From NCBI RefSeq assembly GCF_000212375.1, contig NC_015501.1, forward strand, positions 1,860,001 through 1,924,000: a DNA stretch of 64,000 nucleotides, written 5' to 3'. This document shows, one piece after another, positions 1 to 64,000 of the stretch. Every line of letters begins with the position of its first letter. Position 1 is the first letter of the stretch. Under the pieces are notes generated by a model. It was not told the origin of the DNA and searched no databases. It saw nothing but the letters and a program-made list of their open reading frames with translations. Made by a program: the position numbers and the translations under genes. The stretch is from Porphyromonas asaccharolytica DSM 20707. Its GTDB lineage: Bacteria > Bacteroidota > Bacteroidia > Bacteroidales > Porphyromonadaceae.

Positions 1-516
1 GAGACCTACGCCATCGAGTATGACCGCCACGCCTGGGACGGCAAGGACTGGACCTACCTCAACCTCCCCATGGAAGAGATCAAAGAGATGGCGATCGCCT
101 CACTCAAGGATGGCAACATGATGTACTACTCTTGTGACGTAGGCAAGGAGCTCAATAAAGAGTCTGGCTTACTCACCCTCGGCTACGACGACTACGAGGC
201 GATCACGGGCGTCCCGATGACTATGACAAAGGGCGAGCGCATCGCATCTTTTGACAGTGGCTCCACACACGCTATGACACTCGTAGCAGTGGACCTAGAC
301 AAGTCAGGCAAGCCTACCAAGTGGATGGTCGAGAACAGCTGGGGAGCTACTGCAGGACATCAGGGGTATCTGATCATGACGGACGAATGGTTTGACGCAT
401 ACACCTTCCGCCTTGTAGTCCATAAGAAGTATCTCACGCCACGTGCCAAGGCACTCCAGGGCAAGACGCCCAAGCTACTCCCCCCATGGAGTCCTATGTT
501 TCGTGCCGAAGAGTAG
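1..516 (+). CDS. pepC: C1 family aminopeptidase C / bleomycin hydrolase-type peptidase, C-terminal part
   Basis: The reading frame is open from the first base, so the N-terminus with the catalytic Cys lies outside the window. The visible 171 residues cover the C-terminal half of a papain-like PepC peptidase. STHAMTLVAVD carries the catalytic His and VENSWG the catalytic Asn. The preceding LNLPM and CDVGKE stretches are typical of this family. PepC enzymes are cytoplasmic aminopeptidases that form barrel-like hexamers, which suits the peptide-based metabolism of Porphyromonas. Bacteroidetes also have secreted C1B paralogues, and the missing N-terminus leaves the location open. A hairpin follows about 100 bases after the stop. 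Confidence 0.9.
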   Translation, partial: ETYAIEYDRHAWDGKDWTYLNLPMEEIKEMAIASLKDGNMMYYSCDVGKELNKESGLLTLGYDDYEAITGVPMTMTKGERIASFDSGSTHAMTLVAVDLDKSGKPTKWMVENSWGATAGHQGYLIMTDEWFDAYTFRLVVHKKYLTPRAKALQGKTPKLLPPWSPMFRAEE

Positions 517-615
517 TCGAGTAGTCGCACAGTGACCATCATCTCCTAAGGTCATCAGATAGCATAACTATCGCATTGGTCGCTATCTAAGCCAAATTGT
601 ACAGAGTACCTAGAG

Positions 616-650
616 CAAGCCCAATCGCTTCGATGAGGCGGTTGGGCTTG
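616..650 (+). terminator. Hairpin, probable terminator of the pepC-like gene
   Basis: A 13-bp stem (616-628 with 638-650, one T-G wobble) closes a 9-base loop. There is no good T run after it, so it may also work as an RNA-stabilising 3' hairpin. The rest of 517-762 holds only a weak promoter-like TACCTTCG near 711. Confidence 0.55.
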
Positions 651-762
651 CCACTTTATCTCATACCGATAGACAACAATAGCTTCTCTTACAGTTAAAC
701 GAAAAGCATTACCTTCGCAGTCAGCTACGTTCAGTCAATGAACATGCTGATCATCAACTATT

Positions 763-1590
763 ATGCCGACCTCCAGACTACTACATAACCTGTTGTTTCC
801 TCCGAGGCATCTCGCTATCGATGTGCTCGTAGAGGCGGTACAGGGCAAGACGATCCTCATCACAGGTGCATCGTATGGTATCGGGGAGGCTTTAGCGCAT
901 CGTCTTGCTGAGGCTGGTACACACTTGATCCTTGTAGCACGCACAGCTGAGCGTCTGGAGGCTCTAGCAGATGATCTAGCGACGACGGCAGCCTCCGTGC
1001 AGTGGCGGAGCGTGGATCTGAGAGATGAAGAAGAGGTGGCAGATCTAATCACATGGGTACGAGCAAACTATTCACAGCTCGATGCGCTAATACTCAATGC
1101 GGGTAAGTCGATACATCGTGCTTTCTACGATTCGCTAGATAGGTATCACGATGTGACGCGAACGATCACGACGAACTACACCAGCTCCGTGCAGCTCATC
1201 ATGGGACTAGCCTCGCTCCTACCCCATGGTAGTCAGATTATCGCCTCCAATGCAGCTAGCACCTTGATGCCTCCAGCGCCAGGGTGGTCTGCTTATCAAG
1301 CCTCCAAGAGCGCTTTAGACAGCTATCTACGAGCTATTCGTCCAGAGCTACGACAGAGAGGGGTGGTGGTATCGCTACTGTACTTGCCCCTAGTACGCAC
1401 GAGGATGATCGCTCCGACTGAGATGTACCGCTCTGCGCCAGCTCTCACACCCGAAGAGGCGGCCGAGCGTATAGCTTGCCTACTCTGTAGTAGACGAACT
1501 AGCTTTATCCCGTGGTGGGTGCGGTTAGCTCGTCCGTTTATGTCTCTTTTGCGTCCAGTTTTTCAGTCTATTGCTATGCGTCATCTATGA
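763..1590 (+). CDS. SDR family NAD(P)-dependent oxidoreductase
   Basis: A 275-residue short-chain dehydrogenase. The Rossmann nucleotide-binding motif TGASYGIG starts near residue 34, NAG follows (LILNAGKS), and the catalytic YQASK (YxxxK) sits near residue 185, after a serine-containing strand (IIASNAAS). The hydrophobic C-terminal tail (WWVRLARPFMSLLRPVF) suggests membrane association. The stop overlaps the start of an AMP-binding ligase by four bases (ATGA), so the two are translationally coupled and probably act on the same acyl or lipid substrate, which I cannot identify. The roughly 28 residues before the Rossmann fold are longer than usual, so a start further downstream is possible. 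Confidence 0.85.
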   Translation: MPTSRLLHNLLFPPRHLAIDVLVEAVQGKTILITGASYGIGEALAHRLAEAGTHLILVARTAERLEALADDLATTAASVQWRSVDLRDEEEVADLITWVRANYSQLDALILNAGKSIHRAFYDSLDRYHDVTRTITTNYTSSVQLIMGLASLLPHGSQIIASNAASTLMPPAPGWSAYQASKSALDSYLRAIRPELRQRGVVVSLLYLPLVRTRMIAPTEMYRSAPALTPEEAAERIACLLCSRRTSFIPWWVRLARPFMSLLRPVFQSIAMRHL

Positions 1591-3125
1591 GTCGGAGCTT
1601 ACTGCACAAACTATATCGCCTGCACCTGCTCTCACCGAGCGGTGTCGCACGCTTGCTCCACGCGCTATGGTGTGAGGGCGTCAACTTGATGGCGGTGACG
1701 CGCTTTGCTGCACACTACTACCCCTCTGTGCTGGCTGTCGCTGATGAGCAGCATCACTACACTTACACAGCACTCTATGCCAAAGCTAGAGCGTGGGCTG
1801 CTGTCCTCTACGAGCAAGGCTGGCGACAAGGCATGCGCTGTGCACTGCTAGGGCGTAACTCGTCAGAGATAGTGGTCGCCTCTCTAGCTCTCTCGCGTCT
1901 CGGGGTACACATATATTATATGAGTACAGATCTAAGCAAGGAGCAAGTGAGACAACTATGTCAAGAGCGACAGATAGAGACGGCTCTCGTGCAGGAGGAG
2001 TATGCCGACCGAATGCCTAGCGATCTAGACGTCAAGCTACTAGATGACTTGAACAAGAGCGATGAAAGTCCCGGCCCAAGGCGCATCCCGAAAGGTCGTG
2101 GAGGTCGTATCATCGTTTTGACAGGTGGCTCGTCGGGTCACTACAAGGTAGCGGCACGCAAGCCTAGTGTGACCGCCTTCTTGCATCCTTTCTTAGCTTT
2201 GCTCAGAGAGATCCGACTAGATGAGTGCCGATCGGTCTACATCGCCCCACCACTCTACCACGGCTTTGGCTTAGCTTCGCTGATTGTAGCTCTGGTGATG
2301 GGACGTAGCGTTTACCTACGCAAGCGCTTTGACGCTCAGTCCGCTACACGACTACTCTCGGAGCACTCCATTGAAGTACTCATAGCTGTACCACTCATGC
2401 TACGACGACTGATCAATGAGTCGCCAAGCGAAATACGATCGTTGCGACGTATACTCTCGGGCGGAGCACCACTCGATACACCACTAGTGAGAGCCGTAGA
2501 GCAGCACTGGGGAGCTGTACTCTACAATCTATATGGGACGAGCGAGGCCGGATTCTTTATATTGGCTACGCCTGAGATCTTGTACGACGCACCTCTAGCA
2601 CTAGGCAAGCCTATACGTGGTGTGCGGTGCAATATTGTCAGACCTGATAGTCAAGGAGTAGGCGTGCTAGCCGTCCGCAGTGGCTGGGCTATGGATGAGC
2701 GTAAGGGGAGCTGGCAGGAGACGGGCGATCTAGTATGGATGGACGAAAGCGGGGTGCTCTTCCTGCGAGGACGAGATGACTCGATGATTCTGTCAGGTGG
2801 CGAAAACGCTTACCCAGAGGTACTCCGCGAAGCTCTAGCAGCTCTTGATGCGGTGATGGACGTGGCTGTGATAGCTTATCCAGATCTAGAGTTTGGCACA
2901 CGGTTGGCAGCATTCGTAGTATTAAAGGCAGATCACGACTCTACCTCTGAGGAGGATCTACGGCTTCTGCTCTCAGCAAAGCTGCCTCGCTACCAGATGC
3001 CTGGGAGGATCATACGCTTAGCAGTGTTGCCACGACTGGAAAATGGTAAAGTGGCAGAGGGTACACTCAGAGAGATGATGGAGGTAACAGCACAAGCAGA
3101 GGAGCGGTATGAAGATCGTGCGTAA
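1587..3125 (+). CDS. AMP-dependent acyl-CoA synthetase / ligase
   Basis: An ANL-superfamily adenylating enzyme of 512 residues from the ATG at 1587. That start overlaps the SDR stop as ATGA and is preferred to upstream in-frame codons. Visible core motifs are a phosphate-binding loop (VLTGGSSG, in place of the usual TSGSTG), YGTSEAG, ETGDLV, RGRDDSMILSGGENAYP, and LPRLENGKV with the C-terminal catalytic Lys. The Lys usually found in the P-loop motif (GxPK) is altered here (GHYKVAARK). Such enzymes activate a carboxylate with ATP and pass it to CoA or a carrier. The substrate is unknown. Fourth-base coupling to the SDR and overlap with the following small gene indicate one operon. Confidence 0.85.
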   Translation: MSRSLLHKLYRLHLLSPSGVARLLHALWCEGVNLMAVTRFAAHYYPSVLAVADEQHHYTYTALYAKARAWAAVLYEQGWRQGMRCALLGRNSSEIVVASLALSRLGVHIYYMSTDLSKEQVRQLCQERQIETALVQEEYADRMPSDLDVKLLDDLNKSDESPGPRRIPKGRGGRIIVLTGGSSGHYKVAARKPSVTAFLHPFLALLREIRLDECRSVYIAPPLYHGFGLASLIVALVMGRSVYLRKRFDAQSATRLLSEHSIEVLIAVPLMLRRLINESPSEIRSLRRILSGGAPLDTPLVRAVEQHWGAVLYNLYGTSEAGFFILATPEILYDAPLALGKPIRGVRCNIVRPDSQGVGVLAVRSGWAMDERKGSWQETGDLVWMDESGVLFLRGRDDSMILSGGENAYPEVLREALAALDAVMDVAVIAYPDLEFGTRLAAFVVLKADHDSTSEEDLRLLLSAKLPRYQMPGRIIRLAVLPRLENGKVAEGTLREMMEVTAQAEERYEDRA

Positions 3126-3462
3126 TAGGTGGATCCCCTTCAAGGGCTTCTGGGCTATCAACCTCTTCGGAGTTATCTTCGTTCGCAAGGATCTACCCGA
3201 GGAGCATCTGTCAGATCCGCTCTGGCTGGAGACCATCGTACGTCACGAGCGTATCCACACCCGTCAGATGGTGGAGCTGCTGGTGATCCCTTTTTACCTC
3301 CTATATATAGTAGAGTGGTTGGTACGTCTCGCTATCTGTCGTGATACCGAGAGTGCCTACCGCTCTATCTCATTCGAGCAGGAGGCTTACGCCCATCAAG
3401 ACGACCCTGAGTACATTCAGCAGCGCAGACTATATGCTTTCTTCAACTATTGGCGGAGGTAG
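3109..3462 (+). CDS. Small HExxH-containing membrane-associated protein
   Basis: A 117-residue protein overlapping the ligase gene by 17 bases. It carries RHERIHTRQ, a canonical HExxH zinc-protease signature, at about residues 45-49. One hydrophobic segment follows (LLVIPFYLLYIVEWLVRLAI), and SFEQEAYAHQ further on could supply a gluzincin-type third ligand (Glu). There is no signal peptide. The N-terminus also has a hydrophobic stretch (FWAINLFGVIFV). I do not recognise a named family. Conserved Bacteroidetes hypotheticals with this layout exist as far as I recall, but whether this is an active peptidase is inference from the motif. Confidence 0.75.
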   Translation: MKIVRNRWIPFKGFWAINLFGVIFVRKDLPEEHLSDPLWLETIVRHERIHTRQMVELLVIPFYLLYIVEWLVRLAICRDTESAYRSISFEQEAYAHQDDPEYIQQRRLYAFFNYWRR

Positions 3463-3484
3463 GTAGTTCTAAAATCTTTTTTCG

Positions 3485-3492
3485 TACCTTTG
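3485..3492 (+). promoter_or_regulatory. Bacteroidetes -7 promoter element for tRNA-Leu
   Basis: TACCTTTG matches the Bacteroidetes sigma-ABfr -7 consensus TAnnTTTG and lies 22 bases before the tRNA. No clear -33 TTTG is seen. Confidence 0.7.
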
Positions 3493-3514
3493 CAACCGTC
3501 TAGCGAGAGGAATC

Positions 3515-3598
3515 GCCCAGATGGCGGAATTGGTAGACGCGTCGGTCTCAAACACCGATGGGGTTAAACCTGTGCCGGTTCGATCCCGGCTCTGGGCA
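3515..3598 (+). tRNA. tRNA-Leu (CAA anticodon)
   Basis: An 84-nt class II tRNA. The acceptor stem GCCCAGA (3515-3521) pairs with TCTGGGC (3591-3597), with A as discriminator. The anticodon arm TCGGT-CTCAAAC-ACCGA gives anticodon CAA. A variable arm is present, as expected for tRNA-Leu, and GGTTCGATCC forms the T arm. CCA is not encoded. Confidence 0.96.
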
Positions 3599-3608
3599 CA
3601 CAAATGAA

Positions 3609-3649
3609 AGCGAAGGCTAAGCGGTAATCTCAACCACTTAGCCTTCGCT
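3609..3649 (+). terminator. Terminator hairpin after tRNA-Leu
   Basis: A perfect 13-bp stem (3609-3621 with 3637-3649) lies 10 bases after the tRNA. It is followed by a TCTAATTTCTAATCTCTAA-type low-complexity stretch (3650-3683), similar to the one at 55255. Confidence 0.75.
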
Positions 3650-3692
3650 CTCTAATTTCTAATCTCTAAAGTCTAATCTCTAGCTTTCTTCT

Positions 3693-3700
3693 TATATTTG
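3693..3700 (+). promoter_or_regulatory. Promoter -7 element for the DUF721 gene
   Basis: TATATTTG fits TAnnTTTG and stands 26 bases before the ATG at 3727. Confidence 0.55.
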
Positions 3701-3726
3701 CACCTAGCTAACGATAGACAACTCAC

Positions 3727-4017
3727 ATGCAGCGCAAAGATCCTAAGCCTCTAGGGGAAATCATATCCGACTGGCTCTCCGAGAGTCCAGAGGTAGACCA
3801 AGGTCTTCTCGAGCTCAAGGCACTCCAATACCTGCGCACACGCTTCTACCCGCTCAGACGACAGATACGTGAGCTGTCGATCTCAGACCACACATTGCAG
3901 ATGCGCATCACCTCAGCTAGCCTGAGACAAGAGATACGGCTCACACAGCAGCAGCTCATAGAGCAGATCAACGCACAGCTACAGTACGACCTTATAGACG
4001 AAATCATAATCCGATGA
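3727..4017 (+). CDS. DUF721 (DciA-like) domain protein
   Basis: A 96-residue protein of the DUF721 type, with an N-terminal helix (PLGEIISDWL) and the alpha-beta core ending LTQQQLIEQINAQL. DUF721 is related to DciA, the DnaB-helicase operator of many bacteria. In Bacteroidetes the gene often lies near recF, which is not the case here. It overlaps the following lipoprotein gene by four bases (ATGA). A role in replication is inference from the family only. Confidence 0.75.
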   Translation: MQRKDPKPLGEIISDWLSESPEVDQGLLELKALQYLRTRFYPLRRQIRELSISDHTLQMRITSASLRQEIRLTQQQLIEQINAQLQYDLIDEIIIR

Positions 4018-5963
4018 AGCAGAGACCCTCTTACCTCCTCTTTCATACTAGCAAGTACACGCTCCTGACGATGCTACTCTTGCTCCCGTTACTTCTCAGC
4101 ACTGGTTGTAGCAAAGTCGGAGAGAGCGTCTTCAGCTCTGCCCCCCTACTCGTAGACTATGTCGATGTGCATCAGGGCACATGGGATGCCGAGCATAGCG
4201 AGGAGATATTTCCCATCGTACAGCTTCCTCATAGCCTACTGCGCATCATCCCGTTCAAGGAGAGCTTACGGTCGGCTCGCATCAAGGGGCTGCCACTCTA
4301 CACACCTGACATCGATGGTCGCCCGCTCTTTTATCTAATCCCCGAGAGTGCCCATCCTAGTCAAGACCCTTCGGGGAGACTGAGCTTCGACTTTCAGGAG
4401 ATCACCCCATACAGCTACCACCTGTACCTCGATGAGCTACAGGTCAATGTGGACTTTTCGCTCACCTCTATGAGTGGTCTCTATGATCTCTCATCACGGG
4501 ACTATAATGGTAGGGACACACGTCAGCTCTCCTTATATATAGACCGCCGTGACTCGACTACGTGGGAGCAAGTGGGCGACGACGCTATCGCCGCTGAGGT
4601 CGCCTACGGGGGCACCACACCGACACGCATCTACCTCTACCTGCAGCTCAATACGAATATAGCGCAGATGACGAGTAGCATATCCCCCAGCGACACAACC
4701 TATGAGCACCTCACCTTACAGCTACAGAAGCCAAACAAGCGGATCGTCGCCAAGTACGCTATCTCTCTCATCAGCTGCGAGCAAGCTAAGCGAAACTTAA
4801 CCACGCAGATCCAGAGCTTCGAATACTCGCCACTGGTCAAGTCGGCCCGCAACGAGTGGCAGAAAATACTTCGCCGCGTGGAGGTATCGGGCGGTACAGA
4901 GGTAAACATGCGTAAGTTTTACACTGCGCTATACCGCTCGCACCTATGGCCTGTCAGCATCTCCGAAGATGGACAGTACTACTCTCCTATCGACGATTCG
5001 GTACATAGCGATGAGGGGATCACCCAGTACAGCCAAGACGACCTAAGATACACCTACGAGACCAACTACCCCCTACTGATGCTCCATGCGCCAGACATGA
5101 TGGAGGAGATCATCGTGTCGTATCTACGTGCTATACGCGACTCAGGTGGACAGCTCCTAGAGACGCTCGACCTAGGCAGTGTGGTCTACACGGAGGAGTC
5201 ACCTCTCCTCTTCCTACTGACCGATGCACTCGCCAAGGGGCTCCTCGATCAAGACATCAAGCAAGCCTTTGAGGTACTACGTATCGCCATCGACGCCGAA
5301 CCTGAGCGACGAACGGGCTACAAGCTCTGGTGTCTCTCACAGCTAGCTAACAGTATCGGCTACACCGCCCTCGCGAGAGAGTACGCAGAGCTCAGCGATA
5401 CCTATCGCCCATCACCAGGTCGACTATCAGCACAGCAAGTCGCATCGATCTTAGAGCATCCTAGTGATGCTACGCCTATACTACTTCCAGAGGGGCAGGT
5501 CAATATTGATAGCCTCTTCAGCAGTTCGCTACACTCACTCAATGTAGATCCCGATCTCTTCGCTTTTCTCTTTACCTACAACCTAATGGGTCGTCCACAT
5601 GATGCGCAGAAGTTCGTACGCCATACCATCGACTACTTCTTTGGTGTAGGCTCCTTCGGCTATCCTGGACCTGATGACTACGGCTCTCTCAGCGCATCGC
5701 TTGTCTTCGCCATGATGGGCTTATATCCAGTGGCACCAGGCATCAACGGATACTCGATCGTCGCGCCTTCCTTCAACGAGATCAATATCAATATGGGAGG
5801 CGGACGCCATCTCACGATCAAAGCGCAGGGAGCCTCCCAAGTCAATAAGTATATCTCTGATCTTACCATCGGAGGGCGACCACGTACGGTCTACTGGGTC
5901 AAACACAGCCAGATAGCCAGCGGAGGTACCATCTCCATGTTTCTCTCCGATGCAGAAAATTGA
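4014..5963 (+). CDS. GH92-like lipoprotein, probably catalytically degenerate
   Basis: A 649-residue lipoprotein with a signal peptide ending in a lipobox (LLSTGC). The sequence follows the GH92 alpha-mannosidase plan. It has an N-terminal beta domain (VQLPHSLLRIIPF), the domain junction WQKILRRVEVSGGTEVNMRKFYTALYRS, and a C-terminal PGPDDYGSLSASLVFAMMGLYPVAPG near residues 550-575 that corresponds to the GNDDxGQMSAW region. The two Asp residues are kept. The expected segment with TLEYAYDDW, the catalytic-acid Glu (EGNxWQY) and the VPHD loop is missing or replaced. At about 650 residues it is shorter than typical GH92 enzymes. I infer a sugar-binding or inactive relative, although a distant active enzyme cannot be excluded. 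Confidence 0.72.
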   Translation: MKQRPSYLLFHTSKYTLLTMLLLLPLLLSTGCSKVGESVFSSAPLLVDYVDVHQGTWDAEHSEEIFPIVQLPHSLLRIIPFKESLRSARIKGLPLYTPDIDGRPLFYLIPESAHPSQDPSGRLSFDFQEITPYSYHLYLDELQVNVDFSLTSMSGLYDLSSRDYNGRDTRQLSLYIDRRDSTTWEQVGDDAIAAEVAYGGTTPTRIYLYLQLNTNIAQMTSSISPSDTTYEHLTLQLQKPNKRIVAKYAISLISCEQAKRNLTTQIQSFEYSPLVKSARNEWQKILRRVEVSGGTEVNMRKFYTALYRSHLWPVSISEDGQYYSPIDDSVHSDEGITQYSQDDLRYTYETNYPLLMLHAPDMMEEIIVSYLRAIRDSGGQLLETLDLGSVVYTEESPLLFLLTDALAKGLLDQDIKQAFEVLRIAIDAEPERRTGYKLWCLSQLANSIGYTALAREYAELSDTYRPSPGRLSAQQVASILEHPSDATPILLPEGQVNIDSLFSSSLHSLNVDPDLFAFLFTYNLMGRPHDAQKFVRHTIDYFFGVGSFGYPGPDDYGSLSASLVFAMMGLYPVAPGINGYSIVAPSFNEININMGGGRHLTIKAQGASQVNKYISDLTIGGRPRTVYWVKHSQIASGGTISMFLSDAEN

Positions 5964-6123
5964 TGCTTTCTTCTTCTAGATTTCGCGAATCAGATAGTCC
6001 GATGAGATGAGTAATGATTTGCGAGATTGAGATTCTCCTCAAAGTACTTGCACATTTAGCGAAAATGTTGTAAGTTAGTAGCGGATTAAGAAAACTCATA
6101 CAAATCATTAAGTACATACAGTT

Positions 6124-6384
6124 ATGGCAAAGGAAACAATCTCATTCAACGAACTGCGTCGCATCAAGGATAGCCTACCCGATGGCTCTATTCATCAGAT
6201 CGCTGAGAAGCTGGGTCTCCGTGTAGACACTGTCAGAAACTACTTCGGAGGAGCCAATTACGAGGAGGGACGTGGCGCCGGAGTGCATATCGAGGCAGGT
6301 CCCGAAGGTGGCATCGTAGTCATCGATGACAACACCATCCTCAATCAGGCACGTGCCATCATAGGAGAGGAACCTGTCCTCTAG
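6124..6384 (+). CDS. Small HTH-type DNA-binding-like protein
   Basis: An 86-residue protein. Residues 10-40 (RIKDSLPDGSIHQIAEKLGLRVDTVRNYFGG) read as a helix-turn-helix with a recognition helix around VDTVRNYF. The C-terminus is short and acidic. Homologous small 'DNA-binding proteins' are common in Bacteroidetes genomes as far as I recall. It stands alone, 160 bases after the GH92-like gene and before a hairpin. Target and role are unknown. Confidence 0.75.
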   Translation: MAKETISFNELRRIKDSLPDGSIHQIAEKLGLRVDTVRNYFGGANYEEGRGAGVHIEAGPEGGIVVIDDNTILNQARAIIGEEPVL

Positions 6385-6398
6385 GGAAAAAGCAATCA

Positions 6399-6428
6399 GC
6401 AGTCAGTGTCTTACCAGTCACTGACTGC
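6399..6428 (+). terminator. Hairpin after the small HTH gene
   Basis: GCAGTCAGTG (6399-6408) pairs perfectly with CACTGACTGC (6419-6428) around a 10-base loop. There is no strong T run. Confidence 0.6.
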
Positions 6429-6502
6429 TCCCCTATGATCTTATTATAGGATTGTCGTGACGTATCGACAGTCCTCTTACATCCACCATTAACACCACAT
6501 CT

Positions 6503-7687
6503 ATGCCACAAGACAAAGACCAGTCCAAGCTGGTGACTGTAGCTATACACACCTACGAGAAGGCGCAGATACTCCAGAGCCTGCTACAAAGCCAAGGGAT
6601 ACCAGCTACACTACACAATGTAAATACAGTACAGCCTATCTTCTCAACAGGCGTACGTGTACGCATCGCAGAGCGTGACCTACCTCGTGCACTAGCCTAC
6701 ATAGAGGATCTCAAGTGGGATCTAGACGAGGCATACGATGACCTACAGGAGAAGACAGAGCTAGCCAACGAATCGCCAGACTCAGCTCACGTTGCTGCAT
6801 ACAAAGGGTATGTCCTCATCCCTGTCGACTTCAGCGTCTATACGGACAAGATTGTCAAGCTCGGATTCCACTTTGCAGCCCGCCGGCAGCTGCACGTACT
6901 ACTCATGCACGTATATACGGGCACACTGCCACAGATGAACTTCCCTTATGGAGATTTTACAGCTCTCCTGCCACAGATTCAAGCGGCTTCTAACCAAGAG
7001 GCTAAAAAAGCTGAGCAGCAGATGAACGAGCTGACCAAGGAGATCGATGCTAAGATGTCTGAGGGTACTCTCCCAGAGGTCACCTACCGCACGACTATAC
7101 GTGACGGCATACCTGCCGATGAGATACTACGCTATGCTAAGCGCAACCTCCCAGCTATCATCATCATGGGTACACGGGGCAAGACCGAAGATAGTGATTA
7201 TATCGTCGGTAGTGTCGCTGCCGAAATCATTGATCGAGCACAAGCGCCCGTACTCGTTGTCCCAGAGCGGGTCGCCATAGATGATCTCATGCAGGTCAAG
7301 CATGTAGGCGTAGCAACCAGTTTCGACCAGCGAGACTTGGTACTCTTTAATCAGATGATGCAACTGATGGCTCCCCTAGAGCCTGAGTATAGACTCTTTA
7401 ATGTGTCACGCTCTGAAGGCAAGTGGGGAGACGTACAGCTACAAGCTATACAGGAGTACAATAAGCAGCAGTATCCCAATGCACACATTGAGTGGACTAA
7501 GCTAGACGAGGGTGAGCTCTATGCAGCTCTTGAGAACTTTGTCACAGAGCATCAAGTCGAGCTGATTGTGGTCAATACCTACAAGCGCCGTGTACTCGCC
7601 AAGCTCTTCAATCCGACGATGGCACGACGTATGCTCTTCCACGCAGGGACGCCTATCCTCGTGATGCACAGCAACTCATCACAATAG
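6503..7687 (+). CDS. Tandem universal stress protein with N-terminal DUF2007-like domain
   Basis: A 394-residue protein with three parts. Residues 5-75 (LVTVAIHTYEKAQILQSLLQSQGI...VRVRIAERDLPRALAYIED) resemble the DUF2007 'putative signal transducing' domain. Residues about 95-250 form a first UspA domain, including MGTRGKTEDSDYIVGSVAAEII and APVLVVP, which fits the ATP-binding G2xG9xG(S/T) loop. Residues about 255-394 form a second, shorter UspA domain whose glycine loop is degenerate (NTYKRRVLAKLFNPTMARRML). The first domain probably binds nucleotide and the second may not. It is cytoplasmic, with no signal peptide. The role in stress or energy sensing is inferred from the family. Confidence 0.85.
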   Translation: MPQDKDQSKLVTVAIHTYEKAQILQSLLQSQGIPATLHNVNTVQPIFSTGVRVRIAERDLPRALAYIEDLKWDLDEAYDDLQEKTELANESPDSAHVAAYKGYVLIPVDFSVYTDKIVKLGFHFAARRQLHVLLMHVYTGTLPQMNFPYGDFTALLPQIQAASNQEAKKAEQQMNELTKEIDAKMSEGTLPEVTYRTTIRDGIPADEILRYAKRNLPAIIIMGTRGKTEDSDYIVGSVAAEIIDRAQAPVLVVPERVAIDDLMQVKHVGVATSFDQRDLVLFNQMMQLMAPLEPEYRLFNVSRSEGKWGDVQLQAIQEYNKQQYPNAHIEWTKLDEGELYAALENFVTEHQVELIVVNTYKRRVLAKLFNPTMARRMLFHAGTPILVMHSNSSQ

Positions 7688-7721
7688 AGCAGTCCTAGCT
7701 AAAGGATAAACAACTAATCGA

Positions 7722-8351
7722 GTAGGTCGGGAAACGAAAGTTTTCTGACCTACTTTCGTTTCCTTCCCTCTCACACCACCGTACGTGCCGTTCGGCATAC
7801 GGCGGTTTAATTCGTTTTCAAAGACTTTCTAATCATGTTTGATTAGCTTCATCTTCCGTCTTTCTTAATTTCCGCTTCCGATGGATACCTGTTTAGCTCT
7901 ATGTGGTCGATCGCATTGACGTTTTGACCGTTGCCACTCGTCAGCAATGTACATCGGAACATACATTCTTGATTGACGTTACGAATTATTCGGTCCTTCG
8001 CCTTGTTCTGCGCGAGAACGGCTACTTCGACCTCTGCTGACTCCTCGACATTCGTTGTTACTATCCTATAGGACTGCCGAGGCCTCGCGGGATAAGTCAT
8101 ACATCTTTCATCGTTTACCTGCCTAATTTACGCATCAAGGTTACGGTTGCCTTTTGGAACTTCACTGTCCTTGGCCAGCTTGTCCACTTGATACGCCTTA
8201 GTATTAGGTTTCTGTTCGTCAGGCCACGAATTCGCTATTGCTTCTTCTCTCCCAAGGGTCACCCCTTGAAACTTGCAAGTCGCTATGGGGTTCGTTGGCA
8301 ACTGCGCCCCGTGTGGACTTTCACCACAGATGTATAACATGCCCGTCATAC
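7722..8351 (-). mobile_element. Group II intron remnant lacking its reverse transcriptase
   Basis: Read on the minus strand, the 630-base stretch shows group II intron landmarks in order. These are a 5' end GTATGACGGGC (consensus GTGYG), domain I GTGGTGAAAGTCCAC (8311-8330), GCCTGACGAACAGAAACC, GGAGTCAGCAGAGGTCG (just before the ORF in many introns), a complete domain V (7775-7806), and a domain VI-like hairpin ending CCGACCTAC. Only about 250 bases separate the ORF-leader motif from domain V, so the usual RT/maturase gene of about 1.3-1.8 kb is absent. The 5' end abuts a terminator hairpin (8357-8392), the site preference known for bacterial class C introns. Any splicing or mobility would need a maturase in trans. 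Confidence 0.78.
7775..7806 (-). ncRNA. Group II intron domain V
   Basis: On the minus strand ACCGCCGTATGCC-GAAC-GGCACGTACGGTGGT folds into the short two-part helix with an internal bulge typical of domain V, the catalytic heart of group II introns. It is followed by GTGAGAGG and a second long hairpin (domain VI, about 7730-7760). Confidence 0.75.
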
Positions 8352-8356
8352 CAAGA

Positions 8357-8392
8357 AGAGCTCCGTAAGTCTGCGTAGACTTGCGGAGCTCT
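8357..8392 (-). terminator. Bidirectional terminator downstream of the DUF4252 gene
   Basis: AGAGCTCCGTAAGTCT (8357-8372) pairs with AGACTTGCGGAGCTCT (8377-8392) around GCGT, a 16-bp stem with one mismatch or wobble. On the minus strand it is followed by TCTT and then at once by the intron. Confidence 0.8.
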
Positions 8393-8425
8393 CTTTATAT
8401 AGCGGGTTCAGCCGCTACGCTTGGG

Positions 8426-8998
8426 TTACTTGTCTGATGGAAAAGCTGAGGAGACGAGCTTCTGGATGTCCTTCGGAGTAAAGTCGCCCGTCAGACCGAC
8501 TATATAGTACTCATCTTCATCTAGGACAGAGATGAGTAGCTCAGGACACTTGCGCCAGCACCAGATGCCAGACTCACGAGAGACGATCTGCACCTTGAGA
8601 TTATCTTCTGATTGGTTGACCGTAAGCAGTGGCTTGATAGAGCGATGCAGTCCAGGCGTCAGCATCGGGGCAAACGCCTTCTGCAGCTTGTCGATAGTCT
8701 CAGGCGTTGAGGCGATGTATACGTCGAGAGACTTCAGCTTCTTAAAGAGCGTCTTGATGTTAGCCATGACAGAGGAGTTACTATCCTCCTTGATCGTCTT
8801 CATGATACTCTCCATAGGGATCATATCCAGCATGTTTTCATTGAGGGAGAAGACCTGCACTCCATCCGCAGCCGTGGGGAGTGCCTTGGCATCTACATAC
8901 TTGAAGGGGCTAGTCTGTGCCATAGCACCTAGCGTTACGGTCAGCACTAGAAGCATAGCAACTAGCTTAGACAACAGGGGTAAAGAGATTCGTTTCAT
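8426..8998 (-). CDS. DUF4252 domain protein, exported
   Basis: A 190-residue protein with a signal peptide (LVAMLLVLTVTLGAMAQ) and a body matching the DUF4252 family. It shows the repeated pattern of short beta strands (LKSLDVYIAS, NLKVQIVS, ELLISVLDEDEYYIVGLTGDFTPKDIQKL). A Cys pair (WCWRKC) near residues 146-150 may form a disulfide after export. Bacteroidetes carry several copies of this family, often next to ECF sigma factor genes; none is nearby here. The function is unknown. A minus-strand AACCTTTG at 9119-9126 is a possible promoter. Confidence 0.8.
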   Translation of the reverse strand: MKRISLPLLSKLVAMLLVLTVTLGAMAQTSPFKYVDAKALPTAADGVQVFSLNENMLDMIPMESIMKTIKEDSNSSVMANIKTLFKKLKSLDVYIASTPETIDKLQKAFAPMLTPGLHRSIKPLLTVNQSEDNLKVQIVSRESGIWCWRKCPELLISVLDEDEYYIVGLTGDFTPKDIQKLVSSAFPSDK

Positions 8999-9201
8999 AT
9001 AAGAATACTGGGTTGATAAATAATTAGTCTACAACTATTTCATATCATGCCACGTCTCCATTGTCCTAGGCAATGTAGGCGCTACTGTATGATAGACGAG
9101 CATGAGATGGAAATGTTGCAAAGGTTCCTAAAAATGCAACACCAGAAAAAGCGACTAACCATGGAAAGCTAGAAGCCTCTGTAGACGCTTGAGGGACTTC
9201 C

Positions 9202-9231
9202 CCACGTAGGAATTTCCAATTCCTCACGTGG
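9202..9231. repeat. Fragment of the 22-bp-phased palindromic repeat element
   Basis: Two palindrome modules (CCACGTAG at 9202 and TCACGTGG at 9224) stand exactly 22 bp apart with an AATTTCCAATTC linker, as in the complete elements. The rest of the element is not present. Confidence 0.6.
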
Positions 9232-9280
9232 AGATTTCAGACTATTACCGTCCGATAAATCTACTTGAGACGAGAAAGTA

Positions 9281-9311
9281 TTTGGTTTGTCAAAAAATTG
9301 TCGTACCTTTG
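9281..9311 (+). promoter_or_regulatory. Promoter of tRNA-Cys
   Basis: A -33 TTTG (9281-9284) and a -7 TACCTTTG (9304-9311) are separated by 19 bases, a near-ideal Bacteroidetes promoter, 22 bases before the tRNA. Confidence 0.8.
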
Positions 9312-9333
9312 TAGTCGCAATCAAGTCAGCAAT

Positions 9334-9404
9334 GGTTCGTTGGCCGAGTGGTTAGGCAACGGTCTGCAAAACCGTGTACGGCGGTTCAAATCCGCCACGA
9401 ACCT
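9334..9404 (+). tRNA. tRNA-Cys (GCA anticodon)
   Basis: A 71-nt tRNA. The acceptor GGTTCGT (9334-9340) pairs with ACGAACC (9397-9403), and the discriminator is T, as is normal for tRNA-Cys. The anticodon arm ACGGT-CTGCAAA-ACCGT gives GCA. CCA is not encoded. Confidence 0.96.
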
Positions 9405-9435
9405 CTTACAATAAATAGATTTTCATTTCTTTGTG

Positions 9436-9472
9436 AAGTCCCTCTGCGAGTTATTTGTGGAGGGACTTTTTT
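9436..9472 (+). terminator. Rho-independent terminator after tRNA-Cys
   Basis: AAGTCCCTC (9436-9444) pairs with GAGGGACTT (9460-9468), followed by a T run. It lies between the convergent tRNA-Cys and methyltransferase genes and may serve both. Confidence 0.8.
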
Positions 9473-9477
9473 GCATC

Positions 9478-10707
9478 CTAGCAAGAGGTTAGGATCAAGA
9501 GCTTACGCGCACGCTCTCCCATAGTCGTGGCGAGCAGATAGTAGGTATCGCTCTCATCGGTCTTGAGCGTCTGCTTGAGCTGCTGAGCAGTCAGAGGGAA
9601 GTGTCGAGACATGATGGTCAGTGCTGGATAGTGCTGACGGAGAGCCTGAAGCTCCTTACCTCTGAGGACAGACTTGCTGTAGTCGATCTCCTCTATGAGC
9701 TTATAGCTCTTGTAGAGAGGACTGGGAGAGGCCTTTGCAGAGGTGTAGATATGACTATTGGGGCCGAGTAAGGTGAGCGACTGCTCCTCAGCGATGAGGT
9801 GAAAGGCACCACTCTTCATCAGGAGTGGCTGTGGAATGTGTATATACTCCTCGACCTTAGTCGCATAAGCTGTACGAACTGACGATAAGTGCTGGTACGG
9901 AAAGCTCCAACGGCTCACCTGTCCCAGGCGATCCACGACAGCTAGATAAATCTCTGGATCAGTCTCTTGTCGCTGCATAGAGACTGCGACCAGTAGCTCT
10001 TTGACCTCATCCTGCACCTGTACGATATGTACGGCGCATACCTGCGGGAGCTGCTCTAATATCCACTGTATATCTAGCATTGGCGACAACTTAAGGAGCA
10101 GTCGTCCCTGATAACCCAGCTCTTGTAGCCGACTCATGATCTGTAGCGGTGATGGACTATACTCATCCATACTAATGAGACGGCGATTAGGATCCTCCAT
10201 GTCTCGCCGAGCCGGATCTGCATAGACGAGTGTCACACCTTCGAGTGTAGCACGCTCCATCGCTGCCAGTGCATCCCCGCAGTGTACCGTGACATGATCC
10301 TGCTGCAAGATCTTGTGCATATTGTAGGTCAAGGCTTCTGCCATCGTCTGGTCTATCTCGTAGATGACGCTCTGCTCTGACACAGATGCCATCGCTAGTG
10401 CATCGATGCCTAGCCCTCCCGTCATGTCTAGGATATGCTCCTGAGGCGCTATCAGTTGCTGCTTGTAGCGGGCTGTCAATTCGCTACTACTCTGCTCGAA
10501 GTTGACTCGATGTGGTATATACCCACCGCTCTCGGCAAAGCGTGGCATCTTACGCTGCATCTTAGGCAGCAGAGAAACCTGTAGCGCGATCTGTCGCTTG
10601 AGCTCAGGCTCCAGCTCACTCCGCTCGAAGAGTATCCTGTCGGGCGATCTATCGGCCCATTGCCTACTCAGAGCCACTACTTGCTCCATCTGTTGTTGTG
10701 ATAGCAT
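9478..10707 (-). CDS. Class I SAM methyltransferase, THUMP-like domain family
   Basis: A 409-residue protein of the Bacteroidetes 'THUMP-like domain' methyltransferase family. The SAM-binding motif I is DMTGGLGIDALAMA (near residue 95) and the acidic strand end is VIYEID. YADPARR (near residue 158) is the motif IV signature shared with RNA and DNA amino-methyltransferases. A C-terminal region of about 80 residues with RHFPLTAQQLKQTLK corresponds to the THUMP-like part. It is probably an RNA methyltransferase; the substrate is not known. The gene is alone, divergent from rpsP across the repeat element. Confidence 0.85.
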   Translation of the reverse strand: MLSQQQMEQVVALSRQWADRSPDRILFERSELEPELKRQIALQVSLLPKMQRKMPRFAESGGYIPHRVNFEQSSSELTARYKQQLIAPQEHILDMTGGLGIDALAMASVSEQSVIYEIDQTMAEALTYNMHKILQQDHVTVHCGDALAAMERATLEGVTLVYADPARRDMEDPNRRLISMDEYSPSPLQIMSRLQELGYQGRLLLKLSPMLDIQWILEQLPQVCAVHIVQVQDEVKELLVAVSMQRQETDPEIYLAVVDRLGQVSRWSFPYQHLSSVRTAYATKVEEYIHIPQPLLMKSGAFHLIAEEQSLTLLGPNSHIYTSAKASPSPLYKSYKLIEEIDYSKSVLRGKELQALRQHYPALTIMSRHFPLTAQQLKQTLKTDESDTYYLLATTMGERARKLLILTSC

Positions 10708-10730
10708 ATTGACTTGATGGTCTTATGGCG

Positions 10731-10738
10731 CAAAGTTA
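10731..10738 (-). promoter_or_regulatory. Promoter -7 element of the THUMP-like methyltransferase gene
   Basis: TAACTTTG on the minus strand fits TAnnTTTG and ends 24 bases before the start codon. Confidence 0.6.
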
Positions 10739-10781
10739 AGACAACGCCCCCTTACAAGCAAAAAGCATCCGCCAGTGGCAT

Positions 10782-11121
10782 GGCTAATTTCTACTTTGCG
10801 GTGCTGGGAGAAGTTTAGACTGACGTATTCTAATCAACGGAGACTATAAAACAGAATATCCACGTGGGAATTCTCAATTCTCCACGTGGATATTTTTTAT
10901 TCTCCACGTAGGTACGAAACGATTCCTCCGAAGTTTCATTTGATTCCTCCGAAGTTTCATTTCATCTCCACGTGGAGATTTTTTATTCTCCACGTGGAGA
11001 TTTGAGAATTTCCACGTGGGGATCTGCCCCTTCTAAAGGAAGATCGTATCGGAGCCTAAGAGATCCTGTCGATCACCTGTCAGTGCGGTCCCCTGTCAGG
11101 GCCTCAAAATAGAATTTAGCC
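10782..11121 (-). mobile_element. MITE-like 340-bp element, copy A
   Basis: The ends are inverted repeats: GGCTAATTTCTACTTTG at 10782 and, on the other strand, GGCTAAATTCTATTTTG ending at 11121. Inside are six CCACGTGG/CCACGTAG palindromes starting at 10860, 10882, 10904, 10968, 10990 and 11012, which gives steps of 22, 22, 64, 22 and 22. The 64-bp step holds two identical 21-bp direct repeats (10921-10941 and 10942-10962, core CCTCCGAAGTTTCATTT). It is the reverse complement of the copy at 32357-32696 and has exactly the same length. Flanks TGGCAT and TGACAT may be a decayed 6-bp target duplication. It fills the divergent promoter region between the methyltransferase and rpsP genes. No ORF is credible in it. 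Confidence 0.85.
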
Positions 11122-11181
11122 GTGACATGTGTAGGCAGATTGTGATTTCGCAGAGGTTATGGTGGAATGAAGATTTTTGCG

Positions 11182-11189
11182 TACCTTTG
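11182..11189 (+). promoter_or_regulatory. Promoter -7 element of rpsP
   Basis: TACCTTTG matches the consensus perfectly. It lies 64 bases before the ATG, leaving a leader of about 58 nt. Confidence 0.75.
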
Positions 11190-11252
11190 CACAGTTCGTA
11201 TGAGACGAAAGTTCTCACGGACATCTAAATCATTCAAATCTCAATATCAACA

Positions 11253-11846
11253 ATGGCAACTAAAATCAGACTACAAAGATTCGGTCGTCGTGGCTACCCC
11301 TTCTACCGTATCGTCATCGCTGATAGCAGGGCTCCACGGGATGGAAAGTTTATTGAGAGGATAGGTTCTTATAATCCGAACACTAATCCTGCTACAATAG
11401 ATTTGAAGTTTGACCGCGCTCTCTATTGGCTCAAGGTCGGTGCACAGCCTAGTGACACCGTACGTCGCATCCTCTCACGTGAGGGTGTCCTCCTTAAGAA
11501 GCACCTCGATGGTGGTGTCGCCAAGGGCGCATTCACACAGGAGGTCGCAGACCAGCGCTTTGAGGCATGGCTCACGAACAAGCAGCAGCTCCTCAAGGGA
11601 GTCGCAGAGCGTGACCAGCAGAAGGCTCAAGATATAGCTCAGAAGCAGCACGAGGCTGAGGAAGAGCAAAACAAGGAGCGTAGCAAGGCTCTAGAGGAGA
11701 AGAAAGCAGCCATCGAGCGCGAGAAGGCTGAGGCCGAAGCTGCTGCAAAGGCTGAAGCTGAGGCTAACGAGGAGGCTAACGCCACCGAGGAAGCACCCGC
11801 TGCTGAGGAGGCTCCTGCCACAGAAGAGGCTCCCGCTGCTGAGTAA
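11253..11846 (+). CDS. rpsP: 30S ribosomal protein S16 with long acidic C-terminal extension
   Basis: Residues 1-90 are a standard S16 ([49 protein letters not shown]). S16 binds 16S rRNA early in 30S assembly. Most bacterial S16 proteins have 80-90 residues, but this one has 197. It adds a charged helical region (residues about 90-165, rich in Lys/Glu/Gln) and an Ala/Glu-rich tail made of repeats close to [13 protein letters not shown]. Extended S16 proteins occur in Bacteroidetes. The gene has its own promoter and terminator. The role of the tail is unknown. Confidence 0.95.
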
Positions 11847-11928
11847 GCTGACAACTACACAACACCTCTACGACATATCTAGTCGTATCTACCATGATAC
11901 GTATCTATGTGTCATAACATCTATGAGG

Positions 11929-11967
11929 CCCAGACTGCATGACTTTGTGTGGTCTGGGTTTTTTTTT
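11929..11967 (+). terminator. Rho-independent terminator of rpsP
   Basis: CCCAGAC (11929-11935) pairs with GTCTGGG (11952-11958), followed by nine T residues. Confidence 0.85.
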
Positions 11968-12005
11968 GAGCAGACTGATCTACGAGACCGTCTTTCCCTC
12001 TCATC

Positions 12006-13250
12006 ATGACATCTCCACAACTACAATACCACACCACTGCCCAGGGACTACGTATCGTCTACTACCCTATTCCCAGCCAGGTCACCTATATAGGCTACAT
12101 GGTACAGACAGGCTCAGCTCAGGATCCGCAACCTTACCATGGACTGGCACACTGTACGGAGCACATGCTCTTTAAGGGGACGCATAAACGACACGCCCTA
12201 CACCTAGTGAATCGTGTCGAGGCGGTGGGTGCTGATCTCAACGCTTTCACTACCAAGGAGGATACAACCCTACACATAACCATCCCCTCACGCTATGCGC
12301 TCAGGGCCGTTCATCTGCTCACAGATATCGTGCTCAACAGCTACATACCGACCGAAGAGCTGAGCAAGGAGCAGGAGGTGATCATTGAGGAGATAGCTAG
12401 CTACCTAGATGCTCCAAGTGAGCGGATATATGATGAGTTTGAGGAGCTACTCTTTAGCGGCACGCCGCTAGCGCACAATATACTAGGTTCTGAGCAATCA
12501 GTCAGGCGTATCTCCTCGACAGTCGTACGGCGCTTTATGGATCAGTACTACCGCCCTGACAATATGGTGCTGGGCATCTGGGGCAAGATAGACTTTGACA
12601 AAGCGGTGGAGATGATCGAGCATCTATACAGCGAGCCACGAGTAGCTGCAGGAGATCCATTTAAAGTGCCAAAGGTCAAACCCACGACCACTCCCGAGCG
12701 GCTCATCGCTAAGACGCACCACTACCGCACCAACCAGTGCCACTGCATCATAGGAACACATGCTCCGAGCCTGCACAATCGTGAGCGCTACGCTATGACG
12801 CTCTTCAACAACTTCATCGGAGGTCCCGCCATCTCTTCCCAGCTGAACCTTCATCTGCGTGAAGAGCTGGGACTGGTTTACAGTGTCGAGGCGAATTACA
12901 CGCCCTACCTGAATGATGGCGTCTGGAACGTCTACCTCGGCACGGGTGGCGACACGCTACAACAAGCTGTGGAGGCAGTGCATCGCATCCTGGATCGCTA
13001 CGTCACCACGCCTATGAGTATGGAGCAGCTAGCCATCAGTAAGCAGCAGATCGTGGGGCAGCTACTCCTCGCCAACGATCAGCACGATAGCGAGCTCATC
13101 ACCATGCTCAAGAGCTACCTCTACTTCGGCAGAGTCAGTAGCGTCGCCGAGGTGGCAGAGCGCATACAGGCGATCACGCCTGAGGAGATCACCGAGACGG
13201 TCGGTCGCTACCTCACGAGAGCGCAGCGACATACGCTCATCTACAAGTAG
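12006..13250 (+). CDS. M16 family zinc peptidase (insulinase-like)
   Basis: A 414-residue single-chain M16 protein. The inverted zinc motif HCTEH (HxxEH) sits in GLAHCTEHMLFKGT near residue 45, and the downstream Glu ligand lies in QEVIIEEIASY. The second, inactive half includes LREELGLVYSVEANYTPY, the usual R/Y peptide-clamp region. There is no signal peptide, which fits a cytoplasmic processing-peptidase-like enzyme such as the YmxG group. It starts 38 bases after the rpsP terminator. Confidence 0.9.
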   Translation: MTSPQLQYHTTAQGLRIVYYPIPSQVTYIGYMVQTGSAQDPQPYHGLAHCTEHMLFKGTHKRHALHLVNRVEAVGADLNAFTTKEDTTLHITIPSRYALRAVHLLTDIVLNSYIPTEELSKEQEVIIEEIASYLDAPSERIYDEFEELLFSGTPLAHNILGSEQSVRRISSTVVRRFMDQYYRPDNMVLGIWGKIDFDKAVEMIEHLYSEPRVAAGDPFKVPKVKPTTTPERLIAKTHHYRTNQCHCIIGTHAPSLHNRERYAMTLFNNFIGGPAISSQLNLHLREELGLVYSVEANYTPYLNDGVWNVYLGTGGDTLQQAVEAVHRILDRYVTTPMSMEQLAISKQQIVGQLLLANDQHDSELITMLKSYLYFGRVSSVAEVAERIQAITPEEITETVGRYLTRAQRHTLIYK

Positions 13251-13319
13251 CAGAGCGATAAAGAAAGCAGTTACGCTCACTGAGTTCAAAAGGAAGTAAC
13301 CGTCAGGGGCTTTTTCATT

Positions 13320-13327
13320 ACCTTTGT
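13320..13327 (+). promoter_or_regulatory. Promoter -7 element of the plsC-LMW-PTP pair
   Basis: TACCTTTG lies 32 bases upstream of the ATG at 13360. Confidence 0.7.
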
Positions 13328-13359
13328 GAGCGAGATACAAGCACTGAGGCTCGTATGCT

Positions 13360-14145
13360 ATGGCCTCAGTTTGTGAGACAACCCCCTACTCCTCTATGCT
13401 ACTACGGATACTATACATTATATACATAGTCTTATTTGCGGCGCCCATCTATGCGGTGATAACCATCATCTTAGCACTTATTATGACGGTGGGATGCTTG
13501 CTAGGCTTTGGCAAGTTCTTTAGTTATTACCCAGGACTCATCTGGTCGTGGCTAGGACTGATACTATCCCTCTGTCCCGTCACCGTGCGAGGGCGTAAGA
13601 ACTACGACAAGAAGTCTGGTCCCTATGTCGTCATGGCAAACCACCAGGGAGCCTACGACATCTTCCTTCTCTACGGCTTCCTCGGCATCCCCTTCAAGTG
13701 GGTGATGAAGGAGTCGCTGCGGCGTGTCCCCTTCGTGGGCAAAGCGTGTGAGGTTGCGGGCTTTATCTTTGTCAACGGACATAGCATACAGAACATCCGC
13801 AACTCACTAGACGAAGCTAAGCGTTCGCTCGGTGATGGCTACTCGATCTTTATATTTCCTGAGGGCAGTCGTACTCGCACGGGACGTATGCAGCCTTTGA
13901 AAAAGGGTGGCTTCGTGATCGCCGATGAGCTAGACATCCCGATCATCCCTGTCTCCATCTCGGGCTCCTATGGCGTGATGCGCGCAGGCTCGTTCCTACC
14001 CCACTGGCGTCGCCTCTATCTAGATATACACCCACCTATCCACCCTCGTGATTATCGCTCTTCCGATCAGCCGATGCAAGATCTACGCGAAGGGGTCTAC
14101 CACACGATACAGCAAGGCATCCACGATGGCACAGAGCAACTCTAG
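13360..14145 (+). CDS. plsC: 1-acyl-sn-glycerol-3-phosphate acyltransferase (PlsC type)
   Basis: A 261-residue membrane acyltransferase. N-terminal transmembrane helices (residues about 13-60) are followed by the catalytic HxxxxD motif in NHQGAYD (near residue 94), and then FPEGSRTR, which binds the glycerol phosphate. It makes phosphatidic acid at the inner membrane. Another in-frame ATG at 13396 (MLLRIL) could be the true start. The end overlaps the start of the LMW-PTP gene by 20 bases. Confidence 0.9.
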   Translation: MASVCETTPYSSMLLRILYIIYIVLFAAPIYAVITIILALIMTVGCLLGFGKFFSYYPGLIWSWLGLILSLCPVTVRGRKNYDKKSGPYVVMANHQGAYDIFLLYGFLGIPFKWVMKESLRRVPFVGKACEVAGFIFVNGHSIQNIRNSLDEAKRSLGDGYSIFIFPEGSRTRTGRMQPLKKGGFVIADELDIPIIPVSISGSYGVMRAGSFLPHWRRLYLDIHPPIHPRDYRSSDQPMQDLREGVYHTIQQGIHDGTEQL

Positions 14146-14635
14146 TAGCAAGGCTCCTTACCGCATTCTCTTCGTCTGTCTAGGCAACATCTGTCGCTCG
14201 CCACTCGCAGAGGCTATTATGCGGCAACTCCTAGCCGAAGACCCCGCCAGCTCGTCTCAGATCGAAGTAGACTCGGCAGGCATCGGTGGATGGCATCAGG
14301 GAGAGCTAGCAGACCCACGTATGCGTGCCCATGCAGCACGGCGTGGCATCGAGATGACGCACCGTGCGAGGCAAATTAAGGATGGAGACTTTGAGACCTT
14401 TGACCAGATCATCGCTATGGACGATGGCAACTATGAGGCTCTGCGCGAGCTGGCTCCGACGCTAGAGCAGCAGAAGAAGGTCGTGCGTATGGCTGACTAC
14501 CTAGAGCAGATGCCGTGGGATCACATTCCCGATCCATACTACGGAGGTGCGTCGGGCTTTGAGCTCGTCCTAGATCTACTCACTGAGGGGTGTACCAATT
14601 TATATCATCGTTACGAGACGCAGAGCGATAAGTAA
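14126..14635 (+). CDS. Low-molecular-weight protein tyrosine phosphatase
   Basis: The P-loop VCLGNICRS (CX5R) stands about 17 residues from the ATG at 14126. This start is chosen because longer versions read through the plsC coding region. The DP loop (IPDPYYGG) near residue 135 carries the general acid. At 169 residues it has the usual family size. Such phosphatases act on phosphotyrosine proteins; in Bacteroidetes they are linked to capsule and community regulation (for example Ltp1 of P. gingivalis). Whether this is the Ltp1 orthologue is not settled. Confidence 0.9.
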   Translation: MAQSNSSSKAPYRILFVCLGNICRSPLAEAIMRQLLAEDPASSSQIEVDSAGIGGWHQGELADPRMRAHAARRGIEMTHRARQIKDGDFETFDQIIAMDDGNYEALRELAPTLEQQKKVVRMADYLEQMPWDHIPDPYYGGASGFELVLDLLTEGCTNLYHRYETQSDK

Positions 14636-14657
14636 GCGGGGGCAGCACTACTTTTCG

Positions 14658-14665
14658 TACTTTTG
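14658..14665 (+). promoter_or_regulatory. Promoter -7 element of the EptA-like pair
   Basis: TACTTTTG fits TAnnTTTG. Its position rules out the TTG at 14663 as a start and favours the ATG at 14711. Confidence 0.6.
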
Positions 14666-14710
14666 CGCTGGACTTATTACGACCTTGTTAACGAGCAATC
14701 TTTTATTCCG

Positions 14711-16474
14711 ATGTTTCTTAAGATAAAAAGGCTTCTCTCCATCTGTGGGGGCTATCTGAAGCAGTTGTTGGGGCGTATGTGTAGTATGCCTACTCTCTTT
14801 ACCTTCCTGACACTCCTGCAAGTGCTTATGGGGAGCTTAATGATACTGCACCTTCGCATGGAGATGCCTCTACTCCTTTGGCTGGGAGGCTATATCGCCG
14901 GCACTGCGATACTGATGACGCTCCCCGCCATCCTACCTAAACGATGGTGGCGCATCACTTGGACTAGCCTCATCGTACTGCTCTCGGCTGTACTATTTAT
15001 ATATGAGTACTATCTGCTCACCGAGCACGGCACGCTCCTGACGCAGACCGTCTTGCTACAGTACTACACGCCCTGGGCCGATGAGGTGTGTCGCTCGCTA
15101 CTACCATGGAGTATGCCGATGCACACGCTACTGGAGGCCATCGGGTTGCTCTGTGGCATCAGCCTTGTGACCTGGTTAACCAACAAGGGCTGGGGACTAC
15201 TCTTCATGATACTGCTACTACTTATCTCCGGTATACCGCATGCTACGCAGCTAAGCCCAATAGTGGCCGGAGGGATCTCCAATGAAGAGGCTTACACGCT
15301 CGCTCATGAGTACAATATGATGAGTCGTTACGTAGCTACCACGCTGGGAGTCTTTACCAATCAAAAGCGATACGACGAGATGGGGCAGAACTTATGGAAA
15401 AACACTCCGACCAACGTTCGCCTCATGCCTCAGCGTCAGCCGCACAATGTGGTGGTCATCATCGGCGAGTCTCTACGTCGCTTAGACATGCACTGCTACG
15501 GCTATCCGCTAGAGAATACGCCACGCCTAGACTCACTCGTCCAGGCTGGCTCACTAGTTCTCTACGATGATGTCGTCTGCCCTCAACCGAACACGCTCAC
15601 CTCGCTGCGACGCGTCCTCACCATACGAGGAGAGGACGAGCAAGCACCTTGGGATGCCACGACGACACTCCCTATCACCTTCTCCTCTGCTGGCTACAAG
15701 ACCTACTGGTGTAGCAATCAGGAGATGGCTGGAGACTGGATCGAAGAGGTGTCGCTCATAGCCTCCACGGCCGATAGCTCCTACTACACCGATGGGAGTA
15801 CCTCTAGTGCCTTGCACTGGAAAGCTGGACGGGTCAAGCACGATGAACTCATCCTCCCGCATTTGATCGTCTACCGACAGACCAGCTCACCTAATGGGAG
15901 TCTTCTCGTCGTAGCGCATCTGATGGGGAGCCATGCCTCCTTTGCCGATAGATACCCCAACGATCGCTTTAGTCGCTTTACGGCTAAGGACGTAAAGCAG
16001 ATAGAGCCTCGCCTCAGCTCAGGAGAGGCGCAAAACTCGGCTGAGTATATGAACTCAATCCTCTACAACGACTCCATCGTCTCCGAAATTATCAAATACT
16101 ATAGCCAGAGCTCTTCCATCGTGATCTATTTCTCGGATCATGCTATCTCTCGCTATGACAATCCTAAGGCTCCTACTCAAGCAGCACACGGAGTCTGCGA
16201 GAGCGCTCTGCAGATACCCTTTATGGTCTACATGTCCGATCAGTTCGCTGCAGAGAATCCCGACGTCCTACTCGCCGTACAGCGTGCTCGGTACAAGCCC
16301 TTCATGACCGACCTCTTCACCTCTTCACTCATGGGACTTATGGGCATCGAGTCAAACTATACCATCCCCCGCTTACAGCTATGGAGTCTATCGTACGATG
16401 CGACCCGTCCTAGATGTATCAAGGGCTTTGGCTCTGAGGTTACCTTCTCACCTAAGCATCCAGATCAGCTATGA
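14711..16474 (+). CDS. Phosphoethanolamine transferase-like (EptA/sulfatase superfamily) membrane protein
   Basis: A 587-residue protein with about five N-terminal membrane helices, followed by a periplasmic sulfatase-fold domain. HNVVVIIGESLRR has the metal-binding Glu, and PQPNTLTSLRR has Thr-295, the likely nucleophile. YFSDHAISRY has the metal ligands Asp-476 and His-477, and AAHGV gives a further His. This is the layout of EptA-type transferases, which add phosphoethanolamine to lipid A or other glycans. It is translationally coupled (ATGA) to a paralogue that lacks these residues. The acceptor is not known. Confidence 0.85.
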   Translation: MFLKIKRLLSICGGYLKQLLGRMCSMPTLFTFLTLLQVLMGSLMILHLRMEMPLLLWLGGYIAGTAILMTLPAILPKRWWRITWTSLIVLLSAVLFIYEYYLLTEHGTLLTQTVLLQYYTPWADEVCRSLLPWSMPMHTLLEAIGLLCGISLVTWLTNKGWGLLFMILLLLISGIPHATQLSPIVAGGISNEEAYTLAHEYNMMSRYVATTLGVFTNQKRYDEMGQNLWKNTPTNVRLMPQRQPHNVVVIIGESLRRLDMHCYGYPLENTPRLDSLVQAGSLVLYDDVVCPQPNTLTSLRRVLTIRGEDEQAPWDATTTLPITFSSAGYKTYWCSNQEMAGDWIEEVSLIASTADSSYYTDGSTSSALHWKAGRVKHDELILPHLIVYRQTSSPNGSLLVVAHLMGSHASFADRYPNDRFSRFTAKDVKQIEPRLSSGEAQNSAEYMNSILYNDSIVSEIIKYYSQSSSIVIYFSDHAISRYDNPKAPTQAAHGVCESALQIPFMVYMSDQFAAENPDVLLAVQRARYKPFMTDLFTSSLMGLMGIESNYTIPRLQLWSLSYDATRPRCIKGFGSEVTFSPKHPDQL

Positions 16475-18138
16475 GAAAAGCACTCTTACACTACCTCCAG
16501 GGAGTCAAAGCAAGGATTCCACAGCTAGTATGGCTACTGATTGCGATGCTAGCGATTTTGACGCTCAATAACCTGGTCATCAGAGGCCTGCTCTCTAGGA
16601 GTGCCACTTATCTATCTAGAGAGAATCTCCCCCTACTATGGGACACCCTCTGGATGGCTACGTTACTCTACATCATCCCCACTCTGATCCCCCATCGCAT
16701 CACACGTCGGGTGGTCCTCATCATCGAGCTGGTACTGATCAGTGCCATACATATCATGGATCTCTACCTCGTCAGTACCTATCAGATGCCTTACTGCGAT
16801 GCGATCGCTATCCCGATCTTTGCGACCAACCCTGGAGAGGCTAGCGGTTTTTTCAAGTCGCTACGACTGGAGATGCCCTTTATGCTCATCGAGGGAGTCA
16901 AGCTCCTAGTGGCTATCTTCCTACCGCTCGGCATCTCTTGGCTCATAAGTCGTACCAAGCGTACTAAAGAGCAGCCCACCCCTTGGGACAAGCGCATCCA
17001 ACGGTACAGCTCTACACTCCTCTTCATAGTAGTTCTCGTTGGCGCACACATACTCGGCATCAACTATCTGCGTCAGACGCGTATCGCTACCAGTGCAGGA
17101 GTCATACAGTACAATGCGCATGCACCTCTAGCTCGCCTTTACTTGAGCCATCGGGTGTTGCGTCATGATGCTAAGCGCTGTGCTCTTGACTATAGACCTC
17201 GGCAAGCGACTCCCCAAGAGGTAACCGTAGACTCACTCCTACCGCCGCACAATGTCGTGCTGGTCGTTGCTGAAAACATCTACCCGCATCTGATGCACTG
17301 CTACAATCCTATCGTCAATGACAATACACCTGTCATAGACTCGCTCCTACAGATGGGCTCTTTCATCAGGCTTGACAGCGTCTACAGTGCCTCTGACAAT
17401 GCGGCTCTAGCTGCTGCCTGGACATTCTCCCTCTGTCCTAAGGATAGCCCTAACAGTTGGGACACTTATCCCTCTATCTATAGTATCTTTCGTGCAGCAG
17501 GCTACGACACCTATTGGCTAGACAACACCCCGCGCATAGCACGTGGACTAGATGTCTACCCACAGCTAGCAGCCGACTGCGACGACCACTTCTTTACCAA
17601 TCTACGTGCAGATGATCAAGACTGGACCAGCAGAATTCCCTATGATGACGCGGTCCTTGACCAACTCAAGCAGCTAGAGAGTCAGTCTCGTCTCACAACC
17701 ATTCATCTCTTGGGAGCTCGCAGTAACATCTGGTGGCGTATCCCCGAGGAGTTCTGTAAGTACAATCGCCTGTCGGCAAACATTGACATAGATCTATCGG
17801 GCGATGCTCTAGACCACCTGGCTCAATACTACAACGTCGTCTACTACCAGGACGACCTACTCAAGCAACTCATCGCACACTACCAAGACACCCCCACGAT
17901 ACTTATCTATTGCAGCCCTGTAGGGGCCTATAGTGAGTGGCACCCTTACTCAGGCGATCAGGTGGCTCCCGAGACTAGAGGTCAGGTGCCTATGCTACTA
18001 TACCTCTCCCCTGCCATGCAGCGCATCTCTCCCACCCTACGAGATCAGTTGCTACAGCTTAATGCCGAGCGACACAACCTCAGCGACCTGCCCCAGCTAC
18101 TGATGCGTCTCTCTGGCATCAAGGTATCCCTATCGTAG
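16471..18138 (+). CDS. EptA-like paralogue lacking catalytic residues
   Basis: A 555-residue protein that aligns along its whole length with the preceding gene product: N-terminal membrane helices, then HNVVLVVAENIYP, HCYNPIVNDNTPVIDSLLQMGSF and FRAAGYDTYWLDN. The nucleophile Thr is replaced by Ala-311 (SDNAALAA), and the SDH metal site is replaced by Ser-Pro-Val (residues 482-484). The downstream His region reads APETRGQVP. Only the GES-equivalent Glu (AEN) remains. It therefore looks like a pseudoenzyme, perhaps a partner subunit or scaffold of the upstream transferase. The reading frame is intact, which argues for a retained function. Confidence 0.82.
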   Translation: MRKALLHYLQGVKARIPQLVWLLIAMLAILTLNNLVIRGLLSRSATYLSRENLPLLWDTLWMATLLYIIPTLIPHRITRRVVLIIELVLISAIHIMDLYLVSTYQMPYCDAIAIPIFATNPGEASGFFKSLRLEMPFMLIEGVKLLVAIFLPLGISWLISRTKRTKEQPTPWDKRIQRYSSTLLFIVVLVGAHILGINYLRQTRIATSAGVIQYNAHAPLARLYLSHRVLRHDAKRCALDYRPRQATPQEVTVDSLLPPHNVVLVVAENIYPHLMHCYNPIVNDNTPVIDSLLQMGSFIRLDSVYSASDNAALAAAWTFSLCPKDSPNSWDTYPSIYSIFRAAGYDTYWLDNTPRIARGLDVYPQLAADCDDHFFTNLRADDQDWTSRIPYDDAVLDQLKQLESQSRLTTIHLLGARSNIWWRIPEEFCKYNRLSANIDIDLSGDALDHLAQYYNVVYYQDDLLKQLIAHYQDTPTILIYCSPVGAYSEWHPYSGDQVAPETRGQVPMLLYLSPAMQRISPTLRDQLLQLNAERHNLSDLPQLLMRLSGIKVSLS

Positions 18139-18247
18139 CAAAACACTCTCATAGTTCCTCGCCCATCACTGATATACTCTGAAGTCTAGAGTATGCTCCT
18201 ACTCTTACAGACTTACAAATCTGTAGGACACAAAGTCCATAGTGCAA

Positions 18248-18297
18248 ACCTTACAGCTCGGCTCGTAAGGTGCTTTGTCCTCAAAGTGGTACCTTTG
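18248..18297 (+). promoter_or_regulatory. mazG promoter with upstream dyad
   Basis: The -7 element TACCTTTG (18290-18297) lies 21 bases before the mazG ATG. Upstream, ACCTTAC (18248-18254) and GTAAGGT (18265-18271) form a dyad. Nearby AGGACA/TGTCCT and CAAAGT copies could extend a larger fold. It could be the 3' hairpin of the EptA-like operon or an operator. Confidence 0.55.
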
Positions 18298-18318
18298 CAC
18301 TATAATAATAGACAAGCT

Positions 18319-19110
18319 ATGATACACAGCAAAGATGAACGGCTGGAGGCTTTCTCCCGCCTACTGGATGTCCTTGACAATCTGCGCACGCACTGCCCGT
18401 GGGATCGCAAGCAAACGAATGAGTCGCTACGGGCTAACACCATCGAGGAGGTCTACGAACTGAGCGAGGCGCTAGAGCAAGGAGATACGAATGCTATCTC
18501 TAAGGAGCTAGGCGACGTGCTCCTGCATGTCCTTTTCTATGCGCGCATAGGGGACGAGCAGGGCAACTTTGACATTGTAGATGTGTGCAACAAGCTGTGC
18601 AACAAGCTCATCTTTCGCCACCCGCACATCTATGCTACCGAGGAGGTCGAAGATGCGGGGCAGGTGGTACAGCTCTGGGAGCAGGTGAAGCAAAAGGAGA
18701 AGGACGGCAATAAGTCGGTCCTCTCGGGCGTGCCGTCGGCTCTGCCTGCACTGATCAAGGCGTACCGCATACAGGACAAGGCGCGGGCCGTCGGCTTCGA
18801 CTGGCAGGAGCGCGAGGAGGTTTGGGCGAAGGTGCGCGAAGAGCTGCAGGAGGTCGAGCAGGAGATGACCTCGGGCAGTGCTGACGACCTAGAGGCCGAG
18901 ATAGGGGACTTGCTCTTTAGCATTGTCAATGCGGCTCGTCTCTATGGAGTGAATCCCGACAATGCCCTAGAGCGGACGAATCGTAAGTTTATCGACCGCT
19001 TTGAGTATATCGAGCGGACGGCTAAGACTCGTGGTCAGAGCATCACCGATCTCTCACTAGAGGAGATGGAGACGCTATGGAAGGAGGCCAAAAAGAGTAC
19101 CAGCAAATAG
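18319..19110 (+). CDS. mazG: Nucleoside triphosphate pyrophosphohydrolase MazG
   Basis: A 263-residue two-domain MazG that hydrolyses (d)NTPs to NMPs and pyrophosphate, a house-cleaning and ppGpp-related role. The first domain has CPWDRKQTNESLRANTIEEVYEL and KELGDVLLHVLFYARI (EExxE...ExxD). The second has EAEIGDLLFSIVNAARL. The start at 18319 is chosen because the promoter lies inside the longer ORF version. A 12-base gap to the next gene suggests an operon. Confidence 0.93.
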   Translation: MIHSKDERLEAFSRLLDVLDNLRTHCPWDRKQTNESLRANTIEEVYELSEALEQGDTNAISKELGDVLLHVLFYARIGDEQGNFDIVDVCNKLCNKLIFRHPHIYATEEVEDAGQVVQLWEQVKQKEKDGNKSVLSGVPSALPALIKAYRIQDKARAVGFDWQEREEVWAKVREELQEVEQEMTSGSADDLEAEIGDLLFSIVNAARLYGVNPDNALERTNRKFIDRFEYIERTAKTRGQSITDLSLEEMETLWKEAKKSTSK

Positions 19111-19122
19111 TCTCGTCTAGCT

Positions 19123-20055
19123 ATGATAGCATGTAGTCTCTCCGATCAAACCTGCCCACACTGCCATAATAGTAGCTATACCGAGCTGTGGGAGTGTGAG
19201 GACCACCTCGTCTCGCACGAGCACTATGCCATAGGACGCTGCAACGAATGTGGACTGCTACAGACCTTGACACCTCCTCCCGCAGAGGAGCTAGGGCACT
19301 ACTACGACAGCTCCGACTATCTGAGCCATCAGACAGAGGGCCGGGGCGGTATGGCTCGCATCTATCGTGCGGTGAAGCGCTACCGCGTAGGACGGCGGGT
19401 TCGGACGGCTCGCAAGCTCTGTGCGACAGCTCCGCAGATGATGCTGGAGGTCGGGGCGGGCGTTGGAGCCTTTGCCCATGCTATGCAGGAGCATGGGTGC
19501 AAAGCGTATGTCGTGGAGCAGAGCAAAGCGGCACGGCAACTGTGCGCTCAGCAGATCCCTAGCGAGCAACTCTTTGCCACGACCCAAGAGTTTGTGGCAC
19601 ACCACTCCGAACTATTTGGTCAGCTAGACCTTATCTGTCTATGGCATAGCCTAGAGCATCTACCAGATCTTGCCGATCAACTAGAGATTTACCAACAGCT
19701 ACTCAAGCCTGGGGGGACGCTCTGCATCGCTGTGCCTAATGCGCAGAGCTTTGACGCTAGCTACTACCGTGCACTCTGGGCTGCTTACGATGTGCCGCGT
19801 CACCTGTGGCACTTTACGCCACACTCTATGCGACAAACGGTTGAGGCGCACCACTTCACCTTAAAGAAGATTCGTCCGCAGCGACTAGATGTCTACTACA
19901 TTGCACTGCTGAGCGAAAGCTACAAGCAGGGGGGACGTATCAACTTCATTACCTGGCTCAAAGCCTTTGGCGTCGGCTTTTCCTACCACATACGCTCCCT
20001 CTTTACCCCGATGAGAGCGAGTGCACTGCTCTACCACTTCGTCCGTCAGGCGTGA
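19123..20055 (+). CDS. Class I SAM methyltransferase with N-terminal zinc-ribbon cysteines
   Basis: A 310-residue methyltransferase of the Methyltransf_23 type. N-terminal CPHC and CNEC pairs (near residues 10-43) look like a zinc site. Motif I is MLEVGAGVGAFAHAM (near residue 107), and CLWHSLEHLPD follows. The family often acts on nucleotide-sugar or glycan intermediates. The substrate is unknown. Its stop overlaps the start of the following gene (GTGATG). Confidence 0.82.
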   Translation: MIACSLSDQTCPHCHNSSYTELWECEDHLVSHEHYAIGRCNECGLLQTLTPPPAEELGHYYDSSDYLSHQTEGRGGMARIYRAVKRYRVGRRVRTARKLCATAPQMMLEVGAGVGAFAHAMQEHGCKAYVVEQSKAARQLCAQQIPSEQLFATTQEFVAHHSELFGQLDLICLWHSLEHLPDLADQLEIYQQLLKPGGTLCIAVPNAQSFDASYYRALWAAYDVPRHLWHFTPHSMRQTVEAHHFTLKKIRPQRLDVYYIALLSESYKQGGRINFITWLKAFGVGFSYHIRSLFTPMRASALLYHFVRQA

Positions 20056-21245
20056 TGAAGGCGAGACAGCTACTCGGGACGATCCTCCTACTGCTAGCCC
20101 CGATCCCCGTACTCTGCGCTAGCAACGTTGCGGAGCTGAGTGCGGACTCCCTGCGTCTGAGTGTGGGGGTAGAAGCAACGACCTTCTTTCGCAATAATGA
20201 GTACCACGCCGACTACCAGCTCGGCTATACGCTCCCCGGGTGGCAATTGGCTCCCACGGTGGCGCTCGAGCATCGCCAGGTGCGTCTCGTGGGGGGCGTA
20301 TACAACCTCACTTTACTGGGTGCACAGCGCTATCCACGAGGTGGTTGGTACGACCACTTGCCGCACTGGAGCGGCGATCCTAAGAAGCAGGGGCGTGGTG
20401 TGCATCTACGTCCTATCCTCTCCTTACAATACAGGCCGAACGACCATATCACCGTCTCGATGGGGACACTCCTCGGAGCGCAGACAGTGGCACTACGAGG
20501 TGTCGCGTCCTCCACGGTCGATCAAGACGGGTCGCTCTCGCTCGTCTCACCGCTCTACGATCCTGAGTACAGCTTCACACGAGACCCCGCTCAGGGCGCA
20601 ATGATTCAACTACGCTATCCTCGCTTTGCTCTAGAAGCTCTTGTGGATTGGCAAGGCTTTATTTTCCCTGGAGAAACTCATCAGGAGGCTTTTTCAGCCC
20701 TACTATCCACAGTTTATCGGCTCCACAGCAGCGATAGTTGGAAAACGCAACTAGAGTTGCAAGCTACGGCTCACCATCGGGCAGGAGAGATACAGCAGAT
20801 GTCCCCTCCAGACACGCTACACACCTACTTAGCGGGAGCCACTGGGGTGACTACACAATATAAGTATGCAGCGCAGGGGACGGTCGAAGGCTCTCTGCAC
20901 ATCTTAGGCTCTTCGCTCCGTGACGGCAAGTCTGAGCCACCACTCGGATATGGCTTCTATGGTCGATTAGCTTGGCGACACAAGATGCTGCGACTAGCGA
21001 CAGATGCCACTTACGGGCACCGCTACTATGCGCCCTACGGGGGACCGCTCCTAGCGTCCGCTCGTACAGCCGAGGAGCAGTGGCGACTAGGCCTTTATCC
21101 CGCCCTAGAAGTACCCATTCCCAGCTTCGGAGCATTGCGCCTAGAGGGTGCGCTCTGGTGGAGTCAGCGTACCGCCACACGGAGCCAGCTGAGCCACATG
21201 ATCTCCCTGACACTCACCTTTTGCAACAACTGGACAATCCTTTAG
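20055..21245 (+). CDS. Exported beta-barrel-like protein of unknown function
   Basis: A 396-residue protein starting at the ATG at 20055 (the GTG just before it is less likely). A signal peptide (LLGTILLLLAPIPVLCAS) precedes a body of alternating strands with aromatic girdles (HADYQLGYTLPGWQLAPTVA, GRLAWRHKMLRLATDATYGH) and a strand ending in an aromatic-rich tail. This fits an outer-membrane barrel or a periplasmic beta-rich protein. I do not recognise the family. Coupling to the methyltransferase gene suggests a joint role in the cell envelope. Confidence 0.7.
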   Translation: MKARQLLGTILLLLAPIPVLCASNVAELSADSLRLSVGVEATTFFRNNEYHADYQLGYTLPGWQLAPTVALEHRQVRLVGGVYNLTLLGAQRYPRGGWYDHLPHWSGDPKKQGRGVHLRPILSLQYRPNDHITVSMGTLLGAQTVALRGVASSTVDQDGSLSLVSPLYDPEYSFTRDPAQGAMIQLRYPRFALEALVDWQGFIFPGETHQEAFSALLSTVYRLHSSDSWKTQLELQATAHHRAGEIQQMSPPDTLHTYLAGATGVTTQYKYAAQGTVEGSLHILGSSLRDGKSEPPLGYGFYGRLAWRHKMLRLATDATYGHRYYAPYGGPLLASARTAEEQWRLGLYPALEVPIPSFGALRLEGALWWSQRTATRSQLSHMISLTLTFCNNWTIL

Positions 21246-21274
21246 CGATGCGCTCTAGAGTGGCGCAAAAGTTG

Positions 21275-21282
21275 TAGCTTTG
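21275..21282 (+). promoter_or_regulatory. Promoter -7 element of maeB
   Basis: TAGCTTTG fits TAnnTTTG. It leaves a leader of about 57 nt before the ATG at 21345. Confidence 0.65.
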
Positions 21283-21344
21283 TATGCGAGGTGAGGAGAG
21301 ATCCTTGCCACGAAGAACTATGTATCATACTATAAGATAGCATA

Positions 21345-23621
21345 ATGGACAAAAAACTAGAAGCGGCTGCGAGAGCCTATCATGCGCTTCCACAGCCTGG
21401 TAAGATAGAGGTGCGACCCACTAAGTCGCACAATACACAGCAGGATCTGACGCTTGCTTACAGCCCTGGCGTGGCTGTGCCTTGTAAAGATATAGAGGCT
21501 GATCCTGAGCGTGCTTACGACTACACCTCCAAGGGTAATCTCGTTGCGGTTATCTCCAACGGCACCGCCGTCTTAGGACTGGGCAACATCGGTGCTATGG
21601 CAGGCAAGCCGGTGATGGAGGGCAAGGGACTGCTCTTCAAGATCTATGCGGGTATCGATGTCTTTGACCTAGAGGTCGACGAGAAGGACCCCAAGAAGTT
21701 TGTCGAGATCGTTCGCTCGCTGGCACCCACCTTCGGCGGTATCAACCTCGAGGACATCAAGGCCCCCGAGTGCTTTGAGATTGAGGAGGAACTGAAGGCT
21801 ACGCTTGACATTCCCGTCATGCACGATGATCAGCACGGCACCGCCATCATCTCCGCTGCGGGTATGCTCAATGCACTTAAGATCGTCGGCAAGAAGATCG
21901 AAGAGACTAAGATCGTAGTCAGTGGCGCAGGAGCCTCAGCACAGTCCTGCACCAAGCTTTATATAGCACTGGGAGCTAAGCGGGAGAACATTGTGATGAT
22001 CGACTCCAAGGGGGTCATTCGCACCGATCGCCCCAACCTAGATGAACGCAAAGCTTTCTTTGCGACCAGTCGTGAGGGTATCTACACACTGGCCGATGCG
22101 ATTGAAGGGGCTGACCTTTTCCTCGGACTATCACAGCCTGGTGTGCTAACGCCTGAGATGGTGCAGAAGATGGCACCCAATCCGATTGTCTTTGCGCTAG
22201 CCAATCCAGAGCCTGAGATCAGGTATGAGGATGCAAAAGCGGCACGCCCTGACGTACTTATGGCTACGGGCCGGTCGGACTATCCAAATCAGATCAATAA
22301 TGTGATCGGCTTCCCCTATATCTTCAGAGGGGCACTCGATGTGCGTGCCACGGCGATCAATGAGGAGATGAAGATGGCTGCCACAATAGCAATCGCAGAC
22401 CTAGCGCAGGAGCCTGTCCCCGATGAAGTCTCTAGTGCCTACGGACACATGCCGCTGCACTTCGGCCCTGACTACTTTATCCCGAAGCCTGTGGACCCAC
22501 GCCTCATCACGAGGGTCTCGATGGCCGTGGCTCGTGCAGCTATCCGTACGGGTGTAGCGCGTCGTGAGATTACCGACTGGGAGGCTTACGAGCAGTCGCT
22601 GCTGATGCGCACGGGAGGTATGAGTCACCTGCTACGTCGTATCCACGAGGCTGCGCAAAAGTCGCCCAAGCGTATGGTCTACGCTGCGGGTGAGAACCCA
22701 CTCGTGCTGCGTGCTGCTGCTGAGGTGGCTCAGCTGGGCATCGCTCATCCTATCGTGCTGGGTGACCCCGTGGTCATCCGAGAGCTTGCCAAGGAGCATG
22801 ACTTGGATCTCTCCACGATCGAAATTATCAATCAGCATGACGAGCAGTGGAAGGCTAAGCGTGAGGAGTATGCCCGCCGCTACACAGAGCAAAACTGGCG
22901 CAAGGGCGGTATCCTGAGTGAAGCTAAGGACAAGATGTTTGGCCCGAACTACTTCGGCATGATGATGGTACAGTGCGGCGATGCCGACAGCTTGATCACA
23001 GGTATTTACTCAAACTATGCCTACCTCTCCAATGTGGCTCGTGATACGGTGGGTATAGCACCAGGTCACCAGCACTTTGCCACGATGCACCTCGTGATGA
23101 TGAAGAGTGGACCTCTCTTCCTGGCTGATACGCTGATCAATCAAAACCTCAAGGCTGAGACACTGGTGGACATTGCGCTCCTGGCTGCCGAAAAGGTACG
23201 CTGCTTTGGCATCAAGCCGGTCATTGCTATGGTTAGCTTCTCAGACTTTGGCAGCACCGATGCCGAGTCCTCGGTGGAGGCACGCAAGGCGGTGGAGATC
23301 CTGCACAGAGACTACCCGCATATTGTGGTGGACGGTGAGATGCAGCTACAGACTGCGCTCAACTACCAGCGACGCGATGAGGAGTTCCCGAACAATCGCA
23401 TCAAGGGTGAGCCAGCCAATGTGCTCATCTTCCCCCGTCTCTCGGCTGCGAATGCGTGCTATCAGCTGCTCAAGCACCTAGACATAGCGGAGGATGTGAT
23501 CGGTCCTATCCAGATCGGACTGGCTAAGCCGATCTACTTCGCCGACCACGATGCAGACGTCAAGGACATCGTCAATATCACAGCGATGGCTTCGCTAGAC
23601 TCGAACTCCTGCTTCGTCTAG
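21345..23621 (+). CDS. maeB: NADP-dependent malic enzyme with C-terminal phosphotransacetylase-like domain
   Basis: A 758-residue MaeB-type enzyme that decarboxylates malate to pyruvate. Residues 1-410 are the malic enzyme part ([45 protein letters not shown]). Residues about 430-758 are a phosphate acetyl/butyryltransferase-like domain ([47 protein letters not shown]) that regulates the enzyme allosterically in other bacteria and is not expected to be catalytic. Flanked by its own promoter and a strong terminator, so monocistronic. Confidence 0.95.
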
Positions 23622-23646
23622 TCCGTCGCGCCATACGACAATAAGA

Positions 23647-23679
23647 GGGAGATCCACCAGATGGTGGGTCTCCCTTTTT
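23647..23679 (+). terminator. Rho-independent terminator of maeB
   Basis: GGGAGATCCACC (23647-23658) pairs with GGTGGGTCTCCC (23663-23674), followed by TTTTT. Confidence 0.9.
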
Positions 23680-23680
23680 A

Positions 23681-23765
23681 GTTTCCGACGTGAGAAACTT
23701 CAGTTTCCTAGGTATGAAACGCCTCGTCCCTAGGGAGGGACGTTGTCTTTCCACGGGAGGAAACT
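23681..23765. repeat. Diverged relative of the 22-bp-phased repeat
   Basis: Palindromic cores CGACGTGA, CCTAGG, CCTAGG and CCACGGGA centre near 23689, 23709, 23731 and 23754, steps of 20-23 bp. Linkers contain GAAACTTC and GAAAC as in the full elements. The terminal repeats are not seen. Similarity is moderate, so this could be an independent array of the same style. Confidence 0.45.
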
Positions 23766-23810
23766 CTAGCTTTATCAGACCAATCGCAAGATTGGGTGGA
23801 AGAGGAAGAC

Positions 23811-23857
23811 AAAAAAGAGGAGACTTAACCGCATTTAATCAGCGATTAAGTCTCCTC
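23811..23857 (-). terminator. Terminator of the YggS-family gene
   Basis: GAGGAGACTTAA (23817-23828) pairs with TTAAGTCTCCTC (23846-23857). On the minus strand it is followed by TTTTTT (23816-23811). Confidence 0.85.
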
Positions 23858-23913
23858 CTCGTGGTGCTGCGTCTGACTTCCGTCAGGGTGGAATGGTTGA
23901 GAGCGGGGCTGGG

Positions 23914-24579
23914 CTAGTATTGTCGCTCGCCAAAGATGGCGGTGCCGATGCGGACGATCGTAGAGCCGGCCTCTACGGCTAGGGGCCAGTCACTGCTCAT
24001 ACCCATGGAGAGCTCATCCCACGAGATCTCGGGGTAGCGCTCACGTAGCTCCGTCTGTAGGGCACGTAGCGTGTCAAACTCGTGACGTATCTGCTCTTTG
24101 TCTGCCGTCAGCGTCGCCATACCCATCAAGCCGCAGATGGTGATGCGCTCCCGCCACTCGGGAGTCGCTAGGTAGTGGTCTACGAGTGCTAGGAGCTCCG
24201 TGTGGTCTAGTCCGCTCTTGCTCTCCTCCTGTGCTATCTTGTACTGCAGGAGGATGCGCAGCTGGCGGTCGAAGCGGTTCGCCTGCTTGACGATCTCCTG
24301 GAGGAGAGCCTCGGAGTCGACGCTCTCGATGAGGGAGACGTAGGGGACGATGTACTTGACCTTGTTGCGCTGGAGTGTGCCGATGAAGTGCCACTGAATG
24401 TCTTCGGGGAGCTGGGGAGCCTTTTCGGCAAGCTCTTGTGCTCGGTTTTCGCCAAAGAGTCGCTGACCGGCTTCGTAAGCCTCACGGACGGACTCTACGG
24501 GGTGAAACTTGGAGACTGCCACCAGCTGCACCTGCTCTGGTATCTGACTCCGGATCTCTGCTAGACGCTCTGCGATCAT
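23914..24579 (-). CDS. YggS family pyridoxal phosphate homeostasis protein
   Basis: A 221-residue PLP-binding protein. The PLP-binding Lys sits in VAVSKFHP (near residue 24). GENRAQEL, HFIGTLQRNK, LSMGMSSDWPLA and GSTIVRIGTAIFG are the family signatures. YggS/PLPBP proteins bind PLP and buffer its level in the cytoplasm without a known catalytic activity. Its neighbour is DUF4494, from which it is separated by a terminator. Confidence 0.93.
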   Translation of the reverse strand: MIAERLAEIRSQIPEQVQLVAVSKFHPVESVREAYEAGQRLFGENRAQELAEKAPQLPEDIQWHFIGTLQRNKVKYIVPYVSLIESVDSEALLQEIVKQANRFDRQLRILLQYKIAQEESKSGLDHTELLALVDHYLATPEWRERITICGLMGMATLTADKEQIRHEFDTLRALQTELRERYPEISWDELSMGMSSDWPLAVEAGSTIVRIGTAIFGERQY

Positions 24580-24619
24580 GATGTGTGGGGGAAAAATGAG
24601 GATTGGTACAATACAAAAA

Positions 24620-24651
24620 GAGACTGCTACCTGTCTCTCGGTAACAGTCTC
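24620..24651 (-). terminator. Terminator of the DUF4494 gene
   Basis: GAGACTGCTACC (24620-24631) pairs with GGTAACAGTCTC (24640-24651), with one wobble. On the minus strand it is followed by TTTTT. Confidence 0.85.
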
Positions 24652-24665
24652 GGAATAGGAATGGG

Positions 24666-25118
24666 CTACTCGTTGGGCTTAGAGAAGTCTATCGGCCACG
24701 CATCCATAATGATAGTCTCGGTGATGGAGGCTATCTCGTAGGGTGAGAGGGTCGTGGACATCTCCTTTTCCAGGCGATTGAGGGCGTTGGGCAGGCTGTC
24801 GCTCTGCACGATCATAGCTGCTGCGGTGCGCTTCTCGATGCCTTTGGCTTCGTCTAGAGAGATGAAGTTGACCTTGCAGCGATAGAAGCGGTCGTCCTCG
24901 GGGTGATCAGAGAGGAAGAGCTCAGCGAGCTTGATCCGCTTGATCGTATTGATGATGAGTTCGCCTAGAGAGGTAAAGGGCGTGAGCTCCTTGGTGAGTC
25001 TCTCTTCTATCTCCGTATAGGTGTCGCCCTGAACGAGATACCCCTCGGAGGTACGCTTGGGCGTTCCGTTGTCGACCATCTTCTCGTAGGTCACCTTGCA
25101 TTCAAACCAATTGGCCAT
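24666..25118 (-). CDS. DUF4494 domain protein
   Basis: A 150-residue cytoplasmic protein of the Bacteroidetes-specific DUF4494 family. It starts MANWFECKVTYEKM and has FYRCKVNFISLDEAKGIEKRT in the middle. There are no catalytic motifs I can name and the function is unknown. It has its own promoter and terminator. Confidence 0.82.
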   Translation of the reverse strand: MANWFECKVTYEKMVDNGTPKRTSEGYLVQGDTYTEIEERLTKELTPFTSLGELIINTIKRIKLAELFLSDHPEDDRFYRCKVNFISLDEAKGIEKRTAAAMIVQSDSLPNALNRLEKEMSTTLSPYEIASITETIIMDAWPIDFSKPNE

Positions 25119-25155
25119 ATAGTTGCTATTCGTCTAAAAAATGAATTGATGTGGG

Positions 25156-25163
25156 CAAAGGTA
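25156..25163 (-). promoter_or_regulatory. Promoter -7 element of the DUF4494 gene
   Basis: TACCTTTG on the minus strand, 38 bases before the ATG. Confidence 0.7.
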
Positions 25164-25204
25164 CGGATTTATTGAGATGCACGAAAGAGCCAAAGTCTCG
25201 GAGA

Positions 25205-25918
25205 TCACTCCTGCATGAGGTCACGTAGGAGCACCTTGAGACGTACGAGTGAGGGCTTGACGAGGAGATAAGAGGTCGTCGCTCCGATAGTTACACCGAT
25301 GAGCGGAGCCTTGCGACCGATCCAGGCGGTGACGCCACCCTTGGCGGAGAGGACCAAGAGACGCTTCGAAATCTCTACAATGACCTTGTCGATGGGAGAA
25401 CGGTCACCTACGTAGGGCATAGGCGTTATGGAGACCTGACCTCGATACGAGCGAGAAGCACTACGAAGCAACGCATCAGCCTCTCGTATGCCTAGCATAC
25501 TGCCCATCATAAAGGTGATACGTGCTTTGGTCTCTGTCGTTACGGCTCCATAGGAGTAGAAGTCGTCCCAGCCGTAGAGATAAGCGAGTTTCTGTATGAG
25601 GAGGACCAGATTGACACTGTACTGCGCTAACTCTGTCGGTATGCCGACCCATGTAGCTATACAGCCGGTGAGACTGCTACCTGCCGAGCCCATAGCTAGG
25701 AGTTCGGTGTGACGACTTATCTCCTGATTGGCTATATGGTTCAGGACTTTGACCGAGAGGAAGCGGTGGGGAGGCTCCGTGGCGAGCTGCTCTAGCTCTG
25801 AGATAGAGAGAAAGGGGTAGAGCGTGTCGGTGAGCCACTCGACACGATTGATCTGCGCCATATTGGACCCGAGGATAAGGTCTAGGAGGCGATCCCAAGC
25901 TTTGGAAGATAGTGACAT
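25205..25918 (-). CDS. EcsC family protein
   Basis: A 237-residue protein from the ATG at 25918 (MSLSSKAWDRLLDLIL). The longer ORF reads back into the upstream porin gene. Typical EcsC features are the small-residue-rich hydrophobic segments (GSAGSSLTGCIATWVGIPTELAQYSVNLVLLIQKLAYLYG and GVTAWIGRKAPLIGVTIGATTSYLLV), which suggest membrane association. EcsC was named from a Bacillus ABC-transporter locus, and its function is unclear. It lies 22 bases downstream of the OmpP1-like gene, probably in one operon. Confidence 0.78.
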   Translation of the reverse strand: MSLSSKAWDRLLDLILGSNMAQINRVEWLTDTLYPFLSISELEQLATEPPHRFLSVKVLNHIANQEISRHTELLAMGSAGSSLTGCIATWVGIPTELAQYSVNLVLLIQKLAYLYGWDDFYSYGAVTTETKARITFMMGSMLGIREADALLRSASRSYRGQVSITPMPYVGDRSPIDKVIVEISKRLLVLSAKGGVTAWIGRKAPLIGVTIGATTSYLLVKPSLVRLKVLLRDLMQE

Positions 25919-25940
25919 GGTTCTGTGGATATAAAGAGGG

Positions 25941-27557
25941 TTAGAACTTAAAGCCGAAGGTAGCGACCCCGTAGATGCGCTGTTTCTGTAGCTGGATAGC
26001 TTGAGGAGTCGTGAGCTGCTCTCCATTGTCCGCATAGTAGCGAGTCGGGAAGGGGTACATATGAGACTTTTGTCCCTGATAGACGACCGCTAGGTCTATA
26101 TAAGAGGAGGGCGAGAAGCGCCAGCCTAGTCCGCCCGTGATACCGTAGCCCATACCAACGATCTCGTAGTGTGGTACGGTACCAGCTTCGTTGACAGGGA
26201 TCGTGGCACTCTGCTTAGGATCGGAGTCGAAGCTTGCCTTCATAGGAGCTTGTCGCCAGTAGCCTCCCGCACGGAGGCTGAACTGAGGAGAGACTCTCAG
26301 CTCGCCACCGAGACGTAGCGTGCTCTGCATCGGTGTGAAGTAATCCTTCATGAGCTTATTGTCATCAACAAAAGGCCCGTAAGTGTCTTTGAGCTGGATG
26401 CCTGTGTAGTTGGCCAGCTCATAGTCGAGGCTTAGCATGCCTCGTCGTCCGACGAAGGCTCCACTGAGGACGATCTTGGTGGGAGTCTGTAGCTGATAGC
26501 GCCAAGCGGCATCGCTAGGTGTCTGATCCTTGACCGTCCAATCCTTTTCTGGTAGCGGCTTGCCATCGTTGTCTACGGCTCGTGAGTAGCGAGATGCAGC
26601 TCCTGCTACGTAGTTGTCTTGCAGCGTGAACCATGTGGGTGTCTGGACGGCAGCTCCTAGGCGCAGATGGTCTGAGACACGAGCGATCAAACCAAAGCTA
26701 ACCGATGCTCCTGACCCAGAGGTGCGAAGCTCGTTGGCTAGCTCTAGGTAATCCTTGTCTATGAAGTCCTCGCCGTAGTAAGAGTTCATGCGATAGTCTA
26801 GCGCACTGATCTTAAGACCTAGACCGAAGTATAGGCGGTCGTTGTAGTTAAGCCCGCAGGTGAAGTCAAAGTCCTGGATACCCCCACGCTCGTTAACTCG
26901 TAACTGCGAATTGCTCGGTCCTAAGATTCCCCCCTTGTCGCTGTAGTTGAAGGCGCTCTCATAGAAGCCCTCAGGACGCTGCACTGTCCAGCCAGCCCCA
27001 TGTCCCAGTATGGCAAGCCAAGGTGCGGGGACGCTACCATAAGCGTTCTTACCGAGGAGATCCTTGGAAGAGACATTGGTCGGCGTGATAAAGGCTGCGT
27101 AGTCTGCTAGTGAGTACTTAGTAACCTGATGGTTACTAACGTCAAAGGTGCGAGCAAAGCTCTGACGCTGGTAGAAGCCTAGGGCTACATTGAAGGATAG
27201 GCCAGACCCTCTGAGCGGTGTCGCTAGCACGACAGACATATTGCCACTGAAGGCGGTGCGTCCCTTCTTATACTGCTCTTCGTACCAGGTAGCTTTGTCG
27301 AGGTTTTGTCCGAAGGCAATGGTACCCTGTATCTCGTTACTGCGGAAGAGTCCTAGTCCGGCAGGGTTTTGTCGCAAGCTACTGTAGTCAGCACCTACTG
27401 CGCCGAAGGCTCCTCCCATAGCTTGGTAACGAGCCGTCCCATCGAGTGTCTCGGTGCTAAAGCGTAGCGCATTATCATGAGTCTGTGCAGATAGATAGCT
27501 CCCAGTGATGAGTAGGAGTGCTGAGCTTATGAGGGGAATGAAATAGTGTCGAAGCAT
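25941..27557 (-). CDS. OmpP1/FadL/TodX-type outer membrane protein
   Basis: A 538-residue outer-membrane barrel with a signal peptide (LLITGSYLSAQ). It has the family start DNALRFSTETLDGTARYQAMGGAFGAVGADYSSLRQNPAGLGLFRSNE, in which NPAG is the classical FadL-type motif. Many strand repeats follow, and the C-terminal strand ends in Phe (VATFGFKF). FadL proteins pass hydrophobic compounds; in Bacteroidetes they are often labelled hemin receptors without firm proof. Confidence 0.88.
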   Translation of the reverse strand: MLRHYFIPLISSALLLITGSYLSAQTHDNALRFSTETLDGTARYQAMGGAFGAVGADYSSLRQNPAGLGLFRSNEIQGTIAFGQNLDKATWYEEQYKKGRTAFSGNMSVVLATPLRGSGLSFNVALGFYQRQSFARTFDVSNHQVTKYSLADYAAFITPTNVSSKDLLGKNAYGSVPAPWLAILGHGAGWTVQRPEGFYESAFNYSDKGGILGPSNSQLRVNERGGIQDFDFTCGLNYNDRLYFGLGLKISALDYRMNSYYGEDFIDKDYLELANELRTSGSGASVSFGLIARVSDHLRLGAAVQTPTWFTLQDNYVAGAASRYSRAVDNDGKPLPEKDWTVKDQTPSDAAWRYQLQTPTKIVLSGAFVGRRGMLSLDYELANYTGIQLKDTYGPFVDDNKLMKDYFTPMQSTLRLGGELRVSPQFSLRAGGYWRQAPMKASFDSDPKQSATIPVNEAGTVPHYEIVGMGYGITGGLGWRFSPSSYIDLAVVYQGQKSHMYPFPTRYYADNGEQLTTPQAIQLQKQRIYGVATFGFKF

Positions 27558-27586
27558 AGTTTATAAGTATAGGTGTATAAACGAAT

Positions 27587-27639
27587 GAGACTTGACCATT
27601 AGTCAGAACCTGCGTGCAGTGGCTAATGATACAAGTCTC
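27587..27639 (-). terminator. Long hairpin downstream of the Trp/Tyr-rich protein gene
   Basis: GAGACTTG (27587-27594) pairs with CAAGTCTC (27632-27639), and an inner CATTA/TAATG pair extends the stem. It separates the W/Y-rich gene from the porin gene. Confidence 0.6.
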
Positions 27640-27656
27640 ATACTTAGAAGTGTCTA

Positions 27657-29096
27657 TTATCGGCGTCCTCTAGCACTACGACCAGAAGAAGAGGAGCTAC
27701 CAGACGAGCTGCTGCTCCGTGATGAGGAGGACGAAGATCCAAAGCTACTAGAGGATGATCTAGAGCTGCTGGGAGAGTCATAACTACGACTGCTGCGAGC
27801 GGAGGAGCTAGAGCTTCCCTGCCAGCTGCTATTACCTCGACTAGAGCGTACAGAGGAGCTGGAGTTGCTACGAGAGCTTCTATTGCTTGGCGTATCGTAG
27901 CGTCTGCTGTTACTTGGTGTGTCGTAGCTTCTGCGATTACTTGGCGTCTCATAGTTACCACGACGTGAACGAGTGGTCCCTGGATTATAGTTGCGATTCG
28001 CTGGAGAGACTGGTCGCTCCTGTCTCATCGTACTATTATTCTCAAAGTAGGACCCACGACGAGAGCGAGCGGAGCCTATCTGGTACTGCTCAGAGGAACC
28101 ACGGCGTGTGCCGCTAGACTGATCGTAGGATCCACGAGCACTGCGTCCCTGTGTATTGTCATAGACACGATTGCGATCATCCTTCCAGAAGTTGCCACGA
28201 TTGGCCACTTCATTGCGACTAGTCGACTGATCTAGCGAACCTCTACGAGCATTGCCCGAGAGCGTGCCTTGGTTGCCTCGCGTAGCACGCGGATTGCTGC
28301 TATTACCTCTATCGTAGTATCGACTACCTAGACGACCATTAGAGTAGTAAGTTGATGGATTGACATAGTTACCATAGTATGGGTCGTAGATGCCTGCATA
28401 GTAACCATCCCAAAAACCATTGTTATAGCCGGCTCCGTAACCGTAGCCTCCGTAATGTGGATAGTATCCGTACCAATAGCTACCGCCCCATGACCAGGGA
28501 TTGGTGTACCAAATAGAAGGTCCCCAATAGCCGTAGCCACCCCAGCTGTAAGGATAGGGGTATCGGTTTGTGTACCATGGATACCACGAGCTATACCACA
28601 TATAGTCATAGTAGTAATCCCAAGAGGAGTACCAGCCGGGACTCCACAGATTGATAGAGATGCCGACCGGATTATAGCGATCTGCTACGTAGTCGTAACG
28701 ATCGGGATAGTTGTAGATACCGTAGGTACCATCCTCGTCGTAGTACACATCTACATTGTCAGAGTCGTATATGTATACTGTAGCGGGGTTGTGAAAGCGC
28801 ATGATGCGACGGCTGTACTTGCCTACCCCTTTCTTAGGTTGTTGTGATGAGGAGTAGCTCCGTCCTCGCTCACCTTGATACTCCTCTCCACGGCGGTTGT
28901 AAGCGTCGAGAGGGTCTTGCCCATCATACTGATACTCATCATCGCTCCACGGGTCGTTAGAGCGACTTTGCTGCTGGGGCGTACTAGAAGGGACGTAGTA
29001 TACATCGTCATCCCAGTCTACCTGTGCCGCACTCCATATATATGATGAGAGGGCGACGATCACGAGTAGAAATATAGATCTTGTTATCCTCATCAT
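27657..29096 (-). CDS. Exported low-complexity protein: Trp/Tyr-rich centre, Ser/Arg-rich tail
   Basis: A 479-residue protein with a signal peptide (IFLLVIVALSSYIWSAAQ). Residues about 100-165 form a short ordered part (FHNPATVYIYDSDNVDVYYDEDGTYGIYN). Residues about 150-260 are extremely rich in Trp, Tyr, Gly and Pro (SSWYPWYTNRYPYPYSWGG). Residues 260-479 are Arg/Ser/Asn-rich and end in near-pure Ser runs with RSARGRR; short repeats such as RRSYDTPSN occur three times. There is no T9SS domain. Similar hypotheticals exist in Bacteroidetes. The composition suggests an envelope-attached, aggregation-prone or surface-binding protein, but no function can be given. Confidence 0.75.
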   Translation of the reverse strand: MMRITRSIFLLVIVALSSYIWSAAQVDWDDDVYYVPSSTPQQQSRSNDPWSDDEYQYDGQDPLDAYNRRGEEYQGERGRSYSSSQQPKKGVGKYSRRIMRFHNPATVYIYDSDNVDVYYDEDGTYGIYNYPDRYDYVADRYNPVGISINLWSPGWYSSWDYYYDYMWYSSWYPWYTNRYPYPYSWGGYGYWGPSIWYTNPWSWGGSYWYGYYPHYGGYGYGAGYNNGFWDGYYAGIYDPYYGNYVNPSTYYSNGRLGSRYYDRGNSSNPRATRGNQGTLSGNARRGSLDQSTSRNEVANRGNFWKDDRNRVYDNTQGRSARGSYDQSSGTRRGSSEQYQIGSARSRRGSYFENNSTMRQERPVSPANRNYNPGTTRSRRGNYETPSNRRSYDTPSNSRRYDTPSNRSSRSNSSSSVRSSRGNSSWQGSSSSSARSSRSYDSPSSSRSSSSSFGSSSSSSRSSSSSGSSSSSGRSARGRR

Positions 29097-29147
29097 GGTA
29101 TTTGTTGGTTTAGGGTTTGTAATCTGCTAAGTTAGGTGCTGAGGAGT

Positions 29148-29163
29148 AGTCTCTTAGGAGACT
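29148..29163 (-). terminator. Small hairpin after the T9SS protease gene
   Basis: AGTCTC-TTAG-GAGACT, 37 bases past the protease stop on the minus strand. Short stem without a T run. Confidence 0.35.
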
Positions 29164-29199
29164 CTTATCCCCCCAGCCACCTTTGCTTACTTAGAGTGT

Positions 29200-32082
29200 T
29201 TAGAGTTGATTTCGTTTAATCATAACTCTCTGCGTAAAGGTCTCTTGCGTAGTGCGTATGAGTGCGATGTATGAGCCCTCTGGTAGATCTCTCAGATCGA
29301 TAGAGCTACGCAGTGCATCACCTTGCAGTGTCAGGAGACAGCGCCCTGAGAGATCGTAGAGTTGTAGCGATAGTGCCTCGTCAGCTTCAGACAGGGTAGC
29401 CATGTCGCTGATGACCGATGGGTAGAGATAGGGCTTCTTACCCTCCGTCATGCTCTGATCGATAGATAGCTGCTTGGGAGCATCGTATAGTACTACGATG
29501 CGGTAGTTATCACCCTCCTTGCCCTCGTTGTCTTGATAAGATAGTATGGATGGATCTGTCTCTCCAACCTTCTCATCGTTGCGATAGATGGCATAGCCCT
29601 TGACCTCTGGGAAGGGTACGGGCAGTGAACCACGAGTGAGGGTCTCGCGAATAGTGTCACCGCTGAGTGTAGGATTGTCAGATACGACCAGCTCGATAGC
29701 CATATAGCCTTGGTCTGTAAAGTTAGGTGCCGCCTGGAACGTACCGCTCACAAAAACAGAGATAAGCCCTCCATCTACTTCTAGGTACTTATCCTTGGAG
29801 TTTGTATCGATGTATACATCGTGTGGGGAGCTCGTCTGGATCTTAAATCCTACCTCGAGATTCTCCTCCATGTTTAGCTTAAAGGGCTTCTTGAGCGGGA
29901 TCGAGAGCCACTCAGGAGCTCCTGTCACATCCTTTTCCTTAGGGCTTCTATAGTACTGAGCATATTCACGGCTCTCATTGAGCTTTTGGCGTAGGTAGAG
30001 GTAGTGTAGCTTACCATTGGCACTTGCCACAGGGAGGACATTGATCTGATGTACATATAGAGGCTTGTCAAAGGGTGAGTGCCCTAGACGGAACTTGTCA
30101 AAGTAACGTATCTCAGAATATCCATAGTAAGCAAGTTGATTTACGAACTTAGAAGATGCTTTCACCGCATGCACCTTGTCTCTATCAGCAATCTTAGAGA
30201 TAGTCTGTGTATTGAGAGGAGCTGACCAAGAGACTGATACGCCTGTAGTTTCTCCTTTTTGGATTGTAGCATCTACCTCTGTAACTAGTTTGCCCGTATA
30301 GATCGTACGGTAAGCTGCTGGCGTAGAGATCTTCTTGCCCGCGACATCGTAGAGTGCCTCTATGGCGTAGTGGACAGAGCCTTGACTCGTCAGACTATGC
30401 GTGAGCTCGTCTGTGTAGGTCGTGTCAGACACCTCTGTCAGAGGCGTACCGTTGCGATATATCTTATAGGTGATGGGGTAGCCCTGTGTGTGAGCAGGTA
30501 CTGCATCCCACTCGAGCTCTACCTTGAGAGGATCTTTCAGATCCAGCTTGCCACGTAGCTCTCCTATGGGGAGAAAAGGCTTGTAGCCCTCACGCCATGT
30601 GCCTGCCACCTTAAGTACCCCTGTACTGTCTGGATCGAGGAACATATCCATGTGGTATAGATCACCCTTGGCACTGTACTTATTGAAGTGTGAACTGAGG
30701 CGACCATAGAAGCCGTCTTGAGAACATGGAGCAGTTCTTCCGCCCGTGAGGGTAGCAATCTGCTCATTATCTGCATTATATAGTGGAGAGCCTGAGGATC
30801 CTCCCTCAGTATTTCCCTTGTAAAACATCAGCTTGTAGTGATCATCCTGACCTCCTAATGCTGTAGTCAGCCACGCAGAGCCTTCGACCCACTGACCGAT
30901 ACCCATGCCCCCATTATAAAGAGCGATCTTGGTCGCATCTCCTGCTGGGTGATGGATGCCAGCTCCCGTCTGCCAGGTCTGCTCCGTCGCATTCCAGCCA
31001 GAGTAGTAGACACGGTAGTCGAGAGGTATCTCTTCGTTGAGCTCTAGGAGCATACCATCGGAGTAACCATAGACGGAGGTGTAGGTACGTATAGTAGCGC
31101 CAGCGAGTGTCTTTGTGGTTTGAAAGCCATAGTCACTATTGTTGCAGCGAGGCTTCTCATAGTGGAAGCCAAAGAGCCACTGATCCATCTTGCTCTGATC
31201 TATGCCAAAGCCTCCGTTGAACTTTCCCACCTTAGGGTCGTCCGTAGCTTCTTCGCCTGAGCAGTGTGCTGCTGTGAGGATATAGGGCTTGAAGTCTCCA
31301 TTTACATTGTTGATGAGATTGCCCGAGCACCAGCTTATGTTGCCATCAGCAAAGACAGGCATATAGATGACCGAGCTACTCTTCTGCTCCTGCCACTTAT
31401 CGCCCTCGGGGCAATTGACATTGATCTGGCAGTACCTATCCTTAGCTGGATCTGATGCGTCTTCACTCTCTATACCATGCCCCACCTTAGCCTGCATTAC
31501 AGAGCGGTAGAGGTATCCTACGCCACTAATCTGAACAGAGGGCATTGCAACACCACGGGGAGCCTCGTAGTCTAGTATCAGCTTGCTACCACTGAGTGGC
31601 TCGGAGGCAAAGGCTCCATGCTTAGGGTGCGTCTCGTGCGTGTAAGCTCCGAGGAGCTGCTTGCCACCAGGGGTGTAGATGTAGAGACGTCCGCCCTGGG
31701 GGATGAAGAAGTCTGAGTAGTATAGGTTCAGACCTACAGGACTCTGCTCCATATCGATCTCTAGGCGGTAGATGTCAGTGCCTGCTGCGGAGCCGATTAG
31801 CTCAGCCTCTGTGGCGAAGTCTATGGAGCAGGGGACTACCTTGCCAACGTTGTAAGTCTTGCGCTGTATCTCTCCCTCGCGCCAGGTCTCTTTGCGGATG
31901 AGATCTTGAGGATTGAAGTCTGGAGCAAGCGATATGCCGGCCTTTGCGGTACGTAGCGTACCCTCTCCTAGAAGCTGTGGAGTGCCTCCGAAGGATTGCT
32001 GTGCGATACCACTACTAGCTCCAGCGAGGAGGCAGAGCGGAATGAGGATCAGTAAGATCAGTCGATTCGTTAGGTGATTCAT
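29200..32082 (-). CDS. Lysyl endopeptidase-like serine protease (PepK type) with T9SS type A sorting domain
   Basis: A 960-residue secreted protease. It has a signal peptide (residues 1-28), a propeptide of about 200 residues, and a trypsin-fold domain with LTAAHC (His-273), SDGMLLELN (Asp-342) and GGSSGSP (Ser-430). This matches the Achromobacter-type lysyl endopeptidase and P. gingivalis PepK, which have similar length. A fibronectin-like domain (about 525-600), a jellyroll-like region, and a second Fn-like stretch follow. The C-terminal 75 residues (LSLQLYDLSGRCLLTL...LPEGSYIALIRT) form a T9SS type A domain, so the enzyme goes to the surface. Paired Cys residues fit an extracellular protein. 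Lys specificity is inferred from homology. Confidence 0.88.
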   Translation of the reverse strand: MNHLTNRLILLILIPLCLLAGASSGIAQQSFGGTPQLLGEGTLRTAKAGISLAPDFNPQDLIRKETWREGEIQRKTYNVGKVVPCSIDFATEAELIGSAAGTDIYRLEIDMEQSPVGLNLYYSDFFIPQGGRLYIYTPGGKQLLGAYTHETHPKHGAFASEPLSGSKLILDYEAPRGVAMPSVQISGVGYLYRSVMQAKVGHGIESEDASDPAKDRYCQINVNCPEGDKWQEQKSSSVIYMPVFADGNISWCSGNLINNVNGDFKPYILTAAHCSGEEATDDPKVGKFNGGFGIDQSKMDQWLFGFHYEKPRCNNSDYGFQTTKTLAGATIRTYTSVYGYSDGMLLELNEEIPLDYRVYYSGWNATEQTWQTGAGIHHPAGDATKIALYNGGMGIGQWVEGSAWLTTALGGQDDHYKLMFYKGNTEGGSSGSPLYNADNEQIATLTGGRTAPCSQDGFYGRLSSHFNKYSAKGDLYHMDMFLDPDSTGVLKVAGTWREGYKPFLPIGELRGKLDLKDPLKVELEWDAVPAHTQGYPITYKIYRNGTPLTEVSDTTYTDELTHSLTSQGSVHYAIEALYDVAGKKISTPAAYRTIYTGKLVTEVDATIQKGETTGVSVSWSAPLNTQTISKIADRDKVHAVKASSKFVNQLAYYGYSEIRYFDKFRLGHSPFDKPLYVHQINVLPVASANGKLHYLYLRQKLNESREYAQYYRSPKEKDVTGAPEWLSIPLKKPFKLNMEENLEVGFKIQTSSPHDVYIDTNSKDKYLEVDGGLISVFVSGTFQAAPNFTDQGYMAIELVVSDNPTLSGDTIRETLTRGSLPVPFPEVKGYAIYRNDEKVGETDPSILSYQDNEGKEGDNYRIVVLYDAPKQLSIDQSMTEGKKPYLYPSVISDMATLSEADEALSLQLYDLSGRCLLTLQGDALRSSIDLRDLPEGSYIALIRTTQETFTQRVMIKRNQL

Positions 32083-32295
32083 TAGTTTTCGTTAGGATTA
32101 TATGGTCGTTTAAATCGTAAATAGAATTATCTGTTGAGGTCTCAGATGAGGAGGATAAATCATGATCAAACATAGTCATGGCACACGCCAGCGACCACAC
32201 ACAAGCTCGTGGCGCTGGACTGGTGTCTACACACTAATATGATAGTATGATTTAGCTCTATTAGCCTCACATTCGATCAAATTCTAGACTTCTAG

Positions 32296-32303
32296 CAAAG
32301 GTA
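32296..32303 (-). promoter_or_regulatory. Promoter -7 element of the PepK-like gene, with a long leader
   Basis: TACCTTTG on the minus strand implies a leader of about 205 nt before the ATG at 32082. The leader contains a hairpin-capable stretch (CGCCAGCG at 32188-32195 against GGCGCTGG at 32213-32220). I recognise no riboswitch. Confidence 0.6.
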
Positions 32304-32356
32304 TAAAATGTTTTGTGACTGAGCAACACAACGCTAAACCTCAGAAGGAAACAGAT

Positions 32357-32696
32357 GGCTAATCCCTATTTTGAGGTGCTGAAAGGGGACCGCACTGACA
32401 GGTGATCGACAGGATCTCTTATGCCCCGATACGACTTTCCCTTAGAAGGGGTAAATCTCCACGTGGAGATTTATAAATCCCCACGGAGGAAATAAAAATT
32501 CTCCACGTGGAGACGAAATGAAACTTCGGAGGAATCAAATGAAACTTCGGAGGAATCGTTTCGTCCCTACGTGGAGAATAAAAAATATCCACGTGGAGAA
32601 TTGAGAATCTCCACGTGGATATTCTGTTCTATAGTCTCAGTTGATTAGAATAGGTCAGTCTAAATTTCTTCCAGCTCCTCAAAAGAGGAATAAGCC
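32357..32696 (+). mobile_element. MITE-like 340-bp element, copy B
   Basis: Terminal inverted repeats GGCTAATCCCTATTTTGAGG at 32357 and, on the other strand, GGCTTATTCCTCTTTTGAGG ending at 32696. Palindrome modules start at 32459, 32481 (CCACGGAG), 32503, 32567 (CTACGTGG), 32589 and 32611, the same 22-22-64-22-22 spacing as copy A. The tandem 21-bp repeats lie at 32516-32536 and 32537-32557 (AAATGAAACTTCGGAGG core). ACAGAT directly precedes the left end and recurs one base after the right end, a likely 6-bp target-site duplication. The element separates recO from the PepK-like gene. Confidence 0.88.
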
Positions 32697-32745
32697 GACA
32701 GATCAAAGAGTTCCCCTACATAAGGCTACTCGTATCTCCTCTGGC

Positions 32746-33477
32746 TCAGGGCAGTGGCATGATGTGCTTGATACGGAAGGAGGGCGAGTGGAGCTCGGTG
32801 AAGTGGAGCAGTAGTCTACGCAGGGTCTCGTACTCTGCGGTCGAGAAGCTATTCGGTGCAAAGTGCTCTAGATCGTATCGCAGGAGTCTCGGCAAGGAGC
32901 TCTGGAGCTCTGGCGTAAGTGGCACGGAGTAGTCGGTCTGGAGCGGGAGTATCGTCCACTGCTCGAGGTCTAGCCAGTGTGTCCTATGGATCTCTGAGTC
33001 AAGGCTTCGCATCTCTAGCCCCTCGGGTAGATACCCTTTGGCACGCAGTATAGAGACGAGCAGAGCTAGGTCAAAGCCTTGTAGCTCCTCAAGAGTCTCC
33101 ATGCCGTCTAGCTGTTCCAAGGCTTGCGCAACTATATTGTATAGGTGCAGATCTTCAGGCTCCTGTGCAAGCAACTCTCTGAGGAGCTGGGATAGATAGA
33201 GGAAGTAACCACTAGCGGCTGGTCGCTGAGCTAAGGGGAGCGCACCACGGACGAGCTGTACCTGACGAATGAGCTTGACGGGCTGACTAGCTGGCGAAGG
33301 GGTTGTAATCTGCAGACCTCGTAGTGGCTGGAAGAGGTTGCTCGTGGCTCGGCTCCTACCACCTATAGGCACAGAGAAGGCTGTAGCCCCCCACAGGTCG
33401 GTGTAGAGCGTAGCTATGAGTGAGCGGTCTGAGTACGGGATGACACGCAGCACGATGCCCTCGACAGTGGTGATCAT
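32746..33477 (-). CDS. recO: DNA repair protein RecO
   Basis: A 243-residue RecO. It has an N-terminal OB-fold (TTVEGIVLRVIPYSDRSLIATLYTDLWG, then GGRSRATSNLFQPL) and a helical C-terminal domain (FLYLSQLLRELLAQEPEDLHLYNIV). RecO loads RecA on single-stranded DNA together with RecR. The Cys zinc motif of some RecO proteins is absent, as in other Bacteroidetes. The start overlaps the end of the HAD gene by four bases, so both come from one transcript. Confidence 0.9.
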   Translation of the reverse strand: MITTVEGIVLRVIPYSDRSLIATLYTDLWGATAFSVPIGGRSRATSNLFQPLRGLQITTPSPASQPVKLIRQVQLVRGALPLAQRPAASGYFLYLSQLLRELLAQEPEDLHLYNIVAQALEQLDGMETLEELQGFDLALLVSILRAKGYLPEGLEMRSLDSEIHRTHWLDLEQWTILPLQTDYSVPLTPELQSSLPRLLRYDLEHFAPNSFSTAEYETLRRLLLHFTELHSPSFRIKHIMPLP

Positions 33478-34202
33478 GAGACTAGCGACGCTCTCAGTGC
33501 AAGTATCTCGGGCAACTCACGTAGATCCCTTATTTCATCGACCAAGTGACGCTGATCGTCATACTGAGGCATAGGCACTTGCCACAGGTTGTACCAGATG
33601 GAGTCGATACCACTATTGAGTGCTCCCACGATGTCACTCGGCCAACTATCCCCGATGACCACAGCTTCCTGGCGGCTACACGATACTGCTTTCAGTGCGT
33701 AGTCAAAGAACTCGGGCGCCGGCTTAGGCACCCCGACATGGTCGACCAGTATCACTTTGTCAATGTAGGGTGCCAAGCCCGAACCATTGATCTTGCCGTA
33801 CTGCGTCTCTTCAAATCCATTACTAATGATACAGATCGTGTAGTCTCTATGTAGCCCTGCGAGCACCTCTAGGGCATGCGGTATAAGACCCGTCTGCTGC
33901 TGCACGTACTGCATAAACCTTTGGTTGAGCATGTTGACCTGCTGGTCGCTCCACGAGACTTGCCCCCGTAGTGGATAGCGCAGACGGTCTAGAAGCAACT
34001 GCTCCTTGCTGATATACCCCTTGCGATAGTCGTCCCAGAGCTGCTCCTGATGAGGGAAGTAGACGGCAAAGTAGTCCTCAAAGGTCGCATAGTAGCTCCC
34101 CCACCCCTCCTCATCGTAAAGCCTGTGGAGGCTGGCCTTATTATTGTCAAAGGTAGCCCAGAGCGTGTCATCGAGGTCGAAGAGTAGTGCTTTATACTTC
34201 AT
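33474..34202 (-). CDS. YjjG-type HAD family hydrolase (noncanonical pyrimidine nucleotidase)
   Basis: A 242-residue HAD phosphatase. Motif I is DLDDTLW (nucleophile Asp-10), motif II ISNGFEETQ, and the motif III Lys lies in VGVPKPAPEFF. Motif IV is VIGDSWPSDIVGA. A helical C1 cap lies between motifs I and II. The DLDDTLW opening and the SNG motif are typical of YjjG, which removes phosphate from pyrimidine mononucleotides, including damaged ones. Coupled to recO. Confidence 0.88.
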   Translation of the reverse strand: MKYKALLFDLDDTLWATFDNNKASLHRLYDEEGWGSYYATFEDYFAVYFPHQEQLWDDYRKGYISKEQLLLDRLRYPLRGQVSWSDQQVNMLNQRFMQYVQQQTGLIPHALEVLAGLHRDYTICIISNGFEETQYGKINGSGLAPYIDKVILVDHVGVPKPAPEFFDYALKAVSCSRQEAVVIGDSWPSDIVGALNSGIDSIWYNLWQVPMPQYDDQRHLVDEIRDLRELPEILALRASLVS

Positions 34203-34241
34203 AGGGTTGCTAGCAAACTAGTGATGTCTCTCATAAACTTC

Positions 34242-34273
34242 AAAGGGGAGGTGTCTCAGGCACCTCCCCTTTT
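34242..34273 (-). terminator. Terminator between the coiled-coil lipoprotein gene and the HAD-recO pair
   Basis: AAAGGGGAGGTG (34242-34253) pairs with CACCTCCCCTTT (34261-34272), an almost perfect stem. On the minus strand it is followed by GAAG without a strong T run. Confidence 0.75.
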
Positions 34274-34301
34274 GCATCAATGTAGTGTGTAAAGAAACTG
34301 A

Positions 34302-35153
34302 TTAGTAGATCTGTATGACAAGTATCTTAGAGAGGCTCCAGAACTCTTTAGGATTAGTGATCTCAAGAGTTAGCATCTTGTCCTCTCCCTTGACCAGCTT
34401 GTAGCTAGACACAGGGTGCTTCGTCTTAAGCTCTGCCTTCTTGGCATAGAGAGGTATCGAAGTAACCTTGCGTAGATCGATCTGCGTAAAGTAGTCTGAC
34501 TGATAGCCCTCTGTGACGACCTCGCCATTGCGGACGATGTTCATATCCTTAAGGTCGCGAGAGGTACCGATACAGTAGCGTACCGTGTTGAGAGCAGCGT
34601 CCTGACGCTCTATCTCAGCTTGCTGTGCTGCAGAGGTCTTGCTTAGATTCTCTACGTTATTGCTCAGACCTGTGACCATAGAGTCAAGGACACCGATGGC
34701 GTAGTTCTTGCGCTTGAGCTCCTCAGTGAGATCTAGGATCTCAGCATTCTTAGCATTGAGCTGATCTTGTAGCGTGCCGATGGTACGCTTTAGCGAGCTG
34801 TTTTTGTTTCCAGACTGGGCGAGCTTCTTGTTTAGAAGATCGATCGTCTGACGGTTGGACTCTAGCTTCTCATTGATCAGGCGCAGATTGTCCTCGATCT
34901 TAGCACGCTGAGACTGGGGTACCTCGCTATTGCTATCTAGCGATATCATACCCTCTAGCTGCTGTATCTGAGCGAAGTTTTGGATCACCATATTGATTAG
35001 TGAATCCTGCTCAGCAACTTGCGTGCGGAGAGACTGCAGTTCGGTGAGCTCCTTCTGTCGCTCTTCCTCCTGCTTACTGTTTTTACCACAAGCGGTGAGC
35101 ATTAGTAGCACTACTACCAATGCTGATAAAGTGAGAGATAGTGACTGTTTCAT
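34302..35153 (-). CDS. Coiled-coil lipoprotein
   Basis: A 283-residue lipoprotein with lipobox LLMLTACGK (Cys-22). Residues 25-190 are a nearly continuous coiled coil, with heptad-like LNEKLESNRQTIDLLNKKLAQ and LKRTIGTLQDQLNAKNAEI. The C-terminal 90 residues form a small beta domain (VVTEGYQSDYFTQIDLRKVTSIPLYAKKAELKTKHP). Related Bacteroidetes proteins are sometimes labelled collagen-binding adhesin (Cbp1-like), which I would not assert here. It overlaps the rsmI stop as ATGA. Confidence 0.82.
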   Translation of the reverse strand: MKQSLSLTLSALVVVLLMLTACGKNSKQEEERQKELTELQSLRTQVAEQDSLINMVIQNFAQIQQLEGMISLDSNSEVPQSQRAKIEDNLRLINEKLESNRQTIDLLNKKLAQSGNKNSSLKRTIGTLQDQLNAKNAEILDLTEELKRKNYAIGVLDSMVTGLSNNVENLSKTSAAQQAEIERQDAALNTVRYCIGTSRDLKDMNIVRNGEVVTEGYQSDYFTQIDLRKVTSIPLYAKKAELKTKHPVSSYKLVKGEDKMLTLEITNPKEFWSLSKILVIQIY

Positions 35154-35881
35154 AATTGTATAGTTGTATCTTCTGTTATGTGTTTACTGCTGTTTTTGGG
35201 AGTTTTGGTGGGCGTGGCGCCTGCTACAACGATGACGAACTCCCCTCGAGGAGCCGTCTCCGCAAAGTGGTCGCTTAGCTCTTGTAGCGTACCTCGCCGC
35301 ACCTCTTCGTGTAGCTTAGACAGCTCGCGACAAGTAGCCGCCTGCCGCTCTGCGCCAAAGTATGTGATCAAGTCTGAGAGCGTGCGACAGACTCGATATG
35401 GCGACTCATAGATGATGATGGTGCGTGTCTCGGTGGCTAGTGCCGTGAGGAGTGTCTGCCTCCCCTTCTTGACGGGGAGAAAGCCTTCATAGCAAAAGCG
35501 AGACGTGTCTAGTCCACTAGCGACTAGAGCCGGAACGAAAGCAGTAGCCCCAGGCAAGCAGGTGACCGTCACGCCTGCATCGATGCAAGCTCGTATGAGC
35601 ATAGCTCCTGGATCATTGATGCCTGGCGTACCGGCATCGCTGATGAGCGCTACGGAAGTACCCTCGGCAATGCGCTGAGCTAGTCGCTCTGAGGTCTTGT
35701 ATTCGTTGAACTTATGGTGGCTCTCCATAGGCTTCGCTATCTCGTAGTGCCGCAGCAATACGGAGGAGGTGCGTGTGTCCTCGGCAAGGATCAGATCAGC
35801 CTCACGTAGAGCTTCTAATCCACGCAGGGTGATGTCTCCTAGATTACCTATAGGGGTCGGTACGACCGTTAGTTGAGCCAT
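35150..35881 (-). CDS. rsmI: 16S rRNA (cytidine-2'-O)-methyltransferase RsmI
   Basis: A 243-residue tetrapyrrole-methylase-fold enzyme that 2'-O-methylates C1402 of 16S rRNA. Motifs are VPTPIGNLGDITLRGLEAL, AEDTRTSSVLL, ISDAGTPGINDPG and IIIYESPYRV. The ATG at 35881 is chosen because the longer version begins almost in the promoter, and because MAQLTVVPTPIGNL matches the family start. Confidence 0.94.
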   Translation of the reverse strand: MAQLTVVPTPIGNLGDITLRGLEALREADLILAEDTRTSSVLLRHYEIAKPMESHHKFNEYKTSERLAQRIAEGTSVALISDAGTPGINDPGAMLIRACIDAGVTVTCLPGATAFVPALVASGLDTSRFCYEGFLPVKKGRQTLLTALATETRTIIIYESPYRVCRTLSDLITYFGAERQAATCRELSKLHEEVRRGTLQELSDHFAETAPRGEFVIVVAGATPTKTPKNSSKHITEDTTIQL

Positions 35882-35926
35882 TGTAGTTATACTGCGTTCT
35901 TGACTTGTCAAGAGACAATTACAATG

Positions 35927-35934
35927 CAAACTTA
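35927..35934 (-). promoter_or_regulatory. Promoter -7 element of rsmI
   Basis: TAAGTTTG on the minus strand fits TAnnTTTG, 46 bases before the ATG at 35881. Confidence 0.6.
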
Positions 35935-36018
35935 CAAAAAACTCGTGGAATCTAGCATCACTGCTCCGATCTGAGCGGAGAAGGCGGTTGTCTACAAACC
36001 TTTTACGAGCGTGCTAAC

Positions 36019-36633
36019 TTATTCGTTAGCTTGCTCTTCTTGCAGTGTGACCCCGTAGATCTCCCCTGCTGCAGCAACAAACGTGGGCATCTCACCTTGT
36101 CGTAGCTGTACCGTGAGATGGTACTGAGAGGTGTAGTCCTGAGCAATGATCTCGGCACCATAGTTCTTGACTAGGAGCATCACGGATCCCATCAGATCCA
36201 TCTGGAAGCTGAGCGTGACACGACTGTATAGGATGACCTCTCTAACTGTTGCCTTGTCTAGGACTAACTCGGTCGTGGAGCGGTAAGCATCGATCAACCC
36301 ACTGGTACCGAGCTTGACCCCTCCGAAGTAACGGACGACTGCCACAGCTACGTCGGTTAGGTCACGGGAGAGCAAGCGTCCTAAGATCGGCTTGCCCGCA
36401 GTACCTGAGGGCTCTCCGTCATCGTTGGAGCGTGTCGCGTACTCCTCATCTCCATAGATCGAGTAAGCCCAGCAGACGTGCGTCGCACTGTAGTGCTCTT
36501 TGCGCAGCTCCGAGATGCGTTCCAGAGCTTCCTCAGCACTAGAGACTGGATAGCAGTAACCGATGAAGCGGCTCCGCTGAATGTTTTGCTCGTCAATGGC
36601 TGGCGACTGAATGGTGTGGTAAAAGTCTTTCAT
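36019..36633 (-). CDS. YigZ/IMPACT family protein
   Basis: A 204-residue protein. RSRFIGYCYPVSSAEEALERI is followed by the family signature DDGEPSGTAGKPIL and by VRYFGGVKLGTSGLIDAYR. A ferredoxin-like C-terminal domain of about 60 residues completes the IMPACT layout. The molecular role of YigZ proteins is not settled; links to translation control are known for eukaryotic IMPACT. It begins 18 bases after the upstream T9SS protein gene and is probably the last gene of that operon. Confidence 0.9.
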   Translation of the reverse strand: MKDFYHTIQSPAIDEQNIQRSRFIGYCYPVSSAEEALERISELRKEHYSATHVCWAYSIYGDEEYATRSNDDGEPSGTAGKPILGRLLSRDLTDVAVAVVRYFGGVKLGTSGLIDAYRSTTELVLDKATVREVILYSRVTLSFQMDLMGSVMLLVKNYGAEIIAQDYTSQYHLTVQLRQGEMPTFVAAAGEIYGVTLQEEQANE

Positions 36634-36651
36634 CGGTAAGGCTCCCTCAGA

Positions 36652-38049
36652 TTAGTTGAAGTTGGGCTGCTGCGAGAAGTCGCTCTCTAGGATATTGACA
36701 TCTCCGCTCTTGTGGTACTGCACGCCATCGGCACCCTCAGCGGTGATGACGTAGTAGTAGACCCCACTTGGCACGGGCTTGCCTCGGCAAGTGCCGTCCC
36801 AGCCTCCATTAGGATCGCTCCAGCTATAGATCAGTCCGCCCCAAGAGTCGTAGATGCGCCCTTCGAAAGAGATAAGCGACTGATGCACCACCTGAAAGAG
36901 ATCATTGACCCCAGGACTGCTAAAGGGCGTAAAGACGTTCGGCACCTCGAGCCTTGAGCTTTGTACCGTTACCACCACGGGCTGAGAGGTAGCTGTACAA
37001 CTGGCCGTACGGTCGCTCACTGTGCCGTAGAGGGTATAGGTACCCATCTTGTCGAAGGTGTACTGAGCTTGTCGTCCGTTGAACTGCAGCACCACGGGAG
37101 CTTCCTCTGAGGGGGCGGCTCCCTCGACGATTACTATCTGGTAAATGACCGCTGCAGGCTCATTAGCGATCAAGTCTACCTCCACGTTAGCAGGAGCCGA
37201 GAGACTAGAGGGGAGCTGTCCCGCATTGCTTGCGGTCGAGTCTGCCGCCTGCGACTGACCAGCGCTAAGCAGCCGATAGCGAGCGTGTAGCTCGACACGA
37301 CGAGCTTGTAGCACGGGACTCTCTATGGGCAAGCCGTACTGCTCTGCCACACCTTCGGTAAAGCGATCGCCGATGATAGCAAAGGGGGTGTCCGTCAGCG
37401 GCGCTATCAGGTGCCACGCTCCACCATTGGTCTCGGGGAGCTGCTCTTCTTTTTGCTCTGCGGTGAAGGTGTGAGTCTCCTCCTTGTAGACTAAGTCTTG
37501 GTAGCGCACTATTAAGCCACGATCCGCCTGCATGGTAGCGCCTTGTAGCGTGTGATAGGATATGGGAGCAAGCGGACGAGAGAGGGCGAGCGTCACCTGC
37601 TGGCAAGGCTCGGCAGCATCGTAGTCCGCTGTCAGAGTGAGATCTCCTAGAGAGACACGACTGTAGTCAAAGATCCAGTAATAGGCCCGCGTCATCATGA
37701 TCTGACTAGGCTGAGCGGTGAAGTACCCGCACTCCAGCTGCGCATTTGGCACGGTGACGGTCGTACCCGCATACTGCGCCGTAGCGACGGGCTGCGCCTC
37801 CTGTATCGAGTTGGTGTAGCTGTAGAGCTGCTCTCCCGTAGCTATGGGGAAGGTCAAGGTAACCGCACCACTCCCCTCTCCAGCAGCGGGATGATAAGCC
37901 AAGAGCTGTACCTGCTGCCCCGTCGGGGTATAGGGCTGACTGAGCTTGCCTGGACTAGCAGATGGGCTGGCTGAGACGCTCTGAGCCGAGAGTGTCACGG
38001 CAGAGCTGACGAGTATGAGGAGTAATAGGATCAAGCTTTTAGTCTTCAT
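36652..38049 (-). CDS. Secreted protein with T9SS type B (gliding-motility-like) sorting domain
   Basis: A 465-residue exported protein with a signal peptide (LILLLLILVSSAVTLSAQ). The N-terminal 370 residues are beta-rich without a family I recognise. A PKD/Ig-like strand set (YTFDKMGTYTLYGTVSDR) precedes the C-terminal domain. Residues about 375-465 (VPNVFTPFSSPGVNDLFQV, RIYDSWGGLIYSW, GWDGTCRGKPVPSGVYYYVI) are a textbook T9SS type B sorting domain. The protein is therefore expected on the surface or in the medium. Confidence 0.88.
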   Translation of the reverse strand: MKTKSLILLLLILVSSAVTLSAQSVSASPSASPGKLSQPYTPTGQQVQLLAYHPAAGEGSGAVTLTFPIATGEQLYSYTNSIQEAQPVATAQYAGTTVTVPNAQLECGYFTAQPSQIMMTRAYYWIFDYSRVSLGDLTLTADYDAAEPCQQVTLALSRPLAPISYHTLQGATMQADRGLIVRYQDLVYKEETHTFTAEQKEEQLPETNGGAWHLIAPLTDTPFAIIGDRFTEGVAEQYGLPIESPVLQARRVELHARYRLLSAGQSQAADSTASNAGQLPSSLSAPANVEVDLIANEPAAVIYQIVIVEGAAPSEEAPVVLQFNGRQAQYTFDKMGTYTLYGTVSDRTASCTATSQPVVVTVQSSRLEVPNVFTPFSSPGVNDLFQVVHQSLISFEGRIYDSWGGLIYSWSDPNGGWDGTCRGKPVPSGVYYYVITAEGADGVQYHKSGDVNILESDFSQQPNFN

Positions 38050-38089
38050 GTGGCGTGCTACGATATATATGGTATCTCAAGAGGTCAAG

Positions 38090-41080
38090 CTACTTGCGTC
38101 CGCAGATTGTCTTGTAGTCGCATTCCTTGCAAATGTCCTGTACGGGGGTTTGGAAGAACTTCTTCTCAGGGTCTACTAGCAAGTCCAAGTATTTGAATAC
38201 AATCTCTTTGATTGCGTTTAGATCTTTGGGTTCGTCCAAGTATATTGCCCCTTCACTAGCTGGTACAGCAGGAGCCAGTGAGTAGAGCGTAGGCTGCAGC
38301 TCCTCTATTCCAACCTCTGGCTGCTGAGCATAGAGCAAGGCGTAGAGATAAGACTGTAGCATATAGCCACCCAGCTTATAGTTGTTTTTCTGAAAGCGCC
38401 AGCTTGTTAGCGTATCGAAGGATAGTTTCTTTAGCTTCTTAGGCTGCTTGATAGACCCCGTCTTGTAGTCTACGATGCGACAGATACCGCCACTGACTTT
38501 GTCTACTCGATCGGGCTGACCAGTCATGTATATCGTATGCGTGCCCCACTGGAAGGGGACGTTCTTTATCTTCGTCTCACTAGCCAGCAGCTGGAGCGTA
38601 CCACTGGATCCGAGCAAGAGCCGGTCTATCTCCAGAGCCTTGCTGATGTATCGCTCCAGATCTGTCAGGAGGATATCGTCTGGGGCACTCTTGTCAGAGA
38701 CAATCTCTTTATAGATGTCTGTCAACGTCTGACGAGAGACCTTATGCTCAAGCTGATCCCTAGTGATCACGTCCCCAGCCTTCTGTACCAGTCCTTTGTA
38801 AAACTGCTCCAGATACTCATGCACTATCGAGCCAAGCTCTATCTGTGTCACCACGCCAGGCTCAGGTCGTGGCTCGCCAACACCCTTTATCTTCTTAAGG
38901 TAAAACTGGTAAGGGCACTTGTAGTAAGTGATCAGGTCAGATGGAGAGAAGGTCCTCTCGCCCGAAGTTAGTTGCTCTAGGTAGTCACGCACCTCCTCAT
39001 CTTTGCCCGTGATCTGGGACACCGTCTCGTCTCTCGCTTCCAGTGGGTCTGCATAAGCGGCCTCTTGGAGCTGTAAGTTTGTCAGATAGCGTATCTGATC
39101 CACATAGCGCGAAGGCTCCATCGAGGAGATGCTCTTAGGGCGAGTATCTTGGAGTAGATAAACTTCCTTAGCGCCCTGTATGAGTCGATAGAAGTGGTAA
39201 GCATTGGTATCGTCTTCCGTACGGTAAGTAGTCATGTGAGCAGCTCGCCGTAATAGGTCGGGGATCAGCGTCGTCGTATGGCTCGACTTAGGCAGATCGC
39301 CCTCCTGCACATTGAGCATGATCACATAGTCAAAGGTGAGCGTACGGGTCTCCAAGAAGCCCATCTCCTGCAAGCCCTCTAGCGGAGCGCCCTCGAAGGG
39401 GATACTCCCCACAGCCAACAGCTGCTCCAAGAGATAGGCGACATGTGATGGCGTGTCTAGCAGATGACGATCACTCTCATTCGGTTGTAACAGGTTAGAC
39501 ACTTGAGTGACATAGAGAATGATCTGGTCGAGCGCTTCCGAGAGGATCACTTGATCTATTGGCTCGTCAGCAGGCTCGTCCTCCTCTTCCTCTGGCACTG
39601 ACGAGGTCCCTTTGAGCAGCTCTAGCAGTTGCCCTACACGGCCGAGTAGCTCTTTACCAGTGAAGCTGGGTGTGAGTATCTCTAGGAGAGGCTGTCGCAC
39701 CGCCTCATCAGCCCCATTCGTAAGCTCCTCTATGATCTTACGCAGCTCCGACGCTGTGATGGCGTAGTGGTGCAGAGCTATCTGATCCATCAGGGTAGTC
39801 GTCAGCTCGCCAAAGAGCTTGCGCGTCAAGGGAGCCGCCAGCCACAGCTGTAAGCGTGAACAGGTGAGCTTGACACGAGCTAGCTCTCTATCCAAGGGAC
39901 TCACGAGACCGAAGATGTTTAGGTACCTACGTATCCAGGTCGCCACAGAGGTGTACTGGAGGGGGTAGCCCATCGTCACGTTGAGCGATGTGCAGGTCGG
40001 TTGCTTGAGCGACTTCATCAAGGGAATGAGTGTCTTCTCATCATTGAGGACGATCGCTATGCGCAGCTCCTCAGGTGCTTTAGGATCGTGCTCGATAATC
40101 TTATCGATGAGACTGTTGACCACTTGTGGCTGGAGAATGGTCGAGTTGAGCGAGAGCAGATGAATCTTTGGCGAATACACACGAGCCACTCCTCCGTCTA
40201 TGATCTCGCCCCCGAGGAGCTCGACATTTTGCTCTATCGTACGATAGAGATGATCTGTAAATTCGTCTGTAGCGTCTAGCGAAACCTTTTGCCAGTAAAG
40301 CTGCAGATTAAGAGCCTCAGCACTGGCTATCTGTAGCTTCTTGATGATCTTCTGCTCCGCTGGCGTTAGGTTATAAAGCCCTATGAAGGAGACCAAGCTG
40401 ATCTTCGAGCCACTATGACGACGTAGCTCTTTGAGTAGATCATCGTCAGTAAAGTCTCGCTCTGCAACGAGCCTATAAGCTGCTGCTCGGTACGCCACCC
40501 CGAGCTCGGTTAAACGCGTATTAAATCGCTTGTAAATCTCTCTCCAAACGACGGAGAAGTGGAGATACTCCTCGCCTTGCGGTTTTTTGAAAAAGTCTTT
40601 AGGCAGTGTGGTCCAAAACTTTCGAATTGCTTCACACTCCTCTTCTGTTAAGAAGGAGTAGTCATCAAAAGCATCCAGCTCCTCGAGATTTCCCAAGAGC
40701 ATCTCCACATTTGCCAAGGCTAGATCCATATCTTGGAAGTCTCGCAGCATGCGCTCCGTCTGGCTCAGGCGGAGCATCTGATCTGTCGCCGCCTTTTCCT
40801 CGCCCTGCTCCGCTAGATAAGCTGCGTAGACCTCATAGAGTATCGATATGAGTGCCGTATTGTCTAGGATAACCCGTCCACTCATCTCAGTGATCCACTC
40901 ATCGATAGTGACGATGCGAGGCAGGATAGTGGCAGCATCGACCAGTTGCGCGACGAGCTCACGCTGTAAGAATGTGCCGGCACGCTTCGTCGGCACCACC
41001 AGCAGCTGCTCTCTCAGCGGAGTGCCATTACTGCGCAGTCGCCTGACGACCTGCGAGAGGAAGTTGTCACTAGAGTCCAT
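38090..41080 (-). CDS. AddB-like PD-(D/E)XK nuclease with Fe-S cluster cysteines
   Basis: A 996-residue protein. The N-terminal half resembles inactive helicase AddB/RexB modules (LLVVPTKRAGTFLQRELV, FNVQEGDLPKS-like LNVQEGDLPKS). The C-terminal nuclease has a RecB-family active site (TGQPDRVDKVSGGICRIVDYKTG: Asp, and D-Y-K). One Cys in YYKCPYQFYLKK plus CKECDYKTIC at the end form the 4Fe-4S staple. AddB works with AddA in double-strand break repair. No AddA helicase is adjacent. It overlaps the CPBP protease gene by 11 bases. Confidence 0.87.
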   Translation of the reverse strand: MDSSDNFLSQVVRRLRSNGTPLREQLLVVPTKRAGTFLQRELVAQLVDAATILPRIVTIDEWITEMSGRVILDNTALISILYEVYAAYLAEQGEEKAATDQMLRLSQTERMLRDFQDMDLALANVEMLLGNLEELDAFDDYSFLTEEECEAIRKFWTTLPKDFFKKPQGEEYLHFSVVWREIYKRFNTRLTELGVAYRAAAYRLVAERDFTDDDLLKELRRHSGSKISLVSFIGLYNLTPAEQKIIKKLQIASAEALNLQLYWQKVSLDATDEFTDHLYRTIEQNVELLGGEIIDGGVARVYSPKIHLLSLNSTILQPQVVNSLIDKIIEHDPKAPEELRIAIVLNDEKTLIPLMKSLKQPTCTSLNVTMGYPLQYTSVATWIRRYLNIFGLVSPLDRELARVKLTCSRLQLWLAAPLTRKLFGELTTTLMDQIALHHYAITASELRKIIEELTNGADEAVRQPLLEILTPSFTGKELLGRVGQLLELLKGTSSVPEEEEDEPADEPIDQVILSEALDQIILYVTQVSNLLQPNESDRHLLDTPSHVAYLLEQLLAVGSIPFEGAPLEGLQEMGFLETRTLTFDYVIMLNVQEGDLPKSSHTTTLIPDLLRRAAHMTTYRTEDDTNAYHFYRLIQGAKEVYLLQDTRPKSISSMEPSRYVDQIRYLTNLQLQEAAYADPLEARDETVSQITGKDEEVRDYLEQLTSGERTFSPSDLITYYKCPYQFYLKKIKGVGEPRPEPGVVTQIELGSIVHEYLEQFYKGLVQKAGDVITRDQLEHKVSRQTLTDIYKEIVSDKSAPDDILLTDLERYISKALEIDRLLLGSSGTLQLLASETKIKNVPFQWGTHTIYMTGQPDRVDKVSGGICRIVDYKTGSIKQPKKLKKLSFDTLTSWRFQKNNYKLGGYMLQSYLYALLYAQQPEVGIEELQPTLYSLAPAVPASEGAIYLDEPKDLNAIKEIVFKYLDLLVDPEKKFFQTPVQDICKECDYKTICGRK

Positions 41081-41759
41081 AGATACCCAAGACTAAAAGG
41101 TTATTAAGCATGTGTAGCGCGACCGATGGCCAGAGTGAGTCCGCAGCCCAGCGAAGGTAACCCAGCAAGAGGGCAAGAAAGAAGATCGGCAGCATGCCCA
41201 CGGGATTGAGATGCATCACGGTAAAGAGTAGTGCTGGAAGGAGGATGACGCTCCAGCGTGGAAAGTGCCTCAGCATCATCCACCCCATGAGCGCCCCTCG
41301 GAAGAAGAGTTCCTCGGCAATCGGCGTCAGCACCCCGACGATGAGGAGAGACCATCCTATATTTGAGTCCTCTATGAGCGTCGTCTGCGCCTCCTCGACC
41401 AGCTTGCTCCAGTTGCGTAGCCAAGCACCGCCCCACCCCTCTGGCCATACGGCGACGAGTGCTTCGTTACCCCATGTGAGCAGTAGATAGATGAGCACCG
41501 CAAGGATTGCGTAGAGGAGGCAGCGTACAGGCTTCACCCCCATCAAGTATCGTCTGAGAGGTTGGAGTGGTAAGGCTAGTAGTGCACAAGGCTCCTGCGG
41601 AGCAGGCTGATGGTAGAGCCATCGGTAGCCCCATAGGTAGGTCCAAGAGGCAAGTAGTGCACTACCTCCGAAGGCGATGACACCCACCAAGGAGACTGGA
41701 AGCAGTGGGTAAGTCACCACAAAGAGGATTAAAGAGTATAGGAGCAGTAAGACCAGCAT
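41070..41759 (-). CDS. CPBP family intramembrane metalloprotease
   Basis: A 229-residue multi-pass membrane protein with the CPBP (Abi/Rce1-like) motifs EELFFRG (near residue 143), FTVMH, and HMLNN. Six or more hydrophobic segments are visible. Members cleave prenylated proteins or bacteriocin-related peptides; the substrate here is unknown. The gene overlaps the upstream barrel gene by one base and sits in a tightly packed run with it and the AddB-like gene. Confidence 0.88.
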   Translation of the reverse strand: MLVLLLLYSLILFVVTYPLLPVSLVGVIAFGGSALLASWTYLWGYRWLYHQPAPQEPCALLALPLQPLRRYLMGVKPVRCLLYAILAVLIYLLLTWGNEALVAVWPEGWGGAWLRNWSKLVEEAQTTLIEDSNIGWSLLIVGVLTPIAEELFFRGALMGWMMLRHFPRWSVILLPALLFTVMHLNPVGMLPIFFLALLLGYLRWAADSLWPSVALHMLNNLLVLGIYGL

Positions 41760-42436
41760 CAGCGCACCTTGAAGTAATAGCCCAGCCCCACCGTGACGCC
41801 CAGTTCGCCCGCACGACCGTAATCGTCGCGCACGGTCGTAGCAAAGATGTCACTCAAACCATAGTAGAAGTGTCCGCTCAGCGTGATCCTATGCCTCTGC
41901 GCTATGTCTAGGCTCATGACGGGACCACCTTTGAGTCCCCAGGAGAACTTGCTAAAGAGCGGATAGACATGACGTCTCTGCACGACGGCTCGCGTCTCTT
42001 CGCTCGGTGTGGGACTGCTCACGTCTCGTATGATGTAGCCCACACTTGGACCCACCTCTAGTCCCAGCTGAAAGGGACCAAAAGGATAGTAGATGTGTGC
42101 CATCAGCGTCAGGTCAATGAAGTCCATATCTCTTGAGAAGCTATAAGCGATCGGCTCTGTATACTCCTCTCGCCATCCCCGCTGCTCGTAAGAGAGACGC
42201 ATCGTCATACCCGTATATTTCTGATTAGTCAGCAGCACCCCCACGTAGCCCATAGCTCCTAGGTGGGGCAGCATCTCCACACGTGGCACCAGGTCGAGCA
42301 TTGAGCCACTCACACCTCCACCACCCCCTATGCGCACCTCTAGAGGCTTCAGCTGCGAGCGCTGAGCCTGTGCGGGGAGTACGGAGCAGAGGAGTATGAG
42401 GAGCAGTCCGCTCCACCATTTCATCAAGCTTCGCAT
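41759..42436 (-). CDS. Outer membrane beta-barrel protein (PorT-like family)
   Basis: A 225-residue barrel with a signal peptide (GLLLILLCSVLPAQAQ), a glycine-rich first strand (VRIGGGGGVSGSML), eight or so amphipathic strands, and an aromatic end (VTVGLGYYFKVR). It resembles small eight-strand outer membrane proteins of Bacteroidetes such as the PorT family, but identity with PorT (a T9SS factor) is not shown. The start may be at the in-frame ATG four codons later (MKWW). Confidence 0.75.
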   Translation of the reverse strand: MRSLMKWWSGLLLILLCSVLPAQAQRSQLKPLEVRIGGGGGVSGSMLDLVPRVEMLPHLGAMGYVGVLLTNQKYTGMTMRLSYEQRGWREEYTEPIAYSFSRDMDFIDLTLMAHIYYPFGPFQLGLEVGPSVGYIIRDVSSPTPSEETRAVVQRRHVYPLFSKFSWGLKGGPVMSLDIAQRHRITLSGHFYYGLSDIFATTVRDDYGRAGELGVTVGLGYYFKVR

Positions 42437-42445
42437 AGGGCTGAT

Positions 42446-43969
42446 CTACTCTGCCAGAGGGATCTGCTGACGCTGCATTCCCCGTGGACTATAAGTAATG
42501 AAGAAGAGGTTCAAGTTCGTGTAGCCCCCTCTTTTAGAGCCACGCCCCGTGACAGCTGGTGCAAAGAGAAATCCCGACTGCAGACCATCACTAGGCAGCT
42601 GATGCTGGTACTGCTGGAAGCTCCGTCCATACGATGAGAGAGCGGCTATGAAGTAGCGCACCACGTCATAGCCCAGCAGGGCATAGCTTGGGTAGCCCTC
42701 CTCTATATCACGTCCATACCAATGCTTGTACGCATCTCTAACTTGCTGACTCTCGGGGAGGTCCCTATCCCAGTAAAAAGTGGAGAAGATCGTAGCCCCC
42801 ACCGCTTGCAGACGCTCATCCATATTCTTGCCATAGGTCTGCCACTGCGGATAGCCGAAAAGCTGATAGTCTCTCGTCGAGAGCTGCGCATCACGCATAG
42901 CATCTAGTACCGCTTTGAGATCTTTTTGCTTGCTTGAGTTAAGCAGGATCACACACTTCTTGCTACTCTGGCGAGGCCACTGTCCGACAGCCAGCTCCCG
43001 TAGAGAGCGACTCTGCATCGCTATGCCCGCCTCTCGACAAGCCGTCTCTATAGCCTCAAACTTGTCCGTCTGATCCCCCTCGCCACAACGCACGAGGAGT
43101 ACTTGACAGCCCGCATAACGCTCGACAAAAGCTCTTTGCAATCTCTGCGTGACACGATACTGTGCGGGGTTGAGCTGGAAGAAGTGGTTATACAGCTGCC
43201 CCTTACCGCTCTGCCATATGAAGGGCGAGAGATAGACCGCCTGCTGTGCCTTAGCGTGCTGAGCCAGTAGCTCTACGCTCTGCTCTGAGTCACCGCCGAT
43301 GATCAGGTCGTACTGCTCTCCTTCCTTGCTCTTGAGGAGCTGCTCGAGTGCTGAGCGATTGACGGCGGCATCGACCTGCAGATCAATGTTCACGCCCTGA
43401 CGCTGCAACCGCTCGATAGCTAGGAGTGCTCCCTCGTAAAAGTGCAGATAGCGACTAGGCTGCCCACTCTCTCGCAGAGGTAGTATCAGAGCTACCCGCA
43501 CCTGCTCTATCTGAGTACCATTCAGCGGATTGGGGCCCTGCTCAAGCTTAGCTCCTGAGACTACTATCACCCGCTCCCCTACTGCGATCTGCGCATCATG
43601 CTTTTGCGGGTTGAGCTCTAGGAGCTGGCTCACCGTCAGCCCATACTTACGGCTGATGCTGTAGAGCGTCTCGCCAGACTGCACCACGTGAATGCCCGGC
43701 TCAACCTGGGCGACCGCCGGAGCCTCGACATAAATCGTGTCTGGCTTACGCTGAGGGATCAGGAGCGTCTGTCCCTCACGGATACCCAACTGACTGCCCT
43801 CATTGAGCCGGTATATCTCCTCCTCGGAGACACCATAGCGCTTGGAGATTGAGTAGACGGTCTCCAACTTCTTGACTACATGCCGCAGAGGAGCCTGTGC
43901 CATGAGCGTCGTCGTGACCAGGAGCAGGCTCACGACGAGCAAGAGGAGACGCTGTAATATCTGTTTCAT
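42446..43969 (-). CDS. LysM protein with C-terminal periplasmic-binding-protein-like domain
   Basis: A 507-residue exported protein with a signal peptide (LLLLVVSLLLVTTTLMAQ) and two LysM motifs (residues about 28-75: VVKKLETVYSISKRYGVSEEEIYRLN; about 94-140: VVQSGETLYSISRKYGLTVSQLLELN), which bind peptidoglycan. Residues about 165-480 resemble a type 1 periplasmic binding fold (VRVALILPLRESGQ, YDLIIGGDSEQSVELLAQHA, YPSYALLGYDVVRYFI). The domain plan recalls LpoA-like regulators of cell-wall synthesis, which is inference. It is the first gene of the run 43969-36019. Confidence 0.85.
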   Translation of the reverse strand: MKQILQRLLLLVVSLLLVTTTLMAQAPLRHVVKKLETVYSISKRYGVSEEEIYRLNEGSQLGIREGQTLLIPQRKPDTIYVEAPAVAQVEPGIHVVQSGETLYSISRKYGLTVSQLLELNPQKHDAQIAVGERVIVVSGAKLEQGPNPLNGTQIEQVRVALILPLRESGQPSRYLHFYEGALLAIERLQRQGVNIDLQVDAAVNRSALEQLLKSKEGEQYDLIIGGDSEQSVELLAQHAKAQQAVYLSPFIWQSGKGQLYNHFFQLNPAQYRVTQRLQRAFVERYAGCQVLLVRCGEGDQTDKFEAIETACREAGIAMQSRSLRELAVGQWPRQSSKKCVILLNSSKQKDLKAVLDAMRDAQLSTRDYQLFGYPQWQTYGKNMDERLQAVGATIFSTFYWDRDLPESQQVRDAYKHWYGRDIEEGYPSYALLGYDVVRYFIAALSSYGRSFQQYQHQLPSDGLQSGFLFAPAVTGRGSKRGGYTNLNLFFITYSPRGMQRQQIPLAE

Positions 43970-43994
43970 CGGTTCATCTTTGTTTTACTAGAGA

Positions 43995-44002
43995 CAAAGG
44001 TA
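43995..44002 (-). promoter_or_regulatory. Promoter -7 element of the LysM operon
   Basis: TACCTTTG on the minus strand, 25 bases before the ATG at 43969. Confidence 0.7.
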
Positions 44003-44036
44003 GTATAAATAGCACTCTTGGTCAACCGTTCGCCCC

Positions 44037-44370
44037 AAGGGATTTTAGTTTCACCTAGGTGATGGAGGGAACCACTAACATGTGATAGGGATCTTTTATG
44101 CCACAATAGGCACTTGCCTCAGAAGGGGTAGATCCCCACGTGGAAATTTTCAAATCTCCACGTGGAGAATGAAAAATGCCTACGTAGGGACGAAATGAAA
44201 CTTCGGAGGAATCAAATGAAACTTCGGAGGAAATGATTCGCGCCTACGTGGAGAATAAAAAATATCCACGTGGGAAATCGAAAATCTCCACGTGGATATT
44301 CTGTTTTTATGGTCTCAGTTGATCAAAATACGCCGACCTCGAACCTTTTACCTCAAAATAGGAATTAAGC
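44037..44370 (+). mobile_element. MITE-like element, copy C
   Basis: Same orientation as copy B. Modules start at 44136, 44158, 44180 (CTACGTAG), 44244 (CTACGTGG), 44266 and 44288, keeping the 22-22-64-22-22 spacing despite many substitutions. The right terminal repeat (GCTTAATTCCTATTTTGAGG on the minus strand, ending at 44370) is good. The left end has decayed and lost about 3 bases. The second 21-bp repeat has a GGAAATGATTCG variant end. It sits directly behind the dxr terminator. Confidence 0.8.
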
Positions 44371-44374
44371 AAAA

Positions 44375-44400
44375 GTCCCCGTAGTAAAAACTACGAGGAC
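44375..44400 (-). terminator. Terminator of the lysS-dxr operon
   Basis: GTCCCCGTAGT (44375-44385) pairs with ACTACGAGGAC (44390-44400), with one mismatch. On the minus strand it is followed by TTTT. Confidence 0.85.
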
Positions 44401-44426
44401 TCACAGATGTTTGTTTGGCAAGATAA

Positions 44427-45572
44427 CTAGCGTGGAAGCTGCTCCGTGGCTAAGGCGGTCGCTACGTCGTGGTAGTGTAGCAAAGCTTCGAGCGTCGGGG
44501 TAGCGTCATAGGCGACAGCAGTCATAATGGGCTCGATAAGCTGCGCTATCTCGGTGAAGCCGATCCGCTCATCGAGGAAAGCGCGCACAGCGACCTCGTT
44601 GGCAGCATTGAGCAAGCAGGGGATATTTCCTCCCTGTCGGAACGCTTCGAAAGCGAGACCCAAGCAGGGGAAGTGAGCAGCGTCTGGCTCCTCAAAGTGT
44701 AGCGTCGTTCCGACAAACGGCTGACGAGCTATGGGCAGCGGCTCTCGCACGCCACCATGGAGCGCTAGGCTGATCGGGAGACGCATATCGGGGACGGCTA
44801 GCTGCGCTTTGACCGAACCATCGGCAAACTGCACCATCGAGTGCACGACACTCTCGGGGTGTATCAAGATAGAGATCTGATCTGCCGTGACGGCAAAGAG
44901 GTGACACGCCTCCATCATCTCAAAGCCTTTGTTCATCATCGTCGCCGAGTCGATCGTCACCTTAGCGCCCATTGACCAGCGTGGATGATGGAGGGCGTCA
45001 GCTACGGTGACCTGACTTAGCTTGTCGAGAGGCATCTGCCAGAAGGGACCTCCACTAGCCGTGAGCCAGATACGCTCCAGAGGGGTCCCCTCGCCCATCA
45101 AGCATTGGTAGATGGCAGAGTGCTCTGAGTCCACAGGGAGGATGCGCACACCATGCTCCCGAGCAGAGCGCATAATGAGCTGACCAGCTACCACGAGAGT
45201 CTCCTTATTGGCTAGAGCGATCTCATGACCGCTCTCAATAGCTAGGAGAGTGGGACGCAGACCGGCAAAGCCAACAAGAGCGGAGAGCATGACGTCGTAG
45301 TCGCTATGCTGCGCCAGTTCGCAGAGCCCCTCGGCGCCAACGAGCACGGTGCAGGTTAGTCCTTTGAGGAGTGCGGCCTGCTCTGTGGCGGCATTTTCGT
45401 CAGCTACGACCACGATGGCCGGATGGTATTTCTCCGCCTGCTCTACGAGGAGGGGTACGTTGCGATGAGTGGTGAGGGCATAGACGGAGAGCAGCTCGGG
45501 ATGAAAGGAGATGACCTCCAGTGCTTGGGTGCCGATACTGCCTGTCGAGCCAAAGAGTGCGATGCGTCGCAT
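44427..45572 (-). CDS. dxr: 1-deoxy-D-xylulose 5-phosphate reductoisomerase
   Basis: A 381-residue enzyme of the MEP isoprenoid pathway that turns DXP into MEP with NADPH. Motifs are GSTGSIGTQALEVI (NADPH), LANKETLVVAG, DSEHSAIYQCL (metal and substrate), LTASGGPFW and SMGAKVTIDSATMMNKGFE. Last gene of the conserved lysS-to-dxr run, 32 bases after rimM, before a clear terminator. Confidence 0.96.
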   Translation of the reverse strand: MRRIALFGSTGSIGTQALEVISFHPELLSVYALTTHRNVPLLVEQAEKYHPAIVVVADENAATEQAALLKGLTCTVLVGAEGLCELAQHSDYDVMLSALVGFAGLRPTLLAIESGHEIALANKETLVVAGQLIMRSAREHGVRILPVDSEHSAIYQCLMGEGTPLERIWLTASGGPFWQMPLDKLSQVTVADALHHPRWSMGAKVTIDSATMMNKGFEMMEACHLFAVTADQISILIHPESVVHSMVQFADGSVKAQLAVPDMRLPISLALHGGVREPLPIARQPFVGTTLHFEEPDAAHFPCLGLAFEAFRQGGNIPCLLNAANEVAVRAFLDERIGFTEIAQLIEPIMTAVAYDATPTLEALLHYHDVATALATEQLPR

Positions 45573-45604
45573 AGTGTGTAGTCTGCTTGAGAAAAGGAGT
45601 GGGC

Positions 45605-46150
45605 TTACAAGTCTAGTAGCCCTTGGGGTATATGTAGCTGAATGGTTTTGCTCTCAGGATCTATCGCCTCGACGAGCTCCTCGTGGATAGGGATCAAGCG
45701 CTGGGAGCCGTCGGAGCTCTCGATGGTGAGGAGGATGTTTTCCGTTTGGTCATTGACCTCTAGGATCGTGCCGACAAGCTCTTCCTCGGGAGTGACCACT
45801 CGGAAGCCGATGAAGTGATCCCAGCTATAAGCGACCTCGCTCTCTGCTAGTAGCTCCGTGGGAACGAAGAGGCGCCACCCAGTCATCTGCTCGGCGATGG
45901 ATCGGTCAGCGACATGCGCCAGGGTGAGCAGGTAGCTGTCACCCTTGCTGCGATAGCTCAGGAGCTGGTACGGCACGGGTAGCGCATCGATCTCGGCAAA
46001 GAGGTAAAAGGTTTCGCAGCTAGGATCACTGCATAGTGTCTCTAGCTCGATGGTTAGGTAAGCGACTAGCTCACCACGCACGCCGTGTGGCTTGCCTAAG
46101 TGGCCAATGGGCGTGAGCTCCGGCACAGTAAAGGCGGTGGTACTACTCAT
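45605..46150 (-). CDS. rimM: Ribosome maturation factor RimM
   Basis: A 181-residue RimM from the ATG at 46150, which overlaps the murA stop (ATGAGTAG). IGHLGKPHGVRGELVAYL is the N-terminal RimM barrel signature. DHFIGFRVVTPEEELVGTILEV and LIPIHEELVEAIDPESKTIQLHIPQGLLDL form the PRC-barrel-like C-terminal part. RimM assists 30S head assembly by binding S19. Confidence 0.92.
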   Translation of the reverse strand: MSSTTAFTVPELTPIGHLGKPHGVRGELVAYLTIELETLCSDPSCETFYLFAEIDALPVPYQLLSYRSKGDSYLLTLAHVADRSIAEQMTGWRLFVPTELLAESEVAYSWDHFIGFRVVTPEEELVGTILEVNDQTENILLTIESSDGSQRLIPIHEELVEAIDPESKTIQLHIPQGLLDL

Positions 46151-47453
46151 CGCGTCTCTCAATGTGAGCACCTAGAGCGTTGAGCCGCTCGTGTAAATGC
46201 TGGTAGCCACGATCTATCTGCTCGGCGTTGTTGACCACACTGGTGCCATCGGCACTCAGTGCTGCTATCAAGAGAGCGATACCAGCGCGTATATCTGGTG
46301 AAGCCATCACGGCAGGACGCAGGCGGGTCTGGTGGTCCTTGCCCACGACGACTGCTCGGTGTGGGTCGCAGAGGATGATCTGTGCGCCCATATCGATGAG
46401 CTTGTCCACAAAGAAGAGACGGCTCTCAAACATTTTCTGATGAATGAGGACGGTTCCCTTGGCTTGTGTTGCCACAACAAGGAAGACGCTCAGCAGGTCT
46501 GGCGTTAGTCCCGGCCACGGCGCATCGGCAATGGTGAGAATAGAGCCATCCATAAAGGTCTCTATCTCGTAGCTCTCTCTGGCGGGTATGATGAGGTCAT
46601 CGCCTCGCTCTATGATCTCGATGCCGAGCTTGCGAAACATCTGCGGGATGAGTCCTAGGTCGGGCAGACCAACGTCCTTGAGCGTTAGCTCGCTCTGCGT
46701 CATGGCCGCGATGCCGATGAAGCTACCTACCTCGATCATATCGGGTAGGATGCGGTGCTTCGTGCCGTGTAGTCGCTCGACACCATCGATGGTGAGCAGA
46801 TTAGAGCCGATACCAGAGATGCGGGCTCCCATAGAGACGAGCATACGGCAGAGTTGCTGTATGTACGGTTCGCAAGCAGCATTATATATGGTCGTCTTGC
46901 CCTCTGCAAGGACTGCCGACATGATCACGTTAGCAGTGCCTGTCACGGAGGCTTCCTCGAGGTGCATATAAGCTCCTCGTAGCTGTGGCACCTCTATGCG
47001 AAAGGCTCTACGCTCCTGATCATACTCGCACTCCGCCCCTAGGGTGGCTATGCCGATCAAGTGCGTGTCTAGTCGACGACGTCCTATCTGATCACCGCCG
47101 GGCTTGGGAAAGACCGCATGCCTACAACGCCCGACGAGAGGACCGACGAGTAGGACGGAGCCTCGCAAGATTTTGCTCTCATGGAGGAACTGCGGGGAGT
47201 CGACGAAGTCTAGATCTATCTCCTGAGCCCTAAAGCGATAGCTGTCGTGGCTGAGTCGTGTCACCTCGACACCGAGGAGCTGTACGAGCTTGATGAGGTT
47301 GTTGACATCGAGGATGTCAGGTACATTCTCTAGGATGACCTCTTCGCTGGTTAGTAAGGTGGCGGCGATGACTTGGAGCGCTTCGTTTTTAGCTCCTTGT
47401 ATGGTTACCTCGCCATGGAGTCTGTGACCTCCCTCGATGATGTAAGATGCCAT
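46143..47453 (-). CDS. murA: UDP-N-acetylglucosamine 1-carboxyvinyltransferase, Asp-type active site
   Basis: A 436-residue MurA that transfers enolpyruvate to UDP-GlcNAc, the first committed step of peptidoglycan synthesis. The N-terminus GAKNEALQVIAATLLT is typical. The active-site loop reads PKPGGDQIGRRRLDTH, so the usual Cys of PGGCAIG is Asp-121 (codon 47091-47093). Asp-type MurA enzymes, such as that of Mycobacterium tuberculosis, are active but not alkylated by fosfomycin. The gene overlaps rimM and follows DUF4290. Confidence 0.96.
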   Translation of the reverse strand: MASYIIEGGHRLHGEVTIQGAKNEALQVIAATLLTSEEVILENVPDILDVNNLIKLVQLLGVEVTRLSHDSYRFRAQEIDLDFVDSPQFLHESKILRGSVLLVGPLVGRCRHAVFPKPGGDQIGRRRLDTHLIGIATLGAECEYDQERRAFRIEVPQLRGAYMHLEEASVTGTANVIMSAVLAEGKTTIYNAACEPYIQQLCRMLVSMGARISGIGSNLLTIDGVERLHGTKHRILPDMIEVGSFIGIAAMTQSELTLKDVGLPDLGLIPQMFRKLGIEIIERGDDLIIPARESYEIETFMDGSILTIADAPWPGLTPDLLSVFLVVATQAKGTVLIHQKMFESRLFFVDKLIDMGAQIILCDPHRAVVVGKDHQTRLRPAVMASPDIRAGIALLIAALSADGTSVVNNAEQIDRGYQHLHERLNALGAHIERRDE

Positions 47454-47497
47454 AAGCTAGTGTCGCAAGGGTAAGAAGTGAGATGTATCTGTATCAG

Positions 47498-48184
47498 CTA
47501 ACGTCTAGAACGGTTGGGGCGACCGCCTCGGCGACCACCTCCTCTAGAGTTGTTGCTACGTGCTGGACGCTTGTACTGTCGTCTTGATCGGTTGCCACCC
47601 CGCATCTGAGGCGTGTGTCGTGTGGTAGCATCTAGCTGGTGCTCCTCTTCGTTCAGCACGAGCTTACCGCCAGAGAGTTCGTAGAGATCCTTAAAGATGG
47701 TGTAGTCATCGACGGCACGCTTATTCCACAGGATATAAGCTTGCTTCATACGGTTGGCGATGGAGAGTGCCAAAGCCTCGCGCTCGTCACCCTCAGGCAT
47801 CTCGCACGCTTTCTTGATCAGCTCCTGAATGATGTGCCCATAGTGGCGATAGATGATGTCGTCCTCGGGATAGGACAAAGGCTCAGGCGCACCACGGAGT
47901 GCCTCCTCGTGAATGGGTTCTACGGGATAGTCAATGTCTAGCGCAAAGTGCGACATGACGGCGAGGTGATCCCAGAGGACTTTGTGATCCTCCGACTTCT
48001 TAGCCTGCTCGGGCTGTATGATAGCCATCGCCTTGACAATAGCGTGAGCGCACCGAGTCCGCTCGTCGCGGTCCTCAATGGTCAAGCAGTGGTCTACCAT
48101 GTGCTGGATATGATGTCCATACTCAGGGAGAGGGATGACCTCGTGGTAGCTTTTCTTGTGGGTTGTTTGTATCGTATCTGTCAT
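47498..48184 (-). CDS. DUF4290 domain protein with Arg/Gly-rich tail
   Basis: A 228-residue protein from the ATG at 48184 (MTDTIQTTHKKSYHEV), preferred because the longer form overlaps the pgi end. Residues 10-165 are the DUF4290 domain (LPEYGHHIQHMVDHCLTIEDR, YPEDDIIYRHYGHIIQELI). The last 40 residues are basic and Gly/Arg/Asn-rich (RSNNSRGGGRRGGRPNRSRR), like RNA-binding RGG tails. DUF4290 next to murA is a fixed arrangement in Bacteroidales. Function unknown. Confidence 0.85.
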   Translation of the reverse strand: MTDTIQTTHKKSYHEVIPLPEYGHHIQHMVDHCLTIEDRDERTRCAHAIVKAMAIIQPEQAKKSEDHKVLWDHLAVMSHFALDIDYPVEPIHEEALRGAPEPLSYPEDDIIYRHYGHIIQELIKKACEMPEGDEREALALSIANRMKQAYILWNKRAVDDYTIFKDLYELSGGKLVLNEEEHQLDATTRHTPQMRGGNRSRRQYKRPARSNNSRGGGRRGGRPNRSRR

Positions 48185-48204
48185 TGTTGTAATCTGTCGT
48201 AAGT

Positions 48205-49572
48205 TCATTTGTTGAGCCGCTGGCGCATCACTTTCGTCTCGCTCTCGAAGCCTGGCTTAGCTAGGAGGGCAAACATATTGCGCTTGTAGTCCTCCACGCC
48301 TGGCTGGTCAAAGGGGTTGATCCCCATCATATAGCCACTGACGGCGACCGCATACTCCATCGTATAGATGAAGGCGCCAATCGTCCTAGCATCGATCTGC
48401 GGCAACTGCAACTGTAAGACTGGCACGCCGCCATCTTCGTGCGCTAAGAGCGTGCCTAGATGCGCCTGTTCATTGACATAGTGCATGGTCTCGCCTGCTA
48501 GGTAGTTAAGACCATCTAAGTTTTGCTCATCTGTCGGGATGGTTATGGTGTCTCGCGGCGTGTCGACCACGATCATCGTCTCGAGGATGTTGTGGGGGCC
48601 TTGCTGTATCCACTGCCCCATCGAGTGCAGATCGGTCGTGTAGGTCAGAGAGAGCGGGAGTAGTCCCTTGCCCTCCTTGCCTTCGCTCTCGCCAAAGAGC
48701 TGCATCCACCACTGCCCGATGGCACTCAGCCGAGGCTCGAAGGCGACCAGCACCTCGCTCACAGCACGCTCTCGATAGGCGGCTTGTCTTGTCACGGCAT
48801 ATTGCACCGCCGGGGTCTCTAGCGGATGCTCCGTGCTACTATACAGGAGAGCCGTGTCGCTGGCGCCTTGGAGCAATGCCTCAATATCAAAGCCTGCCAA
48901 AGCAATCGGCAGGAGTCCCACAGGAGTCAATACGGAGAAGCGACCGCCTACGTTGTCCGGTATGACGAAAGTGTCGTACCCCTGCTCGTCTGCTAGGCGA
49001 CGCAGAGCTCCTCGCTTCTTGTCGGTAATGGCAACGATACGCCGCTTAGCCACCTCCTGACCATCACGAGCCACTAAGTATTGGCTCAGCATGCGGAAGG
49101 CAATAGCTGGCTCGGTCGTCGTACCACTCTTAGAGATATTGACAATGCCAAAAGGCTTGTCCACGACCAGATCCATCAGATCGTGCAGATAGTCACTGCT
49201 GATATTGTTCCCAGCGAAGAGTACCTGCGGACGCCCCAGATCAGGCTTACGATGTGTGGAGAAGTGGTCTCCGAGTGCCTCCATGACAGCCTTACCTCCT
49301 AGGTAACTGCCCCCGATGCCTATACATATTATATATAGGCACTCATGGCGAAGCTTATCGGCTACCGTCTGTACTTCCTTGCAAAGGTCACGCTCGAGCA
49401 TCTCCTCGGGGAGCGTGAGCCAGCCTAGGAAGTCGTTACCAACTCCTGAGCCTGTGTGTAACGTCTGAATCGCTGCGAGCGCATCTTGCTCCGCCTGACG
49501 GATGGTCTCTGCCGATAGATGAGCCTGCGCATGTGTTGTGTCGATCTTAATGAGCGATGCGGCTGTCTTCAT
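48205..49572 (-). CDS. pgi: Glucose-6-phosphate isomerase
   Basis: A 455-residue isomerase linking glucose-6-phosphate and fructose-6-phosphate. Motifs are GIGGSYLGGKAVMEAL, NISKSGTTTEPAIAFR (phosphate-binding SKSGTT), GGRFSVLTPVGLLPIAL, and the C-terminal Lys in FDQPGVEDYKRNMFALL. The length matches the short bacterial form. It lies 59 bases after gpsA and 20 before DUF4290, inside the operon. Confidence 0.95.
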   Translation of the reverse strand: MKTAASLIKIDTTHAQAHLSAETIRQAEQDALAAIQTLHTGSGVGNDFLGWLTLPEEMLERDLCKEVQTVADKLRHECLYIICIGIGGSYLGGKAVMEALGDHFSTHRKPDLGRPQVLFAGNNISSDYLHDLMDLVVDKPFGIVNISKSGTTTEPAIAFRMLSQYLVARDGQEVAKRRIVAITDKKRGALRRLADEQGYDTFVIPDNVGGRFSVLTPVGLLPIALAGFDIEALLQGASDTALLYSSTEHPLETPAVQYAVTRQAAYRERAVSEVLVAFEPRLSAIGQWWMQLFGESEGKEGKGLLPLSLTYTTDLHSMGQWIQQGPHNILETMIVVDTPRDTITIPTDEQNLDGLNYLAGETMHYVNEQAHLGTLLAHEDGGVPVLQLQLPQIDARTIGAFIYTMEYAVAVSGYMMGINPFDQPGVEDYKRNMFALLAKPGFESETKVMRQRLNK

Positions 49573-49631
49573 AGTGTATCGTATGTTAGGTTAGATAGGG
49601 TTCGTCCGTTAGCAGGGGCTTGAGCAAGAGT

Positions 49632-50639
49632 TTAGCGGAACTTGAGAGAGAGCCGCTCAATGGTCTCCTTAGCCGACTGCTTGTTATAAAGTATCTCGTA
49701 GACAGCGTCCATGATCGGCATATTGACTCGGTAGCGTGTTGTGTTGAGTTCGCGCACGCACTTAGCACCATAGTAGCCCTCCGCCACCATCTCCATTTCC
49801 ACCTGCGCCGCCTTGACACTGTACCCCTTACCGATCATCGTGCCGAAGGTACGATTGCGACTATAGTTGGAGTAAGCGGTCACGAGCAGGTCGCCTAGAT
49901 AGACCGAGTTAGTAATGACACGGTTATTGAGCAGGTGCACCGTATTGACAAAGCTATTCATCTCAGCAATAGCGTTACTGATGAGCACGCTCTGGAAGTT
50001 GTCTCCATAGTTGAGTCCGTTGCAGATACCCGCAGCAATGGCGTAGATGTTCTTTAGCACCGAAGCAAACTCAATGCCGACCACATCGTCTGAAGTGGTA
50101 CAGGTGATGTAGTCACACGAGAGCGTGTCAGCCATCAGATGCGCCAGCTCACTGCTGTAAGCTCCTGTGGTCAAGTAGCTACGACGCTCCTGCGCCACCT
50201 CCTCAGCGTGACAAGGACCACTCACCACACCGATCTGCTCCTTTGGCAGGGAGAACTCTTTAATAAGGAACTCCGAGACCAAAAGGTTTTCGTCAGGCAC
50301 AATGCCCTTGATCGCATTGATGACCAGCTTACCCCGCATGCTACTACGCTTCACCTTCTTGAGGTAGTGCTTGATGTAGGGCGAAGGGGTCACCAAGATG
50401 ATGGTGTCACTATTGCGAAAGAAAGGATTGATCGAACCCTCGGTGTAGAAGGTTATCCTCTCTGGATCAAAGGCAGCACTCGAGAGGTAGTCGGGGTTGT
50501 GTCCCGTAGCCTTAAAGCGCTGCACCTGATCATCACGACGCACAAACCAATTTATCTCAGGCGTAGACTCTAGAGAGATCTTAGCCAGTGCAGTAGCCCA
50601 GCTACCACTACCTAGTATGCCTATGCGACCAATATCCAT
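49632..50639 (-). CDS. gpsA: NAD(P)H-dependent glycerol-3-phosphate dehydrogenase
   Basis: A 335-residue GpsA that makes sn-glycerol-3-phosphate for phospholipids. It has the Rossmann motif GSGSWATALAKI, VINAIKGI with the catalytic Lys region, VVSGPCHAEEV, and LKNIYAIAAGICNGLNYGDN. Second gene of the lysS operon, 57 bases downstream of lysS. Confidence 0.95.
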   Translation of the reverse strand: MDIGRIGILGSGSWATALAKISLESTPEINWFVRRDDQVQRFKATGHNPDYLSSAAFDPERITFYTEGSINPFFRNSDTIILVTPSPYIKHYLKKVKRSSMRGKLVINAIKGIVPDENLLVSEFLIKEFSLPKEQIGVVSGPCHAEEVAQERRSYLTTGAYSSELAHLMADTLSCDYITCTTSDDVVGIEFASVLKNIYAIAAGICNGLNYGDNFQSVLISNAIAEMNSFVNTVHLLNNRVITNSVYLGDLLVTAYSNYSRNRTFGTMIGKGYSVKAAQVEMEMVAEGYYGAKCVRELNTTRYRVNMPIMDAVYEILYNKQSAKETIERLSLKFR

Positions 50640-50696
50640 ATTGACTGTACCGTATACACGCCATTCCCTCTAACGAGAGAGATGGGTGAACTTAAA

Positions 50697-52436
50697 TTAT
50701 TTCGTAGACTCCTCGCCCACCCACTTGGATATTTCCTCCAGTGCAGGGATCTGCAAGCCTAACTTATACTTCTTATTGATATCCATCATCTGCTGCATCA
50801 CCTTGCCAGGAGCTTTGCCCGCAAGGTCTGCGACCGTGAGGTAGCCAGCCTTCTGCAAGAGTGGCACCCAAGTCTTGTCAATGCCAACGGCTTCGTAAGC
50901 CTCCTCCTTGTCACGCTTAGGCTGTATCTCAGGACGCATCTGTGGGAAGAGCAAGACCTCTTGAATACTCTCCTGACCCGTCAGGAGCATCACGAGGCGA
51001 TCCATACCGATACCCATACCAGATGTGGGGGGCATACCGAACTCTAGAGCGCGCAGGAAGTCGTGATCGATATACATCGCCTCATCGTCTCCACGCTCGC
51101 TCAGGCGTAGCTGATCCTCAAAGCGATGACGCTGATCTATCGGGTCGTTGAGCTCCGAATAAGCATTGGCCAGCTCCTTACCATTGACAAATAGCTCGAA
51201 GCGCTCTGTCAGATCGCTCCTATCGCGGTGCTCCTTAGTGAGCGGAGACATCGCCTTAGGATAGTCTATAATAAAGGTCGGCTGCACCAAGTGTGGCTCA
51301 GCGACTGCACCAAAGAGTTCGTCTATCAGCTTGCCGACACCCATCGTGTCATCGATCTCCACGCCCTTAGACTGGCACATCTTGCGTAGCTCAGCCTCGT
51401 CCATGCCATCGATGTTGACCCCGCCATACTCTTGGATAGCGTCGATCATCGTGAGGCGACGATAGGGAGGCTTAAACTCTATCGTGTGCTCCCCTACCTG
51501 AATAGTCGTAGAGCCTAGCACCTCCTGACAGATATGCTCGATCATCTGCTCCGTCATCTGCATCATCCAGCGGTAATCCTTGTAGGCTACATAGATCTCC
51601 ATACAGGTAAACTCAGGATTGTGCGTCCGGTCCATACCCTCATTGCGGAAGTTACGACTAAACTCGTAAACCCCCTCGAAGCCACCTACGATCAGTCTCT
51701 TGAGGTAAAGCTCATTGGCGATGCGTAAGTAGAGCGGTATGTCAAGCGCATTGTGATGAGTTACGAAGGGACGAGCCGCAGCACCACCAGGGATAGACTG
51801 CAGGACAGGCGTATCCACCTCTAGATAGCCACGCGCATTAAAGAAGTTGCGCATCGACTGGAAGATCTTCGTACGCTTGACGAAGATCCCCTTCACCTCA
51901 TCATTGACTATCAGGTCCACATAGCGACGGCGGTAACGTAGCTCAGGATCGGTAAAGCCATCGAAAACCTGATCATCCTTAGCCTTGACGATAGGGAGCG
52001 GACGCAAAGCCTTGCTCAGCAAGGTCAGTTCCTCAGCATGCACCGAGATCTCGCCCGTCTGGGTACGGAAGACAAAGCCCTTGACACCGACGATGTCGCC
52101 AATGTCGAGAAGCTTCTTAAAGAGCTTGTTGTATAGATCCTTATCCTCTCCTGGGCAGAGGTCATCACGAGTCACATAGACCTGTATACGTCCCGAGGTA
52201 TCTTGTAGCTCCATAAAGGAAGCCTTACCCATGATACGTCGGCTCATGACACGACCAGCGATGCTCACCTCCTGGCGAGGTGCCTCATCTTGATATTGGT
52301 CTTGTATCTCCTGAGCATGCGCCGTCACGACATACTCGGCTGCTGGATAAGGGTTGATGCCCATCTGACGTATCTCGTCTAGGCTGTTGCGACGTGCTAT
52401 CTCCTGGTCACTAAGTTCTAGTAAGTGTAAGTCCAT
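50697..52436 (-). CDS. lysS: Lysine--tRNA ligase (class II) with C-terminal extension
   Basis: A 579-residue class II LysRS from the ATG at 52436 (MDLHLLELSDQEIARRN). The OB-fold anticodon domain (VSIAGRVMSRRIMGKASFMELQD) is followed by motif 2 (FRNEGMDRTHNPEFTCMEIYVAY) and motif 3 (GMPPTSGMGIGMDRLVMLLT). The last 65 residues (WVPLLQKAGYLTVADLAGKAPGKVMQQMMDINKKYKLG) form a helical, HhH-like extension found in Bacteroidetes LysRS. First gene of the long operon ending at dxr. Confidence 0.95.
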   Translation of the reverse strand: MDLHLLELSDQEIARRNSLDEIRQMGINPYPAAEYVVTAHAQEIQDQYQDEAPRQEVSIAGRVMSRRIMGKASFMELQDTSGRIQVYVTRDDLCPGEDKDLYNKLFKKLLDIGDIVGVKGFVFRTQTGEISVHAEELTLLSKALRPLPIVKAKDDQVFDGFTDPELRYRRRYVDLIVNDEVKGIFVKRTKIFQSMRNFFNARGYLEVDTPVLQSIPGGAAARPFVTHHNALDIPLYLRIANELYLKRLIVGGFEGVYEFSRNFRNEGMDRTHNPEFTCMEIYVAYKDYRWMMQMTEQMIEHICQEVLGSTTIQVGEHTIEFKPPYRRLTMIDAIQEYGGVNIDGMDEAELRKMCQSKGVEIDDTMGVGKLIDELFGAVAEPHLVQPTFIIDYPKAMSPLTKEHRDRSDLTERFELFVNGKELANAYSELNDPIDQRHRFEDQLRLSERGDDEAMYIDHDFLRALEFGMPPTSGMGIGMDRLVMLLTGQESIQEVLLFPQMRPEIQPKRDKEEAYEAVGIDKTWVPLLQKAGYLTVADLAGKAPGKVMQQMMDINKKYKLGLQIPALEEISKWVGEESTK

Positions 52437-52581
52437 AACTATAGTTAAGTATAAAAACGCTTCCACCCGCTGAGCATACAGCAATAATTAGGTGGTAAAT
52501 ACCCATCCCGTCCTCCTCAGATCAGCTGGGGAGGAGCGATAGGCTCAAGCTAGCTGAGGCGTATCTGCAATACACCCTCTG

Positions 52582-52589
52582 CAAAAGTA
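52582..52589 (-). promoter_or_regulatory. Promoter -7 element of the lysS operon
   Basis: TACTTTTG on the minus strand fits TAnnTTTG. It implies a leader of about 140 nt before the lysS ATG. Confidence 0.55.
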
Positions 52590-52892
52590 CTCATTTTAGA
52601 CCTCACTACCAAAAGCCATCCTTCCCTAGATTCCGCGAGTCTCATTACAAGTCAGCTCAACGAACCAATGTGCGTCCTCACATATCTACCAAACCATTGT
52701 CGCTCATCATAATACGGGGCGAATCGTTTATCCCCATTCAAGCACAGACGAGGAAGCCTGGCGCCTTCCTTTTTTGGGGGGGGAAATGCTCAAACGTTCA
52801 AGGATTCTACTGCTTATTACCTCAACGAAGATCTTAGACTGTTTGGGCAACAACTCTCTAAGGACGAGACCAATTCATTCTTAAAAAGGGAG
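52590..52892. other. Intergenic stretch with weak hairpin and G8 tract
   Basis: I see no gene here. GGAAG/CTTCC (52752-52770) forms a weak hairpin followed by TTTTTT and then eight G residues (52776-52783). This may be a plus-strand terminator without an obvious gene before it, or the remains of something decayed. Confidence 0.4.
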
Positions 52893-53915
52893 CTACACTC
52901 CGATGCCGAGAGACTGGAGTATGAGGTAGGTCATATAAGCTACGTAGACGACGAGCAGTGCAATGCCCTCCTTGCGGCTGATCATAGCTCGTCCGAGGAC
53001 GTTGCTAAAGATAAAGAGGAGGAAGACAGCGACCAGCATCATCAGATAGTCCAGCAACTGTATACCTGCTGGTACCAGGGGCGTGATCGTGGCAGAGGCG
53101 CCGAGGATGAAGAGGATGTTGAAGATGCTGCTCCCCACGACGTTGCCGATGGCCAAGTCTGGCTGACGCTTGACGGCTGCCACGACAGATGTGGCTAGCT
53201 CTGGCAGTGAGGTGCCGATGGCTACGATGGTGAGTCCGATGATTGCTTCGCTTACACCCCACGAGCGTGCTATACTAGAGGCATTGTCTACGAATAGACG
53301 TCCACCGAAGACCAGTAGCGCGAGTCCCCCGATGACCTTAGCGATAGAGAGTAGCAGTGTCCTAGTTGCATGCTTTGCCTTAGACTTATCTAGATCCTCT
53401 TCTAGCGATGAGAGATCAGTCTCGGGTGCTTTTTCCTTAGCCGCAGACATGAAGGCTAGATAAAGGTAGAAGATGAGGAAGCAGAGGAGCACGATACCAT
53501 CGCCACGATCGATGATATTGCCCGAGAATCCTCCCGTGAGGAGATGGTCGCTCGCCATAACGAGACAGATGGCTGTGACCAGCATAGCTATCGGTATATC
53601 ACGCTTCATAGCATCGTGTGTCACACGGATCGGGTAGATCATAGCACTGACGCCTAGTATGAGGAGGATATTGGAGATGTTACTTCCCACCACATTGGCG
53701 ATGGCGATGTCTGGCTTGTTGGCTAGAGCCGAGGTGATGCTCACGACCAACTCAGGAGCTGAGGTACCAAAACCTACGATCGTAAGACCGATCACTAGTT
53801 GAGACACGCCTAGTCGCTCAGCGATCGTCACAGAGCCATTGGTAAGGAAGTTGGCCCCAGCTGTGATCATGACCAAGCCTAAGATGAGCAGTAAGAAGTA
53901 GAGTAGTATTGACAT
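52893..53915 (-). CDS. Calcium/sodium antiporter (CaCA family, YrbG-like)
   Basis: A 340-residue membrane protein from the ATG at 53915 (MSILLYFLLLILGLVMITAGANFLTNGS); the longer ORF overlaps the Gly-rich end of the TPM gene. Two inverted halves each carry the alpha-repeat: GFGTSAPELVVSITSALANKPDIAIANVVGSNISNIL and AIGTSLPELATSVVAAVKRQPDLAIGNVVGSSIFNIL, with G(T)SxPE and GN(V)VGSN signatures. About ten membrane helices are visible. It exchanges Ca2+ for Na+ at the inner membrane. Confidence 0.93.
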   Translation of the reverse strand: MSILLYFLLLILGLVMITAGANFLTNGSVTIAERLGVSQLVIGLTIVGFGTSAPELVVSITSALANKPDIAIANVVGSNISNILLILGVSAMIYPIRVTHDAMKRDIPIAMLVTAICLVMASDHLLTGGFSGNIIDRGDGIVLLCFLIFYLYLAFMSAAKEKAPETDLSSLEEDLDKSKAKHATRTLLLSIAKVIGGLALLVFGGRLFVDNASSIARSWGVSEAIIGLTIVAIGTSLPELATSVVAAVKRQPDLAIGNVVGSSIFNILFILGASATITPLVPAGIQLLDYLMMLVAVFLLFIFSNVLGRAMISRKEGIALLVVYVAYMTYLILQSLGIGV

Positions 53916-53946
53916 AATGCCTAAGATATAAAGGTGTAACGCACGT

Positions 53947-55239
53947 TTACCAGCCCCCAGTGGCACCACCGCCACCGCCCGAACCACCGCCAAAGCCTCC
54001 GCCGCCGAAACCTCCGCCGAAGCCACCTCCGAAGCCACCTCGTCCGAGAGAGCTACCGATGATACCGCCTAATATAGCTCCACCTAGTGCAGAGTCATTT
54101 TCTTTATAGACAGTCTCGTCCTCGTGGTGGTCTTGATCGCAGTAGAGACAGTGATACTTCTGACGATGGATGTAGGCTATGCGCCGATCAGTAGAGCGCA
54201 GACGGAGTGTCCCGATGCGCTGCATGGCATAGGTTCCGCAGTGCGGACAACGCTTGTAGGGGGAGTTACCGGCTACCTCGCCATAACGCTCTACAGCACC
54301 ACAGTTATCACACTGCTTGACTAGGTAGTGCACACTACCGAGTCGCTCCTCCAGTTGCTGTGCTGGCGTCAGGAGCGATAGCTTAGCCGTATCAGAGAGA
54401 CGCTGCAACTGATCTTGATGGCATGTATGACAGCGGAGAGCCTCCTGAGAGAGCCGATGGCGCAAGATCGCATAAAGAGCGAGGAGTACGACAATGGCTC
54501 CCGCTATCAAGAGGAAGCTTCCACCGATCATTAAGATCAAAGCTATGAATAGGAAGCCTAGGATCTGCCTGTTGAGTCGCTTGATCCGCTGCTCTGGAGC
54601 TGTCTGCTCGTCTTTGTAAGAGACCAGCATGACGACACAGAGGATCAGCGCCAAGAGGACCACCAATCCATTGAACACGCCATCCGCCACTTGATCCTCC
54701 TCGGCACGATCTGTGCGAGTCGCCCCCTCGTAGTTTGCCGTGATCGTCTCTTGTATCGCCTGCACGCCAGAGAGGATGCCTGTACTATAGTCTCCACGCT
54801 TGAAGTGTGGTGCCATACGATGAGCTATGATCTGACTACAGAGGGCATCCGGTAGCACGCCCTCTAGTCCGTAGCCCGTCTCTATGCGTATCTGACGACT
54901 ATCTAGCGAGATGAGCATGACAAAGCCACTATTGTCTATCTTAGAGCCCACGCCCCAGCCACGGAGTATCTCCCGTGCGAGATCCTCGATAGAGCCACTC
55001 TGACCGATGGAGGGAAGGGTGATGACGACTCCCTCCACGCCATGCGTCTGGCGCATGCTTAGGATCGTCTCGTTGATTCGTTGTTGCGCTTCGGGCTCGA
55101 TGATGTGCGCTACGTCGGAGACAAACTGCGTGCTGTCCTGTAGCTGTACGTTGGGAATATCCTCCCACGAGACAGCCTTCTGAGCAGGTAGTACCCAAAA
55201 TGATAGCAGTAGTCCGAGTAAGAGTAAAGTGCGCTTCAT
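53947..55239 (-). CDS. TPM domain protein with zinc-ribbon cysteines and Gly-rich end
   Basis: A 430-residue protein with a signal peptide (LLLLGLLLSFWVLPAQ). A TPM (YgcG) domain covers residues about 30-165 (QFVSDVAHIIEPEAQQRINETI, RQIRIETGYGLEGVLPDALCSQI), followed by two membrane segments (VVLLALILCVVMLVS; FLFIALILMIGGSFLLIAGAIVVLLALYAIL). The cytoplasmic part has several CxxC pairs (CHTC, CDNC, CPHC, CLYC) that look like zinc ribbons. The end is GGFGGGFGGG-type Gly-rich. TPM proteins often pair with LemA, as here; links to membrane-protein quality control are inferred. Confidence 0.87.
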   Translation of the reverse strand: MKRTLLLLGLLLSFWVLPAQKAVSWEDIPNVQLQDSTQFVSDVAHIIEPEAQQRINETILSMRQTHGVEGVVITLPSIGQSGSIEDLAREILRGWGVGSKIDNSGFVMLISLDSRQIRIETGYGLEGVLPDALCSQIIAHRMAPHFKRGDYSTGILSGVQAIQETITANYEGATRTDRAEEDQVADGVFNGLVVLLALILCVVMLVSYKDEQTAPEQRIKRLNRQILGFLFIALILMIGGSFLLIAGAIVVLLALYAILRHRLSQEALRCHTCHQDQLQRLSDTAKLSLLTPAQQLEERLGSVHYLVKQCDNCGAVERYGEVAGNSPYKRCPHCGTYAMQRIGTLRLRSTDRRIAYIHRQKYHCLYCDQDHHEDETVYKENDSALGGAILGGIIGSSLGRGGFGGGFGGGFGGGGFGGGSGGGGGATGGW

Positions 55240-55254
55240 GGGGGAGTCTAGAGG

Positions 55255-55345
55255 TTAGAAATTAGAGGTTAGAGATTAGAGGTTAGAGAGAGATGAGGGC
55301 TAGGATCACTAGTGCCACTAGTGCCACTAGAGGCTCTAGTGAAGT
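55255..55345. repeat. Low-complexity TTAGAG-type repeat plus ACTAGTGCC repeats
   Basis: TTAGAAATTAGAGGTTAGAG-like units (55255-55288) are followed by three ACTAGTGCC-like units (55310-55335). It fills the gap between the LemA and TPM genes. A similar TCTAATCTCTAA stretch occurs at 3650-3683. Confidence 0.6.
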
Positions 55346-55370
55346 CCTATCCCTCTACCTCTAATAACAA

Positions 55371-55991
55371 CTAAAACTTTACTTGAGGGGCTTGCTCCGC
55401 ACCAGCCTCAGCCTGGAAGTAAGGACGCTGGCGGAAGCCAAAGATACCGGCGCAGATATTCGTCGGGAAGTGACGTATCTTCGTATTGTACTGCTGTGCC
55501 TGGTTGTTAAAGTCCATACGGGCCGTCGTGATACGGTTTTCCGTACCCTCTAGTTGAGCCTGTAGCTGACGGAAGTTTTCGTCTGCCTTGAGCTCGGGGT
55601 AACGCTCCACGACAACCATCAGTTTGCTAAGCGCACTAGTTAGGTCTCCCTGAGCTTGCTGGAATTGATTGAGTTGCTCTTGAGTCATTCCCTCGCCAGA
55701 TGGGACGATGGGCTGTGAAGCCTTAGCGCGGGCGTTGATCACTCCCTCGAGGGTCTCGCGCTCATGAGAGGCGTAGCCCTTGACCGTCTCCACAAGATTG
55801 GGGATTAGGTCGGCACGGCGCTGGTATTGGTTCTCCACTTGGCTCCACGAGGTATTGACCTGCTCATCTAGTACCACGATCGAGTTATACTGTCCCACGC
55901 CCCAGAAGACAAGGAGCAGTACGACCGCCACGATGATAATTGTCGTTGTCAGACCACGACGAGACTTGGGGGCTGTAGCTTGATTTGTCAT
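55371..55991 (-). CDS. LemA family protein
   Basis: A 206-residue protein from the ATG at 55991 (MTNQATAPKSRRG). One N-terminal membrane helix (TTTIIIVAVVLLLVFWGVGQYN) is followed by the LemA helical domain: NTSWSQVENQYQRRADLIPNLVETVKGYASHE, LKADENFRQLQAQLEGTENRI and YNTKIRHFPTNI. LemA proteins sit in the membrane and pair with TPM proteins. The longer ORF reaches into pyrI and is not the likely start. Confidence 0.93.
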   Translation of the reverse strand: MTNQATAPKSRRGLTTTIIIVAVVLLLVFWGVGQYNSIVVLDEQVNTSWSQVENQYQRRADLIPNLVETVKGYASHERETLEGVINARAKASQPIVPSGEGMTQEQLNQFQQAQGDLTSALSKLMVVVERYPELKADENFRQLQAQLEGTENRITTARMDFNNQAQQYNTKIRHFPTNICAGIFGFRQRPYFQAEAGAEQAPQVKF

Positions 55992-56029
55992 AGTAGTATT
56001 AAATATTTGTTTGTTAGTAAGCTTGTTGA

Positions 56030-56515
56030 TTAGAGTAGCTCGATGCGATCCTCGGTGACCTTGCGTCCACAGTAGTGACAGCATAGTACCTCATGCTCAG
56101 CGTCAATGAGGTGAAAGTGCGTGTGCATAGGCTCATTATTCGTAATGCATTTAGCGTTAGGACACTTAACAAAGCCAATGATCTCCTCTGGGAGGTGTAG
56201 CGTCCGCTTGTCCACCACCTCGTAGTCCTTAATGATATTGATATGTACATCAGGAGCGATGAGTGCTATGCGGCTCGCCTCCTCATCGGATAGCATCCGT
56301 CCGGAGATCTTGATGATCCCCTTCTTGCCTAGATAGTGGCTATCTAAGTTGTTGCCGATGGTGATAGGCTCCTCCATATCCTCGAGCTGTAGGAGATGGG
56401 CTATCTTAAAGAGCTTCTTGGGGGGTATATGATCTATCACGGTACCATTGCAGATGGCAGTGACCAGCATGCCCTCTTGCTGCTTGCTTAGTGCGTCTTG
56501 AGTCTTAGCTTTCAT
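56030..56515 (-). CDS. pyrI: Aspartate carbamoyltransferase regulatory subunit
   Basis: A 161-residue PyrI that lets CTP and ATP control PyrB. The N-terminal nucleotide-binding domain (VTAICNGTVIDHIPPKKLFKI, ITIGNNLDSHYLGKKGIIKI) is followed by a zinc domain with CPNAKC and CHYC, which holds it to the catalytic subunit. It lies 9 bases after pyrB, as in many bacteria. Confidence 0.95.
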   Translation of the reverse strand: MKAKTQDALSKQQEGMLVTAICNGTVIDHIPPKKLFKIAHLLQLEDMEEPITIGNNLDSHYLGKKGIIKISGRMLSDEEASRIALIAPDVHINIIKDYEVVDKRTLHLPEEIIGFVKCPNAKCITNNEPMHTHFHLIDAEHEVLCCHYCGRKVTEDRIELL

Positions 56516-56524
56516 AGTGTACAG

Positions 56525-57442
56525 TTATTTATCAACATCTATACCGAGTACCTCGCAGAGTATCGACTGACGTATGTAGAGTCCATTCTGAGCTTGGCGG
56601 AAGTACTCCGCCTTAGGACTGCTATCTACATCGGTCGCGATCTCATTGACACGGGGCAGCGGGTGGAGGATGCGTAGATTGTCCTTGGTGCCTTGTAGCA
56701 TCTCCTTATTGAGTATGTAGACATCCTTGACACGCTCATACTCCTCCATATCAGTAAAGCGCTCTCGCTGCACCCTAGTCATATAGAGTATATCAGCATC
56801 GGCAATTACCTCAGGGGTAAAGAGAGAAGTCTCCTCATAGCGTAGATGGTGCTCATCGCAATACTGTCTGTACTCCTCGGGAAGTCGCAGCTCAGGCGGT
56901 GCGACAAAGGTAAAACGTGGTGAGAAGAAGCGCATCCCCTCTATGAGCGAGTGGATCGTACGTCCGAAGCGCAGGTCACCCACCATCACGATGTGTAGAT
57001 CCTTGAGAGTACCCTGTGTAGAGCGGATTGTGTAGAGATCGAGGAGCGTCTGCGAGGGGTGCTGATTGGCACCATCACCGGCGTTAACGATCGGCACGGG
57101 TGAGACCTCCGTAGCATAGAGAGCGGCACCCTCCAGGTAGTGCCGCATGATGATCACGTCGGCATAGTTAGAGACGATGAGTAGAGTGTCTTTCAGCGAC
57201 TCACCCTTCGTCGAGCTACTAGACTTAGGATCGGAGAATCCGATGACTCGTCCGCCCAACCTATTGACCGCCGTCTCAAAGCTCAGTCGGGTACGCGTCG
57301 ACGGTTCGAAAAACAAGGTGGCACCCACCATCCCATCCATTAGATGGCGATTAGGATTGGCCTCAAAGAGTGCAGCACGATCCAAGATACGTAGTATATC
57401 TTGCTCATCGCACTGCTCGATAGATACGATATGCTTCATCAT
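56525..57442 (-). CDS. pyrB: Aspartate carbamoyltransferase catalytic subunit
   Basis: A 305-residue ATCase that joins carbamoyl phosphate and aspartate in pyrimidine synthesis. Motifs are [13 protein letters not shown] (carbamoyl phosphate), [28 protein letters not shown] and [10 protein letters not shown]. The start may be the second ATG (57439). With pyrI it forms the allosteric class B enzyme. Confidence 0.95.
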
Positions 57443-57470
57443 AAGGCACAGACTATATTCATTTCACCCG

Positions 57471-57478
57471 TAAAGGTA
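57471..57478 (-). promoter_or_regulatory. Promoter -7 element of pyrBI
   Basis: TACCTTTA on the minus strand, one base off the consensus, 28 bases before the ATG. Confidence 0.5.
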
Positions 57479-57562
57479 CAAAAAAGGGACAGACTACAGA
57501 GGAGACAGGTCAAGAGTGATGTGATTTTAATCGATCATCGCAGGAGACTCTCCTATGCATTT

Positions 57563-57760
57563 GTCGGAGGAAACGATATCCACGTGGATATTTGGAAATT
57601 TCCACGTGGATATTTGGGAATCTCCACGTGAAGAAAAACTATTCTCCACGTGGATGTCAAATGAAACTTCGGAGGAATCAAATGAAACTTCGGAGGAATC
57701 GTTTCGTCCCCACGTGGAGAATAAAAAATAGCCACCTGAATATTTTGTTTTTCCTCGGTG
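57563..57760 (+). mobile_element. MITE-like element, truncated variant copy D
   Basis: Modules start at 57580, 57602, 57624, 57646, 57710 and 57732 (CCACCTGA): steps of 22, 22, 22, 64 and 22. The left array thus has four modules instead of three, and the right array is decayed after the second. The tandem 21-bp repeats (57659-57679 and 57680-57700) are identical to those of copy B. The terminal repeats are not recognisable. A run of eight G (57774-57781) follows. It occupies the divergent region between pyrB and the GNAT-like gene. Confidence 0.78.
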
Positions 57761-57964
57761 ACTATTTTATTGCGGGGGGGGAGAATATTTGGAGTTAAAT
57801 CAGCGTAAACATCGAGGCCTCCTAAGTAAACCGAAAGTTTCATGAGGGGAAGAACTATATCCGTCTCCATAAAGATCGACGAATTGTGGCGATGCTAGGA
57901 GCAGAAGCTTTATACGGGAGGGGGATAAGCTCATCCAGAGAGTTATCCGTATCGCTTATTTTGC

Positions 57965-57972
57965 TAACTTTG
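57965..57972 (+). promoter_or_regulatory. Promoter -7 element of the GNAT-like gene
   Basis: TAACTTTG fits TAnnTTTG and implies a leader of about 145 nt before the ATG at 58125. I see no known RNA element in the leader. Confidence 0.55.
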
Positions 57973-58124
57973 TCGCCAGAGCAGTAAGAGGGTGAGAGGC
58001 CTCACTACCTAAGGTTTCGGACGCTCTTCTATTGCTTGCACTTGTAGTACAGACACTACACTTACCCCACAGCACCCCTACCTTATTGTGTGGAGGGTTG
58101 TAACGCAAACCATAAGCTTAAATC

Positions 58125-59252
58125 ATGGCAGTAGAAATCAGACAAATAGATGGACGCAAGGAGCTGAAGAAGTTTGTTGAGTTCAACCTCGAGCTATACA
58201 AAAACAATCCTTACCACGTCCCTGGCATTATCAAGGATGAGATAGACCTACTAGATAAGGACAAGAACCCCTCCTTCGATGTGTGTGAGGCTGCTTACTT
58301 CCTTGCCTACAAAGATGGTAAGATCGTAGGGCGCATCGCTGGGATCATCAACCATAAGGCCAACGAGACCTGGAATCAAAACTACGCTCGCTTTGGTTTC
58401 GTTGACTTTATCAATGATGACGAGGTGGTCGACAAGCTCTTTGAGACTGTCGAGCAGTGGGGACGCAACAAGGGTATGGACTATATGCACGGGCCGATGT
58501 CCTTCACCGATATGGATCAGGAGGCGATGCTTGTAGAGGGCTTTGACCAGATGGGTACGACCGTAGGACTCTACAACTACGCTTACTACCCTAAGCAGCT
58601 TGAGCGACTAGGATATGTCAAGAGTACCGACTGGAAGGAGTACCTGATCAAGATCCCCAAGGAGATCCCTGAGAAGCATCAGCGTATCGCCAATCTAGTC
58701 AAGGAGAAGTATGGTCTCAAGGTGGTTAAGTACAAGAGCCGCAAGGAGATTATGTCTCACGCTGACGAGATCTTCACTACGCTCAATAAGGCGTACGCAC
58801 CGCTTTACGGCTTTAGCGAGTTGTCGCCCGCACAGATGGAGTACTATGCCAATGCCTACCTACCTCTGCTACGACTAGACTTCTTTACCGCTATCGTTAG
58901 AGAGCGTGATGAGCAGATGATCGCTTTCGCTATCACGATGCCCAACCTAAGTAAGGCGATGCGCGCTGCCAAGGGAAGACTCTACCCCTTTGGCTTTATA
59001 CCGCTACTGAATGCGCTCAAGACTCCGCCCAAGGTGGTAGACCTTTACCTCATAGGTGTCCTACCAGAGTATCAAAACAAGGGGATCAATGCACTCATCT
59101 TCGCCGACCTGATACCGATTTATAACAAGCTAGGGGTCGAGGTCGCTGAGAGCAATCCTGAGCTAGAGACTAATACAGCGGTGCAGCTGCAGTGGAGCTA
59201 CTTCGAGCGTAAGCACCACAAGACGCGCCGTGTCTTCATCAAAGAACTCTAA
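58125..59252 (+). CDS. GNAT-fold N-acetyltransferase-like protein
   Basis: A 375-residue protein conserved in Bacteroidetes. It begins with VEIRQIDGRKELKKFVEFNLELYKNNPYHVPG, then has AYFLAYKDGKIVGRIAGIINHKANE and a GNAT-like C-terminal part, VVDLYLIGVLPEYQNKGINALIFADLI. In that part PEYQNKGINALI resembles the acetyl-CoA pyrophosphate loop (Q/RxxGxG/A), though incomplete. The substrate is unknown. Alone with its own promoter, 67 bases before parE. Confidence 0.8.
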   Translation: MAVEIRQIDGRKELKKFVEFNLELYKNNPYHVPGIIKDEIDLLDKDKNPSFDVCEAAYFLAYKDGKIVGRIAGIINHKANETWNQNYARFGFVDFINDDEVVDKLFETVEQWGRNKGMDYMHGPMSFTDMDQEAMLVEGFDQMGTTVGLYNYAYYPKQLERLGYVKSTDWKEYLIKIPKEIPEKHQRIANLVKEKYGLKVVKYKSRKEIMSHADEIFTTLNKAYAPLYGFSELSPAQMEYYANAYLPLLRLDFFTAIVRERDEQMIAFAITMPNLSKAMRAAKGRLYPFGFIPLLNALKTPPKVVDLYLIGVLPEYQNKGINALIFADLIPIYNKLGVEVAESNPELETNTAVQLQWSYFERKHHKTRRVFIKEL

Positions 59253-59319
59253 CTTACGCCAGCTCTAACATAAGCCTACGACTAGCATACACCATATACC
59301 CCTCTACTAACTGACATCA

Positions 59320-61341
59320 ATGCCTATACAAGAACCTCTTAACCAGCCCGAACTCCTAGACCAAGCGACCGTAGCTGGATATACCGAAGATGACTTTCGG
59401 ACGCTCTCCTGGAGCGAGCATATTCGCAAGCGTCCTGGTATGTATATCGGTAAGATCGGTGATGGTACACAGGCTGATGACGGTATCTACATCCTCATCA
59501 AAGAGGTGATAGACAATTCCATCGATGAGTTTGTCATGGGTGTGGGTAGTGAGATACGTATCACGATCGACAGCGAGACGAACGAGGTGCAGATACGAGA
59601 CTACGGTCGTGGCATTCCGCTCGGCAAGCTCGTCGATGCGACCTCTAAGATGAATACGGGCGCCAAGATCGACTCGCAAGCCTTCAAAAAGTCGGTCGGT
59701 CTCAACGGTGTCGGTCTCAAAGCGGTCAATGCGCTCTCCTCGACCTTTACTGTCCAGAGCTGGCGTGAGGGCGAGACCTCCTCAGTCACCTACGAGCGGG
59801 CTGAGATGGTCGCTCATACGCCTGCAGCGCCGTGCGAGGACAAGGGGGTACACGGCACTTTGGTCTCCTTCACACCAGACGCTGAGGTCTTTCGTAACTC
59901 GCACTACGACCTCCGCCATGTGGAGGCGCTCGTACGCAACTACTGCTACCTCAACACGGGGCTAACGCTCTACCTCAACGATAAGAAATATGTCAGCCGT
60001 CACGGGCTACAAGACTTCCTCTCAGACACCATCACGGGCGATCCGCTCTACCCGATCATACGTCTCACAGGGCCTGATATAGAGGTCGCTATCACACACA
60101 TTGAGCAGTACGGAGAGGAGTTTTACAGCTTCGTCAATGGTCAGTACACCACACAGGGAGGTACCCACTTGACAGCCTTTCGCGAGCAGGTAGCTCGTGT
60201 CATCAAGGAGTTTTCGGGCAAGGGCTTTGAGTATGGAGACATTCGCTCTGGCATGGCGGCGGCGATCAGCATCCGCATCATCGAGCCAGAGTTCGAGAGT
60301 CAGACGAAGATCAAGCTAGGCTCCAAGGAGATGGTACCCCAAGATCCTATGTTTGAGCACGAACCACTGCGGGGCGTGACGGTACAGAAGTTCGTCGGTG
60401 ACTTCCTCAAGGAGAAGCTCGACAACTACCTCCACATGCACCCCGACATCTCCGAGGTGATGCTCCAGACGATCCAGGCCAACGAGCGTGAGCGCAAGGC
60501 GATGAGCGGCGTCACCAAGCTAGCGCGTGAACGTGCTAAGAAAGCTAGCCTTCACAACAAGAAGCTGCGTGACTGCACCGAGCACTACAACGATCCGAAG
60601 GCTAAGAACCCTGAGCTGACCAGTATCTTTATCACAGAGGGTAACTCGGCCAGTGGATCGATCACACAGAGTAGAGACGCGCGCTACCAAGCGGTCTTTA
60701 GCTTGCGAGGCAAACCGCTCAACAGCTATGGGCTGAGCAAGAAGGTGGTCTATGAGAACGAAGAGTTTAACCTCCTCCAGGCTGCGCTCAATATCGAAGA
60801 CGGTCTCGAGGGCTTGCGCTACAACCGGGTGATCATCGCTACCGATGCCGATGATGACGGTATGCACATACGGCTCCTGACGCTGACCTTCTTTTTGCAG
60901 TTCTTTCCCGAGCTGGTACGGCGTGGACATGTCTACATATTGGAGACACCACTCTACCGTGTCTCGCTACCAGCCAAGCGCAAGAAGAGTATCACAGCAC
61001 GTGTTGCCTCAGCGGGTAAGAAGAAGGGCGGCAAGAAGGCGACCAGTGAGCCAGCGTCTGAGACGGAGACCTCTGCCTACTGCTATAGTGATCAGGAGCT
61101 CAATGCGGCTGTAGAGCGGATGGGAGCTTCAGCTCAGATCACCCGCTTTAAGGGTCTGGGTGAGATCAGTGCCAATGAGTTTAAGGAGCTGATCACGGAG
61201 GAAAACATCAAGCTCCGTCAGGTGTCGCTCCGCAAGGAGGACAATCTCAAGCGAATGCTACACTTCTACATGGGCAAGAACACGCCCGACCGTCAAGACT
61301 TTATCATAGACAACCTAATCATCGACGAGGAGATTGTCTAA
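59320..61341 (+). CDS. parE: DNA topoisomerase IV subunit B (ParE)
   Basis: A 673-residue type IIA topoisomerase ATPase subunit. The N-terminal GHKL ATPase (HIRKRPGMYIGKIGDG, EVIDNSIDEF, RDYGRGIP, VGLNGVGLKAVNALS) is followed by a transducer domain. The Toprim part has TEGNSASGS (catalytic Glu) and ATDADDDGMHIRLL (metal Asp residues). A basic insert (AKRKKSITARVASAGKKKGG) interrupts the Toprim region near residue 550-570. The length fits Bacteroidetes ParE better than GyrB. parC is not visible in the window. Confidence 0.92.
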   Translation: MPIQEPLNQPELLDQATVAGYTEDDFRTLSWSEHIRKRPGMYIGKIGDGTQADDGIYILIKEVIDNSIDEFVMGVGSEIRITIDSETNEVQIRDYGRGIPLGKLVDATSKMNTGAKIDSQAFKKSVGLNGVGLKAVNALSSTFTVQSWREGETSSVTYERAEMVAHTPAAPCEDKGVHGTLVSFTPDAEVFRNSHYDLRHVEALVRNYCYLNTGLTLYLNDKKYVSRHGLQDFLSDTITGDPLYPIIRLTGPDIEVAITHIEQYGEEFYSFVNGQYTTQGGTHLTAFREQVARVIKEFSGKGFEYGDIRSGMAAAISIRIIEPEFESQTKIKLGSKEMVPQDPMFEHEPLRGVTVQKFVGDFLKEKLDNYLHMHPDISEVMLQTIQANERERKAMSGVTKLARERAKKASLHNKKLRDCTEHYNDPKAKNPELTSIFITEGNSASGSITQSRDARYQAVFSLRGKPLNSYGLSKKVVYENEEFNLLQAALNIEDGLEGLRYNRVIIATDADDDGMHIRLLTLTFFLQFFPELVRRGHVYILETPLYRVSLPAKRKKSITARVASAGKKKGGKKATSEPASETETSAYCYSDQELNAAVERMGASAQITRFKGLGEISANEFKELITEENIKLRQVSLRKEDNLKRMLHFYMGKNTPDRQDFIIDNLIIDEEIV

Positions 61342-61369
61342 GGCTCCTCACCTAGCTTAGCAGACAGAT

Positions 61370-61834
61370 ATGAAGCGTATCGGATTCTTTGCGGGTTCCT
61401 TTGACCCCTTTACACTAGGGCATGCGGACATAGTGGCACGTGCTCTCAAGATTTTTGATGAGGTGGTCATAGGTATCGGCACGCACCCGACGAAAAAGCC
61501 ATTCTTCACCTCCGAGCAGCGCGCTCTACAGATAGAGACCGTCTATGCGCAGGAGCCTCGTGTCCGTGTCGTGAGCTATAGCGGCATGACCATCGAGGCG
61601 GCGAAGCAGTGTGGCGCACAGTTTCTCATACGTGGCGTACGCTCCACGAGCGACTTCGAGTACGAGCAGAGTATCTCTCAGATTAATGATCATCTGCAAG
61701 GACCTATGACGGTGCTACTCTTTGGGGCGCAAGGTCTGCTCCACATCTCTAGCTCTATGGTACGGGAGCTGCTGAGCTGGAATCTAGATGTATCGGACTA
61801 CGTACCCAGTGGCATGCCTTTGACTTTTGACTAA
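61370..61834 (+). CDS. coaD: Pantetheine-phosphate adenylyltransferase
   Basis: A 154-residue enzyme of coenzyme A synthesis. GSFDPFTLGHADIV contains the TxGH nucleotidyl-transfer motif, RGVRSTSDFEYE binds substrate, and ISSSMVREL is the second ATP motif. It lies 28 bases after parE and 24 before murF. Confidence 0.95.
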   Translation: MKRIGFFAGSFDPFTLGHADIVARALKIFDEVVIGIGTHPTKKPFFTSEQRALQIETVYAQEPRVRVVSYSGMTIEAAKQCGAQFLIRGVRSTSDFEYEQSISQINDHLQGPMTVLLFGAQGLLHISSSMVRELLSWNLDVSDYVPSGMPLTFD

Positions 61835-61858
61835 TTAGCTATCTCCTATCCTCTTACT

Positions 61859-63235
61859 ATGCGACAATCAGCTGACATCAATCATATCTACGACCTACTC
61901 CTCCAGAGTGACGGTATCTGCACCGACACGAGACATCTGCGTCCTGACTCGCTCTTCGTATCGCTACGAGGAGCCCACTTCGATGGCAATCGCTTTGCGG
62001 TGGATGCACTCAAGCAAGGGTGCAAGTATGCACTCGTTGACGACCTTAGCTATATAGATGAAGTCGACGAGTCTGACGCCGACCTTCGTGAGCGACTTAT
62101 CTATTACAGAGATGGGGGCTTTGAGGCGCTTCACGAGCTGGCGCTCCTACATAGGGCAAAGTCTGAGGCAACCTTCATAGCAATCACAGGGACCAATGGC
62201 AAGACGACTACTAAGGAGCTGGTGGCTGCTGTTTTGTCCGCAAAGTATCGGGTTCATGCCACCCAGGGCAACTACAATAACGAGATAGGCGTTCCCCTCA
62301 CCCTACTGCAGGTTCGCCCTGAGCATCAGTTTGTCATCGTCGAGCTAGGAGCTTCGCACATCGGAGACATAGCTTCGCTCTGCAAGCTCGCCCAGCCTCA
62401 GTACGGCATCATTACGAATGTGGGGCGTGCTCATCTATCAGGCTTTGGCACGCCCGAGGGGGTGATCAAGGCTAAGAGCGAGCTTTACGCTTATCTGCGA
62501 GAGCATAGCGGACAAGCCTTCTGCAATGGAGAGGATAAGACGCTCATCAGCAATCTCAATGGACTACCCACGGTCTACTACAACGGCACCACGTCGCCAC
62601 GCGTCACTGGCGCCGTACTCCCAACCGATGAGTCTGGACTACTAAAGATAGAGTGGTGTGACCAAGAGACTGGCGAGAGCTACCAGCTAGCGACAAAGCT
62701 AGTCGGCGACTACAACCTCAACAACATCCTGGCAGCCATCACCGTGGGGCTACACTTCGGTCTAGATCCTAAGACGATCAATGAGGCTGTGACCAACTAC
62801 CAGCCACGCAATGAGCGATCCCAAGTCCTGCCCCCGACAGCGCAGGGTAACCGTGTCATCCTCGACTGCTACAACGCTAACCCCTCTAGCATGGAGGTAG
62901 CACTCAGTAGCTACTTCACGATGGACTGTCAGGGGCTCAATCGCATGCTTATCCTTGGTGACATGAACGAGCTAGGCGATGCAGCAGAGAGCGAGCATAT
63001 CACCGTCATCAGACAGATACAGAGCTATCTCCTGCGCTATCCTAAGATGGTCACTTACTTCTGCGGGCCCAACTTCTTTGCTCTGCAGGCTCGCTACGGG
63101 AGCGAACACTTTATCTTCTTTCCCTCGGCGACTGCTCTCAAGCAATACTTCACCAGACACCAACCGCAGCACAGCTTTATCCTGATCAAAGGTTCTAACT
63201 CGCACCATCTCTCGTCCATTGCGGAGCTATGCTAA
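61859..63235 (+). CDS. murF: UDP-N-acetylmuramoyl-tripeptide--D-alanyl-D-alanine ligase
   Basis: A 458-residue Mur ligase that adds D-Ala-D-Ala to the peptidoglycan precursor. The N-terminal Mur domain (GICTDTRHLRPDSLFVSLRGAHFDGNRFA) is followed by the ATP loop ITGTNGKTTTKELV. NYNNEIGVPLTLL and DCYNANPSSMEVAL are typical MurF motifs. The stop overlaps the rpoN start by seven bases. Confidence 0.95.
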   Translation: MRQSADINHIYDLLLQSDGICTDTRHLRPDSLFVSLRGAHFDGNRFAVDALKQGCKYALVDDLSYIDEVDESDADLRERLIYYRDGGFEALHELALLHRAKSEATFIAITGTNGKTTTKELVAAVLSAKYRVHATQGNYNNEIGVPLTLLQVRPEHQFVIVELGASHIGDIASLCKLAQPQYGIITNVGRAHLSGFGTPEGVIKAKSELYAYLREHSGQAFCNGEDKTLISNLNGLPTVYYNGTTSPRVTGAVLPTDESGLLKIEWCDQETGESYQLATKLVGDYNLNNILAAITVGLHFGLDPKTINEAVTNYQPRNERSQVLPPTAQGNRVILDCYNANPSSMEVALSSYFTMDCQGLNRMLILGDMNELGDAAESEHITVIRQIQSYLLRYPKMVTYFCGPNFFALQARYGSEHFIFFPSATALKQYFTRHQPQHSFILIKGSNSHHLSSIAELC

Positions 63236-64000
63236 AGAATCGCCAGCAACAGCAGCTAGAGCAGCGACAGACCCTCACAGCGCGACAGATACAGCAGATA
63301 CAACTGCTGGAGCTACCTGTCACCGAGCTGGAGCAGCGCATCAGCGCTGAGATCGAGCGCAATCCTGCTCTCGAGGAGGCGTATACTGCTCATGACGATT
63401 CAAATGAAAGTAACGCAACCAACGACCAGATCGACTCCTCTTTGAGCCAGTCCGACCAAGATCGGCTCGAGGCGCGCAACGAGTTCGGCAATGACGACGA
63501 GATCCCAGCTTATCGGCTGAGGATGATCGCCGAGAGAGAGCAGCAGCGTGAGGAGATCCCCTTTGCTGCACACGGACTATCTCTCGCAGACTACCTAGAC
63601 AATCAGCTCTCCACCCTAGAGCTCACCGAGCGGCAGCAGTTACTCGTACCTTATATAGTAGGCAACCTTCGAGAGGATGGCTACCTAGACCGCTCACTAC
63701 CACTCATTGCTCAGGATCTACTCCTCAAAGAGTGCGTCGACGCCTCCGAGCAGGAGCTCACCGAGCTACTCCAGATCATTCAGAGCTTAGACCCCGCAGG
63801 CGTAGGTGCTAGGTCGCTACAAGAGTGTCTACTGCTACAACTGCACCGTATGGAGCAGAGCGAGACCGTCGTCAATGCGGAGAAGATCGTCTCTCACTAC
63901 TTCGATGACTTTGCTTACAAACGGTTCGAGCGACTCACTAAGCGAGGCTTTGACCAGAAGCAACTCGAAGAGGTGTCGGCACTCATTCACCAACTTTCCC
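63229..64000 (+). CDS. rpoN: RNA polymerase sigma-54 factor, N-terminal part
   Basis: The frame opens at the ATG at 63229, inside the last codons of murF, and runs off the window end with 257 residues visible. Region I is the Gln/Leu-rich activator-contact segment (LTARQIQQIQLLELPVTELEQRI...IERNPALEE). An acidic region II (residues about 55-110) follows. The core-binding region is marked by LPYI-like LVPYIVGNLREDGYL and LDPAGVGARSLQECLLLQL. Sigma-54 needs ATP-driven activators and recognises -24/-12 promoters. The DNA-binding RpoN box lies beyond the window. Confidence 0.93.
   Translation, partial: MLKNRQQQQLEQRQTLTARQIQQIQLLELPVTELEQRISAEIERNPALEEAYTAHDDSNESNATNDQIDSSLSQSDQDRLEARNEFGNDDEIPAYRLRMIAEREQQREEIPFAAHGLSLADYLDNQLSTLELTERQQLLVPYIVGNLREDGYLDRSLPLIAQDLLLKECVDASEQELTELLQIIQSLDPAGVGARSLQECLLLQLHRMEQSETVVNAEKIVSHYFDDFAYKRFERLTKRGFDQKQLEEVSALIHQLS

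Follow-up and report, generated by a model that had tools for sequence, protein, structure and literature searches.

The window, a 64,000-base stretch of the Porphyromonas asaccharolytica DSM 20707 chromosome (positions 1,860,001-1,924,000 of a contig of 2,186,370 bases, a window coordinate being the genome position minus 1,860,000), holds four copies, A to D, of a repeat element built from palindromic modules. The window contains 17 occurrences of the motif CCACGTGG (0.68 expected), a count that 0 of 100 shuffles reached, and all of them fall within the four copies. Copy A lies on the minus strand in the canonical orientation, opposite to B, C and D. The features are as follows.

10782..11121, minus strand: copy A in full MITE form, 340 bp from one outer TIR end to the other
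Genome 1870782-1870806, plus strand: copy A TIR, outer end 1, 2 mismatches
Genome 1871097-1871121, minus strand: copy A TIR, outer end 2, 3 mismatches
10855..11023, minus strand: copy A core, six 22-bp modules around two 21-bp repeats
10860, 10882, 10904 (CCACGTAG), 10968, 10990, 11012: copy A module starts, in steps of 22-22-64-22-22
10857..10892, minus strand: copy A module 5-6 hairpin (the covarying helix), alignment columns 132-167
32357..32696, plus strand: copy B, full MITE form, 340 bp, TIRs at 32357-32381 and 32672-32696
32455..32623, plus strand: copy B core
32516..32557, plus strand: copy B central pair of identical 21-bp repeats
32582..32625, minus strand: copy B module 5-6 hairpin, terminator-like, 18-bp stem and T-rich tail
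32584-32623, plus strand: copy B module 5-6 hairpin, weaker terminator score
44132..44300, plus strand: copy C core, flanking arms degenerate, no TIR match within 3 mismatches
57598..57765, plus strand: copy D core, without ISL3-type ends

The module positions bear out the architecture proposed in the first-pass annotation, which had described A, B and C as sharing a 22-22-64-22-22 layout with D as a variant: copies B and C are laid out as in copy A with some modules degenerate, while D has an additional module at 57580-57587, and its modules 5 and 6 are degenerate. The two adjacent identical 21-bp repeats that had been noted within the 64-bp step are also present, matching at 100% in A, B, C (1.9 copies) and D. 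All four copies sit between larger reading frames, in agreement with the earlier statement that they are intergenic, and no frame of at least 80 aa lies in copies A and B. A 105-aa frame (57553-57870) crosses copy D via its repeats, and we take it as spurious. Near 44338-44362, copy C shows what, judged by eye, is one TIR remnant.

A profile search (E up to 1e-3), using a profile built from stretches around clusters outside the window, places the element at 129 sites in the one-contig P. asaccharolytica genome; past 1.1 Mb this inventory leans mainly on the central repeat, and the family is to be read as occupying at least 129 places. At 112 of them the copy is near full length (54 plus, 58 minus), with a mean pairwise identity of 78%, and 105 of these 112 are free of insertions and deletions, two of the exceptions having gained exactly 21 bases. 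Genome-wide there are 199 CCACGTGG pairs with a gap of 8-20 bases, and in 198 the gap is exactly 14, which corresponds to the 22-bp step; a reversed-pattern control returned 0 pairs in this genome. The same pair pattern occurs in 5 of 26 Porphyromonas genomes (199, 68, 6, 3 and 263 pairs), the most being found in G025, a related genome whose hits against P. asaccharolytica have a median protein identity of 93%. Among 393 genomes drawn from the order only two carry the pattern, both of them Porphyromonas. A short-motif scan of named genomes gave repeated matches in Porphyromonas uenonis and an uncultured Porphyromonas among the matches listed, and many of the at least 80 loci listed are single matches in unrelated bacteria. 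The earlier proposal of one dispersed, intergenic, MITE-like family holds, with many further copies in the genome, and the Porphyromonas family is most likely a set of clade-restricted, non-autonomous mobile elements. A phage or plasmid origin was considered and set aside, as copy B used as a query had no match in phage and plasmid collections. Separately, 74 viral stretches hold a CCACGTGG pair, mostly one pair each and with gaps that vary from 12 to 16.

The ends of copies A and B point to a resident partner. Both copies end in inverted repeats near GGCTAATTYYTATTTTGAGGTGCTG, with 1-3 mismatches at each end, and the same TIR bounds six resident units of 1658 bp. All six are insertion sequence (IS) copies that differ from one another by 0 to a few bases, each with an 8-bp target duplication, and their transposase, encoded in two overlapping frames in the one IS copy that was read, matches DDE_Tnp_ISL3 (E=1.6e-34) and has ISAon1-like halves. 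Between A or B and the IS the match is limited to the outer 20-27 bases, other matches being of 8-13 bases, which is chance level. The target-duplication test covered the 15 elements that have both TIRs. In eight of these at least 6 of the 8 flank positions match (8/8 in three, 7/8 in two and 6/8 in three), for which the chance is 0.4% per element; the other seven, including A and B, have no good in-register 8-bp match, and the A and B flanks match at 6/8 only after a one-base shift. The shared TIRs together with the 8-bp duplications make this part of the family look like MITEs of the resident IS. Judged by their ends, A and B likewise look like MITEs of an ISL3-family IS, which would presumably have mobilised them.

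These ends are not a trait of the whole family. An ISL3-type end is found at 26 of the 129 places, flanks of a second type at 22, only an adjoining heptamer array at 21 and no recognised vehicle at 60, and given these 60 places we infer, rather than observe, mobility of the solo form. In G025, 39 of the 51 near-full copies sampled have another left flank in common, which we regard as a composite vehicle, and those composite flanks that were printed are followed by heptamer arrays and by additional inverted repeats. ISL3-type ends in one genome and a different composite in the other indicate that the same core is present in at least two vehicles. At 13 P. asaccharolytica elements both neighbouring genes are shared with an element on a G025 stretch, in an orthology sample of 60 G025 stretches that all bear elements and therefore yield biased sharing rates. 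Some of these shared-site elements align across species through the element itself and two (322867 and 696786) lie in opposite orientation relative to the genes, and the aligned sites and orientation switches together indicate both inheritance and turnover.

The core has a strong predicted fold. Copy B folded as RNA (32453-32626) gives -87.5 kcal/mol against -39.3 +- 4.4 for shuffles (z -11), with a similar energy on the opposite strand, and its 170-bp core is predicted to be able to form three hairpins. Covariation was assessed in the 86 of 112 near-full copies that are gap-free over 168 columns, by testing 21 pairings (15 between modules, 6 within one) with one arm shuffled as a block. Only the pairing of modules 5 and 6 is conspicuous (z=8.5), with 86.3% paired where 80.8% would be expected; the pairings that follow lie near z=3. 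In the 5-6 helix 59 cells are changed on both sides, against 20.3 +- 3.3 in shuffles, none of 500 shuffles reaching 59, and slid controls give 3 to 19 cells. The suggestion that a folded RNA or DNA form matters is therefore upheld for one hairpin. Template-switch correction of imperfect palindromes could also produce such covariation without selection. On the canonical strand there are 73 G-U and 47 A-C wobble pairs, which does not settle the strand.

We considered whether the 5-6 hairpin acts generally as a terminator and rejected this, as it was scored in copy B and not in A, C or D and the gene context carries no terminator signal: of 120 right-hand genes, 53 read into the element. The left neighbour lies on the minus strand in 80 of 120, an observation that is one among several tests made. 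A known structured RNA was likewise rejected, since in Rfam 15 the top score of copy B, the copy that was searched, is 25.9 bits, where the gathering scores are 88 and 100.

The exact spacing had been taken earlier as a sign of selection on phasing. In one form of this reading the modules are phased sites for a DNA-binding protein, and selection maintains the 22-bp step. The exact 22-bp step in 198 of 199 pairs and the 105 of 112 near-full copies that are indel-free at 78% mean identity are what such a reading would lead one to expect, and modules 2 and 3 show weak dyad covariation within themselves (z about 3). Common descent alone, however, yields a near-perfect 22-bp step unless indels are frequent. 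The indel controls reveal no added constraint: among 39 young G025 copies, with non-palindromic flanks as the control, the core shows 3 indels per 395 substitutions, the left flank 2 per 457 and the right flank 0 per 129, and seven same-site comparisons between the species give 9/168 in the core against 17/214 in other intergenic DNA (p=0.42). Nor is the step from module 2 to module 4 fixed, as in G025 a third 21-bp repeat replaces module 3 in 43 of 51 near-full copies (two of 105 P. asaccharolytica copies have three) and 45 of the 51 fall one base short of the model length. Modules 5 and 6 moreover covary with each other and not internally (z -1.0 and -1.8), which separate dimer sites do not predict and which speaks for a hairpin that folds back on itself rather than for individual palindromes bound by protein. 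Core indels being no rarer than in controls, selection on the 22-bp phasing is not supported, though it may act on the old, diverged copies, for which there is no matched control; and we regard phased protein sites as a quite unlikely explanation of the family.

Along the chromosome the copies are spaced far more evenly than expected by chance. The coefficient of variation (CV) of the gaps is 0.496 over 122 P. asaccharolytica elements, and 0.515 over 124 places against 0.99 +- 0.09 for uniform random placement. Under a null restricted to intergenic positions, which tiles the gene pattern of the window (16 gaps of at least 100 bases), the CV is 0.957 +- 0.070, and the lowest value among 2000 trials is 0.742. 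Only 8 pairs of copies lie within 8 kb of each other in P. asaccharolytica where 54 are expected, and from 12 kb on the pair counts scatter around the random value; depletion below about 8 kb with random counts beyond 12 kb describes an exclusion zone and not a lattice. In G025, the 89 places below 1.745 Mb, out of at least 98, have a gap CV of 0.62 against 0.98 +- 0.10, a value reached in 0 of 5000 random placements. Gaps shorter than 8 kb make up 3 of 70 between neighbours in the same direction and 5 of 52 between opposite ones in P. asaccharolytica (difference p=0.28), and 3 of 47 and 5 of 41, respectively, in G025; random placement would give 33% in G025 and, by our own arithmetic, about 36% in P. 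asaccharolytica.

The exclusion spans most vehicle classes in P. asaccharolytica, the genome in which they were compared. Copies with ISL3-type ends and solo copies come within 8 kb of each other once against 8.2 expected, and pairs of solo copies twice against 18.8; second-type copies against solo copies (p=0.13) and ISL3-type against second-type copies (p=0.10) are not significant on their own. The largest gap is 44 kb, and hard-core simulations with exclusions of 7, 8 and 9 kb produce one that small with p of 0.016, 0.03 and 0.052, the 9 kb exclusion being the best fit to the CV. Element orientation tracks GC skew in G025 (38 plus and 9 minus against 17 plus and 25 minus, Fisher p=1.6e-4); an orientation bias in P. 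asaccharolytica is not significant (p=0.36). There are hints that the heptamer repeats are evenly spaced too. Among the matches listed, at least 37 heptamer arrays lie on the plus strand of the first megabase with a CV of 0.61 (p=0.0005), in a search whose reversed-pattern control also scored 62 and 53. Twelve of the 37 lie beside an element, and this control is therefore not independent; the 25 unattached arrays among the matches listed have a CV of 0.81 (p=0.21), no different from random or from equally thinned elements.

We favour, with a probability of about 0.68, a non-autonomous mobile family with a structured core, in part MITEs of the ISL3 IS, whose near copies are removed or prevented. 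The resident ISL3 TIRs are present on some members, A and B among them, and siblings of these have 8-bp duplications. The core would move between vehicles and be left behind as old solo copies; its 5-6 hairpin may matter as RNA or single-stranded DNA, for example in stopping transcription or protecting RNA between genes; and new copies near old ones would be lost by recombination between them, or prevented. Of the first-pass interpretation as a whole, the dispersed MITE-like family, the fold and the separation from BrickBuilt stand, and selection on phasing is not supported.

Prevention could take the form of target immunity, which is known for Mu, Tn3 and Tn7, with a factor bound to the element blocking a second copy within about 8 kb. 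The sharp exclusion zone and the lack of a clear orientation preference among close neighbours are in keeping with this. Two points speak against it: the exclusion holds across different ends, so that immunity could work only by way of the core, and for the six ISL3 IS copies the nearest element is 1.7, 3.6, 6.6, 7.4, 8.0 and 16 kb away. We consider immunity possible but improbable. It is also conceivable that the element is a chromosome-organising node, such as a binding array or a supercoil-absorbing cruciform, with selection holding the copies roughly 10-25 kb apart. Even spacing in two species that have only some of their insertion sites in common, repulsion between copies that share the core alone, a largest gap that hard-core simulations rarely keep so small and an orientation that follows GC skew in G025 would all suit a node. 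Yet there is no preferred distance past the exclusion zone, the orientation bias is not significant in P. asaccharolytica, 21 of the 26 genus genomes do without the element and the heptamer family looks evenly spaced too, and such a node is in our view unlikely. More specifically, the core might be a domesticated chromosome-spacing element whose phased palindromes and conserved hairpin together form a node in the folded chromosome, with copies ~10-25 kb apart whatever the vehicle and close neighbours excluded; we think this distinctly doubtful. If it were true, the genome-wide spacing of a dispersed bacterial repeat would be a selected trait. Dispersed bacterial repeats are usually seen as randomly scattered passengers, and here more than 100 copies are far evener than chance, which raises the testable question of whether a repeat avoids itself through target immunity, recombination loss or chromosome structure. 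For the mobile family that we favour, the same core in different vehicles offers a natural experiment on how a hairpin module spreads.

Among the papers listed from full-text literature, with subscription journals mostly outside it, none was recognised as a description of this Porphyromonas family or of such self-avoiding spacing. REP/BIME systems come to mind because they too comprise, in the available text of PMC2817692, more than 100 intergenic palindromic modules with regular spacing inside an array; along the E. coli chromosome, according to the available text of PMC12306157, REPs are neither clearly clustered nor clearly periodic. Mobilisation by a RAYT would fit the high copy number and the intergenic palindromic modules, and Y1 transposase matches exist in P. 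asaccharolytica (two) and in the element-bearing G023 (two, one below the cut-off). Unlike REP/BIME, however, the family has no consistent RAYT link: G025 with its 263 pairs and the element-bearing G021 and G024 have no Y1_Tnp match, and the element-free G016 has one. We therefore rejected RAYT mobilisation, and a REP/BIME system moved in this way is very improbable indeed. The ISAon1-like ISL3-family IS shares with A/B-type copies its TIR and an 8-bp duplication; A and B differ from it in matching only the outer 20-27 bases and in having no frame of 80 aa or more.

BrickBuilt, a P. gingivalis MITE with the IS5-like TIR GAGACCTTTGCA and 19 copies in ATCC 33277 according to the available text of PMC4596501, had been raised earlier as either a relative or a separate family. 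It resembles the present family, as far as that text goes, in being an intergenic MITE of the same genus with an internal 22-23 bp tandem repeat and long predicted stem-loops. When up to 3 mismatches are allowed, its 23-nt unit AGAYCATARTATCCTCTCRTRTG has 0 matches both in the window and in 184 loci, and its TIR has two 1-mismatch matches in the window (9728 and 49380), neither of them at A-D. With the repeat unit absent and the end repeat not at the copies, we rejected BrickBuilt membership, and it is the separate family that holds and not the relative. BrickBuilt as described in the available text of PMC4596501 has another repeat unit, another TIR and a variable repeat number, whereas the family here has a module set nearly fixed within the genome, ISL3 as its recognised vehicle and 129 places. 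The words 'evenly', 'immunity' and 'ISL3' do not occur in the main text of the MITE review PMC10969869 as far as it was available. Like MITEs generally, as that available text presents them, these elements are short, non-coding and intergenic, with resident-IS ends and a duplication of the same length in some copies; unlike them, they have a core that occurs in several vehicles and in vehicle-less copies, and a self-avoiding spacing along the chromosome.

The orientation of the core, an intergenic repeat of about 170 bp, tracks the sign of GC skew in G025, a related Porphyromonas genome that carries it (p = 1.6e-4, 0–1.745 Mb), with 38 plus and 9 minus copies in the positive-skew half and 17 plus and 25 minus copies in the negative-skew half. 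The genome that holds the window, G000, shows the same trend, which is not significant (32 plus, 26 minus and 29 plus, 35 minus; p = 0.36). Where G000 elements are flanked by genes on both sides (n = 120), the canonical-left gene points away from the element in 80 places (p = 3e-4, one of several tests), and divergent gaps (45) outnumber convergent ones (18).

The core is frequently adjoined by heptamer arrays, which are seen beside many copies; they are plentiful genome-wide, where the heptamer pattern returns 181 plus-strand and 197 minus-strand matches and its reversed form gives 62 and 53.

Window 55249–55289: heptamer array, TTAGAGG/TTAGAGA

By eye, in 14 flanks from sampled G025 stretches (L335–L394), the composite mobile sequence surrounding the core is edged by copies of a short element with inverted repeats that ends in CAGGGCTGACGCATTATA and seems to be another MITE family. 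G000 also holds two Y1 (RAYT-like) transposase genes, separated by 10 kb.

G000 377361–377705: Y1 (RAYT-like) transposase gene
G000 387168–387515: Y1 (RAYT-like) transposase gene

Two other sequences often begin at or near parts of the core in the sampled loci, all of which bear the element.

G000, near 961.6 kb, 1.331, 1.568, 1.678 and 1.810 Mb: insertion sequence junctions
G025 loci L347, L388: insertion sequence junctions
G025 loci L341, L343, L366, L369: second junction sequence

Among these element-bearing loci, the second junction sequence directly follows a module in two of four places and lies within the central repeat in one. The insertion sequence, which has two frames (138 and 360 aa from stop to stop) and looks IS3-like by eye, starts no more than a few bases past a CCACGTGG-type module in 5/7 cases, again with only element-bearing loci sampled. 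Such positions at core modules are reminiscent of REP-targeting IS elements (PMC1525189).
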